Shown: one piece after another, positions 1-54,827 of the stretch | Position numbering within the stretch: position 1 is the first letter of the stretch | Layout of the letters: each line of letters starts with the position of its first letter | Virus record (IMG/VR): IMGVR_UViG_3300032282_002669 | Location: 1-54,827 of that record | Source: a virus | Reading direction: 5' to 3' (one strand) | Length of the DNA stretch: 54,827 nucleotides | Notes under the pieces: model-generated | What the model was told of the DNA's origin: nothing | Database searches by the model: none | Seen by the model: the letters and a program-made list of their open reading frames with translations, nothing else | Position numbers and translations under genes: made by a program

Positions 1-1083
1 GCTTACGCAAATAATAGTAGCGGCGCAAACAACTTTATTGACATGGGAATTAACGGTCTGTCATTTAATGATCCAACATATACATCAATGAAACCTTATG
101 ATGGTTATCTGTTTACTTATGGTCCATCAGCAAGTGATTATCGTGGTAACTTAGTAATTGGTACTGCATCAGCTAATTCTTATGTTAAGTTTATTGCAGG
201 TGGCACACTAGAAGAAAATATTGTTGGTCGATATAACCGTTCACTTTATGAGTTTTATAAACCAATTACCGTTACTGGTAATATTACTAATACTGGAAAT
301 GTATATACAAACAATGTTCATTTTGGTGACGGTTCTGTACAATCTACATCACTTACTACAAGACTTAATGCAGCTTTCTTGAAGGCTAACAATGCATTAG
401 CAAACACGGGTAATGCAATTTTTGGTTATCACTTAACTGTTCCTGATACATTAACTGCAAATTTAGTTATTGTTACTGGTTTGCAAGAGTTTTCTGGTAA
501 CGCATTAATCAGAACTGCAACCGGCACAGGAAATTTTAAAAATATTACACTATTGACTGGTGATGAAATTAGTACAGGTGATAGTGGTTCAATTAATATT
601 ACTACTGGTTCTGGTGGTTCTGTTAGTGGTTCTAGTGGAAACATCATTTTAGGTATTGGTAAAGGCAACACAGGCAATGGCCTAATATATTTAATTGGAT
701 CTTCACAAATTGGTACTAGTGAGACCACAACTTACCTAAGTGGTAATGTTAGGGTTAACCAAGGATTTATTTACACACCAAGAGTTTTGCCTAGTTCTCA
801 AACAGCTATTACAATTAATTTTGCAAACGATTCTGTTGTTCGTGCTCAAACTTCTACAGGATTAACAGTAACACTATCCAATTTATTGGCAGGTAAAGAA
901 GTTGTTGCATGGATTACCAATACTGCTGGTAGCACACAAACATTTACTCACGGTTGTTCTGCAATAAATTCAACAGTTAATGCAACTACATATGGTATTC
1001 CAGGAACCGCAACCATTTTGGTCAGATATATGAGTATTGATGCCACAGCACAAAATACTTTTGTAGCTATTACACACGCTTAA
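1..1083 (+). CDS. Phage tail fibre/virion structural protein, 5'-truncated by window edge
   Basis: The reading frame is open from base 1, so this is the last 360 residues of a longer gene; the first Met in view (position 43) is internal. The visible N-terminal part has the motif NNFIDMGINGLSFNDP followed by DGYLF and GNLVIGT, a module I recognise from tail-fibre and baseplate proteins of marine T4-like phages. It is followed by a fibre-type stretch (ITVTGNITNTGNVYTNNV, FGDGSVQSTS) and a Ser/Gly/Thr-rich beta domain ending in VAITHA. The protein is low in charge and rich in Asn, Thr, Ser and Gly, as expected of a trimeric beta-structured fibre. It sits directly upstream of gp8, which places it among baseplate and fibre genes. 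Exact role and full length are unknown. Confidence 0.75.
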   Translation, partial: AYANNSSGANNFIDMGINGLSFNDPTYTSMKPYDGYLFTYGPSASDYRGNLVIGTASANSYVKFIAGGTLEENIVGRYNRSLYEFYKPITVTGNITNTGNVYTNNVHFGDGSVQSTSLTTRLNAAFLKANNALANTGNAIFGYHLTVPDTLTANLVIVTGLQEFSGNALIRTATGTGNFKNITLLTGDEISTGDSGSINITTGSGGSVSGSSGNIILGIGKGNTGNGLIYLIGSSQIGTSETTTYLSGNVRVNQGFIYTPRVLPSSQTAITINFANDSVVRAQTSTGLTVTLSNLLAGKEVVAWITNTAGSTQTFTHGCSAINSTVNATTYGIPGTATILVRYMSIDATAQNTFVAITHA

Positions 1084-1095
1084 TAAATAGATATT

Positions 1096-2463
1096 ATGGC
1101 AAATAAAACACTACTAACAACAAACGCAAAACTGTCCTCGGTTGAACAGCTTTATTATTCACCTGTAACTGTTGTGCCTCCATATTACGATATATCGCTA
1201 TCTTCAATATATTGTTTTCTTTCTAAAGTGGATCCTTGGGCTGATGAAGATAATCCTCCAATGCCACAACAAAATCAACGATATTTAAAACAAATTTTTA
1301 AAAATATGTTTGTTGCCAAAAAAGTAACTTCAAATGATATTTCACCGGTCATACCTAGAATTGATTGGGAAACAAATATAATTTTTGATTTTTTTGATGA
1401 TACTGTTGATATGTCGGAAGTAGATTCTAACGGATTTAATGTCTATAGATTTTATGTAAAAAACAAATACGACCAAATTTTTAAATGTTTATGGAACAAT
1501 AATGGTGGACCTTCAACAGCAGAACCATATTTTGAGCCTGGAACATATGGCACAAATAATATTTTTAGGGGTTCTGATGGTTACAAATGGAAATATATGT
1601 ATACCATTGATGATGGACTTAAAGTTAAATTTTTAGATAGTAACTGGATTCCTGTTCCAGTTGGCCTTAATACACCGAATCCACTTAATAGTACGGCCGG
1701 TACAGGAGATATTTCTGTTATCAATATCTTAACTGTTGGTGGAGGTTATGATCCTTCCAATGCGGCTATTTCTGTTGTTGTAACAGGTGATGGCACAGGT
1801 GCTGTAGGTACTGTTGAAGTTTCTGGCGGAACAATTGTTGATGTAATTGTAACTAATCCAGGTGCCAATTATACCTATGCAAATGTAGAAATTCAGTCTG
1901 CAATTGGTTCGGGTGCTACTGCAATTGCACCTGTATCTCCAATTTCTGGTCATGCATATGATCCTATTTCTGAATTAGGATGTACCAGAGCAATGATTTC
2001 AATTGAATTTAATTCTGATGAAAATGGTATAATTCCCACAGACATTGATTATCATCAGTTGGGTTTAATCATTAATCCAACAACAAAACAATTAACTCCT
2101 AATCCAGCAAACGGTCAAATATATAAAACCACCACAGATTTGGTGGTTGCAGCTGGTGTGGGTGTGTATATAAATGATGAAATTGTTTATCAAGGTGAAA
2201 CTCTCGAAACTGCTTATTTTACTGGACGAGTTCTTAGTTTTGATGCAGGAACCAATACAATTAAGCTGATAAATACAGAAGGAACACTAGCTTACAATGA
2301 TTCAGTTCATGGTTCTCAGTCTGGCGCAGTAAGAACTCTATTAACATATAGCGTACCAAATTTTGTTTTAATGTCTGGTTATATGTCACTTATTGAAAAT
2401 AGAACCGGAGTTACAAGAAGTGTTGATGGTATAGAACAATTTAAGATAGTATTAGGTTACTAA
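1096..2463 (+). CDS. gp8: Baseplate wedge protein gp8-like
   Basis: Likely the T4 gp8 homologue, a structural subunit of the baseplate wedge. Diagnostic segments are SKVDPWADEDNPPMP near residue 42, KKVTSNDISPVIPRIDW (about 76-92), NKYDQIFKCLWNNNGG and DGYKWKYMYTIDD (about 172-184), which match the gp8 pattern of T4-like phages. At 455 residues it is longer than T4 gp8 (about 334). The extra length is a Gly/Val-rich beta insertion (about 205-290, LTVGGGYDPSN ... VTNPGANYTYANVEI) and a C-terminal beta module (about 354-425) containing the motif DEIVYQGE, also seen in gp14 and gp15 here. It starts 12 bases after the preceding stop and is followed 9 bases later by the DUF4815 gene, as in an operon. 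Confidence 0.85.
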   Translation: MANKTLLTTNAKLSSVEQLYYSPVTVVPPYYDISLSSIYCFLSKVDPWADEDNPPMPQQNQRYLKQIFKNMFVAKKVTSNDISPVIPRIDWETNIIFDFFDDTVDMSEVDSNGFNVYRFYVKNKYDQIFKCLWNNNGGPSTAEPYFEPGTYGTNNIFRGSDGYKWKYMYTIDDGLKVKFLDSNWIPVPVGLNTPNPLNSTAGTGDISVINILTVGGGYDPSNAAISVVVTGDGTGAVGTVEVSGGTIVDVIVTNPGANYTYANVEIQSAIGSGATAIAPVSPISGHAYDPISELGCTRAMISIEFNSDENGIIPTDIDYHQLGLIINPTTKQLTPNPANGQIYKTTTDLVVAAGVGVYINDEIVYQGETLETAYFTGRVLSFDAGTNTIKLINTEGTLAYNDSVHGSQSGAVRTLLTYSVPNFVLMSGYMSLIENRTGVTRSVDGIEQFKIVLGY

Positions 2464-2472
2464 AGGAAAAAA

Positions 2473-5400
2473 ATGGCTTTAAATTTCAACGTTGATCCCT
2501 ACTTTGATGATTTCGATGATACGAAGAATTTCCATCGAATTCTTTTTAAACCTGGATACGCAGTTCAAGCTAGAGAACTGACACAATCTCAAACTATCTT
2601 ACAAGACCAAATTTCTAAATTTGGTGCAGGAGTATATACCGATGGTTCAAAAGTTACTGGTGCCAACATATTTGTTGATACCAATATTATTACTTGCAAA
2701 TTAACAGCGGATACAACACCTGAAGATATTTTAAATTATGTTGGTTATTATGCTGTTGGTTCCAATTCTAAATTTGTTGCCAGAGTTATTGAAGTTGATG
2801 ATGTTAATTTGTATATTAAAACCAAATCAATTAATTCAAAAAATAATAAAGCATTTTCTTCTAATGAAACAATTAAATTCTTTCAATCTAAAAACGATGC
2901 ATTAAATTCTATTATGGGATACGATATCTCATCGACATATACAGCAAAATCTATTACAGAAAATAGTTTTTCTCGTTTTGTTTCTGGTACATTTTTATCA
3001 AAAGAATTAAATGTTTCTTCTGCAAGTATTGAAGTTGGTGATAACATTGTTCTTTCTTCAATTAATCTAAATGCTTATGTTACTGCCATTACCGGTGTTA
3101 ACACAATTACCATTAACGTTCCATTGACTTCAGATTTAACGGATGCAACCGTTACAGTCAATAAAAAAGCTTCCGTAAGAGCTTTAGAAGTTGGTATTGA
3201 TGAAGGTGTTTGGTTTACCAATGGATATTTTGTTCATAATAATGCAGTCAGTATTATTCCTGACGAATTAAACGCATTTCCATCTGTGGTAGTTGGTTTT
3301 GAAGTAGATGAAACAATTGTTGACACATACACAGATGCTTCTTTATTGGATCCTGCAATTGGTGCTTCGAATTATCAAGCGCCTGGTGCCGACAGATATA
3401 AAATTTCTTTAACTTTGGTTTACAAACCATATGTAAGCAATCAAGAAGTTACTAATTTAACAACAAACAAATTTATTGAATTGGTTCGTATCAATTCTGG
3501 TATTGTTGAATCTATTAATGATACACCAATTTTTTCAGAAGTACAAAAATCTATTGCTCGTGGTATCTACGACCAATCTGGTGATTTTTTTGTAACACCA
3601 TTTAACTTATCAATTCAAGACTATTTTGATTCTGCAAATGTATTACCAGCTGCTATTTCAGCAGGTAAAGCATATATTAATGGTTATCGTGTAGAAAAGA
3701 TTGCTCCAACTCAATATGAATTAGAAAAAGCAAGAGATACTGAAGGTTTAACCGACCAAAATATTGCAACATATTATGGAAATTATACAACAATTAAGAA
3801 CATTAAAGGTTCTATTGTTAATTTTCAACAAGGTGCTCAAGTAGAATTGCACAATGTTGCTTTTGGTGCAGCTTCAGCTGCTACAAAAATTGGTACCGCA
3901 AGAATTAGAAATTTTGATTACACAAGTGGTTCTGGTTCAAGTTCACAGTATAAGGCTTTTTTGTTTAGTGTTGGTTTAAAAAACAATCCATTTTTAAATG
4001 TTGCATCAATAATTGTTCCTGCTGGAGGATCAAATTACTCATCACCTTCATTTTCAGCAAATACTGTTGCACCCGTAACTTTAACTGATAGTAATTACAA
4101 TTCATTAATTTTTGCATTACCACAAAATAATATTGCAAATGTTACTAATGTAAACTATGAAACAAGAAGATTTTTTAATGCTCCTACTTTTGTAAATGGT
4201 TCATATACCATTAACACAAACGGCAGCAATGAAGATTTTATTGGTGGATCGGGATCCATTTCAGCAGCTGAAAGACAATTAAACTTTGCGGTAGTTACCA
4301 CTTCCGCAAGTGGTAGTTATGCTTCTGGTACTTTCATACCAATGGATCAGGCGAATGTTAGTATCAGTATTTCTAACCCATCAGGATCAGCAGGACAAGC
4401 AACCATCAACATCGGTGGAGGTTTCAATGGGTCTGCTACAATCTATGCTACCATCAGCGTGGTCAACGATAATATCAAGAATAAGGTTATTCAGTATGAT
4501 ACCGCTGTTTTGGTATCAGCAAATACTATTGGTATTCCAATCAGTCTTGGTGTGGCAGATGTCTATAACCTAAAAGGTATTTACCCATTAGGCAATACTG
4601 CAACATATCTTGGTACTTGGTCACAATATAGCACATATAATACTAATGCGGCTGTGATTTATAATAGTAATGTTTATATTTCTACTGCGGCCTCCAATGT
4701 TAATTTAGTTCCGGAAACTGAAACTGGTTACTGGACACAAGTTACAAACTCTACCGATAATTACTATTTCAATAATGGTCAGAAAGATGCGTTTTATGAC
4801 CATGGCACAATTACAAATCTTACGGGTTCAGCTCAAGGAAATGTTGTAGTTGTATTTGACCACTTCACGCACTCTGGTGGTGTAGGATTTTTTACAGTAG
4901 ATTCTTATCCAATTAACTATTCTAATATTCCTTCGTTTACTTCTCCACAATATGGTACAACATATAGTTTAAGAGATGTGATTGACTTTAGGCCACGCCG
5001 TGATGATGGTATAAGTTCTACAACATTTAGTACTTATCAAATACCAGCACCATATTCAAACATCTATGTTGATTATAATTATTATTTGGGTCGTAAAGAT
5101 AAAATTGTTCTTTATCCAACAGGTGTATTCAAAACGCTTCGTGGTGTAAGTTCATATAACAACCCAATTGCACCATCAGATATTCCTGGCGCATTAACTT
5201 TGTTTACACTAGAATTTCCTCCTTACACATTTAGTAGTAAGAGTGTTATTAATACTCCTTCTACTTTGAGAAGATACACAATGCGTGATATTGGTGTGTT
5301 AGACAAAAGAATTAGTAACTTGGAATACTATACATCATTATCATTACTTGAAAAAGAAGTGACTGGTTCAGACGTTACTGATGCAACCAATGAAGCAATT

Positions 5401-8400
5401 TTGTTTAAAAATGGATTTTTGGTTGATAGTTTTAAAGGTCACAGCGTAGGTGATGTGGCAAATCCTGATTACTCAGTTTCAGTTGATTTTACAAACCAAT
5501 TTGCTAGACCATTGTTTACTTCTAATGTTGCTGATTATTATACTGTACCAACTCAAGGTGCATTTAAATTAACATCAGGCAAACAAAATAATTCATTGTA
5601 TTTAAGAAATAATCTTGTAACTTTCTCTTACAATGAAGTTCCTTTAATTTATCAAAATGTTGCAACAGAAATTATTAATGTAAATCCATTTGAAGTTTCA
5701 AACTTTGTGGGTCATGCAGAAATGATTCCTTCAAGTGATATTTGGTATGATACTAAGTCTGTGCCTATTGTTAATGTAGTAACAGTAGAACAATCTGCTT
5801 GGACAAACTTTGTAAACATTACAGGTCATGGAACACAATGGCAAGATTGGAAAATTAATTGGGCTGGAGAATCTACAACTCTCAATAGAGAAGTAACAAA
5901 TTATCGTACAATCACAACTGCTGGTGATCCAAGATTAGGATCATCTGCTCAAACCCGTGAAGTTCCTACAACCGTTAACCAAACAATGTCTTGGAAACAA
6001 GTTCCGGGTGTTAATACAACAACTACTACAAACAAAGTTGTTTCTAATGCAATTATTCCTTACGCAAGAACCAAGCCTGTAGCGTTTAATGTATATGGTA
6101 TGGCACCTAATACCGTGTTGCACACATTCATTAATGGTATTTGCGTTGACCAATATGTTACACCAGACCGCTCAGGCTCTTCTGGTGTTCCTTTCATCAA
6201 TATTGTAAATGGTGGAACAGGATTAACAAACGGAAATAATCTTTCAATTATTACAATTACTGGGGCAAATACAACACCAGCGATTGCAAGAGCTAATGTT
6301 TCTGGTGGTTCTATTGTTAGTGTTCGTATGTTACAAATTGGTAAAGGTTACGATTTAACTAAAGCTAATGTTTCTATCAATACAACATCTTATTCTACTG
6401 CGCCGACATTGGCAATTGGCCAACGATCATATCAAAGTGCTGAGTTGGTAACGGATGTTCATGGTAAAACTTCTGGTGTATTGCAAATTCCTAATGATGA
6501 GTTGGTTCATTTTCCAACAGGCGTATTGACAGTTGAGTTCTCAGATAACTTCTTGAACCCATCCAAATCACAAACTTATGCCAAGACAACATTTACATCA
6601 AAAGGTGTATTAGACCAATCTGGTGATATTGTAACTACAAGACCCGAAGTTGTTACACCTAAGATTTTACCTCCACCTCCTGCACCGAATAAACCTATTC
6701 CACCTGCAGCTGCAACACCTCCTGATCCGGTAGTTCTTCCGGATCCACCTCCCCGTCCAACTCCTGGACCAGGAACTTATGGAGTTGCTATTAGACCAAA
6801 TGTTCAGTTCTATGGTGGTAGTGCGTCAATTTATGCATACATTAATTCTGCGGTTGGAACAGATAAAACATTTACTGTACCTATCGTTAGTACAATTCCT
6901 GGTGTAAGTGATTTCACTACAACAATTACTATTGCTGCAGGTCAAACAGTTGGTCAAACAACATTAAATTTAACTGGAGCATCTGGTGGTACTGGTGGTA
7001 CATTGTCAGGAACTTCTACTACTCAAAATGGTTACACATATACTGGTAGTCAAGCAGCATTTACAATGTATAATCAATCCACAGTTTCTTCTACTGTTGA
7101 ATCTGCAGCGGCATTTGTTGCTGATGCATACAATAACACATCATTAAGTTTTGCTGATGGTAAAGCTCTCATTACAAGTCAAATTGCAACATTGATGACA
7201 AACAATGGAGTTACTGCTGCGAAAGCTGATTTATTAGTAAATATTACTGATGGATTTGGCACAGGAACTTCTGCACCAAACGATGGTTTGTATGGTGCTC
7301 TTTATGCAGCCACAGGAAATATTCCTACTGGCACTCAAATGGCGGCCGCTTATCGATACGCATATGAATTAGCATTATCTGGTGATGTTGATTGGTTGGG
7401 TAATACTATTGCAAGAATCAATACTATTGTTGCACAATATGGACCAGAACAGTTGGGCACAATCTCTGGTAAATTTGCATCCGATCCAAGTAACTCATCA
7501 CAATACTCAACTGCAGCTGGTGCCGTTGGTAACTGCTCACTTGATGGTATTGATCCTTTATCACAAAACTTCTTTGTGAACCCAATTCAATTTCCAAGAG
7601 GAGTATTTGTTTCTTCCGTAAATTTGCATTTTGCTACTAAAGATGAAGTTGCACCAGTAAGTGTTCGTATTAGACCTACAGTTAATGGATATCCTGATGC
7701 TATTAATGATATTCCAGGTTCTGTTGTCTATTTAAATCCTGATGATGTTGTTGTTCCTGATCCGGCATTAGTAACAGAAAGTCTTGGATTACCAACAACA
7801 TTTACATTTAAGAATCCAATTTATTTGAAACCTGGTCAATATACATTAATGGTTGCAACGGATTGTAATAAGTATAATGTTTATGCTTCTAAAGTGGGTG
7901 ATACACAATATGGTACAACAAATATTGTTACTCAAGTTACCTATAGTGGTTCATTGTTTAAATCACAAAATGCATCTACATGGGTGGCTGCACCAAACGA
8001 ACAACTGGCATTCAAATTAAATATTTGTGATTTTGCTGGTGGCCGTGCAAGTTTTGATATTACATCTTTAGCATCTACTCCTTCTATAGAATATGATTTA
8101 TTAAACTTAATGACACAAGATTTGAGTTTTAGTGATTATGATTCTATTAATTACAAGATGTTAACAGTAGACAAAACTACTTTAGTTCAATCTGGTGAAG
8201 TTAATGTGTTTTCTAATGAAGATAATGCTTTTAATACAAGACAGATTCAAACTGCCAATGGAAATATTATTATTCGTGCAACAATGGAAAACGTAGATAA
8301 TTGGACCTCACCAGTAATTGACTTAGAACGTGTTAATACAATTTTAGTCAAGAATGAAATTACTCCTTATGTTGATTATGCATCAAATACTGCACTTGAA

Positions 8401-8817
8401 GTGTTACCTGGATTTGGTAATACTGGAAGTGTCGCTAAATACATAACAAAGAGAGTAACACTTAATAACAACTTTGATTCTTCTGGTTTAACTGTGTTCA
8501 TGGATGTAAATCGTAGACCAGGAACAAAAATTGAAGTTTATTACAAAGTGTTGAATTCTGCTGACCAAAATGATTTTGATAGTCAACCATATGTGCTGAT
8601 GAATCCTAAGTTTACCATTGGTGGTAATTTGGCAACAACAGGTGTAGAAGATTGGACAACAGATACCTATCAAGCATTGAATATTCAATATAACGATGTT
8701 TCAACAGGTTCTTTATACACAGACTTTAAAGTATTTGCAATTAAAGTTGTAATGTATTCTGAAAATCCTGCAATTGTTCCTAAGATTAGAAGTTTTAGAG
8801 CAGTGGCGACAGCATAA
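2473..8817 (+). CDS. Giant DUF4815-family virion structural protein (2,114 aa)
   Basis: The N-terminus (FNVDPYFDDFDDTKNFHRI, then GYAVQARELTQSQTILQDQI) is the signature of the DUF4815 family, large baseplate or tail proteins of T4-like aquatic phages. It has a clear SD (AAAGGA). Domains by eye: conserved N-terminal region (1 to about 450); beta-rich middle; a CBM5/12-like segment at about 713-757 (LGTWSQYSTYN, AVIYNSNVYIS, GYWTQV); a GYDLTKANVSI-type beta repeat near 1240-1320; a proline-rich hinge at about 1394-1436; an unassigned helical insertion at about 1537-1666; and a conserved C-terminal region starting at DPLSQNFFVNP with FPRGVFVSSVNLHFATKDE and YLKPGQYTLMVATD. It is unusually long. 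Its position after gp8, where T4 has genes 9 to 12, suggests a baseplate periphery or fibre-anchoring role; that is inference. Confidence 0.85.
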   Translation: MALNFNVDPYFDDFDDTKNFHRILFKPGYAVQARELTQSQTILQDQISKFGAGVYTDGSKVTGANIFVDTNIITCKLTADTTPEDILNYVGYYAVGSNSKFVARVIEVDDVNLYIKTKSINSKNNKAFSSNETIKFFQSKNDALNSIMGYDISSTYTAKSITENSFSRFVSGTFLSKELNVSSASIEVGDNIVLSSINLNAYVTAITGVNTITINVPLTSDLTDATVTVNKKASVRALEVGIDEGVWFTNGYFVHNNAVSIIPDELNAFPSVVVGFEVDETIVDTYTDASLLDPAIGASNYQAPGADRYKISLTLVYKPYVSNQEVTNLTTNKFIELVRINSGIVESINDTPIFSEVQKSIARGIYDQSGDFFVTPFNLSIQDYFDSANVLPAAISAGKAYINGYRVEKIAPTQYELEKARDTEGLTDQNIATYYGNYTTIKNIKGSIVNFQQGAQVELHNVAFGAASAATKIGTARIRNFDYTSGSGSSSQYKAFLFSVGLKNNPFLNVASIIVPAGGSNYSSPSFSANTVAPVTLTDSNYNSLIFALPQNNIANVTNVNYETRRFFNAPTFVNGSYTINTNGSNEDFIGGSGSISAAERQLNFAVVTTSASGSYASGTFIPMDQANVSISISNPSGSAGQATINIGGGFNGSATIYATISVVNDNIKNKVIQYDTAVLVSANTIGIPISLGVADVYNLKGIYPLGNTATYLGTWSQYSTYNTNAAVIYNSNVYISTAASNVNLVPETETGYWTQVTNSTDNYYFNNGQKDAFYDHGTITNLTGSAQGNVVVVFDHFTHSGGVGFFTVDSYPINYSNIPSFTSPQYGTTYSLRDVIDFRPRRDDGISSTTFSTYQIPAPYSNIYVDYNYYLGRKDKIVLYPTGVFKTLRGVSSYNNPIAPSDIPGALTLFTLEFPPYTFSSKSVINTPSTLRRYTMRDIGVLDKRISNLEYYTSLSLLEKEVTGSDVTDATNEAILFKNGFLVDSFKGHSVGDVANPDYSVSVDFTNQFARPLFTSNVADYYTVPTQGAFKLTSGKQNNSLYLRNNLVTFSYNEVPLIYQNVATEIINVNPFEVSNFVGHAEMIPSSDIWYDTKSVPIVNVVTVEQSAWTNFVNITGHGTQWQDWKINWAGESTTLNREVTNYRTITTAGDPRLGSSAQTREVPTTVNQTMSWKQVPGVNTTTTTNKVVSNAIIPYARTKPVAFNVYGMAPNTVLHTFINGICVDQYVTPDRSGSSGVPFINIVNGGTGLTNGNNLSIITITGANTTPAIARANVSGGSIVSVRMLQIGKGYDLTKANVSINTTSYSTAPTLAIGQRSYQSAELVTDVHGKTSGVLQIPNDELVHFPTGVLTVEFSDNFLNPSKSQTYAKTTFTSKGVLDQSGDIVTTRPEVVTPKILPPPPAPNKPIPPAAATPPDPVVLPDPPPRPTPGPGTYGVAIRPNVQFYGGSASIYAYINSAVGTDKTFTVPIVSTIPGVSDFTTTITIAAGQTVGQTTLNLTGASGGTGGTLSGTSTTQNGYTYTGSQAAFTMYNQSTVSSTVESAAAFVADAYNNTSLSFADGKALITSQIATLMTNNGVTAAKADLLVNITDGFGTGTSAPNDGLYGALYAATGNIPTGTQMAAAYRYAYELALSGDVDWLGNTIARINTIVAQYGPEQLGTISGKFASDPSNSSQYSTAAGAVGNCSLDGIDPLSQNFFVNPIQFPRGVFVSSVNLHFATKDEVAPVSVRIRPTVNGYPDAINDIPGSVVYLNPDDVVVPDPALVTESLGLPTTFTFKNPIYLKPGQYTLMVATDCNKYNVYASKVGDTQYGTTNIVTQVTYSGSLFKSQNASTWVAAPNEQLAFKLNICDFAGGRASFDITSLASTPSIEYDLLNLMTQDLSFSDYDSINYKMLTVDKTTLVQSGEVNVFSNEDNAFNTRQIQTANGNIIIRATMENVDNWTSPVIDLERVNTILVKNEITPYVDYASNTALEVLPGFGNTGSVAKYITKRVTLNNNFDSSGLTVFMDVNRRPGTKIEVYYKVLNSADQNDFDSQPYVLMNPKFTIGGNLATTGVEDWTTDTYQALNIQYNDVSTGSLYTDFKVFAIKVVMYSENPAIVPKIRSFRAVATA

Positions 8818-8819
8818 TT

Positions 8820-9026
8820 ATGAAATTATACAAAGTTGAAGAGCATGCCGATTTAGTAAAAGATATGGATACTAATGCCGTATTAAATACCAATATGGCA
8901 GCTCTTTTAGAACACAAGAAAAAACAACAAATGAAGAAAGATATTGACTCATTAAAATCCGATGTGGGTGATATGAGAATAATGTTAAATAAAATCTTTT
9001 CATTGTTAGAAAATAATGTTAGATAA
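8820..9026 (+). CDS. Small coiled-coil protein downstream of DUF4815 gene
   Basis: A 68-residue, highly charged, helical protein starting MKLYKVEEHADLVKD, with a central Lys-rich stretch (EHKKKQQMKKDIDSL) and a C-terminal heptad-like segment (VGDMRIMLNKIFSLLEN). Start is 2 bases after the stop of the giant gene, so translation is probably coupled. I recall small proteins of this kind (MxLYKVE... N-terminus, charged coiled-coil tail) next to fibre genes in T4-like marine phages, but I cannot name a function. A scaffold, linker or fibre-assembly partner is possible. The overlapping antisense frame here is a shadow. Confidence 0.7.
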   Translation: MKLYKVEEHADLVKDMDTNAVLNTNMAALLEHKKKQQMKKDIDSLKSDVGDMRIMLNKIFSLLENNVR

Positions 9027-9034
9027 GGGTTCAA

Positions 9035-11029
9035 ATGGCTAATACAGTTTCTTTATTAAATTTAAGTAATACTTTTGAAGATTGGGTTGCTGTAACCAAT
9101 AATCTTTCAAAAGAAAACAATGACCTTGCAGCTAACAATTATGTTAAAACTGCTGGCACATTATACTTAAATGAACCAGGTCTTGGTTTGCAAGTTGCCA
9201 ATGTGGCAGTTATTGCAGGTCAGTTACAAGTTCAAGGTATTGGTTCTTCTGCTTTTATTCAAAACAATCTCCGTGTTGATGGACAAGTATATTTTCAAAA
9301 TACTACATTAGGTTTAACCAACTCTGGTCCTTCAAATTTTAATGGACTAATTTCTGCAACAAGAACAGGCACGGCGTTATACATTGCGAATAATGCACAA
9401 ATTAATGGTTATGCAAATGTAAATAATATTAATGCAAATACCATTACATCATCTGTTATAACAGTAACAACATTAAACAATTCATATGTAAATGCTTCTT
9501 TTTTACATGCAAATGCAGCTTATAGTAAAGCAAACTCCGCTAATGTTTTGGCTCAGGCCGCTTTTGACCATGCTAACGGATCTTATGTTCACGCAAATGC
9601 TGCTTTTGATTTAGCTAATACAAAGTATGCTGCTGGTGGTGGTCAAATTGATGGTACTGTATCAATTACTGGTGGTTTAACTGTTGGTGGTAATTTCACC
9701 ATTAATGGTGTAACAATTACCGATTCAAATACATTTACACTCAGAGCAAACACAGGTACTAATGATGGACAATCATCATTTTTGAGAATCAATAGAGGTT
9801 CTCCTGGTAATCCTGGCGCAAATGCTGAAATTCGTTGGAATGATGCAAATTCTTATTGGGATTTGAGAGATGTTAATAATCCAACAGTATACAACCAGAT
9901 TATTACAACAAAATATGTTTCAAACTCTGTATTGTCAACAAATACATTTAATGTTGCAACATCAGCTTCTGTAAATACAGTTCTTAGATATGCTGAATCA
10001 AACTATAATGCAACCAATGCTGCATTTAGACATGCAAATGCTTCATATGATTATGCAAATACTGTAAATAATTTTTCACACACAACATTTGCATATGCAA
10101 ATACTGTAAACAATGTTACAATGACTTATATTGCATCTGTTGAAAATTATGCAAATACTGGTTATCGTCATGCAAATGCATCATTTAATCACGCAAACGC
10201 AGCTTATGTTACTGCCAATTCAGCACAAGCAAACACTATAATTACACAAGGTGTTGATGCATGGCAGAATACTAGAATTACTGCTGTAGATACCTATGCA
10301 ACATCAGGTTATACACAAGCAAATGCGGCTAATCAATATGCCAATACCGCATATGCTCAAGCAAATGCAACAAATACAATTACATTTTCTGCATATGCTC
10401 ATGCCAATGCAGCCTACACTCATGCTAATGCTTCTTTTGCAGCTGCTAACAATGTATTCCCACAAGTTCAACCTGCTTTTGCACAAGCAAACGCTGGTAC
10501 ATTACTTGCACAAGCAGCCTTTAATAGTGCCAATCTTGCTATTGGTACTAATGCAACACAAAATACAAGACTATCTGCTGTGGAAACATATTCTACCGCT
10601 GGTTATGGTCAAGCAAACGTAGCCACAATTTTAGCACAAGCCGCATTTAATTCTGCAAATAATTCTGCAGCTGCACTTTCCAATGTTCAATTAAGAGCAT
10701 ACAAAGAATATGTAAACACTGCTACCGTTTCAACATCAACATATGCTATTAATTTGGCAGATTCAAACATCTTTAGATTAACTTTAGGTACTTCCACCAC
10801 ATTATCATTTACTGGTGCGCCAGCTTCAGGAAACTTATTTTCAATTACTTTAATATTGACACAAGATGCTACAGGAGGTAGAACTGTAACATTACCAACT
10901 GCTAAATATTCAGATGGTATTGCACCCGCATTATCTGTTGGTGCTAATGCTACCGATATCTTGACGTATTTTACATATGATGGTGGTTCAACATATTTTG
11001 GTGCGTATGCAATGGCTAACGCATTTTAA
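9035..11029 (+). CDS. Long tail-fibre shaft protein (HANAAY/ANTA repeats)
   Basis: A 664-residue protein. Its N-terminal ~130 residues (MANTVSLLNLSNTFEDWV, LAANNYVKTAGTLYLNEPG, LQVQGIGSSAFIQNNLRVDG) form a module I recognise from structural proteins of marine T4-like phages. A short beta module follows (GGLTVGGNFTINGVTITD, RINRGSPGNPGANAEIRW), then a long run of Ala/Asn-rich repeats (HANAAYSKANSANVLAQAAF; YANTGYRHANASFNHANAAY), likely a trimeric shaft. The C-terminal ~100 residues (TVSTSTYAINLADSNIFRL ... GGSTYFGAYAMANAF) form a compact beta domain of a type common at fibre tips. SD AAGGG precedes the ATG. Fibre assignment is firm, exact position in the virion is not. Confidence 0.8.
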   Translation: MANTVSLLNLSNTFEDWVAVTNNLSKENNDLAANNYVKTAGTLYLNEPGLGLQVANVAVIAGQLQVQGIGSSAFIQNNLRVDGQVYFQNTTLGLTNSGPSNFNGLISATRTGTALYIANNAQINGYANVNNINANTITSSVITVTTLNNSYVNASFLHANAAYSKANSANVLAQAAFDHANGSYVHANAAFDLANTKYAAGGGQIDGTVSITGGLTVGGNFTINGVTITDSNTFTLRANTGTNDGQSSFLRINRGSPGNPGANAEIRWNDANSYWDLRDVNNPTVYNQIITTKYVSNSVLSTNTFNVATSASVNTVLRYAESNYNATNAAFRHANASYDYANTVNNFSHTTFAYANTVNNVTMTYIASVENYANTGYRHANASFNHANAAYVTANSAQANTIITQGVDAWQNTRITAVDTYATSGYTQANAANQYANTAYAQANATNTITFSAYAHANAAYTHANASFAAANNVFPQVQPAFAQANAGTLLAQAAFNSANLAIGTNATQNTRLSAVETYSTAGYGQANVATILAQAAFNSANNSAAALSNVQLRAYKEYVNTATVSTSTYAINLADSNIFRLTLGTSTTLSFTGAPASGNLFSITLILTQDATGGRTVTLPTAKYSDGIAPALSVGANATDILTYFTYDGGSTYFGAYAMANAF

Positions 11030-11127
11030 TGAAAAAGGTTAAGAGTCTAGGAGCCTACAAATTTAATTTTTCGAGTTCCTGGAGTCCAAAAAGCGAAATT
11101 AGTTTTAAGCTGTTTTTAATTAATTAA
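11029..11127 (+). CDS. Possible 32-aa small ORF in the gap after the shaft gene
   Basis: The shaft gene ends in TAATG, and the overlapping ATG opens a 32-codon frame (MKKVKSLGAYKFNFSSSW to FKLFLIN) that fills nearly the whole 113-base gap and ends just before the SD of the next gene (AAAGGAG at 11126-11132). TAATG coupling is used elsewhere in this window (gp14/gp15, gp15/50098, 50098/51399), which is the only support. The peptide is basic and aromatic and resembles nothing I know. The same gap could instead be plain leader RNA. Confidence 0.25.
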   Translation: MKKVKSLGAYKFNFSSSWSPKSEISFKLFLIN

Positions 11128-11142
11128 AGGAGTAATAAAAAA

Positions 11143-11475
11143 ATGTCTTTTGTCAGAATCGATGATGTCCATTTGTATGGTGGCTTAACAGAAGATGCTG
11201 CTGATTGTTATCGTACTAAAAAATGGTTAAATGACAATAATATTCCATTTGTTCATCTATTTTATCAAGATGATAATCAATGTGCAGAAGTTATTGAAAC
11301 TGTTAATGGTTGGTTTGCTACACCAGAACAATCAACTGTTATTTCAAAAATGCCTTTTGTTGTTTACTGTGAAGTAGATAGTGATTTGCCAATTTCACAA
11401 TATCCAAGAAAAGTATTAGTTGGATACGATGAAATCACTAGCAAATTAAAAGACCTTTACACAGTAGGCAGATAA
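11143..11475 (+). CDS. Conserved small protein, possible degenerate glutaredoxin fold
   Basis: A 110-residue soluble acidic protein preceded by a strong SD (AAAGGAG, 10-base spacing). The pattern DCYRTKKWLNDNNIPFVHLF resembles the CxxC-helix and second strand of glutaredoxins, and KMPFVVYCEVDSDLPISQYP is where a cis-Pro strand would be expected, but there is only one Cys at the usual active-site position, so redox activity is doubtful. Similar small proteins occur near fibre genes of T4-like phages, without a known role that I can state. It lies between a shaft gene and the collagen-like fibre gene (2-base spacing), so it may assist one of them. The fold suggestion is weak. Confidence 0.6.
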   Translation: MSFVRIDDVHLYGGLTEDAADCYRTKKWLNDNNIPFVHLFYQDDNQCAEVIETVNGWFATPEQSTVISKMPFVVYCEVDSDLPISQYPRKVLVGYDEITSKLKDLYTVGR

Positions 11476-11476
11476 T

Positions 11477-13234
11477 ATGCCTATAGCATTCCGTACACTC
11501 AAACAGGGTGTAGTCAGTTCCGGTTCCAGGACTTTCAATAGTTCTGGAAACTTTCAAATTCCATTAGGTATAACAGAAGTTACAATATCCGGAACTGGTG
11601 CTAAAGGAGCTTCGGGTGCAAGAGGTAACACGGGAAATCCAGGAAATATTGGATCACCTGGAAATGCTGGAAATCCAGGAGTTGCAGGCACTGCTGGGCC
11701 AGCTGGTGCTGCCGGTACTGCGGGAGCTTTAGGTCAATCAGGAACTCCAGGTAATGCCGGGAATGCAGGAACAGCCGGTACCGGTGGTGCTGGTGGAAAT
11801 GGTGGAGCTGGTGGTCCTGGAGGTTCAAGAGGATATACTACACTTACAAATGCATCTTATTCATCTGGAGGCACAGCTGGTCTATATGTTCAACCAAATT
11901 CTGGTCCTGCTGTAGGAGGACCTGCAGCAACGGGTGGTGGTGGATCAGGCGGTGCAGGTGCAATCCACGGCATGATGAATCAAGGTTATGGCGCTACTGC
12001 AATTGGTTCTGTTAGTGGTAATGTTTTATATCCTAAATCTCCTAATATTGCAGCATCAACTTTCTCAGGAAACAATATGAGTGTTCCTGTTATGGGTGGT
12101 TTTGGTGGATCTGGTGGTTCTGCTGGAGGGGCTGGATCTCCTGGAAATGCTGGAACTCCAGGAAACGCAGGAACAGCTGGAACTCCAGGAAGTTATGTTG
12201 TTACTGGCGGTGCTGGCGGTGCAGCACCAACATCATGGTCGGGTCAAAATGCTGTGGCAGGAAATACTGGCACAATAGGCAATTCAGGAACTTCAGGCAA
12301 CTCAGGAAACACAGGTGCAACCGGAACTCCAGGAAACATATCTTATTTTGGTTCAGTTAACACTCAAACATTCAATGGTGGTGCAGGTGGTTTAGGTGGA
12401 GCAGGAAGTCCTGGTGGTGTAGCAGGACCTGGTGGCGCAGCTGGTAATGCTGGTGCCTCAGGAAATCCAGGAAATGTTGGAACTGCTGGTAATCCAGGAA
12501 ATTCTGGAACAAATGGCAACGCAGGAAATGCAGGAGCTGCTGGTGCTGGAAATCCAGGTTCGGCTGGTAATACTGGAGGTGCGGGTGGCGGCGGTGGTGG
12601 CGGTGCTGCAGCTGTATGGTCTGGAACCGATAATTCTACTTTTGTATCTCCTGTAGGAAATAATCCAGGAAACTTTCAAGCAGCTTCAAGTACCATGAGT
12701 GCGGTTACACCTTGGTATAACAATGCTAGATATAATTCTGGTACAGGTAATGCTGGTAATGGCGGATCTGGTTCTGGAAATAATTCAGGTTATGGAACCG
12801 GTGGTTCTTCAGGTACATCAGGCTTTGCGTACTCTCCTTATTTGATTAATGATTATACTGGAATGTCCATAGTGGGTTCAGCCGGAAGTTCTGGAAATCC
12901 AGGCTCAGTAGGCAATACTGGTGCGAATGGAAACTCCTCAGCTGGTGGCGCAGGTAATCCAGGAAATTCAGGCACAACTGGTAATCCAGGAAATGCTGGT
13001 TCTGTTGGCGTTGCTGGTACGGGTGCAACTTCTGGTGGTCCTGGAGGATCTGCACCAGTAACTTGGTCTGGTAAAGATGCAAGTCTTGGAGTTCTTGGGG
13101 CTTCAGGAGATGCTGGAGAAATTAAAACTTATAATGCAGTATCAGTAAATTCTAGAGGAATATATCCTGTTTCTATAGGAACAGGAGCAAATCCAGGATC
13201 AATTACAGTAGCTTGGAATAGAACTATTAAATAA
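11477..13234 (+). CDS. Collagen-like/glycine-rich tail fibre or adhesin
   Basis: A 585-residue protein. Residues 1 to about 45 form a small beta head (SRTFNSSGNFQIPLGITEVTI). From about 48 it runs in Gly-X-Y triplets (GNTGNPGNIGSPGNAGNPG) in several blocks (about 48-115, 220-240, 268-290, 310-370, 475-510), separated by glycine-rich loops such as GGAGGNGGAGGPGG and GGGGGGG. In the triplet blocks most prolines are in the Y position (GNP, GSP, GTP), the site that prolyl 4-hydroxylases modify in collagen. The C-terminus is a short beta segment (SIGTGANPGSITVAWNRTIK). Glycine-rich tips of this kind are receptor-binding elements in T4-like phages. The next gene is a prolyl-hydroxylase-like enzyme. 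Confidence 0.85.
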   Translation: MPIAFRTLKQGVVSSGSRTFNSSGNFQIPLGITEVTISGTGAKGASGARGNTGNPGNIGSPGNAGNPGVAGTAGPAGAAGTAGALGQSGTPGNAGNAGTAGTGGAGGNGGAGGPGGSRGYTTLTNASYSSGGTAGLYVQPNSGPAVGGPAATGGGGSGGAGAIHGMMNQGYGATAIGSVSGNVLYPKSPNIAASTFSGNNMSVPVMGGFGGSGGSAGGAGSPGNAGTPGNAGTAGTPGSYVVTGGAGGAAPTSWSGQNAVAGNTGTIGNSGTSGNSGNTGATGTPGNISYFGSVNTQTFNGGAGGLGGAGSPGGVAGPGGAAGNAGASGNPGNVGTAGNPGNSGTNGNAGNAGAAGAGNPGSAGNTGGAGGGGGGGAAAVWSGTDNSTFVSPVGNNPGNFQAASSTMSAVTPWYNNARYNSGTGNAGNGGSGSGNNSGYGTGGSSGTSGFAYSPYLINDYTGMSIVGSAGSSGNPGSVGNTGANGNSSAGGAGNPGNSGTTGNPGNAGSVGVAGTGATSGGPGGSAPVTWSGKDASLGVLGASGDAGEIKTYNAVSVNSRGIYPVSIGTGANPGSITVAWNRTIK

Positions 13235-13253
13235 TTTTTGAAAGTGAGTTGTT

Positions 13254-13850
13254 ATGTTATATCAAATATCTCCAACACCAACGTTGGGTTTGACTGAACA
13301 TGAATTTGTATCTTGGAATGATGGGTTTACTGAAGAAGAAGTTAATAGAATTATTGATTATGCCGACACTTTAGAAAAACAACACTCTAAAGTAGACAAA
13401 GGAGATTTATCTCCTAAAAAAATTCGAATTAGTGAAATTGCTTGGATGTTTCCAGATAATGATACAAAATGGATATATGATAAGTTATCTTGGATATTGA
13501 GGCAATTAAATGCACAATTCTATAGATTTAATATAACAGGATTTGATGAACCATTACAATACACTATCTATAATGGTAGTGAAGAAGAAGGTGGTCACTA
13601 TACTTGGCATAGAGATACTGGTGGAGATGCGCCAAGAAAGTTATCCATAGTCATGCAGTTGAGTGACCAAAGTGAGTATGAGGGTGGAGATTTAGAAATT
13701 TTGAATGCCAATGGTGGTATATTAAAAGTTGATAAGAAAAAAGGTTTTATTGTAATGTTTCCATCTTATGCAACACATAGAGTTACGCCAGTTACCTCAG
13801 GCATTAGAAGAAGTTTAGTGGTTTGGGCTTCAGGTCCAGCATTTGTATAG
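13254..13850 (+). CDS. 2-oxoglutarate/Fe(II) oxygenase, prolyl 4-hydroxylase-like
   Basis: A 198-residue enzyme of the 2OG-Fe(II) dioxygenase superfamily, P4H-type. The iron-binding triad is visible: H119 and D121 in YTWHRDTGG and H175 in SYATHRVTPV; R185 or R186 in GIRRSLVVWASG is the expected 2-oxoglutarate-binding basic residue. EYEGGDLEI is also typical of the family. Such enzymes hydroxylate an unactivated carbon while decarboxylating 2-oxoglutarate. It lies 19 bases after the collagen-like fibre gene, whose Gly-X-Pro triplets are a plausible substrate; that pairing is inference. The domain is close to full length and no key residue is missing. Other substrates (other fibre proteins, host proteins) remain possible. 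Confidence 0.88.
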   Translation: MLYQISPTPTLGLTEHEFVSWNDGFTEEEVNRIIDYADTLEKQHSKVDKGDLSPKKIRISEIAWMFPDNDTKWIYDKLSWILRQLNAQFYRFNITGFDEPLQYTIYNGSEEEGGHYTWHRDTGGDAPRKLSIVMQLSDQSEYEGGDLEILNANGGILKVDKKKGFIVMFPSYATHRVTPVTSGIRRSLVVWASGPAFV

Positions 13851-13851
13851 C

Positions 13852-13858
13852 CTAAATA
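13852..13858 (+). promoter_or_regulatory. Candidate T4-type late promoter (CTAAATA)
   Basis: CTAAATA immediately follows the stop of the oxygenase gene, 26 bases before the ATG at 13885. It matches the core of the T4 late -10 element (TATAAATA), recognised by the phage sigma factor gp55. The location, in a gap before a new gene set, fits; no transcript data. Confidence 0.5.
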
Positions 13859-13884
13859 AAATAGATAAAAACAATTAGAATAAT

Positions 13885-14223
13885 ATGCCAGCAGCCTATT
13901 CCAACCTATACATCGAACAAGGAACATCATTTTCTACTACAGTTACAGTAGATGATGTCTATGGAGATGTCTATGATTTGTCTAATTATACTGCTAGAAG
14001 TCAAATTCGTAAGTCTTATTACTCAGCCAATACTACGGCAGTATTTACTACTTCAGTTAATTCTGGTCAAGGATCAATTACTCTAAGTCTATCAGCAGCG
14101 GTGACGGCAAACATTGCCCCAGGTCGTTATGTATACGATACTACAATCACCGGCATATACAATCGTGAAGTTACAAGAATATTAGAAGGTGTTGTGGAAA
14201 TTTCACCATCAGTCACAAGGTAA
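13885..14223 (+). CDS. Conserved virion-associated beta protein
   Basis: A 112-residue beta-rich protein. The pattern LYIEQGTSFSTTVTVDD, YDLSNYTARSQIRKSYYS and IAPGRYVYDTTIT belongs to a family common in T4-like and other phages near tail genes, predicted to be a small Ig-like structural protein. No catalytic motif or transmembrane segment. It heads a run of short genes (13885-14685) spaced by 0 to 3 bases, behind a late promoter box. Likely a minor baseplate or fibre-adaptor component; function is not established. Confidence 0.65.
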   Translation: MPAAYSNLYIEQGTSFSTTVTVDDVYGDVYDLSNYTARSQIRKSYYSANTTAVFTTSVNSGQGSITLSLSAAVTANIAPGRYVYDTTITGIYNREVTRILEGVVEISPSVTR

Positions 14224-14226
14224 AAA

Positions 14227-14448
14227 ATGACAACTCAGACCATAGGTACAGTAAGAGTTCAAGTAGGTACAACAGGTAATCCAAAAGTTAGATCAATTAA
14301 CTATGGAACAACTTCATTAAAAGGCGCTTCTGATGTAGACATTAGAGGCGCAGAGGACGGAGAAGTATTGGTTTACAGAGCTGCAACAGATTCATTTGTA
14401 GTTGCGCCAGTCACAGCTGTTGCTGGTCTAGATGCGGGAACATTTTAA
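14227..14448 (+). CDS. Small adaptor-like structural protein ending in DAGTF
   Basis: A 73-residue protein (MTTQTIGTVRVQVGTTGNPK ... GLDAGTF). The central DIRGAEDGEVLVYRAATDSF looks like a short fibre beta motif. It starts 3 bases after the previous stop, with AAGG as SD overlapping the end of the previous gene. Its last five residues match the C-terminal tag shared with the next two genes and with the coiled-coil gene at 16453. Function unknown; probably part of the same assembly as its neighbours. Confidence 0.6.
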   Translation: MTTQTIGTVRVQVGTTGNPKVRSINYGTTSLKGASDVDIRGAEDGEVLVYRAATDSFVVAPVTAVAGLDAGTF

Positions 14449-14685
14449 GTGGCAAATACTTCAATACAAATACTAAGGTCGTATGCAAATACGAAACCAA
14501 CAACACTAAATGATGGTGAAATGGCCTATTCTTTTTTGGCCAACACACTTTATATTGGTGACCAAACTGGTCAAGTTATTCGTATTGGTGCATTAACCAC
14601 AACAGAAAATGCAGCAAACACAGTAGTTTTAAGAGATTCAAGTGGTAATATAAATGTTGCCACCGTAGACGGTGGAAATTTCTAA
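14449..14685 (+). CDS. Small fibre N-terminal-module protein, GTG start, ending in DGGNF
   Basis: A 78-residue protein whose GTG start follows the preceding TAA with no gap. Its body (SIQILRSYANTKPTTL, DGEMAYSFLANTLYIGD) is the same module as the N-terminus of the 560-residue protein at 14733 and, more distantly, the protein at 17064 (GELAINYADGKLFY). It therefore looks like a free-standing copy of a fibre-attachment module, capped by the VDGGNF terminus. Role unknown; a tail or baseplate adaptor is plausible. Confidence 0.6.
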   Translation: MANTSIQILRSYANTKPTTLNDGEMAYSFLANTLYIGDQTGQVIRIGALTTTENAANTVVLRDSSGNINVATVDGGNF

Positions 14686-14688
14686 ATA
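14682..14688 (+). promoter_or_regulatory. Candidate T4-type late promoter (CTAAATA)
   Basis: CTAAATA overlaps the stop codon of the preceding gene and lies 44 bases before the ATG at 14733, in a 47-base gap that also holds a good SD (AAGGA). Core of the T4 late -10 consensus. Confidence 0.45.
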
Positions 14689-14732
14689 GTAGTAGTAAGT
14701 AATTATTAGCAGCCTCATAATAAGGATAACAA

Positions 14733-16415
14733 ATGGCAAATACAAATATTTTAATTAAGCGCTCGTCAAGCACACGCCAGCCTAGTTCGCTAGCTGCCGG
14801 TGAATTAGCGTATTCATACCAATCAAATACATTATTCTTAGGTAATGCGGCTGGTAATGGTGTCATCAACGTTGGTGGTGTATATTATACTCAATCAATT
14901 GACAATGCAACTTCTGCTGCTACTCCAGGCACAATCGTTAGACGAGATGCTTCGGGTAACGCAACTTTCCAAAACATTACTGTTAATGGATTCATTTCTG
15001 GTACAATTGACGGTGTTGCAAACGCTGCCGTCTATCTAAGAGATTCACAAAACTTTAGTGTTTCTGGTGGTGACATCTCTGCTACGGCCGTATCATTTAA
15101 CGGTACAGGTCCTGTTACTTTAAATGCATCACTTAACAGTATTGCTGGTTTAAGTGCTGGTACATACGGATCTTCTACTGCAATTCCAGTTTTAAATATT
15201 GCTGCAAATGGTCGTATCACTGGTGTTTCAACTCAATCTATCTCTACTCAATTTACTTTAACCGGCGACACCGGCAATACAACCATTTCTGGTGGTGATA
15301 CACTCGCTGTTGTTGGTGGTGCTGGTATAACAAGTGTTGTTTCTGGTGACCAAGTAACTCTTGATGTAGACAATACTGTTGTTCGTTCTAATACAGCAAT
15401 TACAAGTCAAACTATTGATGGTTCTTTAACTATTGCTGGTAACTTAACAGTCCAAGGCACACAAACAACAGTTAACACATATACATTAAACGTTGCCGAT
15501 CCATTAATTATTTTAGCGGCAAATAATGCTAGTGATGCTATTGATATTGGTTTTGCTGGTCACTATAATGATGGTGCTACCGATAGACATACTGGTTTCT
15601 TCCGTGACGCTGGTACAAAAGAATACTATGTATTTGATGGATATACTCCTGAGTTATATTCTAATAATAGTATTGATGTTGCAGCTGCAAGTTTCCACAA
15701 AGCAAACTTGAATGCTGGATATGCTAAAGTAGATGGTATTTTCTCAAATGGTATCAATTTAGATACTCGTATTCAAAACATCTATAATTCTGCCAATACA
15801 AATGCTTCTGATATTACAATCATTCAAGGTGTTAATACAACACAGAATACTCGTATTACTGCTGTAGATAGTTTTGCTCAAGGCGCTTACAACAAGGCAA
15901 ACAATTCAGTACAAGCTTCAAGCAATCTTACTTTTGGCCAATTGGTTGTTGCTGATGGTAATACATCATTAAAGAGCCTTGCTAATAGTTCTTATACATT
16001 AACAGGTACACTTGGTGCTAGCAAAACAATTACATCATTTACTGTTGATGCATATGGTCGTGTAACTGCTGCAACTGCTGGTAACATTGCAATTAGTTCT
16101 TCTGCTGTTTCTGGTTTGGCTGCTGTTGCTACCTCCGGCAACTATAGTGATTTAAGTGGTGCACCAAGTTTAGCATCGATAGCTACTTCAGGTTCCGGTT
16201 CAGATATTACCACAGGTACTGTTGCAGTATCTTACGGTGGTACTGGTCGAAATACATTTACCACTAATGGTTTGGTATTTGGTAATTCTACTGATGGTTT
16301 ATTGGTTACTGCTTCTGCAGGTACTTCAGACCAGACATTCAGTAATCAAATTCTTACTGTTACCAACGCTGGTGTGCCAGTATGGTCAAGTGCTCTTGAC
16401 GGAGGCACATTCTAA
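14733..16415 (+). CDS. Tail fibre protein with GHYND module, ends in DGGTF
   Basis: A 560-residue fibre protein. N-terminal module (NILIKRSSSTRQPSSLAAGE, AYSYQSNTLFLGN); repeated beta segments (GVANAAVYLRDSQNFSVSGG, GRITGVSTQSIS); then the module TLNVADPLIILAANN ... IGFAGHYNDGATDRHTGFF ... KEYYVFDGYTPELYSNN (about 250-310), which recurs in the shaft proteins at 19997 and 27138. A short TQNTRITAVD stretch and a fibre-type C-terminal region (GRVTAATAGNIAISSSAVSG, SYGGTGRNTFTTNGLVFGNS) follow, ending in LDGGTF. Late promoter and SD are upstream. Good candidate for an adaptor or proximal fibre part, with no enzymatic motif. Confidence 0.8.
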   Translation: MANTNILIKRSSSTRQPSSLAAGELAYSYQSNTLFLGNAAGNGVINVGGVYYTQSIDNATSAATPGTIVRRDASGNATFQNITVNGFISGTIDGVANAAVYLRDSQNFSVSGGDISATAVSFNGTGPVTLNASLNSIAGLSAGTYGSSTAIPVLNIAANGRITGVSTQSISTQFTLTGDTGNTTISGGDTLAVVGGAGITSVVSGDQVTLDVDNTVVRSNTAITSQTIDGSLTIAGNLTVQGTQTTVNTYTLNVADPLIILAANNASDAIDIGFAGHYNDGATDRHTGFFRDAGTKEYYVFDGYTPELYSNNSIDVAAASFHKANLNAGYAKVDGIFSNGINLDTRIQNIYNSANTNASDITIIQGVNTTQNTRITAVDSFAQGAYNKANNSVQASSNLTFGQLVVADGNTSLKSLANSSYTLTGTLGASKTITSFTVDAYGRVTAATAGNIAISSSAVSGLAAVATSGNYSDLSGAPSLASIATSGSGSDITTGTVAVSYGGTGRNTFTTNGLVFGNSTDGLLVTASAGTSDQTFSNQILTVTNAGVPVWSSALDGGTF

Positions 16416-16421
16416 GTAATA

Positions 16422-16430
16422 CTATATAAT
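16422..16430 (+). promoter_or_regulatory. Recurring CTATATAAT element, possible promoter
   Basis: The nonamer CTATATAAT occurs here, at 17562-17570 and at 38765-38773, in all cases in a short intergenic gap. The first two share flanking bases as well (roughly AAYACTATATAATTT). It contains a perfect TATAAT -10 but no well-spaced -35, and is not the TATAAATA late box. A phage promoter of another class is possible. Confidence 0.35.
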
Positions 16431-16452
16431 TTTTTATAATAGGGAGTTTGAA

Positions 16453-17058
16453 ATGGGTAATGAAAAGTTTGTTAATTATTATATTGAGGGGTTGATTTCT
16501 ACACTAAATGATTGTTTGATAAGAAACATTTCATTACAAGCGACTGATAGAATTAGTAAAGAAATAATTGAGAGTCATTCTAAAAAGATTGAAAGTTTAA
16601 ATGGTTCTATTGATGCTCTACAAGTTGACTTAGAAAATTCTAAGAAACAACAATCTGATTCTGATAATCAACGTTATCAGAATTTAGAGAACAGCATCAA
16701 AGACCATTTAAACACAATCGCTAAATTGAATGGTGAAGTTTCTCAATTAAATACAATGAAAAATGAATATGAAAATGTTAAACATCAGGTACAACATGTA
16801 GACACTTTCAGAACCGAGTTAAACAAAACTCGGGAAGAATTAAACAATGTTCGTAACGAATATGAAAAAAAGATTATTGACTTAAACAGTTCATATGAGT
16901 TGCAGATTAAAGAACTAAATGAAAAAATTGACTATTTACAATTAACTCCTGCCAGAAGAAAAAAAATTGAGGAAGTGAAAAAGGAAACTACCGACACACC
17001 AACTATTGATGTGTTTAGTAGTTCAGAAGAAATTCTCAAAGACGGCGGAAGTTTCTAA
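16453..17058 (+). CDS. Coiled-coil virion-associated protein ending in DGGSF
   Basis: A 201-residue protein. Residues 1 to about 30 (GNEKFVNYYIEGLISTLND) are a conserved head that I associate with marine T4-like phages; residues about 35-170 form an almost continuous charged coiled coil (IDALQVDLENSKKQQSDSD; TELNKTREELNNVRNEYEKK). The tail is acidic and ends EEILKDGGSF, the same C-terminal tag as the neighbouring beta proteins. SD AGGGAG is strong. It could be a fibre or baseplate spacer or a chaperone; the shared tag argues that it joins the same structure as its neighbours. Function unknown. Confidence 0.7.
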   Translation: MGNEKFVNYYIEGLISTLNDCLIRNISLQATDRISKEIIESHSKKIESLNGSIDALQVDLENSKKQQSDSDNQRYQNLENSIKDHLNTIAKLNGEVSQLNTMKNEYENVKHQVQHVDTFRTELNKTREELNNVRNEYEKKIIDLNSSYELQIKELNEKIDYLQLTPARRKKIEEVKKETTDTPTIDVFSSSEEILKDGGSF

Positions 17059-17063
17059 GGTAA

Positions 17064-17555
17064 ATGGCAAATACAACAGTACGGTTAAAAAAATCAGGTG
17101 TAACAGGTAATGTACCAGACTCACTAGTTTATGGTGAGCTGGCGATTAACTACGCTGATGGTAAACTGTTTTATCGTCATGCAAACAATACTGTTGCTAG
17201 TATTTCTACTGGCTCAACAACAGATTCGTTTGCAACCATCAATGCTAATTCTTCTTTAATATTAGCATCTTCTCCACAAGATACTCTGTCTATTATTCCT
17301 GGTAATAATATTACCATATCGACAGATACATTCAATAAAACAATCACAATTAATTCTACTGCCTCAGGTGGTGGAAATTCTGTTGATGATTATGCTAGAG
17401 ATAAAGCAAACTCGGCTAATGTTCTTGCACAAGCCGCATTTGATAAAGCAAATACTGGAGTAGGCACTTATACAATTACTGGCGCTCAATATGTTGATTA
17501 TGGTTGGGTACCTCAAACACCAGGTCCAATATTATTCGATTATGGAACGCTATAA
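17064..17555 (+). CDS. Fibre/adaptor protein with GELAINY module
   Basis: A 163-residue protein. Its N-terminal module (TTVRLKKSGVTGNVPDSLVY, GELAINYADGKLFYRHAN) is related to those at 14449 and 14733. A short NNITISTDTFNKTITIN beta part and one shaft-type repeat (KANSANVLAQAAFDKANTG) follow; the end is aromatic (YGWVPQTPGPILFDYGTL). The terminal DYGTL is a looser form of the DGGxF tag. It starts 5 bases after the coiled-coil gene. Structural; exact place unknown. Confidence 0.7.
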   Translation: MANTTVRLKKSGVTGNVPDSLVYGELAINYADGKLFYRHANNTVASISTGSTTDSFATINANSSLILASSPQDTLSIIPGNNITISTDTFNKTITINSTASGGGNSVDDYARDKANSANVLAQAAFDKANTGVGTYTITGAQYVDYGWVPQTPGPILFDYGTL

Positions 17556-17558
17556 ATA
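17551..17558 (+). promoter_or_regulatory. T4-type late promoter (TATAAATA)
   Basis: A perfect TATAAATA overlaps the stop codon of the gene ending at 17555, 23 bases before the ATG at 17582. The second element CTATATAAT follows 3 bases later. The exact match to the T4 late consensus and the location make this one of the two best late promoters in the window. Confidence 0.6.
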
Positions 17559-17561
17559 ACA

Positions 17562-17570
17562 CTATATAAT
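17562..17570 (+). promoter_or_regulatory. Recurring CTATATAAT element
   Basis: Second copy of the nonamer seen at 16422 and 38765, here directly downstream of a TATAAATA box and 11 bases before the ATG at 17582. Possible second promoter or a leader element. Confidence 0.3.
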
Positions 17571-17581
17571 TTGGAAAAAAT

Positions 17582-19645
17582 ATGGCAGCTAATAATTCTA
17601 CTATAGTTCAAATCCGTAGAGGTACTACGGCACAAACAGCATCATTTACTGGTGCTTTAGCCGAACTCACGGTAGATACCGACCAAAAGACTATTGTAGT
17701 CCATGATGGTGTAACTCCAGGCGGTTCTACTTTAGCAACCAAAGCATTTGCTCAAGCGGCTTTCAATGCTGCTAATACTGCAACAGGCACCGTTGGTCAA
17801 TTAGCGTTTGATAAGGCAAACTCTGCCAATGTTTTAGCACAAGCAGCCTTCAATGCAGCCAATACAGCTGCAGGTTCAGTTGGATATTTGGCATTTGCCA
17901 AAGCAAACGGTGCATATGACCAAGCCAATACGGCAACAACACTTGCTCAAGCAGCCTTCAATGCAGCCAATACAGCTGCAGGTTCAGTTGGTTATCTTGC
18001 GTTTGATAAAGCCAATGCAGCCTATGACTTTGCAAATACGATTGCACTTGGTGCCATTGCTAATGTTGCATTAACACATTCCAATACTGCTTCTGGTGCT
18101 ATACCAGCAGTTAATACTTTAAAAGCTGGTGAACCATCTATCAATCTTAATGATGGTAGAATGTTTATTCAGTTAAACAATGGACAAGTAATTGATATTT
18201 CTTCTACTGCTGTTGGTAATACATGGCATGTGGCAACAAATGGTAATGATAACTTTAAAGGTGATACACCTAGTTCTGCTAAAGCATCTATTCGTGCCGC
18301 TGTTGCAGCTGCACAACCAGGTGATTCAGTTATTGTACACTCAGGAACATATAATGAAATTACTCCAATTATTATTCCACAGAATGTTCAAGTACAAGGT
18401 TCTGGTGAAAGAACTTGTTTAGTCAGACCCACTACATCATCAAACAATATTTTCTATGTAAACAATAATAGTTATGTAACTGGATTTAAATTTGTAGATT
18501 ATACTGGTGTTGCTATTTCTTTCCCAACTAGAGTGTTGGAAACTGGTACTGCACAAGCTGGCGGTACAAATACAATCACATTAAATTCTGGTGCCTCAAC
18601 ATACACAGACTACTATAAGAGTATGACTGTTAGTATTACAAGTGGTACCGGTTCAGGTCAATCAGCCAATGTAATCTCATACAATGGTACAACTAAAGTT
18701 GCCACAGTTGATGCAAATTGGGGAACACAACCAACCAGTTCTTCTGTTTACTCTTTAGGTATTCCACTCAGAACAGTACCTGCATCTTCCTCTTCTAGAT
18801 ATACCACATACATTACCGGTAGTCCATACATCTATAACAGTTCTTCAGTAACAACTACAGGAACAGGCATCAGGATTGACGGAGATTTGGCGACAGGCAA
18901 CAAGAGTATTATCTCTGCACAATTCACTCAGGTTAATTCTGGTGGTACTGGTGTGCATGTATTAAACGATGGTTACTCTCAGTTAGTTTCCATATATGGT
19001 ATTTTCTGTGATACGGCATTCTTAGCCGAATCTGGTGGTACCGCTTCAATGGGTAACTGTAACGTAAACTTTGGTAACCGTGGATTGGTTGCCAATGGTA
19101 AAGGTAAACTTGCCATGACTGCTACTGTGGCAAATACAAGTCCACAAGCTTCTTTAACAATGGACCTAAATACAGTAGTAGCAAATAGTTCTTTGGGTAT
19201 AACTGCAACAATACCATATGTTGGTATGATTATGATAATTGATACAGAACCACAAAACTATTATACGGTTACTGAAGCAACTACATTGGCTGGAGGTTCT
19301 ACAACAGTAACTTTCCAATCATCAATTGCAAATACAATTACTAGTGGTACAAATGTTAAATTCTACCAACAAAGTCAGTTGAGAGCTTCAGGTCAAACTT
19401 TTGAATATGTTGGTGCAGGTACATCTGTTGCGGCTATTCCAAAATTTGGTGGTATTGCAAACTCTGCTGCTCAAATTGTTACAATTGGGGAAGGTGCGGT
19501 GTTTGCAACTGCAACTGACCAAAGTGGTAACTTTAGTGTTTCTGATTTGACTATTAATCAGTCAACATCAACAATTACAGGAAGAACTTTTTCTAAGAGT
19601 CTTTTTGCTGAAATGACTCCTTACATACTTGCTCTAGAAAGTTAA
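17582..19645 (+). CDS. Beta-helix fibre protein with Mtd-like N-terminal domain
   Basis: A 687-residue protein. Residues 1 to about 58 (STIVQIRRGTTAQTASFTG, LTVDTDQKTIVVHDGVTPGG) match the Mtd N-terminal type of fibre domain. Residues about 60-165 are Ala/Asn shaft repeats (KANSANVLAQAAFNAANTAA). From about 212 comes a pectate-lyase-like right-handed beta-helix (WHVATNGNDNFKGDTPSSAK, AAQPGDSVIVHSGTYNE, IPQNVQVQGSGERT), a type I know from conserved virion proteins of T4-like cyanophages. I see no carbohydrate-lyase catalytic set, so it may bind rather than cut polysaccharide, though hydrolase activity cannot be excluded. It is preceded by a TATAAATA promoter and forms an operon with the next gene (4-base gap). 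Confidence 0.82.
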   Translation: MAANNSTIVQIRRGTTAQTASFTGALAELTVDTDQKTIVVHDGVTPGGSTLATKAFAQAAFNAANTATGTVGQLAFDKANSANVLAQAAFNAANTAAGSVGYLAFAKANGAYDQANTATTLAQAAFNAANTAAGSVGYLAFDKANAAYDFANTIALGAIANVALTHSNTASGAIPAVNTLKAGEPSINLNDGRMFIQLNNGQVIDISSTAVGNTWHVATNGNDNFKGDTPSSAKASIRAAVAAAQPGDSVIVHSGTYNEITPIIIPQNVQVQGSGERTCLVRPTTSSNNIFYVNNNSYVTGFKFVDYTGVAISFPTRVLETGTAQAGGTNTITLNSGASTYTDYYKSMTVSITSGTGSGQSANVISYNGTTKVATVDANWGTQPTSSSVYSLGIPLRTVPASSSSRYTTYITGSPYIYNSSSVTTTGTGIRIDGDLATGNKSIISAQFTQVNSGGTGVHVLNDGYSQLVSIYGIFCDTAFLAESGGTASMGNCNVNFGNRGLVANGKGKLAMTATVANTSPQASLTMDLNTVVANSSLGITATIPYVGMIMIIDTEPQNYYTVTEATTLAGGSTTVTFQSSIANTITSGTNVKFYQQSQLRASGQTFEYVGAGTSVAAIPKFGGIANSAAQIVTIGEGAVFATATDQSGNFSVSDLTINQSTSTITGRTFSKSLFAEMTPYILALES

Positions 19646-19649
19646 TAAA

Positions 19650-19988
19650 ATGGCACAAATTCCATTAAATACATTTAAAACAACAACATTCAATGTTACA
19701 ACATCAGACTCTACTGTGTATACTACTCCTGCTGGAGTAACAACAGTAGTTTTGTTGGCACAAGTTTCTAACATTCACGCAACTGATTCTGTAACCATTT
19801 CTGCAAATCATGTGAGAGGTAGCAATACAACTTCTATTATTAAGAACACAACAATACCAGTTAATGATGCTGCAACACTTTTAACTGGTAAATTAATTCT
19901 TCAAGCAGGTGATTCATTTACTGTTAGTGGTAGTGCAAATAGTAAGGGTCAAATGTTATTGTCTTACCTCGAAACCGCTAACGCTTAA
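19650..19988 (+). CDS. Small conserved beta-sandwich virion protein
   Basis: A 112-residue beta-rich protein (YTTPAGVTTVVLLAQVSN, GKLILQAGDSFTVSGS). I recognise the pattern TTPxGVTxVVL...QVxN ... GKLIL..GD from short structural proteins found near fibre genes in many phages. It has no enzymatic motif or membrane segment. The protein at 45654 has a comparable layout. It starts 4 bases after the beta-helix gene. Role in the virion not known. Confidence 0.65.
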   Translation: MAQIPLNTFKTTTFNVTTSDSTVYTTPAGVTTVVLLAQVSNIHATDSVTISANHVRGSNTTSIIKNTTIPVNDAATLLTGKLILQAGDSFTVSGSANSKGQMLLSYLETANA

Positions 19989-19996
19989 TATAAAAT

Positions 19997-21982
19997 ATGT
20001 CTACTAAATCCAGATTAATCAGCGGCAGAGTACCGGTAAGTAACTCAGCCAATGTTACATCAGAACGCTATCAATACCTAGATTTAAGTTCAGCTGAACC
20101 AAATTTAGGCACAAGTAGTGTTGGTGATGTATTAACTTACGACAGTTCATATCCTGGTGGTAGAAGATGGATTCCGCAAAGCGATATTCGTGGATCAATT
20201 GGCCAAGCGGCTTATATTCAGGCTAATACGGCTTCAGCAAATACATTGTATATTTCTGGTGTAGATATTACTCAAAACAACAGAATTTCTACACTAGAAA
20301 CTGTTAACGGAGAACAAAATACTAGCATTAGTATTATTCAAGGTGTTAATGTTACTCAAAATACCAACATCACAAATGTTGATACTAAAGCACAAGCTGC
20401 ATTTGATAAAGCAAATACAGGATTAGCTTCTTCTGGTGGTTCAATCACAGGTTCATTATCTGTTTCACAAAACTTAACTGTTACTGGTAACTTAACTGTT
20501 CTTGGTAATTCAACCACATTAACAACCAATACATTAGATATTGGTGATTCATTAATCTATCTTGCTAATAATAATTTAACTTCTGATGCAGTAGATATTG
20601 GTATTATTGGTCATTACAATGATGGCGCAAATGCTCATGCTGGTATTATCAGAGATCCAAATGCCAAAGAATGGATTTTCTTCAAAGGTTATACACCAGA
20701 AGTTCAATCAAACAATCTTATAGATATTAATCATGCATCTTTTGCTAAAGCAAATGTACAAGCCAGTTACTTCAAAGGTAATGTAGTATTCTCTGATGGT
20801 ACCACTCAAACAAGTGCGGCTACCAATATTGATTCTTATGCTCGTGCAGTAAATGATTTACAAAATACTAACGTTACGGCAGTAAATACTTATGCTGCTG
20901 GTGCTTATGGTGCAGCTAACACCAATGCAACAAATATTACCATTATTCAAGGTGTTGATGTAGGCCAAAACACTAGAATGTCTATTATTGAGGGTGTTGA
21001 TGTAACACAGAATACCAACATTACCGCAGCATTTAATCAAGCAAATTCCGCAAATGTTTTAGCTCAATCTGCATTTGATAAAGCAAATACTGCATTATCA
21101 AATACCAATTTAAATGTTTCTGGAACGCTCAGAATGTTAAATCAGGGTGGTGATGAAGGTGGTGAATTATTTTTAGATAAACCAGCTACAAGCACATCTT
21201 TAGCAGCTGGTATAACAATTGACATTTTTCAAAACAAGTTAAGATTTTTTGAAACTGGTGGTAGTGTTCGTGGCGTCTTTATTGACATGGCAAATGGTGC
21301 CTCAGCAGGAGTTGGTACAGACTTATTAAATCCCGCTTCAGCACCAGATGCGGTAGCAAGAGCTACAGCCAGTGCGGCTTTTGATAAAGCCAATTCTGCT
21401 AATGTTTTAGCACAAGCTGCATTTGATAAAGCAAATACTGCTTCATCCAATACCATTATTATTCAAGGTGTAGACACTACACAGAATACTCGTATGACCG
21501 TGATTGAAGGTGTTGACCTTACTCAAAATACTAATATTACCAATGTTGATACTAAATCACAATCAGCATTTAACAAAGCAAATTCTGCAAATGTATTAGC
21601 TCAAGCCGCATTTGATTATGCAAATACAATTCTTTCTTTAGATAATAATATTGATTCTGTTGCAAGAACAACTGCAAACAACGCCTCATCAAATACTATT
21701 GTAATTCAAGGTGTAGATACTTGGCAGAATACACAGATTACTGCCGCAAGTTCTTTAGCACAAGGTGCCTTTGCAAGAGCAAACTCTGGTGCCAGAGCAA
21801 CAACAAGTAACACAGCACCTACAGGAAATACTGTTGGTGATTTATGGTTAAGTTTAACAGATGAAACATTATACATGTATTCATATGATGGTACAAGTAA
21901 CAATTGGGTAGATATTTCAGGACCTATATTGAGGTCATCTAATATTGTTGTTCAATACACCATCACAGCTAACGTAAGTTAA
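19997..21982 (+). CDS. Tail-fibre shaft protein, unit 1 (partner of RCC1 protein at 21992)
   Basis: A 661-residue shaft. The N-terminal part (SRLISGRVPVSNSANVTSER, GDVLTYDSSYPGGRRWIPQ) is followed by repeating segments: 14-residue units (IIQGVNVTQNTNIT, IIEGVDVTQNTNIT), KANSANVLAQAAFDKANT segments, and one copy of the module IGDSLIYLANN ... IGIIGHYNDGANAHAGII ... FFKGYTPEVQSNN. It ends with GDLWLSLTDETLYMYSYDG and NNWVDISGPI ... QYTITANVS. In the paralogue at 25381 this terminal module is fused to the Calx-beta domain that here begins the next gene, so the two products very likely sit end to end. TAA-GGA serves as stop and SD for the next gene. Confidence 0.82.
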   Translation: MSTKSRLISGRVPVSNSANVTSERYQYLDLSSAEPNLGTSSVGDVLTYDSSYPGGRRWIPQSDIRGSIGQAAYIQANTASANTLYISGVDITQNNRISTLETVNGEQNTSISIIQGVNVTQNTNITNVDTKAQAAFDKANTGLASSGGSITGSLSVSQNLTVTGNLTVLGNSTTLTTNTLDIGDSLIYLANNNLTSDAVDIGIIGHYNDGANAHAGIIRDPNAKEWIFFKGYTPEVQSNNLIDINHASFAKANVQASYFKGNVVFSDGTTQTSAATNIDSYARAVNDLQNTNVTAVNTYAAGAYGAANTNATNITIIQGVDVGQNTRMSIIEGVDVTQNTNITAAFNQANSANVLAQSAFDKANTALSNTNLNVSGTLRMLNQGGDEGGELFLDKPATSTSLAAGITIDIFQNKLRFFETGGSVRGVFIDMANGASAGVGTDLLNPASAPDAVARATASAAFDKANSANVLAQAAFDKANTASSNTIIIQGVDTTQNTRMTVIEGVDLTQNTNITNVDTKSQSAFNKANSANVLAQAAFDYANTILSLDNNIDSVARTTANNASSNTIVIQGVDTWQNTQITAASSLAQGAFARANSGARATTSNTAPTGNTVGDLWLSLTDETLYMYSYDGTSNNWVDISGPILRSSNIVVQYTITANVS

Positions 21983-21991
21983 GGATTAGAA

Positions 21992-23386
21992 ATGGCAATT
22001 AACGAAGGTCAAACAATACAATACACAGTAACCACGACCAATACGGCCGATGGTACAGTATTGTATTGGAAAACTACAGGCAACACCACAAACTCCGACA
22101 TACAAGGTGGTAACACAGGTTCAGTAACGATTACAAACAATCAAGCCGTGTTTAATGTGGAGGTAATTGCTGATACCACTACAGACGGAGTTAAAACTTT
22201 AGGTCTTAGTCTTTCTACAGGATCATTAAATGGTCCTACAGTAGTATCAACATCAAGTCCAATTACAGTTACAGATACTTCACGTTCACCACAATATTCT
22301 CTGTATTTTTGGGGTAGAAATTCTCCAGTAGGCATATCAGGAACAAATGATTCTGTGGATTTACCAAGATCCAGTCCAGTACAAATTGGAACTTCATCGT
22401 GGAATTTAATTTCAGTTGGTGATTATGTTGTTGCCGGCATTCAAACCAATGGAACTTTATGGACTTGGGGAGACGATCAAACAGGATCATTAGGACGACC
22501 AGATAAAATTAATAGATCCAGTCCAACACAAGTTGGTGCCTTGAGTAATTGGTCAAGTGTAGCTTCAGCTAGATACCATTGTGTGGCCGTTAAAACTGAT
22601 GGCACTTTATGGTCATGGGGATTGAGTGGAGGCGGAAGATTAGGAAATAATAGTGGCAATTATTCAAGTAGGTCTAGTCCCACACAAGTTGGATCAGGAA
22701 CAACATGGTCAAGCGTAAAAACAACAGTCTCAGCTTCTTTTGCGTTAAAGACTGATGGTACACTATGGACTTGGGGACCAAATTCTCTAGGTCAATTAGG
22801 TTTAAATTTAGGAAACATTTATAGGTCCAGTCCAGTTCAAATAGGATCACCTAGTGGATATTCTTGGACCACCATTGGAACAGGAGCATATTCCGTTGGT
22901 GGAATAACAAGTGATGGTTCATTATTTACTTGGGGTGGCGACCTTTCAAACTATGGGGTTTTGGGAGTAAATTCATCAGTCAGTAAGTCTGCACCAACAC
23001 AAGTAAATGGTTCTTGGTCAAAAATTGATTTTTGTACTAACGATACTGGTTTTGTCGGAATTAAATCTAATGGAACTTTATGGCAAACCGGATATGGGTT
23101 TTTTATTGGTAACGGAGGCATTAATGTTTCTAGTCCTGTTCAGCTTGGATCCAATTCAGATTGGGTAAATGTTTATGCAAATAAAGGTGGAGCTTTTATT
23201 ACAAAAGCCAATAACGCAGCTTATGTTTTTGGCCAAAATAATTGGGGTGGATTAGGACAAAATAATGCCATTTATCAGTTGGCTACAAACATGGTTCAAT
23301 TGGGTACAACAACTCAATGGAGAAATTTTGCCAGCACAAAAACATCCACAAACGACCAAATCGTGTTTGGTACCACACTGGACTAA
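21992..23386 (+). CDS. Calx-beta + seven-bladed RCC1 propeller adhesin, copy 1
   Basis: A 464-residue protein. Residues about 3-95 form a Calx-beta-like domain (TIQYTVTTTNTADGTVLYW, DTTTDGVKTLGLSLSTG). Residues about 103-464 contain seven RCC1-type blades, each of the form DGTLWTWG...GQLG...SSPVQVG...W; blades 4-7 are degenerate (SDGSLFTWGG, NGTLWQTGYG, AAYVFGQNN). RCC1 propellers are protein- or ligand-binding platforms; in a fibre operon the inference is a receptor-binding head. The start has SD AAGGA overlapping the stop of the shaft gene. No signal peptide, as expected of a virion protein. The receptor is unknown. Confidence 0.85.
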   Translation: MAINEGQTIQYTVTTTNTADGTVLYWKTTGNTTNSDIQGGNTGSVTITNNQAVFNVEVIADTTTDGVKTLGLSLSTGSLNGPTVVSTSSPITVTDTSRSPQYSLYFWGRNSPVGISGTNDSVDLPRSSPVQIGTSSWNLISVGDYVVAGIQTNGTLWTWGDDQTGSLGRPDKINRSSPTQVGALSNWSSVASARYHCVAVKTDGTLWSWGLSGGGRLGNNSGNYSSRSSPTQVGSGTTWSSVKTTVSASFALKTDGTLWTWGPNSLGQLGLNLGNIYRSSPVQIGSPSGYSWTTIGTGAYSVGGITSDGSLFTWGGDLSNYGVLGVNSSVSKSAPTQVNGSWSKIDFCTNDTGFVGIKSNGTLWQTGYGFFIGNGGINVSSPVQLGSNSDWVNVYANKGGAFITKANNAAYVFGQNNWGGLGQNNAIYQLATNMVQLGTTTQWRNFASTKTSTNDQIVFGTTLD

Positions 23387-23428
23387 CAGAATAAAACCGA
23401 TACGAATTGGTCTAAAAGGAAATAAAAA

Positions 23429-23791
23429 ATGAGTCATTTTGCAAAAGTAGAAGATGGAACAGTAACACAAGTTATTGTTATTGAGCAAGATGTTTTAAAC
23501 ACAGGACATTGGGGTGATCCATCATCTTGGGTACAAACTTCATATAATACTAGAGGTGGTGTTCACACATTAGGTGGAACTCCATTGCGTAAAAACTTTG
23601 CTGGTATTGGGTACACATACGACAGAGTTCGTGATGCATTTATTCCACCAAAACCTTTTGCTTCTTGGAATTTAAATGAAGATACTTGTTTGTGGGATGC
23701 ACCAACTGAAATGCCAGTTGAAGAAGGTAAAATGTTTTATTGGGATGAACCAACAGTATCTTGGTTGGAATTTGTTCCACCGACAGAATAA
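23429..23791 (+). CDS. Conserved marine-phage protein of unknown function
   Basis: A 120-residue protein: MSHFAKVEDGTVTQVIVIEQ, GDPSSWVQTSYNTRGGVHT, LRKNFAGIGYTYDRVRDAF, IPPKPFASWNLNEDTCLWDA. I recognise this family as one repeatedly found near fibre genes in aquatic phages, with no known function. It is rich in Trp and Pro, and the repeated YDxxRDAFIPPKPxxSW pattern suggests a compact beta fold. SD AAAGGAAA is clear. A fibre-tip or capsid decoration role is conceivable but not shown. Confidence 0.72.
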   Translation: MSHFAKVEDGTVTQVIVIEQDVLNTGHWGDPSSWVQTSYNTRGGVHTLGGTPLRKNFAGIGYTYDRVRDAFIPPKPFASWNLNEDTCLWDAPTEMPVEEGKMFYWDEPTVSWLEFVPPTE

Positions 23792-23794
23792 ATA
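23787..23794 (+). promoter_or_regulatory. Candidate late promoter (AATAAATA)
   Basis: AATAAATA overlaps the stop of the preceding gene and lies 23 bases before the ATG at 23818, the same distance as the perfect box at 17551. One mismatch to TATAAATA. Confidence 0.4.
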
Positions 23795-23817
23795 TAGAAT
23801 AATCTAGGACTAATTAC

Positions 23818-25347
23818 ATGGCTTTTCCACTATCACCAGCAAATAATCAAACTGCTCTAGTTAATGGCATTGTTTATCAATGGAATGCCGGACTTGGTGT
23901 TTGGAAAAGAAACGGTTCAGTTAACTCAATTGAAGTAGGACAGTTATTACTTAACTCTGCACAACAAACAACATCAAACGGATCAGGAACTTTAATTGTT
24001 TCTGGTGGTGCAGGCATAACAGGTAATGTTTATACTGGTGGAATCTTTATTACTGGTGCTGCAAACGGTATTACCTTTGCGGATGGTTCAGTACAAACTA
24101 CTGGTGCTACAGGTATAGATTCTTATGCTAGAACTACGGCTAATACAGCTTCATCTAATACTGTAGTGATTCAAGGTATAGATACAGCACAGAATACCCG
24201 TATGACTATTATTGAGGGCGTAGACACTACTCAAAATACTAATATTACCATTATTCAAGGTGTGGATGTTGGTCAAAATACTCGTATGGGTATTATTGAG
24301 GGCGTAGACACTACTCAAAATACTAATATTACCATTATTCAAGGTGTGGATGTTGGTCAAAATACTCGTATGGGTATTATTGAAGGTGTTAATACAACTC
24401 AAAACACTAATATTACAGCCGCTGATACTAAAGCACAAGCTGCTTTTAATGCCGCTAATACCAAGTTCTCATCTTCTGGTGGTACAATTACAGGTGATAC
24501 AGTAGTAACAGGAAACTTAACTGTAACTGGTACACAGTTCTATGCCAATACAGTAAACTTAACTGTTGTTGATAACATTATTACTCTAAACTCCAATGTA
24601 ACCGGCGCACCCACATTAAGTGCTGGTCTTGAAGTTAACAGAGGTTCATCTTCCAATACTAAGTTACTTTGGTCTGAAGCAAATACATCATGGGAATTTA
24701 CCAATAACGGATCATTCTATGATAAGATTGCTGGTTTAACATATGCTAATGCAGCATTTGCAGCTGCTAATACTAATGCAACCAACATTACTATACTTCA
24801 AGGTGTAGATGCAACACAGAATACCAACATTACTAATGTTGACACTAAAGCACAAGCCGCTTTCGATAAAGCAAACTCAGCCAATGTACTGGCACAGGCT
24901 GCATTTAATACTGCCAACTCTGCTGGTGCGGTAAGTATCACCGATGATACAACAAATAGTGGAACATATTATCCATTGTTATCGGTATCCGCCACAGGCA
25001 CACTCTCTACTTCAAATACATCCAGTTCTAAATTATCTTATGTACCATCAACTGGTACACTAACAACTGTAGACTTGAATACAACATCTGATATCAAGTT
25101 TAAAGAGAACATCCAAACGATTGATTCGGCATTGGAAATGATAAATAGAATAGACGGAGTTTCGTTTAACTGGAAAGAAACTGGTAAGAAATCTTATGGT
25201 GTGGTTGCTCAGCAGTTACAAGAAGTTTTACCAGAATTAGTTTCAGAAGAAGAACGTGGTTTATCTGTTTCGTACCTACCAATTATTGCAATTCTTATTG
25301 AGGCAATTAAAGAACAACAAAAACAAATAAACGATTTAAAAAAATAA
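23818..25347 (+). CDS. Tail-fibre shaft with C-terminal S74 intramolecular chaperone
   Basis: A 509-residue protein. N-terminal module MAFPLSPANNQTALVNGIVY, shared with 27138 and 29813. A long run of 14-residue TQNTNIT/IIQGVDV units (about 117-200) follows, including an exact 84-base tandem duplication, then a VNLTVVDNIITLNSN module. The C-terminus (about 424-509: SDIKFKENIQTID, INRIDGVSFNWKETGKKSYG, VVAQQLQEVLPELV, then a helical tail) is a Peptidase_S74 chaperone domain. In this family it trimerises the fibre and cleaves itself off before the conserved Ser-Asp; here S424-D425 is the expected site, releasing an 86-residue chaperone. It pairs with the RCC1 protein downstream. Confidence 0.87.
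   Translation: MAFPLSPANNQTALVNGIVYQWNAGLGVWKRNGSVNSIEVGQLLLNSAQQTTSNGSGTLIVSGGAGITGNVYTGGIFITGAANGITFADGSVQTTGATGIDSYARTTANTASSNTVVIQGIDTAQNTRMTIIEGVDTTQNTNITIIQGVDVGQNTRMGIIEGVDTTQNTNITIIQGVDVGQNTRMGIIEGVNTTQNTNITAADTKAQAAFNAANTKFSSSGGTITGDTVVTGNLTVTGTQFYANTVNLTVVDNIITLNSNVTGAPTLSAGLEVNRGSSSNTKLLWSEANTSWEFTNNGSFYDKIAGLTYANAAFAAANTNATNITILQGVDATQNTNITNVDTKAQAAFDKANSANVLAQAAFNTANSAGAVSITDDTTNSGTYYPLLSVSATGTLSTSNTSSSKLSYVPSTGTLTTVDLNTTSDIKFKENIQTIDSALEMINRIDGVSFNWKETGKKSYGVVAQQLQEVLPELVSEEERGLSVSYLPIIAILIEAIKEQQKQINDLKK
24208..24375 (+). repeat. Exact 84-bp tandem duplication in shaft gene
   Basis: Positions 24208-24291 and 24292-24375 are identical by eye over 84 bases, each coding two 14-residue shaft units (IIEGVDTTQNTNIT and IIQGVDVGQNTRMG). 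A diverged half-unit follows. Identity at synonymous sites indicates a recent duplication or slippage event that lengthens the fibre by 28 residues. Confidence 0.85.
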
Positions 25348-25380
25348 TAATAATAAGCCGAGTACCTAAGAGGAACGAAG

Positions 25381-27123
25381 ATGGCAATCAAAATTAATAA
25401 TACTGTTGTTATAGACAACAGTAGAAATGCGACAATTAATGCAATCACAGCAAACACTATAACTGCCAACGGCACAGACCTTGGTACTGCTGTTGCTCAA
25501 GCCTACTTACTGGCCAATAATGCAAACCAAACAACTACATCTAATACTGCACCAACCAGTCCTAAAGTTGGTGATGCATGGTATGATACAATAACCGGTA
25601 TTACTTTTAGATACACCAACGATGGCACAAGTAATAACTGGGTAGATATTACAGGTCCACAGAATTCTGGTTACATTTATCAGTCATATGCAATTACTCC
25701 AAATACATCAACTGTTAGTGAAACTACTGGTAACACAGTAAGTTATACAGTCACAACCACCAATACTGCCGATAACACCGTATTATATTGGACCAATTCT
25801 GGTACAACTGTTGCATCAGACTTTAAAGATTCTGTAAGTAATGGTACGGTTACAATTGTAAACAATTCTGGAACATTTACAAGGTCAGTAATTGCGGATT
25901 TGGTGACAGAAGGTTCCGAAACGATTGTAATGAATCTTAGAACCGGTTCAAATACCGGTACAATCGTAGCCGTTGCAAGTTCTGTGTCCGTAGGTGATAC
26001 TTCACAGGATCCATATTACGCTATGTACTCTACAGGATATAATCAGACTGGTGAATTAGGCCTCAATGATAGAGGTGTTTATAGATCCAGTCCAACACAA
26101 ATAGGATCACAAAGCAATTGGAGAGTAATTGCATCAGGTGGAGCTAGTAGCTCAGGATTTAGTGCTGCAATTAAAACCAATGGAACTTTGTGGTTGTGGG
26201 GTCAAGGCAGTTATGGAAAATTGGGACAAGGTGATAACATTTCACGATCTTCACCCACACAAGTGGGAGCTTTAACATCTTGGTCGGATGTTGTTATTGA
26301 GCGAAATGCTCAAGCTTGCATGGCTATTAGAACTGATGGTACAATATGGACATGGGGAAATAATGCTTACACCGGAATACTTGGTCAGAATCAAGGTTCG
26401 CCGTTTTCTTTTTATGATAAAAACAGTCCAACACAAGTAGGAACAGACACAAGTTGGAGTAAAATTGGTGCAACAGCTGGCGTCTTTGCATCCATCAAAA
26501 CCAATGGCACTCTGTGGTTGTGGGGAAGTAATAGTTATGGAAAATTAGGCCTTGGTGATACAGATAATAGATCCAGTCCAACACAATTAGGATCAGGAAC
26601 AGATTGGGCCATCTTGCCAAAATCAGGTGGCGGGTCTTGGATGGGTGCTATTAAAACCAATGGTACTTTGTGGACATGGGGAGGAAATTGGCAGACTCAA
26701 ACAGGATCAAATAGATCCGGCAATTTTAATCCTGTTTTACCAACACAACAAACAGGATCAAATTGGTCTAAACTTGCAATTGGATCGGACCACGGACTTG
26801 CTATCAAAACTGACGGCACCTTATGGGGTTGGGGAAATAATTCAAGAAATCAATTAACAAATAGCGTAGCTGGCTATGGAAATATAACTCAGATAGGTAC
26901 TTCAACAACATGGGCAGAGGTTTCTACAAGCCAATATACAACTGTTGCATTAAAAACTGATGGCACGATATGGGGATGGGGAAGAAACGACTTTGGCCAA
27001 TTAGGGTTAAATGGTACTGTCGGTGGTTACTCAATAAGTTCTCCAAGACAAATTGGAAGTGCAACAAATTGGGGTGGAGTATCTGTTGGATCAATGACGT
27101 TACTAACAACAAATTCACAATAA
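25381..27123 (+). CDS. Calx-beta + RCC1 propeller adhesin, copy 2 (fused form)
   Basis: A 580-residue protein. Residues 1 to about 50 are a short adaptor (AIKINNTVVIDNSRNATINA); about 53-95 carry the module SNTAPTSPKVGDAWYDT ... SNNWVDITGP; about 105-205 a Calx-beta-like domain (NTVSYTVTTTNTADNTVLYW, VTEGSETIVMNLRTGS); about 212-580 seven RCC1 blades. It is the only copy in which the GDxWYD...NNWVDITGP module and the Calx-beta domain are in one chain; in units 1 and 3 they are split between shaft gene and head gene. Blades 5-7 are nearly the same as in the copy at 28374, even at DNA level. Probable receptor-binding head paired with the S74 shaft. Confidence 0.85.
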   Translation: MAIKINNTVVIDNSRNATINAITANTITANGTDLGTAVAQAYLLANNANQTTTSNTAPTSPKVGDAWYDTITGITFRYTNDGTSNNWVDITGPQNSGYIYQSYAITPNTSTVSETTGNTVSYTVTTTNTADNTVLYWTNSGTTVASDFKDSVSNGTVTIVNNSGTFTRSVIADLVTEGSETIVMNLRTGSNTGTIVAVASSVSVGDTSQDPYYAMYSTGYNQTGELGLNDRGVYRSSPTQIGSQSNWRVIASGGASSSGFSAAIKTNGTLWLWGQGSYGKLGQGDNISRSSPTQVGALTSWSDVVIERNAQACMAIRTDGTIWTWGNNAYTGILGQNQGSPFSFYDKNSPTQVGTDTSWSKIGATAGVFASIKTNGTLWLWGSNSYGKLGLGDTDNRSSPTQLGSGTDWAILPKSGGGSWMGAIKTNGTLWTWGGNWQTQTGSNRSGNFNPVLPTQQTGSNWSKLAIGSDHGLAIKTDGTLWGWGNNSRNQLTNSVAGYGNITQIGTSTTWAEVSTSQYTTVALKTDGTIWGWGRNDFGQLGLNGTVGGYSISSPRQIGSATNWGGVSVGSMTLLTTNSQ

Positions 27124-27137
27124 TAGGTAAAATATAA

Positions 27138-28364
27138 ATGTCTTTTCCATTATCACCAGCCAATAATCAAGTTACGCTTGAAAATGGTATATCGTATACC
27201 TATAATGCTTCAAGGAATTTTTGGTATAGAACACCCGCAACTGCGTTAGCTTCAATTACATCTAATACATTTACTGTTCTAAATTCAATCATATTTTCAG
27301 ATGGTACTACACAAACATCTGCTGCTAGTCCAAATGATTCATATGCTAGAACTACTGCTAATACTGCAACCAATAATATTACTGTTATTCAAGGTGTAGA
27401 TGTAGGTCAAAACACTAGAATGACTGTAATAGAAGGTGTAGATGTAACACAGAACACCAACATTACTATAGCAAATAATGCAGCTCAAGCTGCGTTTGCA
27501 CAAGCCAATGCAACTGCTGGTGGATTAACTACCGCCAATAGTAGAATCACGGTTGCTGAAGGTGTCGATACTACCCAGAACACTAATATTACCATAGCAA
27601 CCAATGCTGCAACAGCCGCATTTGCTCAAGCTAATGCAACTGCTGGCGGATTAACTACCGCTAATAGTAGAATCACGGTTGCTGAAGGTGTAGACACTAC
27701 TCAAAATACTAATATTACCAATGCGACTAATGCTGCAACGGCAGCTTTCACTAAAGCAAATACTGCAATCACCACATCAGGTGGTTCAATCACCGGTTCA
27801 TTAAATGTATCACAAGATTTGGCCGTTACAGGAAACTTAACTGTATTAGGAGCCACCACTTCCATTAACACAACTTCTTTTGTTGTTAGTGATTCTTTAA
27901 TCGTGATGGGTACAGGAAATTACACCTCAGATTTATTGGATATTGGATTAACGGCTCACTACAACGATGGCACTAACGCACATGCCGGTATTGTTCGTGA
28001 CGCTACAACCAAAGAATGGTATGTGTTCAAAGGTTACACACCAGAACATTCTGCAAATAACAACATTGATATTAATCATGCATCATTTGCTAAAGCAAAC
28101 GTTAACGCAAATTATTTTAAAGGTAACGTAATATTTCCAGACGGCACAGTTCAAGCTACAGCCGTAAATTTAAGAATGACTGGAAGTAGTACTCCACCAT
28201 CCACTCCAACAGTCGGTGATTTGTGGTATGATACAGATATCGATGTGTTGCTTCGTTACACATATGACGGATCATCAAACAATTGGGTCGATATTACTGG
28301 ACCAACAATTGGTAGGTCGTCATATATTCGACCAACATACTTAATATCTGCTAACGTAGCATAA
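27138..28364 (+). CDS. Tail-fibre shaft protein, unit 3
   Basis: A 408-residue shaft. N-terminal module MSFPLSPANNQVTLENGISY; shaft repeats with a 42-residue (3 x 14) unit (IANNAAQAAFAQAN, ATAGGLTTANSRIT, VAEGVDTTQNTNIT) present about 2.3 times; module FVVSDSLIVMGTGN ... IGLTAHYNDGTNAHAGIV ... YVFKGYTPEHSANN; terminal module GDLWYDTDIDVLLRYTYDG, NNWVDITGPTIG ... TYLISANVA. The last strand runs up to the stop, as in the gene at 19997, and its continuation begins the next gene. Translational coupling through TAA-GGA. Same overall plan as unit 1 but shorter. Confidence 0.82.
   Translation: MSFPLSPANNQVTLENGISYTYNASRNFWYRTPATALASITSNTFTVLNSIIFSDGTTQTSAASPNDSYARTTANTATNNITVIQGVDVGQNTRMTVIEGVDVTQNTNITIANNAAQAAFAQANATAGGLTTANSRITVAEGVDTTQNTNITIATNAATAAFAQANATAGGLTTANSRITVAEGVDTTQNTNITNATNAATAAFTKANTAITTSGGSITGSLNVSQDLAVTGNLTVLGATTSINTTSFVVSDSLIVMGTGNYTSDLLDIGLTAHYNDGTNAHAGIVRDATTKEWYVFKGYTPEHSANNNIDINHASFAKANVNANYFKGNVIFPDGTVQATAVNLRMTGSSTPPSTPTVGDLWYDTDIDVLLRYTYDGSSNNWVDITGPTIGRSSYIRPTYLISANVA
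27468..27719 (+). repeat. Two 126-bp near-identical tandem repeats in shaft gene
   Basis: 27468-27593 and 27594-27719 each code a 42-residue unit made of three 14-residue segments, with only scattered base differences; a partial third unit follows from 27720. The same unit is used in the shaft at 29813. Confidence 0.8.
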
Positions 28365-28373
28365 GGACTAAAA

Positions 28374-29786
28374 ATGCCATTAAATGAATCTAGTTCAAAC
28401 ACTTCGATACAATATACAGTAACAACGACCAGAGTAACTGATGGTACAGTATTATATTGGAAAACTACAGGTAGTATTGCTAACTCTGATATTGTAGGAG
28501 GTAATACTGGTACAATTACAATTAATAATAATCGTGCAGTATTCAATGTTACTATTATTGCAGACAACGTGACTGAAGGTAATGAAACATTAGGTATTGC
28601 AATTTCTACTGGTTCACAGAGTGGACCAACAGTAGTATCAACGGCCAATCCAATTACAGTTAATGACACATCATTAGATCCATATTACGCTATGTACGCT
28701 ACAGGATATAATGTGAATGGAGAATTAGGTCTCAATGATAGAACCAATAGGTCCAGTCCAACACAAATAGGATCAGCAACAAATTGGAGATTAATTGCAA
28801 CTGGTGGATATGGCAATAGTGGTGGTTCAGGAGTTAGTGCTGGAATTAAAACCGATGGTACTTTATGGTTATGGGGATTTGGTCAATATGGCCGATTAGG
28901 CCAAAACGATACAATTTCACGTTCTTCACCTACACAAGTAGGAGCTCTAACATCTTGGTCTGATGTTGCCATTAGTGGTAATGCAAGCCATACAATTGCT
29001 CTCAGAACCGATGGTACATTATGGTTATGGGGAAAAGGTAATTATGGACAATTAGGTCAAGGTAATACAAGTCATCAATCCAGTCCAGTAGCAGTAGCAG
29101 GAACAAATTGGAGTAAAATTGGTGTAAGTGCGGGCCTGTCTGCAGCAATTAAAACGGACGGAACATTGTGGACCTGGGGAAATAATAGTTATGGAAAATT
29201 AGGACTTGGAGATAATACTAACAGAAATAGCCCGGTACAAGTAGGAACAGGAACAGATTGGTCTTATTTGAATAAATCAGGTGGTGGTGTTGCTATGGGT
29301 GCTATCAAAACCAATGGTACTTTATGGACGTGGGGAGGAAATTGGGAAACTCAAACAGGATCAAATAGAGATACTAGCGGAAATCCTTTCTATGGAGTAA
29401 GAAGTCCTGTACAACAAACAGGATCAAATTGGCTTAATCTTTATATGGGGTATGGTCACGGACTTGCAATCAAAACTGATGGTACGTTGTGGGGTTGGGG
29501 AAATAATTCAAGAAACCAATTAACAAATAGCGTAGCTGGTTATGGAAATATAACTCAAATAGGCAATGAAACAACGTGGGCTGCTATAGGAACTAATAGA
29601 TATGAAACTATTGGATTAAAAACTAATGGCACCATATGGGGTTGGGGTAAAAATTCTAGTGGACAATTAGGACTAAGTGAAGGTGATTATCCTTACATAA
29701 GTTCTCCAAGACAAATTGGAAGTGCAACAAATTGGGGTGCAGTAGCCACTGGATCAATGACTTTACTAACCACAAATTCACAATAA
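28374..29786 (+). CDS. Calx-beta + RCC1 propeller adhesin, copy 3
   Basis: A 470-residue protein. Calx-beta-like domain about 8-100 (SIQYTVTTTRVTDGTVLYW, VTEGNETLGIAISTGS), then a seven-bladed RCC1 propeller about 103-470 (first blade YYAMYATGYNVNGELGLND, last SSPRQIGSATNWGAVATG). It begins nine bases after the shaft stop, with SD AAGGA inside TAAGGA. Close paralogue of copy 2: blades 5-7 and the C-terminus are nearly identical, while blades 2-4 diverge. Presumed receptor-binding head. Confidence 0.85.
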   Translation: MPLNESSSNTSIQYTVTTTRVTDGTVLYWKTTGSIANSDIVGGNTGTITINNNRAVFNVTIIADNVTEGNETLGIAISTGSQSGPTVVSTANPITVNDTSLDPYYAMYATGYNVNGELGLNDRTNRSSPTQIGSATNWRLIATGGYGNSGGSGVSAGIKTDGTLWLWGFGQYGRLGQNDTISRSSPTQVGALTSWSDVAISGNASHTIALRTDGTLWLWGKGNYGQLGQGNTSHQSSPVAVAGTNWSKIGVSAGLSAAIKTDGTLWTWGNNSYGKLGLGDNTNRNSPVQVGTGTDWSYLNKSGGGVAMGAIKTNGTLWTWGGNWETQTGSNRDTSGNPFYGVRSPVQQTGSNWLNLYMGYGHGLAIKTDGTLWGWGNNSRNQLTNSVAGYGNITQIGNETTWAAIGTNRYETIGLKTNGTIWGWGKNSSGQLGLSEGDYPYISSPRQIGSATNWGAVATGSMTLLTTNSQ

Positions 29787-29789
29787 ATA
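29782..29789 (+). promoter_or_regulatory. Candidate late promoter (AATAAATA)
   Basis: AATAAATA overlaps the stop codon of the head gene and lies 23 bases before the ATG at 29813, the same geometry as at 17551 and 23787, starting a new shaft-head unit. Confidence 0.4.
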
Positions 29790-29812
29790 AAGAATAAATT
29801 TAGGAATATTAA

Positions 29813-31282
29813 ATGTCATTTCCGATATCACCATCAAATAACCAAATAGCATTAGTAAATGGTATTGAGTATTACTACCTTACCACTAAAGGTGCATGGT
29901 ATCGCTATGGCGATGGAAGTGCCAATGTAATTACATCTAATACATTTCAAGTATTAAGTTCAATCATATTTTCTGATGGTACTTCACAAACAACTGCAGC
30001 AAATCCTACCGATGCATATGCTAGAACTACAGCCAATACTGCAACAAGTAATATTGTAATTCTACAAGGTGTCGATACTACTCAGAACACCAACATTACA
30101 ATTGCTAATAATGCGGCTCAGGCTGCGTTTGCACAAGCTAATGCAACTGCCGGTGGTTTGACCACAGCTAACACTAACATAACAGTAATACAAGGTGTGG
30201 ATGTAGGTCAAAATACTCGTATGACAATCATTGAGGGTGTTGATACAACTCAAAACACCAATATTACTATAGCAACTAATGCTGCAACGGCAGCTTTTGC
30301 TCAAGCCAATGCTACTGCCGGTGGATTAACTACGGCAAACACCAGATTAACTGTTGTTGAAGGTGTTGATACTACTCAGAACACCAACATTACAATTGCC
30401 AACAATGCAGCTCAAGCTGCGTTTGCACAAGCCAATGCAACTGCTGGTGGATTAATAACTGCTAACGCCAGAATTACCATATCTGAAGGTGTAGATGTAA
30501 CACAGAACACCAATATTACAAACACAACTACTTTAGCACAAGCTGCTTTTGATAAAGCCAATTCTTCTTATACATTGGCCAATACTGCAAATAGTAAATC
30601 AACTACTAGTTCTACTTCATTTACATCTGTTGTAGATACATTTACAGGTAATGGAAGTCAAACACAGTTTACTCTGTCTGTTGTACCTGATACAGAGAAC
30701 AGTACATTTGTTTATTTAAATGGTGTGTATCAAAACAAATCCACATACTCGGTAGTTGGTGCCAATGTTGTATTCACCGATACAGCAACTGCAAATGATA
30801 CTATTGAAGTAACTACTGTTGCTGGTAGTGTTATGAATGTAAGTCCTGCTGGTTACTCAACAAGAATCTATCAAGGTAATGGATCAACCACAGCATTTAC
30901 AATTAGTGCAGGTCAAACTGCCAACACCGTTATGGTGTTCAACAACGGTATCTGCCAATTCCCCGTTACGGACTATACAGTAAGCGGAACTACACTAACA
31001 TATATTGTAGCACCACAGTCCGATGAAACGGTACAGATTCGGGAACTACCAATAAATACATTAGTTGCAATCACACAACCATATTTAAGAAGATATACTG
31101 CCAATGGAGTTCAAACAACATTTACAGTAACATCAGGTCAATCAGCCAACTCAATGTTTGTATATGAGAATGGTGTATGTCAAATGCCTATTAATGATTA
31201 CACAGTAAGTGGAACAACATTGACCTTTACTACAGCACCTAGTTCAGATAAAGTAATTCAAATTAGAGAAATGCCAGTTTAA
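29813..31282 (+). CDS. Tail-fibre shaft protein, unit 4, with three C-terminal beta modules
   Basis: A 489-residue protein. N-terminal module MSFPISPSNNQIALVNGIEY; central shaft of 14-residue units (about 75-245). The C-terminal half has three copies of a beta module: about 280-342 (TFTGNGSQTQFTLSVVPD ... FVYLNGVYQN), about 350-415 (YQGNGSTTAFTISAGQTANT ... VFNNGICQFPVTDYTVSG) and about 423-488 (YTANGVQTTFTVTSGQSANS ... VYENGVCQMPINDYTVSG). These resemble phage fibre modules with the GNGxxTxFTL...VxVNGV pattern. It differs from units 1 and 3 by lacking the GDLWYD end module, matching a head gene of the other architecture (TIG type) downstream. Confidence 0.82.
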   Translation: MSFPISPSNNQIALVNGIEYYYLTTKGAWYRYGDGSANVITSNTFQVLSSIIFSDGTSQTTAANPTDAYARTTANTATSNIVILQGVDTTQNTNITIANNAAQAAFAQANATAGGLTTANTNITVIQGVDVGQNTRMTIIEGVDTTQNTNITIATNAATAAFAQANATAGGLTTANTRLTVVEGVDTTQNTNITIANNAAQAAFAQANATAGGLITANARITISEGVDVTQNTNITNTTTLAQAAFDKANSSYTLANTANSKSTTSSTSFTSVVDTFTGNGSQTQFTLSVVPDTENSTFVYLNGVYQNKSTYSVVGANVVFTDTATANDTIEVTTVAGSVMNVSPAGYSTRIYQGNGSTTAFTISAGQTANTVMVFNNGICQFPVTDYTVSGTTLTYIVAPQSDETVQIRELPINTLVAITQPYLRRYTANGVQTTFTVTSGQSANSMFVYENGVCQMPINDYTVSGTTLTFTTAPSSDKVIQIREMPV

Positions 31283-31291
31283 GGATAAAGA

Positions 31292-33001
31292 ATGTCATTT
31301 ACAAAAATATCAAGTACAAATATTGCCAATGGTGCCATTACTTTTGCACAAACAGCTGCTGGTGCTTTTACATTAATACCTACAATTACTAATGTTCAGA
31401 TTGCTGATGCATCATATAATGTTCTAGATGATACGGCAGCAAATACTGGTGGTGGTTATGTTGTTATTACTGGATCAAATTTTGGATCTAATTCACAAGT
31501 AATTATTGGTACAACTAATGCTACCAGTACAACATATGTAAATTCAACCACTATTCGTGCTCAAGTACCTGCTTTATCCGCTGCAACATATTCTCTTTAT
31601 GTTGTAGATAATACTACTGGCGCTACTGCAATTAAAGTAAATGGTTTAACATACAGTTCATTTCCAGCATGGTCAACAGGATCAACATTAACCAATCAAC
31701 AATCAGGTACTTCTTTTGGAATTAATGTAAGTGCATCATCAGATTCTAATATTACATATGCAAATACAACAGCATTACCTACTGGCACTACATTAGCTGC
31801 TAATGGATATTTTTCAGGTACAGTTACGGTGGGTTCACCAACAACATACTCATTTGATGTTAAAGCCACAGACGTTGAAAATCAAGATGCAACAAGAACA
31901 TTTAGTTTAACAGTAATATTGCAAGAAATAAAATTATGGTCTTGGGGTTTAGGTAACGTTGGTCAATTAGGAATTAATACATCACCATCTTATAGATCTA
32001 GTCCGGTGCAAATAGGTGCGGGCACAAATTGGTATGGTTTAGGTTCTTCGAGCCTGAATCACTTTGCTATAAAAGATAATGGTACGTTATGGAGTTGGGG
32101 TGGCAACCAAAATGGAGCAAATGGCCTAAATGATATAGTTTATAGATCCAGTCCAACACAGGTTGGTTCATTAACAAATTGGTCAAAAATTAGTGCAGGT
32201 GATGGTGCTGTTGTAGCTATTAAAACTGACGGTACTATGTGGTCATGGGGATGGAATGCATTTGGCCAGTTAGGATTAAATAATGGTTCAGTAAATAAAT
32301 CCAGTCCAACACAAATAGGATCAGGAACAAATTGGTCTTTTGCTGAAATTTCTGGCCAAAGTGGACTGTATGGAGTTGCAATCAAAACTGACGGCACACT
32401 ATGGAGTTGGGGATTAAATAACAACGGACAATTGGGTGTAAACAATCGTACCAGCAACGAGTCCCCGGTACAAGTAGGTGCAGGCACAAATTGGAGTAAA
32501 GTTACTATAGCTATGAAAGCTACATTAGCAATTAAAACTGATGGTACATTATGGTCTTGGGGTGATGGTAGTAATGGATGTTTAGCTGATAATAATTTCA
32601 ATGCCTATAGGTCTAGTCCGGTTCAAGTTGGTGCAGGTACAACTTGGTCATTAATTTCTGCTGGAGCTCATGTATTGGCTATCAAAACTGATGGCACACT
32701 GTGGTCTTGGGGACAAAATGCTAGCGGACAGTTAGGACAAAACGATGTTAATTCTTTAGCATCACCCAGACAAATAGGTACAGATACCAGTTGGAGTAAA
32801 ATTTCTGCAGGTAGTTCAGTTTCGGGTGTAATTAAAACTAATGGTACTTTATGGATTTGGGGAGGTGGTACCAACGGACAATTAGGACTAAATGACTCTG
32901 TGGGTCGTTCAAGTCCAGTACAAGTTGGTACAGGAACAAATTGGTCACAAATAATGTCAACAAAAGGTTCTACTTCTATGTTAGCATTAACTTTAAATTA
33001 A
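31292..33001 (+). CDS. IPT/TIG + Ig-like + RCC1 propeller adhesin, copy 4
   Basis: A 569-residue protein. Residues 1-30 are a short hook (MSFTKISSTNIANGAITFAQ). About 33-118 is an IPT/TIG-like Ig fold (GGYVVITGSNFGSNSQVIIG). About 120-212 is a second Ig-like segment (FPAWSTGSTLTNQQSGTSFG, TALPTGTTLAANGYFSGTV, KATDVENQDATRTFSLTV). About 214-569 are seven RCC1 blades. Start has SD AAGGA within TAAGGA of the shaft gene. First of four tandem genes with this architecture. Presumed receptor-binding head. Confidence 0.85.
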   Translation: MSFTKISSTNIANGAITFAQTAAGAFTLIPTITNVQIADASYNVLDDTAANTGGGYVVITGSNFGSNSQVIIGTTNATSTTYVNSTTIRAQVPALSAATYSLYVVDNTTGATAIKVNGLTYSSFPAWSTGSTLTNQQSGTSFGINVSASSDSNITYANTTALPTGTTLAANGYFSGTVTVGSPTTYSFDVKATDVENQDATRTFSLTVILQEIKLWSWGLGNVGQLGINTSPSYRSSPVQIGAGTNWYGLGSSSLNHFAIKDNGTLWSWGGNQNGANGLNDIVYRSSPTQVGSLTNWSKISAGDGAVVAIKTDGTMWSWGWNAFGQLGLNNGSVNKSSPTQIGSGTNWSFAEISGQSGLYGVAIKTDGTLWSWGLNNNGQLGVNNRTSNESPVQVGAGTNWSKVTIAMKATLAIKTDGTLWSWGDGSNGCLADNNFNAYRSSPVQVGAGTTWSLISAGAHVLAIKTDGTLWSWGQNASGQLGQNDVNSLASPRQIGTDTSWSKISAGSSVSGVIKTNGTLWIWGGGTNGQLGLNDSVGRSSPVQVGTGTNWSQIMSTKGSTSMLALTLN

Positions 33002-33004
33002 TCC

Positions 33005-33142
33005 ATGCCAACTAAATTAATTGGAGATAGCTTTGCTCCAGGATCCATTACAGTTAACCAAATTACCGTTGGTGCTTTAAATTCCAAAATATTTTCTGTA
33101 CAAGTAACAAATTCATCTTACCTAATAAATAAAACAATATGA
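33005..33142 (+). CDS. 45-aa orphan N-terminal hook, probable remnant of an RCC1 adhesin gene
   Basis: Between two adhesin genes, an ATG 3 bases after the previous stop opens a 45-codon frame: MPTKLIGDSFAPGSITVNQI ... FSVQVTNSSYLINKTI. It lines up with the first ~45 residues of the following proteins (for example NNITAGTITSTQLLPGSL ... ISICDASYNILDDT at 33139) and stops where their TIG domain would begin. Its TGA overlaps the next ATG (ATGA at 33139-33142), so translation would be coupled. It is either a decayed gene whose body was deleted or a short translated leader. Confidence 0.5.
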   Translation: MPTKLIGDSFAPGSITVNQITVGALNSKIFSVQVTNSSYLINKTI

Positions 33143-34836
33143 CAACACAAATTACCGCAAATAATATTACAGCAGGAACAATTACATCAACACAATTGCT
33201 TCCTGGTTCTTTAGCACCAAGAATATCTTCTATTTCTATTTGTGATGCATCTTATAATATTCTGGATGACACCGCAGCCAATACTACCGGCGGTTACATT
33301 CAAATTTCTGGAGCCAATTTTGGATCCAATTCACAAATTGTTATTGGAACAAACAATGCAACTTCCGTAACATTTGTAAACACTTCAACAATTAGGGCTC
33401 AGGTAGGTGTTGCAGCAGCCGCAACTTATCCTGTGTATGTTATTGATACTGATACTGGTGCTACCGCAATTAAAGTAAATGGATTATCCACTAGTTCATT
33501 CCCAGCATGGAGTACCGGTGCAACATTAACTGGCCAAAACTCTGGCAATTTTTTTGGCATCAATCTTAGTGTTTCATCTGATTCTAATATTACATATGCA
33601 AATACAACTGCATTACCAGCCGGTACCACATTAGCAGCCAATGGATATTTTTCAGGTACAGTTTCTATTGGTTCTACAACAACATACAATTTTACTGTTG
33701 ATGCTAAAGATGCTGAAAATCAAAATGCAGTTAGGTCATTTAGTATGACAGTAACAGTAATACCAGCAACAAAATTGTGGTCTTGGGGAAATAACAATCA
33801 AGGTCAATTAGGACTTAATAATTATACCTATAAATCTAGTCCAACACAAATAGGAACAGGTGTTGCTTGGGCAAATACATCTATTGGTCAACAACATAGT
33901 GCCGCTACCAAAACCGATGGAACTTTATGGACGTGGGGAAGAGGCGCTGAAGGCCAATTAGGTCTTGGTACCACAATAGAATATTCCTCGCCTAAACAGG
34001 TTGGCACAGGAACAACATGGAGTAGTGTAGTCGTTAACAATACTGGCACCGGATTTACAGCGGCAATCAAAACTGATGGCACTTTATGGTTGTGGGGAAG
34101 AAATAATTATGGAAGATTGGGCACAACTTATGGACACAAATCCAGTCCAGCACAAGTTGGAGCATTAACAACATGGAGCCAAGTTTCTCTTGGCCATACT
34201 CATACTGCTGCTGTTAAAACTGATGGTACTTTGTGGACATGGGGCCTTGACAGTTATGGAGCATTAGGTCTTAGTGTTTTATCACCTTACATAAACAGTC
34301 CTACACAAGTTGGCACAGGAACAAATTGGAAAAGTGTTTCACTTGGTCCAAGTTTTATGGGAGCCATAAAAACTGATGGTACTTTATGGTTATGTGGATA
34401 CGGTGTATATGGCAGATTAGGTTTAGGTGACAGTACTAATAAGTCTAGTCCAGTACAATTAGGTACTGACACGAATTGGAGTATGATTAGTTGTAGATAT
34501 TATGCTACACTTGCAACTAAAACCGATGGTACATTGTGGGCGTGGGGTAATGGTTCTCGAGGACAATTAGGACTCAATGATGGTGCAAACAGAAATAGCC
34601 CGGTACAAGTTGGCACAGGAACAACATGGAATAAAGTAAGTTCTGGCGGTCATAGTCTGGCAATTAAAACCGATGGAACTTTATGGGCGTGGGGTCGCCA
34701 AAGACTCGGAGCATTAGGATTAAACAATTCAGGAAATTATGTTTATGTATCAAGTCCTATACAAGTCGGTACAGAAACAAATTGGAGTACTATTTCTGCT
34801 GCTCTATATACTTCTATTGCCATCACTACAAACTAA
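33139..34836 (+). CDS. IPT/TIG + Ig-like + RCC1 propeller adhesin, copy 5
   Basis: A 565-residue protein with the same order as copy 4: hook 1-27 (MTTQITANNITAGTITSTQL), TIG-like 30-117 (GGYIQISGANFGSNSQIVIG), Ig-like about 118-210 (FPAWSTGATLTGQNSGNFFG, KDAENQNAVRSFSMTV), seven RCC1 blades about 211-565. Blades are well conserved (DGTLWTWGRGAEGQLG, DGTLWLWGRNNYGRLG) with one Cys variant (DGTLWLCGYGVYGRLG). No classic SD; it overlaps the stop of the 45-codon frame. The next gene starts directly after its stop. Confidence 0.85.
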   Translation: MTTQITANNITAGTITSTQLLPGSLAPRISSISICDASYNILDDTAANTTGGYIQISGANFGSNSQIVIGTNNATSVTFVNTSTIRAQVGVAAAATYPVYVIDTDTGATAIKVNGLSTSSFPAWSTGATLTGQNSGNFFGINLSVSSDSNITYANTTALPAGTTLAANGYFSGTVSIGSTTTYNFTVDAKDAENQNAVRSFSMTVTVIPATKLWSWGNNNQGQLGLNNYTYKSSPTQIGTGVAWANTSIGQQHSAATKTDGTLWTWGRGAEGQLGLGTTIEYSSPKQVGTGTTWSSVVVNNTGTGFTAAIKTDGTLWLWGRNNYGRLGTTYGHKSSPAQVGALTTWSQVSLGHTHTAAVKTDGTLWTWGLDSYGALGLSVLSPYINSPTQVGTGTNWKSVSLGPSFMGAIKTDGTLWLCGYGVYGRLGLGDSTNKSSPVQLGTDTNWSMISCRYYATLATKTDGTLWAWGNGSRGQLGLNDGANRNSPVQVGTGTTWNKVSSGGHSLAIKTDGTLWAWGRQRLGALGLNNSGNYVYVSSPIQVGTETNWSTISAALYTSIAITTN

Positions 34837-36627
34837 ATGACTCAATACATTAAGTCTTATAATATTGCAAACAACTCACTCAGCTCAGTTGTTTTTGGTT
34901 CTGATGTTGCAAATACAATTAATACAGCTGCTATAGCATCTGCTGTGGCTATTTCTGCCAACGTGGCTGCACAAGCAGTTAATACATTTGTTACATTACA
35001 AACTCAATCAATTGCTAATACACCACCAACAATTAATGTAATATCAATTACAGATTCATCTTATAATGTTCTAGATGACACAGCAGCCAATACTGGTGGT
35101 GCATACTTACAAATTACAGGATCTAATTTTCAATCTGGTGCTATTGTTATGGTAGGTTCTAGTAACACCGCATTGACCACCACATTAGTAAACTCAAGTA
35201 CATTGAGAGCAGAGATTCCAGCCATTGCATCAGGAACTTATCCTGTATATGTGGTGAACACTAATGGTGGCACAGGTATTCGAGTTAATGGATTAACAAC
35301 AAGTTCATTTCCAGCATGGAGTACCGGTACTACATTGACAGGACAAATAAGTGGCACCGCATTTGGAATTAATATTGCAGCATCATCAGACTCTAATATT
35401 ACATATTCTAATACCACAGCATTACCAGCAGGTACAACATTATTAGCTAATGGATATTTTTACGGAACATCTAGTCCGGCTTCTACAACAACTTATACAT
35501 TCACCGCCAAAGCAACTGACGTAGAAAATCAAGATGCATCGAGAACATTTAGTGTAACCGTAACAGTACTACCCATAGGATATTTGTATAGGTGGGGAAA
35601 TAATACTGGCGTTACGCCAATATCTTCTTCGCCAGTACAAGTTGGCAGTGATAATACATGGTTAACACTAGCAACGAATAACTATCATGGTTTAGGTATT
35701 AAACAAAATGGAACTTTATGGGCTTGGGGGGATAATTCACGAGCACAGTTTGGAGTAAATAATAAAGTTAGTTCAAGTTCACCAGTGCAAGTTGGTGCAT
35801 TAACAAATTGGTTAACCATCGCTTCAGGATATTTTAGTTCTTTTGCAACAAAAACCGATGGTACATTATGGTCCTGGGGGAATGCAACTTATGGAGAATT
35901 AGGTATTGGTGTTAATGGAGCAAATAGGTCTAGTCCAGTACAAATTGGTGCATTGACTAGTTGGAGTAATGTAGTAGCTGGACAATATTATTTTGCAGCA
36001 TTAAAAACTGATGGAACAATATGGGGTTGTGGATATATTAGTTATCCAAATGGATTTGGTGGTAGCGTTCCTTCACAATTAGGATCAGATACCAATTGGA
36101 GTAAAATTTATGCAGGAAGAAGAAGTTTTTCTGCAATTAAAACAACAGGAATATTATTAACTCAAGGTTATAATTATCATGGAGAATTAGGCCAAAATAC
36201 GACCGTTGACAATTATACTATGACAGCTGTTGGTTCAACAAGTTGGGATTCAGTTTCTATGGGCTCAAACCATGCTTTAGGTATTAAAACTGATGGCACA
36301 TTATGGAGTTGGGGTTACAATCGCAACGGACAATTAGGATTAAATAGTGCTGCTGGTTCCGATAGATCCAGTCCAGTGCAAATTGGTACAAATAACAATT
36401 GGCAATTAGTAAATGTTAATGGTTATAATAGTATATTTTCGTCAGATGGCATTGGTCATGCAATTAAAACTGATGGCACGTTATGGGGATGGGGACAAAA
36501 TAATCAAGGACAATTGGGATTACCGGATTTAATTTCTAGGTCCAGTCCGACTCAAGTTGGTACAGGAACATCTTGGAAAAATATAAAATCAGGTAGAACT
36601 GGCGTTATTGCTATTTCATCATCTTAA
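34837..36627 (+). CDS. IPT/TIG + Ig-like + RCC1 propeller adhesin, copy 6
   Basis: A 596-residue protein. The N-terminus is longer than in copies 4 and 5 (1 to about 65), with a predicted Ala-rich helix (AAIASAVAISANVAAQAVNT). TIG-like about 68-155, Ig-like about 156-248, then seven blades, two of which are degenerate (DGTIWGCGYISYPNGFGG, TTGILLTQGYNYHGELG). ATG immediately follows the stop of the previous gene, so expression is coupled. Presumed receptor-binding head; the helix could trimerise it. Confidence 0.83.
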   Translation: MTQYIKSYNIANNSLSSVVFGSDVANTINTAAIASAVAISANVAAQAVNTFVTLQTQSIANTPPTINVISITDSSYNVLDDTAANTGGAYLQITGSNFQSGAIVMVGSSNTALTTTLVNSSTLRAEIPAIASGTYPVYVVNTNGGTGIRVNGLTTSSFPAWSTGTTLTGQISGTAFGINIAASSDSNITYSNTTALPAGTTLLANGYFYGTSSPASTTTYTFTAKATDVENQDASRTFSVTVTVLPIGYLYRWGNNTGVTPISSSPVQVGSDNTWLTLATNNYHGLGIKQNGTLWAWGDNSRAQFGVNNKVSSSSPVQVGALTNWLTIASGYFSSFATKTDGTLWSWGNATYGELGIGVNGANRSSPVQIGALTSWSNVVAGQYYFAALKTDGTIWGCGYISYPNGFGGSVPSQLGSDTNWSKIYAGRRSFSAIKTTGILLTQGYNYHGELGQNTTVDNYTMTAVGSTSWDSVSMGSNHALGIKTDGTLWSWGYNRNGQLGLNSAAGSDRSSPVQIGTNNNWQLVNVNGYNSIFSSDGIGHAIKTDGTLWGWGQNNQGQLGLPDLISRSSPTQVGTGTSWKNIKSGRTGVIAISSS

Positions 36628-36647
36628 TCAATAATAAATAAACCACT

Positions 36648-38450
36648 ATGGCAAAAATATCATCAAATAATATTCTAACTGGCACAATCACTTCAGATAA
36701 ACTAGATGCATCTGTTGCCAGTAATTTAGCTTCTGCAAATAACGCTAATGTGGTTGCAACAATCGCTTCTACTGTGGCAGCTGCAGCATTTGCTTCTGCA
36801 AATACCAATGCGGCTATATTAGCAAACTCTGCGGTACCATTAATTACTACTATACAAATTGCTGATTCATCTTATAATATTCTAGATGACACCGCAGCCA
36901 ATACTACTGGTGGTTATGTTGTTATTACTGGAACAGGATTTACCAGTAATTCAACTGTCGTGTTTGGATCAACTTCTGCACCAGCAGTATCTTATGTAAG
37001 TTCAACTGTTCTTAGAGCACAAACTCCAGCACTAACTGCGGCTTCATATCCAGTTTATGTTGTTAACAGTAATGGCGGTACTGCAATTAAAATTAATGGA
37101 CTTACAACAAGTTCATTTCCAGCATGGAGTACCGGCACAACATTGACAGGACAAAATAGTGCAGTTTCTTTTGCAATTAGTTTAAGTGCTCCTTCAGATT
37201 CCAATGTAACTTATTCAAACACTACCGTATTACCAACGGGTACCACATTGTTAGCCAATGGATATTTTTATGGTGCTGTTACTGTGGCCACAACTACAAC
37301 ATATTCATTTACCGTTAAAACAACTGACGTAGAAAATCAAGATGCATCGAGAACATTTGATATAACTGTAAATGGACTACCATCTTTGTATGTTATAGGA
37401 TACAACCTTAATGGACAATTAGGATTAAACGATAGAACTTATAGATCCAGTCCTGTACAATTAGGTACGAATGTTTGGAGTTCAATAGCGCCAGGTTATG
37501 GAACAACAGCATTAATCAAATCTGATGGTACTTTATGGACATGGGGCAAAAATTCAGAAGGTCAATTAGGACAAAACGACTTAATTGAAAGATCCAGTCC
37601 TGTACAATTAGGTACAAATACAAATTGGAGTCAAGTTGCTTGCTCAACCTTTCTTGCTGCTACCTTTGCAGCAATTAAAACCGATGGCACTTTATGGACA
37701 TGGGGCCATGGTGGATTTGGAAGAACAGCACAAAATTTGGCATTAAGTCATAGGTCTAGTCCAATACAAGTTGGTGCTTTAACAAATTGGAGTAAAGTAA
37801 CTGGTTCAGCGCAAGCTTTATTTGCTATTAAAACTGATGGTACGCTGTGGGCATGGGGATCAAATTCATATGATATTCAAACATTTCCAAATCCAAGCAT
37901 TCATAGATCCAGTCCAACACAAATTGGAGCAGGAACAACATGGTTAAATGTATCGTGTGGTTATTATCATATGATGGCAACTAAAACGGATGGTACATTA
38001 TGGGGTGCAGGAGGAGATATTTTTGGCCAACTAGGACTTAATAGTACACACAATGCATATACAGCAACTTTGGCACAAGTTGGAGCTGACACTACATGGA
38101 ATTTAATTAGTTGTTCTGGTTATTCTTCTTTTGCAAAAAGATCAAACGGAACAATATGGAGTTGGGGTAGAAATGCTGTGGGTGAATTAGGACAAAATAA
38201 TTTAATTTATAGATCCAGTCCAACACAAATTGGTTCAGGAACAAATTGGAGTAAATTATTTTCAAGTGGACAATCCAACACATTTGGAATAAAATCCGAT
38301 GGAACATTGTGGTCTTGGGGTTTTGGTTCTAGTGGTGAATTAGGATTAAATTCTACAAATAGAAGATCCAGTCCAACACAAATTGGTTCAGGAACAAATT
38401 GGGCCGATGTTGCTGCAAGTGGCGGCACTACATTCATTAAAACAATTTAA
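36648..38450 (+). CDS. IPT/TIG + Ig-like + RCC1 propeller adhesin, copy 7
   Basis: A 600-residue protein. Hook (MAKISSNNILTGTITSDKLD) plus Ala-rich helix (SNLASANNANVVATIASTVA) to about 65; TIG-like about 66-155 (GGYVVITGTGFTSNSTVVFG); Ig-like about 156-245; seven RCC1 blades about 246-600, ending in NWADVAASGGTTFIKTI. The stop appears to be the natural end of the seventh blade, since other copies end at the same point. An extra partial propeller follows out of frame (38451-38745). Confidence 0.83.
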   Translation: MAKISSNNILTGTITSDKLDASVASNLASANNANVVATIASTVAAAAFASANTNAAILANSAVPLITTIQIADSSYNILDDTAANTTGGYVVITGTGFTSNSTVVFGSTSAPAVSYVSSTVLRAQTPALTAASYPVYVVNSNGGTAIKINGLTTSSFPAWSTGTTLTGQNSAVSFAISLSAPSDSNVTYSNTTVLPTGTTLLANGYFYGAVTVATTTTYSFTVKTTDVENQDASRTFDITVNGLPSLYVIGYNLNGQLGLNDRTYRSSPVQLGTNVWSSIAPGYGTTALIKSDGTLWTWGKNSEGQLGQNDLIERSSPVQLGTNTNWSQVACSTFLAATFAAIKTDGTLWTWGHGGFGRTAQNLALSHRSSPIQVGALTNWSKVTGSAQALFAIKTDGTLWAWGSNSYDIQTFPNPSIHRSSPTQIGAGTTWLNVSCGYYHMMATKTDGTLWGAGGDIFGQLGLNSTHNAYTATLAQVGADTTWNLISCSGYSSFAKRSNGTIWSWGRNAVGELGQNNLIYRSSPTQIGSGTNWSKLFSSGQSNTFGIKSDGTLWSWGFGSSGELGLNSTNRRSSPTQIGSGTNWADVAASGGTTFIKTI

Positions 38451-38745
38451 TATATCAGGAGATTTGGGAATCAATACTGGCACACAAACTTCGAGCCCGA
38501 CCCAAGTTGGTGGTGCAGTATGGAGTAAAGTTGCGTCAACTGGACAAATGGCGTCAACCGGACATGCAGTAATGGGAATAAGAACAGATGGCACACTATG
38601 GTCCTGGGGTTACAACGACAATGGAGAGTTGGGATTGAACGACAAAGTTCGCAGATCTAGTCCTGTGCAAGTTGGCGCAGCAACAAATTGGTATAATGTT
38701 TTTGCTGCTGGTGCTGCTCAACGACATGTTATACTTTCTAATTAA
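38451..38745 (+). pseudogene. RCC1 propeller remnant, about two blades
   Basis: In the +1 frame relative to copy 7, after its stop, the sequence codes GDLGINTGTQTSSPTQVGG, VMGIRTDGTLWSWGYNDNGE, LGLNDKVRRSSPVQVGAATN and ends HVILSN, a normal propeller C-terminus. Only the last one and a half to two blades remain; there is no head, no Ig domains and no good start. The open frame reaches back to an ATG at 38383, but that part is out-of-frame copy 7. This is the tail of a deleted eighth adhesin gene. Expression is unlikely. Confidence 0.7.
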
Positions 38746-38764
38746 CAAGTTAGTTATACAACAC

Positions 38765-38773
38765 CTATATAAT
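38765..38773 (+). promoter_or_regulatory. CTATATAAT promoter-like element before glycan cassette
   Basis: Third copy of CTATATAAT, with a perfect TATAAT -10 at 38768-38773, 31 bases upstream of the GTG start at 38805. A TTAACA at 38742-38747 is spaced 20 bases away, too far for a standard -35. Probable start of transcription for the enzyme cassette, class unknown. Confidence 0.4.
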
Positions 38774-38804
38774 ATTGTGAATTAATTATTTGAAAGGTTT
38801 TACC

Positions 38805-40565
38805 GTGAAGAAAGTATATTTTTTATCAGGACTTCCTAGGTCCGGTTCAACAGTCTTGGCTGCTATTCTCAGCCAACATCCAGATTTACACGCATCGTCC
38901 ACCTCAGGTCTTTTAGACATGTTGGTTGGTACACTTCGTGCTTGGGCAGATTCTATGAATACCAAAGCACAGAAAGACCAACAGGCTGCTGAAGAAGAAA
39001 TTCAACGAGTTCTTAAAAATATTTGTAATACCAAATATGCTGAGATTGATAAACCAGTTATTCTTGATAAGGCTAGAGGTTGGTCTGATGATACCAATAT
39101 GCGTACCATGGCCAAAGTTCTTGGACACAAACCAAAAATTATTGCCACAGTTCGTAAGGTAGAAGATTGTGCGGCTTCATTTGTTCGTATTGCTAAACCA
39201 AAAGATTTAGATAAGTTTTTGGTAGAAGATGAACTCATTACTCACCTCAAAGAATCATATCAAACACTAGAAAAAGGATATGCATTTGCACCAGAATGTT
39301 TCCTGATTGTTGACTATGATGACTTGATGAATGATCCACAAAAAGAATTGAATCGTGTACATGAGTTTCTAGAATTGCCTGCATTTGATTATAATTTAGA
39401 TGCCATCGATGGTACTAATTTACAAGAACGAGATGAAGAAGTTTGGTTAGTTCCTGGTCTACATGACGTCCAACCAAAATTAGGTTATCAACACAAACAA
39501 GATTCTAAAGATGTTCTCAAACACCGTTATTGGGAGTTTGTACAACCAAGATTTTGGTTAGGAGAAAAAGCAGCCAACAAACCCATTCATGACCTTGATA
39601 TGCAGTTAGCTGCTGGTCTAATGGGTGACTTCAAAGAAGGTTTACGATTGGCTAATAAGATTGAACAAGAAGAACCTTGGAACAATCGTGCGGCCTTCAA
39701 TCGTGGTTGGTATAAAATGTATGAAGGTAAACTTTTAGAAGGTGAACAACTATTATACCGTGGTAGACTTGAAAAGGTATTTGGTAATGAACCGCCTAGG
39801 TCACCAATGCCAATGTGGGATGGTAAATCTAAAGGTACCGTATTACTAAATTTAGAAGGCGGATTAGGCGACCAGATACACGGAGTTCGTTACGCAAGAG
39901 ATATTGCAAAGATTGCTGGTGAAGTGATTGTGGCGTGTTCTGGTTCGTTGGCGACCTTGTTCCGTGATATGAAAGGTGTCGTTGCTGTATGTCAAACCGA
40001 TGCCACATATGGTATTGTTCATGACTATTGGGCACCATCCATGTCTACCATTCAGATTCTTGGATACGAGTATAAGGATATCTCAGGTAAACCTTATATA
40101 AATAAACCACTAGTAGAACCACACAAAGGTCTGAGAATTGGTTTAAGGTGGCAAGGCAATCCACAGTTTGAACATGAACAACACAGATTGTTTCCAGCCG
40201 CCAACTTATTTGATGCCTTGGATGGTGTAGATGCAGAATTCATTTCTCTACAAAGAGATGAAGGTTCTCAATACAAACCTTATTGGGTAAAAGATGTACC
40301 ATTAGGTCATTGGGAAGAAACAAGAATGGCTTTGGCCAGTTGTGATTTAGTTATCACATCTTGTACCTCTGTGGCACACCTTTCAGGATCTTTAGGAATT
40401 CCTACTTGGATTGTGGTACCAGTTTTACCTTATTATCTGTGGGCTCCTCCAGGAAACACCACAGTTTGGTATGATTCTGTGAAGTTGTATAGACAAGAAG
40501 TATTTGGGGATTGGTCTGCTCCATTTAATCAGATTAAAAACGATTTACAAAATTTTAAAAAGTAA
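38805..40565 (+). CDS. Sulfotransferase fused to TPR/GT9-like glycosyltransferase
   Basis: A 586-residue bifunctional protein. N-terminal sulfotransferase (1 to about 235): KKVYFLSGLPRSGSTVLAAI is the PAPS 5'-phosphosulfate loop, IIATVRKVEDCAASFVRI fits the 3'-phosphate site, and VDYDDLMNDPQKELNRVHEF is typical of Sulfotransfer_3-type enzymes. A helical TPR-like linker spans about 260-325. The C-terminal domain (about 343-586) matches the TPR-linked GT9/heptosyltransferase-like family: LLNLEGGLGDQIHGVRYARD, LRIGLRWQGNPQF, CDLVITSCTSVAHLSGSLGI, KLYRQEVFGDW. I place the start at GTG 38805 (SD GAAAGG) rather than the upstream TTG at 38790, because the SD lies between them and the loop then sits at its usual distance. 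Transfers sulfate and perhaps sugar to a glycan or protein acceptor. Confidence 0.85.
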   Translation: MKKVYFLSGLPRSGSTVLAAILSQHPDLHASSTSGLLDMLVGTLRAWADSMNTKAQKDQQAAEEEIQRVLKNICNTKYAEIDKPVILDKARGWSDDTNMRTMAKVLGHKPKIIATVRKVEDCAASFVRIAKPKDLDKFLVEDELITHLKESYQTLEKGYAFAPECFLIVDYDDLMNDPQKELNRVHEFLELPAFDYNLDAIDGTNLQERDEEVWLVPGLHDVQPKLGYQHKQDSKDVLKHRYWEFVQPRFWLGEKAANKPIHDLDMQLAAGLMGDFKEGLRLANKIEQEEPWNNRAAFNRGWYKMYEGKLLEGEQLLYRGRLEKVFGNEPPRSPMPMWDGKSKGTVLLNLEGGLGDQIHGVRYARDIAKIAGEVIVACSGSLATLFRDMKGVVAVCQTDATYGIVHDYWAPSMSTIQILGYEYKDISGKPYINKPLVEPHKGLRIGLRWQGNPQFEHEQHRLFPAANLFDALDGVDAEFISLQRDEGSQYKPYWVKDVPLGHWEETRMALASCDLVITSCTSVAHLSGSLGIPTWIVVPVLPYYLWAPPGNTTVWYDSVKLYRQEVFGDWSAPFNQIKNDLQNFKK

Positions 40566-40577
40566 TAGGAGATAGTA

Positions 40578-40997
40578 ATGCCGACAAAAACAGGATACAA
40601 TGTTCGAGTTCAAGATGGTAAAGTAACTGATGTTTGGGACACCCCAGCACCAGAAGGTCAAAGTGGTTGGACAGCAGCAGTTGAAGTTACACCAGACCTT
40701 ACACCTAACCGTGAAATTCTAACAACACATTCAATCGATATCACCAAGAATCCAATTGAGATTGTTTGGGAAAAGAGAAGTTTGTCTGTTGACGAGCGTA
40801 AAGATTCATTGATTGGTCAAGCTAACTTTGCCGTAACAATGTTAGAAAACCAATTAGAAATGGCAACTCAAATGAATAACACAGATAGAATTGCCGAATT
40901 GACAGCACAAATTGCTGAAGCAACTCCAGTCCGTGATGCTAAAGTTACAGCCGTTACTGCTGCTACTACACATGAAGAAGTTGACGCTTTGATGTAA
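40578..40997 (+). CDS. Small protein, possibly fibre-assembly-chaperone-like
   Basis: A 139-residue protein: an N-terminal beta part (GYNVRVQDGKVTDVWDTPAP), a middle NPIEIVWEKRSLSVDERKDS, and a helical C-terminal half (ANFAVTMLENQLEMATQMNN, IAELTAQIAEATPVRDAK). The middle pattern (xPIxxVWexxxxxxxERK) resembles Tfa or DUF4376-type fibre-assembly proteins, and the position among fibre genes fits, but similarity is by eye only. SD TAGGAG. Alternatively a helical partner of the enzymes on either side. Confidence 0.5.
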   Translation: MPTKTGYNVRVQDGKVTDVWDTPAPEGQSGWTAAVEVTPDLTPNREILTTHSIDITKNPIEIVWEKRSLSVDERKDSLIGQANFAVTMLENQLEMATQMNNTDRIAELTAQIAEATPVRDAKVTAVTAATTHEEVDALM

Positions 40998-41024
40998 TTT
41001 TGTTTTTCATTATGAAAGTTTGAT

Positions 41025-41744
41025 ATGAATTCTTTGTTTTGTTCTTATAATATGGATGTAGATAAGGCCTACATCATTCGGGTTAAAGATAATAAAAAAT
41101 CTGAAGATGTAGCCTTACGATGTGCTGACTCATGTAAAGAAGTAGGAATGCCTTTTGAGTATTGGGATGCTTACGATGGTTACTCACATCGTATCAAAGA
41201 GCCTGAACATTCCAAAAATAGTTCTGTAATGAAAATGATTAAAGTTACAGACCATTATATGACCAGAGGTGAGGTTGCTTGTGCATTATCTCACGTTTCA
41301 TTGTGGGCCAAATGTGTTGAACAAGATCAACCATTGGTAATCTTAGAGCATGATGCAGTAATGGTACAACCATATCTTAAACACGCAGTATTCAATTCAA
41401 TCGCATATCTAGGTAATAACGAACAGGTCAACATGGGTTGGCCAGTTCTACCAACACCTACACATGCTTCAGAAGGTCCAAACTATCATTTTATTTGTAG
41501 AGCTCATGCGTATGCAATTGATCCTGCCGTGGCAAAAAATATGATTGCTCATGTGATTAAGTTTGGTCTTACCGCACCATTAGATATTATTGTTCGTGCT
41601 GACATATTTCCAATTCATCAGATAGGTGTTTATGCATATGATGTTAAAGAAACTGATGAAGATACTGGTGAGTTAAGAACCACCATACTTGGTCGACCTT
41701 TGAGTGGCAGAACAACTGAACGTAATGATAGGTTAGAGAAATGA
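41025..41744 (+). CDS. Family 25-type glycosyltransferase
   Basis: A 239-residue enzyme of the GT25 (LPS-type galactosyltransferase) class. Signs are the N-terminal KAYIIRVKDNKKSEDVALR, the central RGEVACALSHVSLWAKCVEQ, which matches the family's GExGCxLSHxxLW motif, and LVILEHDAVMV, the metal-site motif (EDDA in most members, EHDA here). AHAYAIDPAVAKNM also fits. Length is typical. It would add a sugar, often galactose, to a surface glycan. First gene of a block of five with ATGA or larger overlaps. A second Met at codon 10 (41052) is a possible alternative start. Confidence 0.8.
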   Translation: MNSLFCSYNMDVDKAYIIRVKDNKKSEDVALRCADSCKEVGMPFEYWDAYDGYSHRIKEPEHSKNSSVMKMIKVTDHYMTRGEVACALSHVSLWAKCVEQDQPLVILEHDAVMVQPYLKHAVFNSIAYLGNNEQVNMGWPVLPTPTHASEGPNYHFICRAHAYAIDPAVAKNMIAHVIKFGLTAPLDIIVRADIFPIHQIGVYAYDVKETDEDTGELRTTILGRPLSGRTTERNDRLEK

Positions 41745-42340
41745 AATATACTGTAATGTTTCATGAGTTTACTCAAAGAAGTATACAACAATTAATTGGC
41801 ATGTATGGTCCACCAAAAACAGTAATTGAGATTGGTTGTTTTGAAGGACACACCACATTTGGTTTAACTGAAATGATGGTACAATCTAATCCTAAGTACA
41901 AACATTACGCAATTGATCCGTATGATATGTCGAATGATTTACCATTAGATGTATTAAATGAAGCAGGTCAATTGTTCATGTCCAACTTGGAAGAATTTAA
42001 ATACAAAGATAATGTGGAGTTTATTCACGACACATCTTGGAATGGATTATTAAAACTTTTACATCGTGGTGTCAAAGCTGACCTTATCTATATTGATGGT
42101 GACCATAGAGCAGAAACAGTACTAGAAGATTTGGTTCTGAGTTTTAATTTGATTGATGTTGGTGGTGTTATTCTCTGTGATGATAGTGTATCATGGAAAC
42201 ACCAAGATTCTGAAAAACGATACAACCTACAATCTTCACCAAAATTAGCCGTTGATAATTTTATCCAATGTAATTGGGATAAAGTGGAAGTATTGACACT
42301 CAACAACGGTTATCAAACCGCATTTAGAAAAATCAAATGA
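41741..42340 (+). CDS. Class I SAM-dependent methyltransferase
   Basis: A 199-residue enzyme. Motif I is VIEIGCFEGHTTFGLTEMM (SAM-binding glycine loop, about 28-46), motif II HYAIDPYDMS, then LIYIDGDHRAETVLEDLVLS and GGVILCDDSVSWKH, the pattern of the Methyltransf_24 and cephalosporin-hydroxylase-like group often found in glycan clusters. Starts in an ATGA overlap with the GT25 gene. Likely O-methylates a sugar; substrate not determinable. Complete, no missing motif. Confidence 0.8.
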   Translation: MKYTVMFHEFTQRSIQQLIGMYGPPKTVIEIGCFEGHTTFGLTEMMVQSNPKYKHYAIDPYDMSNDLPLDVLNEAGQLFMSNLEEFKYKDNVEFIHDTSWNGLLKLLHRGVKADLIYIDGDHRAETVLEDLVLSFNLIDVGGVILCDDSVSWKHQDSEKRYNLQSSPKLAVDNFIQCNWDKVEVLTLNNGYQTAFRKIK

Positions 42341-43170
42341 TTCATGTTGTATTGAGGACCTGTAATAGAACATCATTACAGTCGGATAGGATTGTCAATA
42401 AATCGGAATGTATTCTGAGGTGTTTAAATTCCATTATCAATAATCTTAAAAATATACCAGAAAAAACATTACATATTGTTGATGATAATTCTTCTATTGA
42501 TTTTCAAGATATATTAAAAGAACTTATTCGTCCACATGAATTTGTAACTATTGATTTTTTACCACATAGAAACCAAGAAGGCTTAACTGCCAAGAAAAAA
42601 TCTCGTTACTCGGTTGAAGTGGCATATAATTACATCTACAAATTACCAGATGATGATTTGGTGTATGTTGTAGAAGATGATTACTTACATTTCCCCGGTG
42701 CCATTGGAGAAATGATTGATTCTTGGACTTATCTTTCTAAGATTACTGGTTTAGAAATAGGTATTTTTCCACAAGACTTCAATCAGTTATATTATCATCC
42801 AAAAAATCCACACAATGATACTTATTTTAGGCCTTGTCTTGTTGTTCCTACAACACATAGATACTATAGAAGTACTTGGTTTACACAAGAATCCTTTATG
42901 GTTCAATCAAAGATATTTAAGAAGTATAAAGAACAGTTTGATTCTTTATTAACTATTGGAGATGAAGAACATAATTGGGAAGGCAACACCATCTCAAATG
43001 TTTGGAATAAACCACAATTTAAAATGTTTATGCCAATAGGTTCTTTAGTGGTACATATGTCAAACAAAATGGACATTCCATTCTTTGTAACAAAGGAAGA
43101 TGTAATCAATTTATGGAAACAAAACGAAACATACTGGTCGTTGGAACGGGATTCTCAGGTTCAGTTATAG
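42337..43170 (+). CDS. GT2-like (GT-A fold) glycosyltransferase
   Basis: A 277-residue enzyme. The N-terminal VVLRTCNRTSLQSDRIVN, LHIVDDNSSIDF and the DDDLVYVVEDDYLHFPGA segment (metal-binding EDD, about 106-123) indicate a GT-A glycosyltransferase; the C-terminal half (STWFTQESFMVQSKIF, IGDEEHNWEGNTIS) places the acceptor site. ATGA overlap with the methyltransferase. It overlaps the next gene by 58 bases, an unusually long overlap in a different frame, which still leaves both proteins complete. Together with the mutase that follows, it could be a galactofuranosyltransferase, but the donor is not shown by the sequence. Confidence 0.75.
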   Translation: MIHVVLRTCNRTSLQSDRIVNKSECILRCLNSIINNLKNIPEKTLHIVDDNSSIDFQDILKELIRPHEFVTIDFLPHRNQEGLTAKKKSRYSVEVAYNYIYKLPDDDLVYVVEDDYLHFPGAIGEMIDSWTYLSKITGLEIGIFPQDFNQLYYHPKNPHNDTYFRPCLVVPTTHRYYRSTWFTQESFMVQSKIFKKYKEQFDSLLTIGDEEHNWEGNTISNVWNKPQFKMFMPIGSLVVHMSNKMDIPFFVTKEDVINLWKQNETYWSLERDSQVQL

Positions 43171-44114
43171 CCAGAGAACTGGCAAATAAAGGTTACAATA
43201 TTACCATAATTGACCAGAGGCGCCATATTGGCGGCAACTGTTATGATGAGATGGTTGATGGTGTTCTAGTTCATCGCTACGGTCCGCACATCCTACACAC
43301 AAACAACAGTAAAGTATTTGAATGGCTGTCCCAATACACCGAATGGATTCCATACCAACACAAAGTCAAAGCATACCATCAAGGACAATTTTTAACTTTA
43401 CCACCCAACCTAGAAACACAAAAAATTCTTGGTGATAAATTATTTGAAACTGTCTATGCACCTTATACTAAAAAGATGTGGGGCTTGCCATCCGAAAAAA
43501 TAGATGATACCATATTGAATCGTGTTAAAGTAAGAAATGACTTAAACGAACTATATTTTCCAAATGACAAGTATCAATATTTACCTAAAGGTGGATACAA
43601 AAAACTCTTTGATAACATATTGAATCATGAGAATATTAAAGTGTTATTAAATACCAAGTTTAAAAAAAAGATAGAAAAAGATTATGATTTTGTTTTTAAC
43701 TCTATGGCTATTGATGAGTATTATGATTATTGTTATGGAGAACTACCTTACAGGTCTATTAAGTTTCACTCTACCAAGATATCATATTTTAATATGCCAA
43801 CACCAGTAGTTAATTTTACTGACGATGGACCATATACTCGCATTACAAAATGGTCTTTATTTCCTGAACATGGTGCAGGTGAAAGATATACATTAGAAGA
43901 GCCTTGTGACTATAAAAACAATAATATGGAACGGTATTATCCAGTTAAAGATTCTGATGGTTTTAACAGAGAGATATATAATAAGTATAAGGACATAAAA
44001 AACGATAAGGTCCAGTTTATTGGTAGGTGTGGTCTATATGTCTATATTGATATGGATATGGCAATTAGTTCATCATTAGCAACAGTTGATAATTTTATTA
44101 AGGAACAAATATGA
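43113..44114 (+). CDS. glf: UDP-galactopyranose mutase
   Basis: A 333-residue flavoenzyme that interconverts UDP-galactopyranose and UDP-galactofuranose, the precursor of galactofuranose in surface glycans. Seen: FAD-binding ILVVGTGFSGSVIARELA, RRHIGGNCYDE, HRYGPHILHTNN, the substrate region KKMWGLPSEKIDDTI, LPKGGYKKLFDNIL, and the C-terminal FAD motif GRCGLYVYIDMDMAIS. Slightly shorter than most bacterial enzymes (about 365-390) but with all main motifs. The start lies inside the GT gene, without a good SD, so it depends on coupled translation. UDP-galactose must come from the host. Confidence 0.93.
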   Translation: METKRNILVVGTGFSGSVIARELANKGYNITIIDQRRHIGGNCYDEMVDGVLVHRYGPHILHTNNSKVFEWLSQYTEWIPYQHKVKAYHQGQFLTLPPNLETQKILGDKLFETVYAPYTKKMWGLPSEKIDDTILNRVKVRNDLNELYFPNDKYQYLPKGGYKKLFDNILNHENIKVLLNTKFKKKIEKDYDFVFNSMAIDEYYDYCYGELPYRSIKFHSTKISYFNMPTPVVNFTDDGPYTRITKWSLFPEHGAGERYTLEEPCDYKNNNMERYYPVKDSDGFNREIYNKYKDIKNDKVQFIGRCGLYVYIDMDMAISSSLATVDNFIKEQI

Positions 44115-44971
44115 AAAAGATTTTAATCATGGGTTTACCTGGTGCCGGAAAAACATTCTTGGCCGAAGCTCTCAAAAAATATTTAGAAGATAATGGTGAT
44201 ATTGAAAAGGTTAATCCATCCAGAATCTTAATGAAAGAAGCCCTCTATATTGACGAGGACGAATTTAAAATTAAAGTGAATTGGTTTAATGCCGATGAAG
44301 TTCGTAAAAAATATAATGATTGGGACTTTAGTGATACTGGTCGTATTCGTCAATCATTAAGAATGGCACAATTTGCTTTAGAATCTAATGGTGATTTTGT
44401 TATCTGTGATTTTGTGGCACCATTGGTAGAAATGCGTAACAACTTTAAAGCTGACTGGACTATTTGGGTTGACACAATTAAAGAAGGTCGTTATTCAGAT
44501 ACTAACAAAGCTTTCATTGAACCTGAAGTATATGATTTCCGTGTTACAGAACAAAATGCGGTCAAATGGGCTAAGTTTATTGGCGACCACATTTTAGAAA
44601 ATCGTAGACGTCCTAGATTCGATTGGCAAAAAGAAACCACTCAAATGTTGGGTAGATGGCAGCCATGGCATGATGGCCATCGTGCATTGTTTGAAAGAGC
44701 TTTGGCAAAAACAGGTCAAGTAATTATTCAAATTCGTGATTGCCAAGGATGGCAAGGTTCTAATCCTTTTGCCATCGAACAAGTCAAAAAATATATTCGT
44801 AGAGATTTAGATCCTTTGTTTCAAGGCCAATATGAGATCCAAGTGGTACCAAACATTGTAAACATTACTTATGGTCGTGATGTGGGTTATAAAATTGAAC
44901 AAGAAACCTTTGATGATAAAACTCATGCAATCTCCGCTACAAAGATTCGTAAAGAATTAGGCATTAAATAA
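44111..44971 (+). CDS. APS kinase-like P-loop domain fused to HxGH nucleotidyltransferase
   Basis: A 286-residue fusion. The N-terminal half (1 to about 170) has Walker A GLPGAGKT (8-15), NADEVRKKYNDWDFSDTGRI in the place of the APS-kinase DGDxxR region, CDFVAPLVEMRNNF and YSDTNKAFIEPEVYDFRV, the layout of phage-type adenylylsulfate kinases, which make PAPS. The C-terminal half (about 178-286) is an adenylyl/cytidylyltransferase: GRWQPWHDGH (181-190, HxGH) and ISATKIRKEL (from 274, the ISxTxxR motif); YGRDVGYKIE lies between. Whether it acts on sulfate, NMN or a sugar phosphate is not clear. PAPS would serve the sulfotransferase at 38805. ATGA overlap with glf; SD AAGGA. Confidence 0.8.
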   Translation: MKKILIMGLPGAGKTFLAEALKKYLEDNGDIEKVNPSRILMKEALYIDEDEFKIKVNWFNADEVRKKYNDWDFSDTGRIRQSLRMAQFALESNGDFVICDFVAPLVEMRNNFKADWTIWVDTIKEGRYSDTNKAFIEPEVYDFRVTEQNAVKWAKFIGDHILENRRRPRFDWQKETTQMLGRWQPWHDGHRALFERALAKTGQVIIQIRDCQGWQGSNPFAIEQVKKYIRRDLDPLFQGQYEIQVVPNIVNITYGRDVGYKIEQETFDDKTHAISATKIRKELGIK

Positions 44972-44973
44972 TA

Positions 44974-45032
44974 TTGTTGGATAGCAACTAAATACCAGTT
45001 TAAACTGAACTAGAATTATGGCTATCCAACAA
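44974..45032 (+). promoter_or_regulatory. 12-bp inverted repeat that can occlude the start codon of the 45018 gene, with internal late box
   Basis: TTGTTGGATAGC at 44974-44985 is perfectly complementary to GCTATCCAACAA at 45021-45032, which directly follows the ATG at 45018. Between them lie a CTAAATA late box (44988-44994) and a 12-base palindrome, CAGTTTAAACTG (about 44997-45008). In RNA reading through from the upstream enzyme genes, the pairing would bury the start region; RNA starting from the internal late box would lack the first arm. No U-run follows, so it is not a standard terminator. Confidence 0.5.
44988..44994 (+). promoter_or_regulatory. Candidate T4-type late promoter (CTAAATA)
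   Basis: CTAAATA 23 bases before the ATG at 45018, the same spacing as at other late boxes in this window, in the only gap between the enzyme cassette and the next fibre genes. Confidence 0.5.
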
Positions 45033-45650
45033 CTTCCATTAAATGGTCAAACAAAAATAATTAACGGCGTTAGTTATGTGTATACTGCCGCCAATAATAG
45101 TTGGACAGTAGGAACCACCGTTCCACCATCCACAGATATTGTTTATTCTGATAGTCTTTATATTAGTAGTAACAATGGTATTACCTTTTCAGATGGCACC
45201 AAACAAACCACGGCTACAGCTTTGGATGTTTGGCTTAGAGGTTATGCAAATGCATCTTTTAGTAAAGCCAATTCCGCAAACATATTGGCTCAAGCGGCAT
45301 ATACGCAAGCTAACACAGGAACTACATTAGCACAAGCAGCATTTAATGTGGCCAACAATGTTAGTGGTGGTACTGCACAAGATGGATTTGCCAGAATTGT
45401 GGCCAATACGGCTTCGGCCAATACCATTTATACACAAGGTGTTGATACTACACAAAACACTAGAATAACTATTATTGAAGGTATTAACACCACACAGAAT
45501 ACCAATATAACAATTATTCAAGGTGTAGATAATACACAAAATACAAATATCACTATTGCCAATAATGCAGCTCAAGCTGCTTTTGCACAAGCCAACAATA
45601 GTGCGACAACAGGAAAAGCTATTGCTATGGCAATGGTATTTGGAGGATAA
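45018..45650 (+). CDS. Short tail-fibre shaft/adaptor protein
   Basis: A 210-residue protein. N-terminal module (MAIQQLPLNGQTKIINGVSY, YTAANNSWTVGT) resembles those at 23818, 27138 and 29813. Then ISSNNGITFSDGTKQTTATA, KANSANILAQAAYTQANTG and 14-residue units (IIEGINTTQNTNIT, IIQGVDNTQNTNIT), ending NSATTGKAIAMAMVFGG. It has no SD better than a weak purine run, and its start region pairs with upstream sequence (see the inverted repeat). Heads a three-gene fibre set (45018-47410). Confidence 0.78.
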   Translation: MAIQQLPLNGQTKIINGVSYVYTAANNSWTVGTTVPPSTDIVYSDSLYISSNNGITFSDGTKQTTATALDVWLRGYANASFSKANSANILAQAAYTQANTGTTLAQAAFNVANNVSGGTAQDGFARIVANTASANTIYTQGVDTTQNTRITIIEGINTTQNTNITIIQGVDNTQNTNITIANNAAQAAFAQANNSATTGKAIAMAMVFGG

Positions 45651-45653
45651 AAA

Positions 45654-46028
45654 ATGGCAGCACCAAACATTGTAGCCGTAACATCAATTAATGGAAAATC
45701 GGCACTTTCTAGGCCAGCAAATACAAACACTTTTAGCATATTAACCAATACTGCAAGTTCTGGTCGTGTATACAAAATTAATACTATTGTATGTTCAAAC
45801 CATAACGGCACATTAACTACAGCTGCCAATGTTTATATAAATGATTCTGCAAACGGAGCAGGTAATAATATTGCATTAATTTATAATGTTTCAATACCTG
45901 CAACAGTTTCATTAATTGTTGTTGATAAATCCACATCATTTTATTTGGAAGAAAATAAATCTATAACAGTTTCTTCCGCAACCTCCAATGCAATATCTTT
46001 TACCGTAAGTTATGAAGATATTAGTTAA
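45654..46028 (+). CDS. Conserved small beta virion protein (SYEDIS family)
   Basis: A 124-residue protein: SSGRVYKINTIVCSNHNGT, VSIPATVSLIVVDKSTSFYL, EENKSITVSS, ending SYEDIS. The pattern is that of a family often found next to fibre or tail genes in phages; fold likely a beta sandwich, function not established. It has the same general layout as the 112-residue protein at 19650. Starts 3 bases after the shaft stop, with GGAGG just upstream as SD. Confidence 0.68.
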   Translation: MAAPNIVAVTSINGKSALSRPANTNTFSILTNTASSGRVYKINTIVCSNHNGTLTTAANVYINDSANGAGNNIALIYNVSIPATVSLIVVDKSTSFYLEENKSITVSSATSNAISFTVSYEDIS

Positions 46029-46030
46029 CC

Positions 46031-47410
46031 ATGAGTAATAGAAATTTTGGTGGTTTTATTACCACCGGTACCGTTTCAGCCAATTCTACATACGCTTCTG
46101 GTGTTTGGTCACTTTCTCAATATCTATATCAAAAATCCAATGGTTCGTGGCCAGGATCTCAATATTATTCTTTGTTTTCTGGTAATGCAACTTCTGTTAA
46201 TGAAAGTTCAAACACCACCTTTTATGCAAACACCATTAATATACCCAATAATACAACTGCATATTGGACAATAGAACACATTACAACCAGTGCAAATGAT
46301 TTTGTTGAAACTTCCAATTCTTTTGTAATTAGTAATAATACAGGTTCATTTATTGTTCGTACTGTTGGTGATTTAACAACCGAAGGATCTGAAAGCTTTC
46401 AGATAGCCATTAGGCAAGACAGTAATGTTGGCCAAATTTTAGCAACCAGTTCAATAATTACTTTAAATGATACTTCATTATCTCCATTACCAAGTATTAG
46501 TTTCTTACTTGTTGGTGCTGGCGGAAATTCATTTGGAAATTCTAATGGTAATTATTCTGGAGGCGCAGGTGGTGCAGGAGCATTTGAGGCCACAGGATTT
46601 ACAGGTTATGTTACAAGTAATACCTACACCGTTCAGATAGCTGCAGCTGGTGGCAGTTCTACTGTACTTTCTGGTACCTTTGATATATTAGGTAATACTG
46701 ACATGTATGGTACTGGTGGTGGTTATGGTGCATACAAGACTAATGCCGGAACAACTTTTGCCGGTTATAATGGTGGAGGAGGTGCAGTTTGGCCTACTTA
46801 CAACGGCAGTCGTTGGAACATGGATAGTAGTAGACAAGCTGGCGGATCAAGTGGCCAAAGTAGTGTTCAAAGTACATATAGTAGTCAATATCCTGGTGTA
46901 TTTAAAAATTATGGTGGTAATGGAGTAAATGGCCAATATTATAGTATTGAAGGATCATCAAATCTTGGTTCTTGGGCATGGGCTCATGGTGGAGGAGGAG
47001 GAGCTAGTGGCGTTGCTGCCAATACAACAGTAAATCTTGGCACAATCATTGCATATGTTGATGGTGGACCCGGCATGTCCAGCAATATTTCAGGAACACT
47101 ATCTTATTATGGTGGTGGCGGCGGTGGATATGGATATGGAGCCACCGGTGGTATTGAAAAATTTGGTGTTGGTGGATTAGGTGGAGGTGCCAATACGGCT
47201 GTTTATAATAGCACCCAAAACAATGGAGCTCCCAATACTGGAGGAGGATCAGCCGGCAGCGGACTTGGCGGAAGTGGAGTTGCTTATTTTAGATTTCCAG
47301 ATTCTCAGATATCTGCAAATACAACGGGTGGAGCAACTTCATATCTTTCTGGCACAGATTGTGTCGTTTATTTTTATTCATCCGGAACCATAAGGTTTTC
47401 TAGAAAATAA
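46031..47410 (+). CDS. Calx-beta + glycine-rich adhesin
   Basis: A 459-residue protein. N-terminal part FITTGTVSANSTYASGVWSL ... NGSWPG (about 8-50); Calx-beta-like domain about 55-150 (TTAYWTIEHITTSANDFVET, LTTEGSESFQIAIRQDSN); then a glycine-rich domain about 155-459 with clusters GGAGGAGAFEATG, YGTGGGYGAY, HGGGGGASGVAAN, YGGGGGGYGYGATGG, ending VYFYSSGTIRFSRK. Same Calx-beta base as the RCC1 heads but with a glycine-rich tip instead of a propeller, so the tip appears exchangeable. Probable receptor-binding tip. Confidence 0.8.
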   Translation: MSNRNFGGFITTGTVSANSTYASGVWSLSQYLYQKSNGSWPGSQYYSLFSGNATSVNESSNTTFYANTINIPNNTTAYWTIEHITTSANDFVETSNSFVISNNTGSFIVRTVGDLTTEGSESFQIAIRQDSNVGQILATSSIITLNDTSLSPLPSISFLLVGAGGNSFGNSNGNYSGGAGGAGAFEATGFTGYVTSNTYTVQIAAAGGSSTVLSGTFDILGNTDMYGTGGGYGAYKTNAGTTFAGYNGGGGAVWPTYNGSRWNMDSSRQAGGSSGQSSVQSTYSSQYPGVFKNYGGNGVNGQYYSIEGSSNLGSWAWAHGGGGGASGVAANTTVNLGTIIAYVDGGPGMSSNISGTLSYYGGGGGGYGYGATGGIEKFGVGGLGGGANTAVYNSTQNNGAPNTGGGSAGSGLGGSGVAYFRFPDSQISANTTGGATSYLSGTDCVVYFYSSGTIRFSRK

Positions 47411-47424
47411 CAAATGGAACAAGG

Positions 47425-47432
47425 TATAAATA
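47425..47432 (+). promoter_or_regulatory. T4-type late promoter (TATAAATA) for neck operon
   Basis: Perfect TATAAATA in the 42-base gap before gp13, 20 bases from the ATG, followed by a strong SD (TAGGAG, 47441-47446) 6 bases before the start. Confidence 0.65.
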
Positions 47433-47452
47433 CCTCAATATAGGAGATTACT

Positions 47453-48226
47453 ATGCCGGCCGTAACTAATAGAAGAACATTCAGAGATTATTGTTTAAGA
47501 AGATTGGGTTTCCCAGTCATCGAAATCAATATCGATGAGGACCAAATTGAGGACCGTATTGATGATGCGCTTCAATATTGGCAAGATTATCATTTTGATG
47601 GTCTACAAAAAGTTTATTACATTAAACAAATTGATGCAACAGATGTTACTAACAAATACTTAAATTTTGCAGAAGCCAAAGATTCAGGTAATAATGCATT
47701 AGAAATTGTTGGTGTAACCCGTGTATTTCCAATTCAAGACTCTCAGTCATCTGTTAATATGTTTGATTTGAGATATCAACTTCGTTTGAATGAATTGTAT
47801 GACTTTACTTCTGCATCATATATCAATTATACTCTGACACATCAACACTTACGTTCACTAGAACTATTATTTACTGGTGAAGTTCCTATTCGATTTCAAA
47901 GACATATGCAAAAACTGTTTATTGATTGGGGTTGGGGACATTCAGAAGCACCAGTTGGTAGTATTGTGGTTGCAGAATGTTGGGCAAATATTAATCCTAA
48001 TGTTTACAGCAAAGTATGGAATGACCGTTGGGTTAAAGAATATGCCACAGCATTAATCAAAAGAACTTGGGGAAACAATCTTAAAAAGTTTTCTGGTGTT
48101 CAATTACCTGGTGGTGTTACACTCAATGGTAAAGAAATTTTTGATGAAGCTACTATTGAAATTAAAGACCTAGAATCAGAAATGCAAGACAAGTATTCAT
48201 TACCTGTAGATTGGTACATGAACTAA
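47453..48226 (+). CDS. gp13: Neck protein gp13-like
   Basis: A 257-residue homologue of T4 gp13, one of the two neck proteins that close the filled head and receive the tail. The segment RRTFRDYCLRRLGFPVIEIN followed by DEDQIEDRIDDALQYWQDYH is diagnostic; SIVVAECWANINPN and VWNDRWVKEYATALIKRTWG also match. It is shorter than T4 gp13 (309 aa), as is usual outside T4. Own TATAAATA promoter and SD; directly followed by gp14, as in T4. Confidence 0.92.
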   Translation: MPAVTNRRTFRDYCLRRLGFPVIEINIDEDQIEDRIDDALQYWQDYHFDGLQKVYYIKQIDATDVTNKYLNFAEAKDSGNNALEIVGVTRVFPIQDSQSSVNMFDLRYQLRLNELYDFTSASYINYTLTHQHLRSLELLFTGEVPIRFQRHMQKLFIDWGWGHSEAPVGSIVVAECWANINPNVYSKVWNDRWVKEYATALIKRTWGNNLKKFSGVQLPGGVTLNGKEIFDEATIEIKDLESEMQDKYSLPVDWYMN

Positions 48227-48227
48227 C

Positions 48228-49112
48228 ATGGCAACATCACCATATTTTAATAATTATAAATCTCACGGCGAACAGAATTTAGTAGAAGATTTAATTGTTG
48301 AGTCCATTAAAATTATGGGCTTTGATGCATATTATCTTCCAAATGATAATGATGCTGCTCGTGATTTATTATATGGTGAAGATCCAGTTAAAAAATTTCA
48401 ATCGGCATTTCCTTTGGAAATGTATCTTTCTTCTGATCCAACCGATTATATTGGCCAAAAAGATATATTTACCAAATTTGGTTTAGAAATTAAAGACGAT
48501 GTGAATGTTTTGGTATCACGCAGAAGCTTTCAACAAAGGGTTCCACAAAACACGTTTACACGACCAAGAGAAGGCGATTTAATTTATGTGCCTTTCTTAA
48601 ATGGTACTGGTGAATTGTTTGAAATTAAATTTGCAGAACAATCAAAAGACTTCCATACACTAGGAAGAGTAGACCCATATTTTTACGAACTTAATTTGGA
48701 GAAATTTAAATACTCTCAAGAAATTATTGATACTGGTGTGGCGGAGATTGATTTGGTTGTTACTAATAATGCCTATACTCAAGCACTTCATATTGGTGCT
48801 GGCACAGGTAAATATCAAATTAAAGAAACCGTTTATCAAGTTGCTAGTTTAGTAAGTAATACATCTACTGCGGTTGCAATTGTTCAAAGTTGGATTCCAT
48901 CTTCAAACACATTGACAGTAACCAATATTGCTGGAGAATTTATTGTTGGCAAAGTTATTATTGGTAGTTCAAGTAACGCAAGATATGTTTTAACAACATT
49001 TAATCCTTTAGAAGATAATAGTTATAGTGAAACATATGACAACAATCATATTTCTGCCAGTGCAAATTCGATTGTTAATTTTTCTGAAATTAATCCATTT
49101 GGTAGTATATAA
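48228..49112 (+). CDS. gp14: Neck protein gp14-like
   Basis: A 294-residue homologue of T4 gp14. Diagnostic: SPYFNNYKSHGEQNLVEDLI, ESIKIMGFDAYYLPND, LLYGEDPVKKFQSAFPLEMY and QDIFTKFGLEIKDD-type sequence (here QKDIFTKFGLEIKDDVNV). The C-terminal part (about 190-262: QIKETVYQVASLVSN ... TLTVTNIAGEFIVGKVIIGS) is an extra beta module also found in gp8 and gp15 of this phage. Its stop overlaps the gp15 start (TAATG). With gp13 it forms the neck collar to which the tail joins. Confidence 0.92.
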   Translation: MATSPYFNNYKSHGEQNLVEDLIVESIKIMGFDAYYLPNDNDAARDLLYGEDPVKKFQSAFPLEMYLSSDPTDYIGQKDIFTKFGLEIKDDVNVLVSRRSFQQRVPQNTFTRPREGDLIYVPFLNGTGELFEIKFAEQSKDFHTLGRVDPYFYELNLEKFKYSQEIIDTGVAEIDLVVTNNAYTQALHIGAGTGKYQIKETVYQVASLVSNTSTAVAIVQSWIPSSNTLTVTNIAGEFIVGKVIIGSSSNARYVLTTFNPLEDNSYSETYDNNHISASANSIVNFSEINPFGSI

Positions 49113-50098
49113 TGTCCAATATAGCATACAATAGAGTTATTAGAAAATTAGTTATTGGTTTTGGTAACTTATTTAAAAATATAACTCTTGTTCGTTACAA
49201 TCCAGATTTATCGGAAGCACAAAGATTTCTTGTGCCTTTGGTCTATGCCACAAAAGAATACTATGTTCGTAGATTGGAAGACGATCCAAATTTGGATAAA
49301 AAAGTTCAAACAACTTTACCAAGAATGTCTTTTGAAATGTCTGGTTTAAATTACGACACAACTCGCAAACAAAACACCAATGTAAAATCTTTTGCAAAAA
49401 CAAGTACAGGAACAATTGCACAATACAATCCAGTTCCTTATAACTTTGATTTTAATCTTTACATCTATGTAAGAAATATTGAAGATGGCACACAAATTAT
49501 TGAACATATTCTTCCATTTTTTACACCAGATTATACAGTTAAATTAAATTTAATTCCTGAAATGGGTATAGTAAAAGAAGTGCCTGTTATTTTAAATTCT
49601 AGTTCACATGAAATTGAATATGAAGGCAATAAAGAAACCGAAACTAGAATGGTTATTTGGACACTAAACTTTACGGTTAAAGGTTTTATTTTTGGAAAAA
49701 CATCTGCAACCAGTTTAATTAAAAACTCAATTACAAACATTCTTGGTAATATTACAACAAATGATTTGGTTCAATTTGAAATGTCTAATAGTGGTATTGG
49801 AACATATCAAGAAGGTGAAATTGTCTATCAAGGATATTCAGCCAGCAATTCTCAAGCAACAGGCAAAGTGGTTTATTGGAATAACAATACATTACACCTT
49901 ACAAACATTAATGGTAATTTTGTATCTGATGTTCCTATTATTGGTGTTGTTTCAAATTCAAATTATACTTTTGTAAATTATCAAGTGTTACCACAAGCTT
50001 TAGCTAGTATTGATATTAAACCAAATCCACTTTCAGCTAATGCGACAAATAATTATACATATACTACCACAATAACAGAATTTCCGGATACACTATAA
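49112..50098 (+). CDS. gp15: Tail completion/sheath stabiliser gp15-like
   Basis: A 328-residue homologue of T4 gp15, which caps the tail tube and sheath and binds the neck. Diagnostic: FGNLFKNITLVRYNPD, VPLVYATKEYYVRRLEDDP, VQTTLPRMSFEMSGLNYDTT, YNFDFNLYIYVRNIEDGTQI, HILPFFTPDYTVKLNLIPEM. It is longer than T4 gp15 (272) because of a C-terminal beta module (about 225-295: YQEGEIVYQGYSASN, NTLHLTNINGNFVSDVPIIG). TAATG overlaps on both sides, so it is coupled to gp14 and to the fibre shaft gene that follows. Confidence 0.92.
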   Translation: MSNIAYNRVIRKLVIGFGNLFKNITLVRYNPDLSEAQRFLVPLVYATKEYYVRRLEDDPNLDKKVQTTLPRMSFEMSGLNYDTTRKQNTNVKSFAKTSTGTIAQYNPVPYNFDFNLYIYVRNIEDGTQIIEHILPFFTPDYTVKLNLIPEMGIVKEVPVILNSSSHEIEYEGNKETETRMVIWTLNFTVKGFIFGKTSATSLIKNSITNILGNITTNDLVQFEMSNSGIGTYQEGEIVYQGYSASNSQATGKVVYWNNNTLHLTNINGNFVSDVPIIGVVSNSNYTFVNYQVLPQALASIDIKPNPLSANATNNYTYTTTITEFPDTL

Positions 50099-51399
50099 TG
50101 TCTAAAATAACTATTAATATTGGTGCAACACCTAATGACGGAACAGGTGATCCATTAAGAACCGCATTTAATTCCGTTAATCAAAATTTTACAGAGTTGT
50201 ATAATTCTGTTGCAACACTTCAACCCATTGATGCAGACTTAACAGCTATTGGTGCATTGTCCGGTACTAGTGGTTTCTTAAAGAAAGTTGGAACAAACAC
50301 ATGGTCACTTGATACCAATACATATACTGATAATACAGGTACAGTTACAAGTGTTTCAGGAACAGGTACAGTTAGTGGTTTAACATTAACAGGATCAGTT
50401 ACAGGATCAGGCAGTTTAACATTGGGTGGAACACTAACATTAACAGATACGAGTATCACATCTGCTCTTGGATATACACCTTACAATTCTTCCAATCCAA
50501 ACGGATATATTACTAGTGCAAATTTAACTAGCGTGTCTGGTATAGATTCTTATGCTAGAACAACGGCTAATACCGCAACAAACAATGTTACCATTATTCA
50601 AGGTGTGGATGTTTGGCAAAATACTCAAATTACTTCCGCAAGAACTTTGGCTCAAGCTGCGTTTGATACTGCCAACAATGTTAGTGGTGGTACTGCACAA
50701 GATGGCTTTGCTAGAATTGTGGCCAATACGGCTGCGGCCAATACCATTTATACACAAGGTGTTGATGTAGGACAAAATACTCGCATGAGTATTATTGAAG
50801 GTGTTGATTCTGGCCAGAACACTAGAATGTCTATTATTGAAGGTGTAGATGTTACACAAAATAATAGAATATCTACATTAGAAACTGTTAATGGTGAACA
50901 AAACACAGCAATTAATATTATTCAAAATGTAAACACTACTCAAAATACCCGCATGAGTATTGTTGAAGGTGTTGATTTAACTCAGAACACCAACATTACC
51001 AGTGCATTGTCCAATATAACATATTTGCAAGGTGCATTAAATACAGCAAATACAAATATTGTGGCAGCAGCACAAACTATTCCACAAAATGCACAAACAT
51101 CAAACTATACATTACAGTTAACAGATGCAGGTAAACATATTTACTATACACAAGCATCCAATACAACATTGTATATTCCTAATGCTGGTCAAGTGTCTTT
51201 TAGTAATGGTACAACCATTATGATTGTTTCAAAAACAACATCAAGTGCAAACGTAACCGTATCACCAAGTACGGGCGTAACAATGTATCTTGCTGGTAAT
51301 ACAACAAGCGCTTCACGAAATGTTACAACATATGGTATGGCAACATTAATTCAAGTTGCGGCAAACACTTGGTTTATTAATGGTACAGGAGTAATATAA
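50098..51399 (+). CDS. Tail-fibre shaft protein, unit 5 (partner of double propeller)
   Basis: A 433-residue shaft. N-terminal module SKITINIGATPNDGTGDPLR, TAFNSVNQNFTELYN is widespread in fibre proteins of many phages. A Thr/Ser/Gly-rich part (VTSVSGTGTVSGLTLTGSVT) follows, then 14-residue units (IIEGVDSGQNTRMS, IIEGVDVTQNNRIS, IIQNVNTTQNTRMS), a helix and a C-terminal beta tip (NYTLQLTDAGKHIYYTQASN ... QVAANTWFINGTGVI). It lies between gp15 and gp16, where T4 has no fibre gene. TAATG coupling at both ends. Confidence 0.82.
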   Translation: MSKITINIGATPNDGTGDPLRTAFNSVNQNFTELYNSVATLQPIDADLTAIGALSGTSGFLKKVGTNTWSLDTNTYTDNTGTVTSVSGTGTVSGLTLTGSVTGSGSLTLGGTLTLTDTSITSALGYTPYNSSNPNGYITSANLTSVSGIDSYARTTANTATNNVTIIQGVDVWQNTQITSARTLAQAAFDTANNVSGGTAQDGFARIVANTAAANTIYTQGVDVGQNTRMSIIEGVDSGQNTRMSIIEGVDVTQNNRISTLETVNGEQNTAINIIQNVNTTQNTRMSIVEGVDLTQNTNITSALSNITYLQGALNTANTNIVAAAQTIPQNAQTSNYTLQLTDAGKHIYYTQASNTTLYIPNAGQVSFSNGTTIMIVSKTTSSANVTVSPSTGVTMYLAGNTTSASRNVTTYGMATLIQVAANTWFINGTGVI

Positions 51400-53666
51400 T
51401 GAGTGCCATTATGGCCATGGTGGCTAATGTTGTTAAAAAAGCCACACAATCAACTTCATCTCTTAATTATTTTTCTTTATGGACATGGGGAGGAAATTAT
51501 CACGGACAATTAGGATTAAATGATACCGATTATAGGTCCAGTCCAACACAAGTGGGTGCTGGCACTATCTGGTTAACTATGGCTAGTGGATATTATCATA
51601 CTATTGCAGCTAAATCTGATGGAACATTGTGGGCTTGGGGCAACAGTAACTGTGGCCAATTAGGATTAAATGATTCAATTAATAGATCCAGTCCAGCACA
51701 AATTGGTACTGAATTATGGAACATTAAAAGTGTTGATGTTGGGTTAAGACACACAGCTATTGTTAAAGGTGATGGTACACTATGGACTTGGGGCCTTGAC
51801 AGTATAGGCCAATTAGGATTAAATGATTCAATTAATAGATCCAGTCCAGTTCAAGTTGGTTCGTTAACTAATTGGAAATATTGTGCAGCAATGTCATTTA
51901 GTACTGTAGCAACAAAAACAGACGGCACTTTGTGGGGATGGGGATTTAATAATGCTGGTCAATTAGGAACAAACGACATAGTTTATCAATCTAGTCCGGT
52001 TCAAATAGGCACAGATACAAATTGGGATGTTCCAAAATGTTCTGTATATGGAGGTCTCACAGCTGTTAACAAAACTGATGGAACATTATGGGCTTTTGGC
52101 CAAGATAATTATGGAATATTAATTAATGCTTATTCAACCAATACTTCCAGTCCAATACAAATTGCTTCAGCCAATATTTGGTCTTCGGTTTCAATTGGAG
52201 CTCAATCGGCATTTTTTATTAAACCTAACAATACTTTATGGGCATCCGGTTTAAATGGTCAAGGTCAATTAGGACAAAATAATAGAGTGGGTGTTAATAG
52301 TCCAGTACAAATAGGTGCAGATACAAATTGGTCTACAAATATTACATCATCATCAACCATTCCAGTTGCAATCAAAACCGATGGCACTATATGGACTTGG
52401 GCAGGTGGTTTTATGGGAACAGGTTTAAATGATACCAGTTATAGATCCAGTCCAGTTCAAATTGGTACTGATACAACTTGGTCTAAAGTTTATGGAAAAG
52501 CTGCATCAGTTTTTGCACTTCAATCGAGTACAAACAATCCTACACTTCCTGAAGTAACACCTAGCGCAAGTTTTGATTTGTATACTTGGGGTTATAATTC
52601 TAACGGAGAATTAGCATTAAATGATACAATAGATAGATCAAGTCCAACTCAGGTTGGTGCAGGTAGATGGAGTCAAGTATCTGAAAAAACCGGCGTTAAA
52701 ACAGATGGCACTTTATGGGTGTGGGGAATTAATAATGATGGTCAATTAGGCCAAAATAATACTATTTCTAAATCTAGTCCTACACAAGTTGGTGCATTAA
52801 CCAATTGGTTAAAATCTCAAACAGGATATAATAGCATTTTTGCACTTAAAACAGATGGCACATTATGGGCTTGGGGTAGAAACAATTATCAAAATTTTAC
52901 AGGTTTTGCTCAAGGACATTTAGGATTAAATGATGCGGTCAGTAGATCCAGTCCAGTTCAAATTGGTACAGACAACTATTGGAGCAATTTTTCAACTCGA
53001 AGATCGGTTGCAGGTGTGTTAGCAACCAAAACCGATGGCACACTATGGGCTTGGGGAGATAATGGTCAAGGGCAATTAGGATTAAATATTTCAGGATTCA
53101 TTGCTGGTCAAGGTAATATATATAGATCTAGCCCAGTTCAAGTTGGTACGGATACAAATTGGTCAAAAATTGAAAAAGCAGTAAACAATTCATTTGCAAT
53201 CAGAACCGATGGCACATTATGGACATGGGGTCTTGCAGGCCCACAATCAGGATTAAACAGTCCGGCAATAGGAAATAAATCAAGTCCTGTACAAATTGGC
53301 ACAGACAACAATTGGAGTAGTTTGGCTTCACAAAATTATTCAGTTGCAGCCATTAAAACCGATGGTACCTTATGGACATGGGGTGAAAATCGATATGGCC
53401 AACTTGCTCATCCATCTCCCGTTGGAGAAATAAGTGCAAATATATCCAGTCCTACACAAGTTGGTGCCGGAACAAATTGGTTGAGGGTGGCATTTGGATA
53501 TACTTGTTTACTAGCCACTAAAAGAGATGGAACCTTGTGGAGTTGCGGTCGAAATCAGAACGGCCAATTAGGAACAAACGACACAGTTGATCGATCTAGT
53601 CCGGTTCAAATAGGCACAGCAAGTACTTGGAATACAACTTTTGGAACAGCAAAATTTAATAATTAA
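51399..53666 (+). CDS. Double RCC1 propeller adhesin (two tandem seven-bladed propellers)
   Basis: A 755-residue protein. After a short hydrophobic N-terminus (SAIMAMVANVVKKATQSTSS) come two complete seven-bladed RCC1 propellers, about 26-374 and about 391-755, joined by a Pro/Thr-rich linker (NNPTLPEVTPSAS, about 378-390). Blades read DGTLWAWGNSNCGQLG, DGTLWTWGLDSIGQLG and so on; the second half starts FDLYTWGYNSNGELALND. It has no Calx-beta or TIG domain, unlike the other copies. The start overlaps the shaft stop (TAATG). Presumed receptor-binding head; the longest of the set. Confidence 0.85.
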   Translation: MSAIMAMVANVVKKATQSTSSLNYFSLWTWGGNYHGQLGLNDTDYRSSPTQVGAGTIWLTMASGYYHTIAAKSDGTLWAWGNSNCGQLGLNDSINRSSPAQIGTELWNIKSVDVGLRHTAIVKGDGTLWTWGLDSIGQLGLNDSINRSSPVQVGSLTNWKYCAAMSFSTVATKTDGTLWGWGFNNAGQLGTNDIVYQSSPVQIGTDTNWDVPKCSVYGGLTAVNKTDGTLWAFGQDNYGILINAYSTNTSSPIQIASANIWSSVSIGAQSAFFIKPNNTLWASGLNGQGQLGQNNRVGVNSPVQIGADTNWSTNITSSSTIPVAIKTDGTIWTWAGGFMGTGLNDTSYRSSPVQIGTDTTWSKVYGKAASVFALQSSTNNPTLPEVTPSASFDLYTWGYNSNGELALNDTIDRSSPTQVGAGRWSQVSEKTGVKTDGTLWVWGINNDGQLGQNNTISKSSPTQVGALTNWLKSQTGYNSIFALKTDGTLWAWGRNNYQNFTGFAQGHLGLNDAVSRSSPVQIGTDNYWSNFSTRRSVAGVLATKTDGTLWAWGDNGQGQLGLNISGFIAGQGNIYRSSPVQVGTDTNWSKIEKAVNNSFAIRTDGTLWTWGLAGPQSGLNSPAIGNKSSPVQIGTDNNWSSLASQNYSVAAIKTDGTLWTWGENRYGQLAHPSPVGEISANISSPTQVGAGTNWLRVAFGYTCLLATKRDGTLWSCGRNQNGQLGTNDTVDRSSPVQIGTASTWNTTFGTAKFNN

Positions 53667-53682
53667 ATGTGTATAAAAAAAT

Positions 53683-54102
53683 ATGAATGATTTGAATAAA
53701 AATTTGGCAGATGTTTTTGATGTTACCCCAATTGAAAAAGTGGAAGCTTTGCCTGTAGTAAAAAAAGAATTGTTACCCGCAAATACGGAAGTTCTTGACC
53801 AAGATTTAGATGATGCATACCAACAATCAAAAGAAAATTTACAAGGTTTAATTGACCAAGGTACCGAAGCTATGCAAGAAATTTTAGAAATTGCAAAAGC
53901 AGGACAACACCCACGAGCATTTGAAGTTTATGGTGGACTACTAAAAAATATGGTAGATGCCAATAAAGAACTTTTATCTATTCAAAAACAAATGCGTGAA
54001 ATGTCAGGCGTCAAAAAAGAAACATCTTCTACTAATATTGATAAAGCTATTTTTGTTGGCTCTACTTCTGAATTAAGTAAGTTGTTAAAGAGTAAAGATT
54101 GA
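53683..54102 (+). CDS. gp16: Small terminase subunit gp16-like
   Basis: A 139-residue homologue of T4 gp16 (164 aa), the DNA-recognition subunit of the packaging motor. Diagnostic features are the helical core DQDLDDAYQQSKENLQGLID, TEAMQEILEIAKAGQHPRAF and EVYGGLLKNMVDANKELLSI, followed by QKQMREMSG and a short C-terminal tail. The acidic N-terminus (LADVFDVTP) fits. Its TGA overlaps the ATG of gp17. T4 gene order 16-17 is kept. Confidence 0.9.
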   Translation: MNDLNKNLADVFDVTPIEKVEALPVVKKELLPANTEVLDQDLDDAYQQSKENLQGLIDQGTEAMQEILEIAKAGQHPRAFEVYGGLLKNMVDANKELLSIQKQMREMSGVKKETSSTNIDKAIFVGSTSELSKLLKSKD

Positions 54103-54827
54103 TGCCAATAAAAAACAAAGAATCATATCGTGATAACCCTCTACTAAAACGGGTAGGAGTTAAGGTTAACTTTACAGAAGAACAAGTAGAAGAATATATT
54201 AAGTGCCGAAAAGATCCTATCTATTTTGCCAAATATATTAAAATTATTACCCTTGATGAAGGTGTAACACCTTTTAAGATGTATGATTTTCAAGAGGACA
54301 TGATTAATACGTTTCACAAGAATCGTTTTACTATCATGAAATGTCCTCGTCAGGTTGGTAAAACTACCACTACTGTTGCCTATCTTCTTTGGACAATTCT
54401 GTTCCAAGATTCACAAACAATTGCCGTTCTTGCCAACCGTGGTGAAACTGCTCGTGGAATTCTAGGCAAGTTACAGTTGGCGTATGAGAATCTACCTATG
54501 TGGTTACAACAAGGTGTGGTCGAGTGGAACAAAGGTCGAGTAGAACTAGAGAACGGCTCAGTAATCATCGCCTCCTCCACGTCATCCTCAGCTGCTCGTT
54601 CTGGTTCGTTTAACATTGTATTCTTAGACGAATTTGCTTTCGTACCATCCAATATTGCCACAGATTTCTTTACTTCTGTGTATCCAGTTATTACTGCTGG
54701 TACTAAAACAAAGATTATTATTGTTTCTACTCCTAATGGTATGAATCTGTTTTACAAAATTTGGACAGATGCCATCAATAAGAAGAATAACTACACACCA
54801 TTTGAAGTTCATTGGTCTATGGTACCA
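54102..54827 (+). CDS. gp17: Large terminase subunit gp17-like, 3'-truncated by window edge
   Basis: The first 242 residues of the packaging ATPase-nuclease. The start overlaps the gp16 stop (TGATG). Visible: MPIKNKESYRDNPLLKRVGV, TPFKMYDFQEDMINTFHKNR (adenine-binding region), Walker A CPRQVGKTT (81-89), Walker B IVFLDEFAFVP with D176 and catalytic E177, and the coupling motif STPNG (209-213). The C-terminal nuclease domain lies beyond the window. Length and motif spacing are as in T4 gp17. It powers DNA translocation into the prohead. Minus-strand open frames here are shadows. Confidence 0.95.
   Translation, partial: MPIKNKESYRDNPLLKRVGVKVNFTEEQVEEYIKCRKDPIYFAKYIKIITLDEGVTPFKMYDFQEDMINTFHKNRFTIMKCPRQVGKTTTTVAYLLWTILFQDSQTIAVLANRGETARGILGKLQLAYENLPMWLQQGVVEWNKGRVELENGSVIIASSTSSSAARSGSFNIVFLDEFAFVPSNIATDFFTSVYPVITAGTKTKIIIVSTPNGMNLFYKIWTDAINKKNNYTPFEVHWSMVP

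Follow-up and report, generated by a model that had tools for sequence, protein, structure and literature searches.

What does a virus that infects bacteria do with an array of RCC1 propellers? Phage RCC1 proteins are widespread, bear the misleading label “chromosome condensation” and are without an agreed role. The comparison described here supplies a specific one: the RCC1 genes of an aquatic T4-like virus probably encode exchangeable, hypervariable adhesin heads of its tail (or whisker) fibres, a reading to which we assign a probability of roughly three in four. The virus is represented by IMG/VR virus record IMGVR_UViG_3300032282_002669, and positions 1 to 54,827 of that record, i.e., all 54,827 nucleotides analysed, are termed “the window” throughout. 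Its genes are T4-like and include those for a baseplate wedge (gene 1096), fibres (spanning 9035-31282), head closure (48228), the tail sheath stabiliser (49112), a small terminase-like protein (53683) and the large terminase (54099). Judged by tail sheath stabiliser and terminase, the nearest named relatives are distant and comprise cyanomyophages, Pelagibacter phage Mosig and Methylophilales phage Melnitz; terminase identity to them is about 65%.

Phage RCC1 arrays as such are already known. Among Rak2-like jumbo phages, phAPEC6 encodes eleven RCC1-like proteins (PMC7247149), 121Q and PBEC04 encode 13 and 6, respectively, and GAP32_001 is present in the virion (PMC5259590). W70 (Septuagintavirus) carries three RCC1 proteins of family phrog_4219 in its virion (PMC11370258). 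This PHROG family (4219) is also the one that the window proteins match, and Rak2-like jumbo phages and W70 likewise combine several RCC1 proteins in one myovirus. In contrast, the available text of the literature on these arrays (phAPEC6, 121Q/PBEC04/GAP32_001, W70) describes neither stalk domains nor a partner enzyme nor an exchange of heads.

All eight window proteins score far above the cut-off of the Pfam families RCC1 (PF00415) and RCC1_2, with 51 RCC1 matches in total. A blade HMM built on the window sequences counts seven blades in each of seven genes and 14 in gene 51399, which bears out the claim of a preliminary description, made from the sequence alone, that eight proteins carry nine complete seven-bladed propellers. 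The ninth gene, which that description had regarded as a remnant, is indeed one: the blade HMM finds a two-blade open reading frame at 38383-38745, of which the remnant proper (about 38440 to 38745, + strand) retains some two C-terminal blades and lacks a stalk and a normal ATG start. Structure prediction had been expected to yield seven-bladed propellers, and did so for the protein on which it was run: the AlphaFold2 model of 33139 (51 aligned sequences) is a closed seven-bladed propeller with a mean pLDDT of 89.5 and most of the propeller above 90, which Foldseek aligns with HERC2 RLD2 (TMt 0.91, rmsd 1.7 Å), HERC1 RLD3 (0.90) and human RCC1 (0.81). The window proteins are members of the RCC1 superfamily by signature and by seven blades per domain, the closed fold being seen for 33139 only. 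Ran exchange-factor activity, a mark of RCC1 proper and not of every member, would not be expected in a phage.

The RCC1 genes lie among fibre genes, all on the + strand. A fibre shaft gene with coiled-coil-type fibre repeats (19997-21982) stands directly upstream of head 1 (21992-23386), which combines a Calx-beta-like stalk (residues 1-103) with a seven-bladed propeller, as judged by Pfam, blade count and stalk homology. Next come a fibre gene whose product ends in an S74 intramolecular chaperone (Peptidase_S74, PF13884; 23818-25347) and head 2 (25381-27123), where a fibre-type N-terminal module precedes the Calx-beta-like stalk and the propeller. A second fibre shaft gene (27138-28364), its C-terminus resembling the N-terminal module of 25381, lies upstream of head 3 (28374-29786; Calx-beta-like stalk and propeller), and a DUF4183-like fibre gene (29813-31282) upstream of head 4 (31292-33001). 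Heads 4, 6 (34837-36627) and 7 (36648-38450) carry their propellers on TIG and He_PIG domains, and head 5 (33139-34836) on a TIG-like and a He_PIG domain. Heads 8 and 9 are two seven-bladed propellers in one chain (51399-53666), encoded behind the fibre gene 50098-51399.

Thus, in four pairs (19997, 27138, 29813 and 50098) a fibre gene immediately precedes an RCC1 gene. Three of these junctions, where a 9-nucleotide in-frame gap follows 21982, 28364 or 31282, are translation re-starts of the TAAGGA type. A fusion of fibre and head by stop-codon readthrough was considered and rejected, since the identical gaps are ribosome-binding junctions of this type; the gap after 2463 resembles them. The T4 late promoter motif TATAAATA is not enriched in the window (3 found vs 8 expected), and a sigma-70 promoter scan gave fewer matches than chance. 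Relatives keep the gene order fibre, RCC1, enzyme, sugar genes, head closure, sheath stabiliser and terminase, within which RCC1 genes are gained or lost: the related contig L130 has an extra RCC1 gene, absent from the window, between a kinase-like gene and the gene designated w45018, and contig L131 has none at the place of 51399.

Pfam backs TIG in 31292, 34837 and 36648, and He_PIG in these three and 33139. For 28374, Calx-beta reaches 14.9 bits, under the 27-bit cut-off, and the stalks of 21992, 25381 and 28374 are 39-46% identical to a domain of contig L122 that Pfam calls Calx-beta; their designation as Calx-beta-like is therefore indirectly supported. The claim that the propellers sit on Ig-like or Calx-beta bases does not extend to 51399, where only about 26 residues lie ahead of the first propeller, a point that counts against fibre heads. 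The presence of nine propellers in a fibre operon argues for them, as do the TIG, He_PIG and Calx-beta-like stalks. To judge from sequence, the genes show what is typical of fibre heads: they are encoded among tail fibre genes, and a variable distal domain stands on a conserved base.

Natural phage pairs are now available whose heads are much less alike than what surrounds them. Between the window and contig L116/L126, orthologous stalks are 75-79% and the downstream enzyme is 93% identical, whereas orthologous heads share 48-57% identity, no more than non-orthologous heads do. In the pair L148/L150, stalk and enzyme are both 98% identical and the two heads 54-56%, while differences at four-fold degenerate sites amount to 8% in the stalk, 13% in the enzyme and 63-68% in the heads. 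L138/L139 are alike: the enzyme is 99% and GT25 100% identical, and the propellers of three RCC1 genes are 56-59% identical and differ at 64-69% of four-fold sites. In close pairs, nucleotide identity drops at the stalk/propeller junction and is regained where the enzyme gene begins. Synonymous sites near saturation beside little-changed flanks point to the import of divergent alleles rather than to accumulated point mutations or the action of a diversity-generating retroelement, and the heads appear to have been swapped between phages, presumably by recombination. The stalk tree tracks gene position, and in the propeller tree, whose inner support is weak, heads cluster mostly by genome. This pattern and the hypervariability confined to heads both favour fibre heads.

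The preliminary description had attributed the array to duplication rather than to a diversity-generating retroelement. Such an element is rejected, since no reverse transcriptase (RVT_1) occurs in the window or in 12 related records (which are fragments), and duplication is visible in 25381 and 28374, the window's most recent duplicates (75% nucleotide identity over 1.16 kb); yet the chief source of diversity that can be seen is the replacement of whole heads through recombination between phages. That the system might be “switchable” holds for changes of heads between genomes only, and no within-genome switch was found. Shuffling blade by blade is likewise rejected: of 672 best blade matches, 231 fall on the corresponding blade, where 96 would be expected. 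Blade 3 of 25381/28374 stands apart with 53% identity (72-78% for the other blades), which is suggestive only.

Variation within the propellers was mapped on 96 heads, with 665 blades used. Mean entropy is 2.46 bits in the DA and BC loops and 1.11 bits in loops AB and CD, a difference with a permutation p of 0.0027; it is the succession of strands within a blade, not coordinates, that places DA and BC on one face. Among four more closely related pairs, differences peak in the DA loop (38%) and are lowest in CD loop and strand D (9%). This one-faced loop variability again favours fibre heads and agrees with the expectation that exposed loops vary; however, strands B and C of the 96 heads are variable too, which departs from that expectation and weighs against the fibre-head reading.

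Related phages place other heads on stalks of the same kind. L120:15397 (also L130:1837) bears a Gly_rich_2 head on a TIG/He_PIG-type stalk, and L123:1-1941 bears one on a He_PIG plus a Calx-beta-like domain. Such Gly-rich phage adhesin heads have another fold than the RCC1 heads of the window and hold the same position, which supports a fibre-head function. So do the Pseudomonas phages PollyC, where RCC1 forms the end of a fibre whose N-terminus is of T7 type (Pfam score slightly below cut-off), and Littlefix, where an RCC1 fold lies inside a named tail fibre. In contrast to the window, these are podovirus fibres that contain the propeller within the fibre chain itself and are only 29% identical. 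Fibre genes also lie beside RCC1 genes in two cultured, T4-like cyanophages, S-SRM01 and BUCT-ZZ01 (the latter with the laboratory host Synechococcus elongatus PCC 7942), in which the proposed role can be tested, and this too speaks for fibre heads. In Synechococcus phage S-SRM01, one block (gp334-gp345) comprises an S74-domain fibre gene, three RCC1 genes and the genes for a TPR-GT protein and a sulfotransferase, and BUCT-ZZ01 has the order tail fibre, tail-assembly-chaperone-like gene, 14-blade RCC1 and TPR-GT. Unlike the window, both lack TIG/Calx-beta stalks on their RCC1 genes, BUCT-ZZ01 has a single such gene, and the S-SRM01 paper describes no function.

We therefore regard a hypervariable receptor-binding role, as the preliminary description had proposed, as well supported by comparison: the operon, the stalks, the swaps to Gly-rich heads and the contrast of extremely variable heads with near-identical stalks and flanks all point to it. 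A conserved TIG/He_PIG or Calx-beta-like stalk would link the propeller with the fibre shaft, and varying cell-surface targets would be contacted mostly by loop residues on one face of the propeller. Diversity would arise partly from duplication inside a genome but to a greater extent from between-phage recombination replacing whole heads, for which the stalk and the downstream enzyme gene, both conserved, may provide flanking homology on either side. The proteins would be present in the virion, as are the phrog_4219 proteins of W70, and attach to the neighbouring fibres, so that a particle may display several heads. One point counted against this reading is that rapid exchange could serve the evasion of factors other than a change of receptor.

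The alternative that survives best, and which we consider rather improbable, holds that the propellers are decorations of the virion surface, which weakly and generally bind abundant glycans of the host matrix or capsule and raise the encounter rate, rather than specific heads. Ig-like stalks, many copies and LamG domains in giant relatives would suit such decorations, and LamG domains would suit fibre heads as well; yet the replacement of whole heads while stalks are conserved is more in keeping with selection for changing specificity, and the genes are placed among those of tail fibres. Far less probable is a role in ordering or condensing DNA within the capsid, as suggested for phAPEC6 (PMC7247149) and for W70 (PMC11370258), in whose virions RCC1 proteins occur. 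The TIG, Ig and Calx-beta stalks, the fibre operon, the Gly-rich head swap, the PollyC fusion to a T7-type fibre N-terminus and head hypervariability argue against this role, and the propellers lack a strongly basic composition (186 K+R vs 145 D+E over 3,235 residues). That the proteins regulate processes inside the infected cell, like eukaryotic RCC1 or UVR8, is scarcely credible despite similarities in sequence and fold to UVR8, HERC and RCC1, given the fibre operon, Ig-type stalks, head exchange and the homologues reported in virions of other phages (GAP32_001, W70), and since bacteria are not known to possess Ran.

The most original lead is the link of the heads to a partner enzyme (38790-40565, + strand), which the preliminary description missed, as it did the published phage RCC1 arrays. 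Pfam, co-occurrence, modelling and Foldseek characterize it as a TPST-like sulfotransferase followed by TPR-like helices and a GT-B glycosyltransferase; a small protein (40578-40997, + strand) is kept beside it in many relatives. Among 40 records fetched solely by tail sheath stabiliser, a homologue of 38790 is found in 19 of 19 with RCC1 and in 0 of 21 without (Fisher p 8e-12, a value overstated owing to relatedness among the records and the short length of some), and RCC1-negative records of 236, 122 and 54 kb also lack the enzyme. When loci were fetched by the enzyme, 41 of 48 proved to have an RCC1 gene at most two genes away and 3 at three genes; the enzyme of the remaining 4 is situated at the end of its contig. 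Several relatives match in the TPR-GT part only, with no Sulfotransfer_3 found there, which marks the glycosyltransferase part as the constant partner.

In the model of 38790, the best structural neighbours of the N-terminal part are tyrosylprotein sulfotransferases, and those of the rest are TibC, WaaC and SPY; the matches are moderate (TMt about 0.44-0.54; 0.52 for the LPS heptosyltransferase WaaC) and span both protein (TibC) and LPS (WaaC) as targets. The modelled order of TPR-like helices and then a GT-B fold is that of FlmG, TibC and SPY, and a split homologue gives weak TPR and weak Glyco_transf_9 matches. FlmG, a TPR plus GT-B enzyme, modifies several paralogous surface proteins, namely six flagellins, by glycosylation (PMC7591256). 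Unlike these enzymes and TPST, 38790 joins both domains in one chain. Its neighbours include APS-kinase-like, GT25, GT2, UDP-galactopyranose mutase and methyltransferase genes.

Tentatively, RCC1 genes and enzyme may form a mobile “propeller plus decorator” cassette, in which a dedicated TPR/GT-B enzyme, often fused to a TPST-like sulfotransferase, would glycosylate and sulfate the hypervariable heads before assembly. This new reading of the enzyme as a head modifier is possible though still doubtful, the host's LPS being another candidate target. If true, the virus tip would vary chemically as well, as a second layer of variation; with the accompanying glycosyl/sulfotransferase at hand, such modification can be tested directly.

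Mostly adjoining the enzyme gene, relatives encode single RCC1 proteins of 1774-2870 residues, and one RCC1 relative of 4228 residues contains LamG lectin-type domains. The idea that these giants are strings of closed propellers was considered and rejected: anchor spacing reveals no clean seven-blade period, although loose anchor counts (35, 35, 41 and 49) are near multiples of seven.

A gene order comprising a phrog_1276-like gene, two RCC1 genes, the gene of the partner enzyme (in the window, a TPST-like sulfotransferase with TPR-like helices and a GT-B glycosyltransferase), the small gene w40578, a further RCC1 gene and a GT25 gene is found repeatedly in contigs of related phages (L138, L139, L147-L150 and similar loci). 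The remaining genes of these contigs have no match to the window, which suggests that the unit is a cassette moving between phage groups.

In the window, the RCC1 array is flanked by a glycan/sulfation cassette (38790-44971), which is kept in close relatives of the phage. It begins with the sulfotransferase and TPR-glycosyltransferase gene (38790), and further includes genes for GT25 (41025), a methyltransferase (41741), GT2 (42337), UDP-galactopyranose mutase (43113) and an APS-kinase-like protein with a cytidylyltransferase-like part (44111). Besides the window remnant, another two-blade RCC1 fragment, its start intact, lies in the same position immediately 5' of the enzyme gene in a related contig (L123:9894-10268), and looks like a seven-blade gene that collapsed internally.

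Related phages also encode giant RCC1 proteins, the longest measuring 4228 aa, that contain blades by the dozen (L119:7197-19883, L119:1-7168 and L125:4024-12636, all on the minus strand, and L106:2229-9596); one of these giants harbours LamG domains.

Among the other fibre proteins of the window, one (17582-19645) carries the domain that forms the N-terminus of the major tropism determinant (Mtd_N, PF18454), yet no reverse transcriptase was found within the window. Another (11477-13234) contains a collagen-like repeat.
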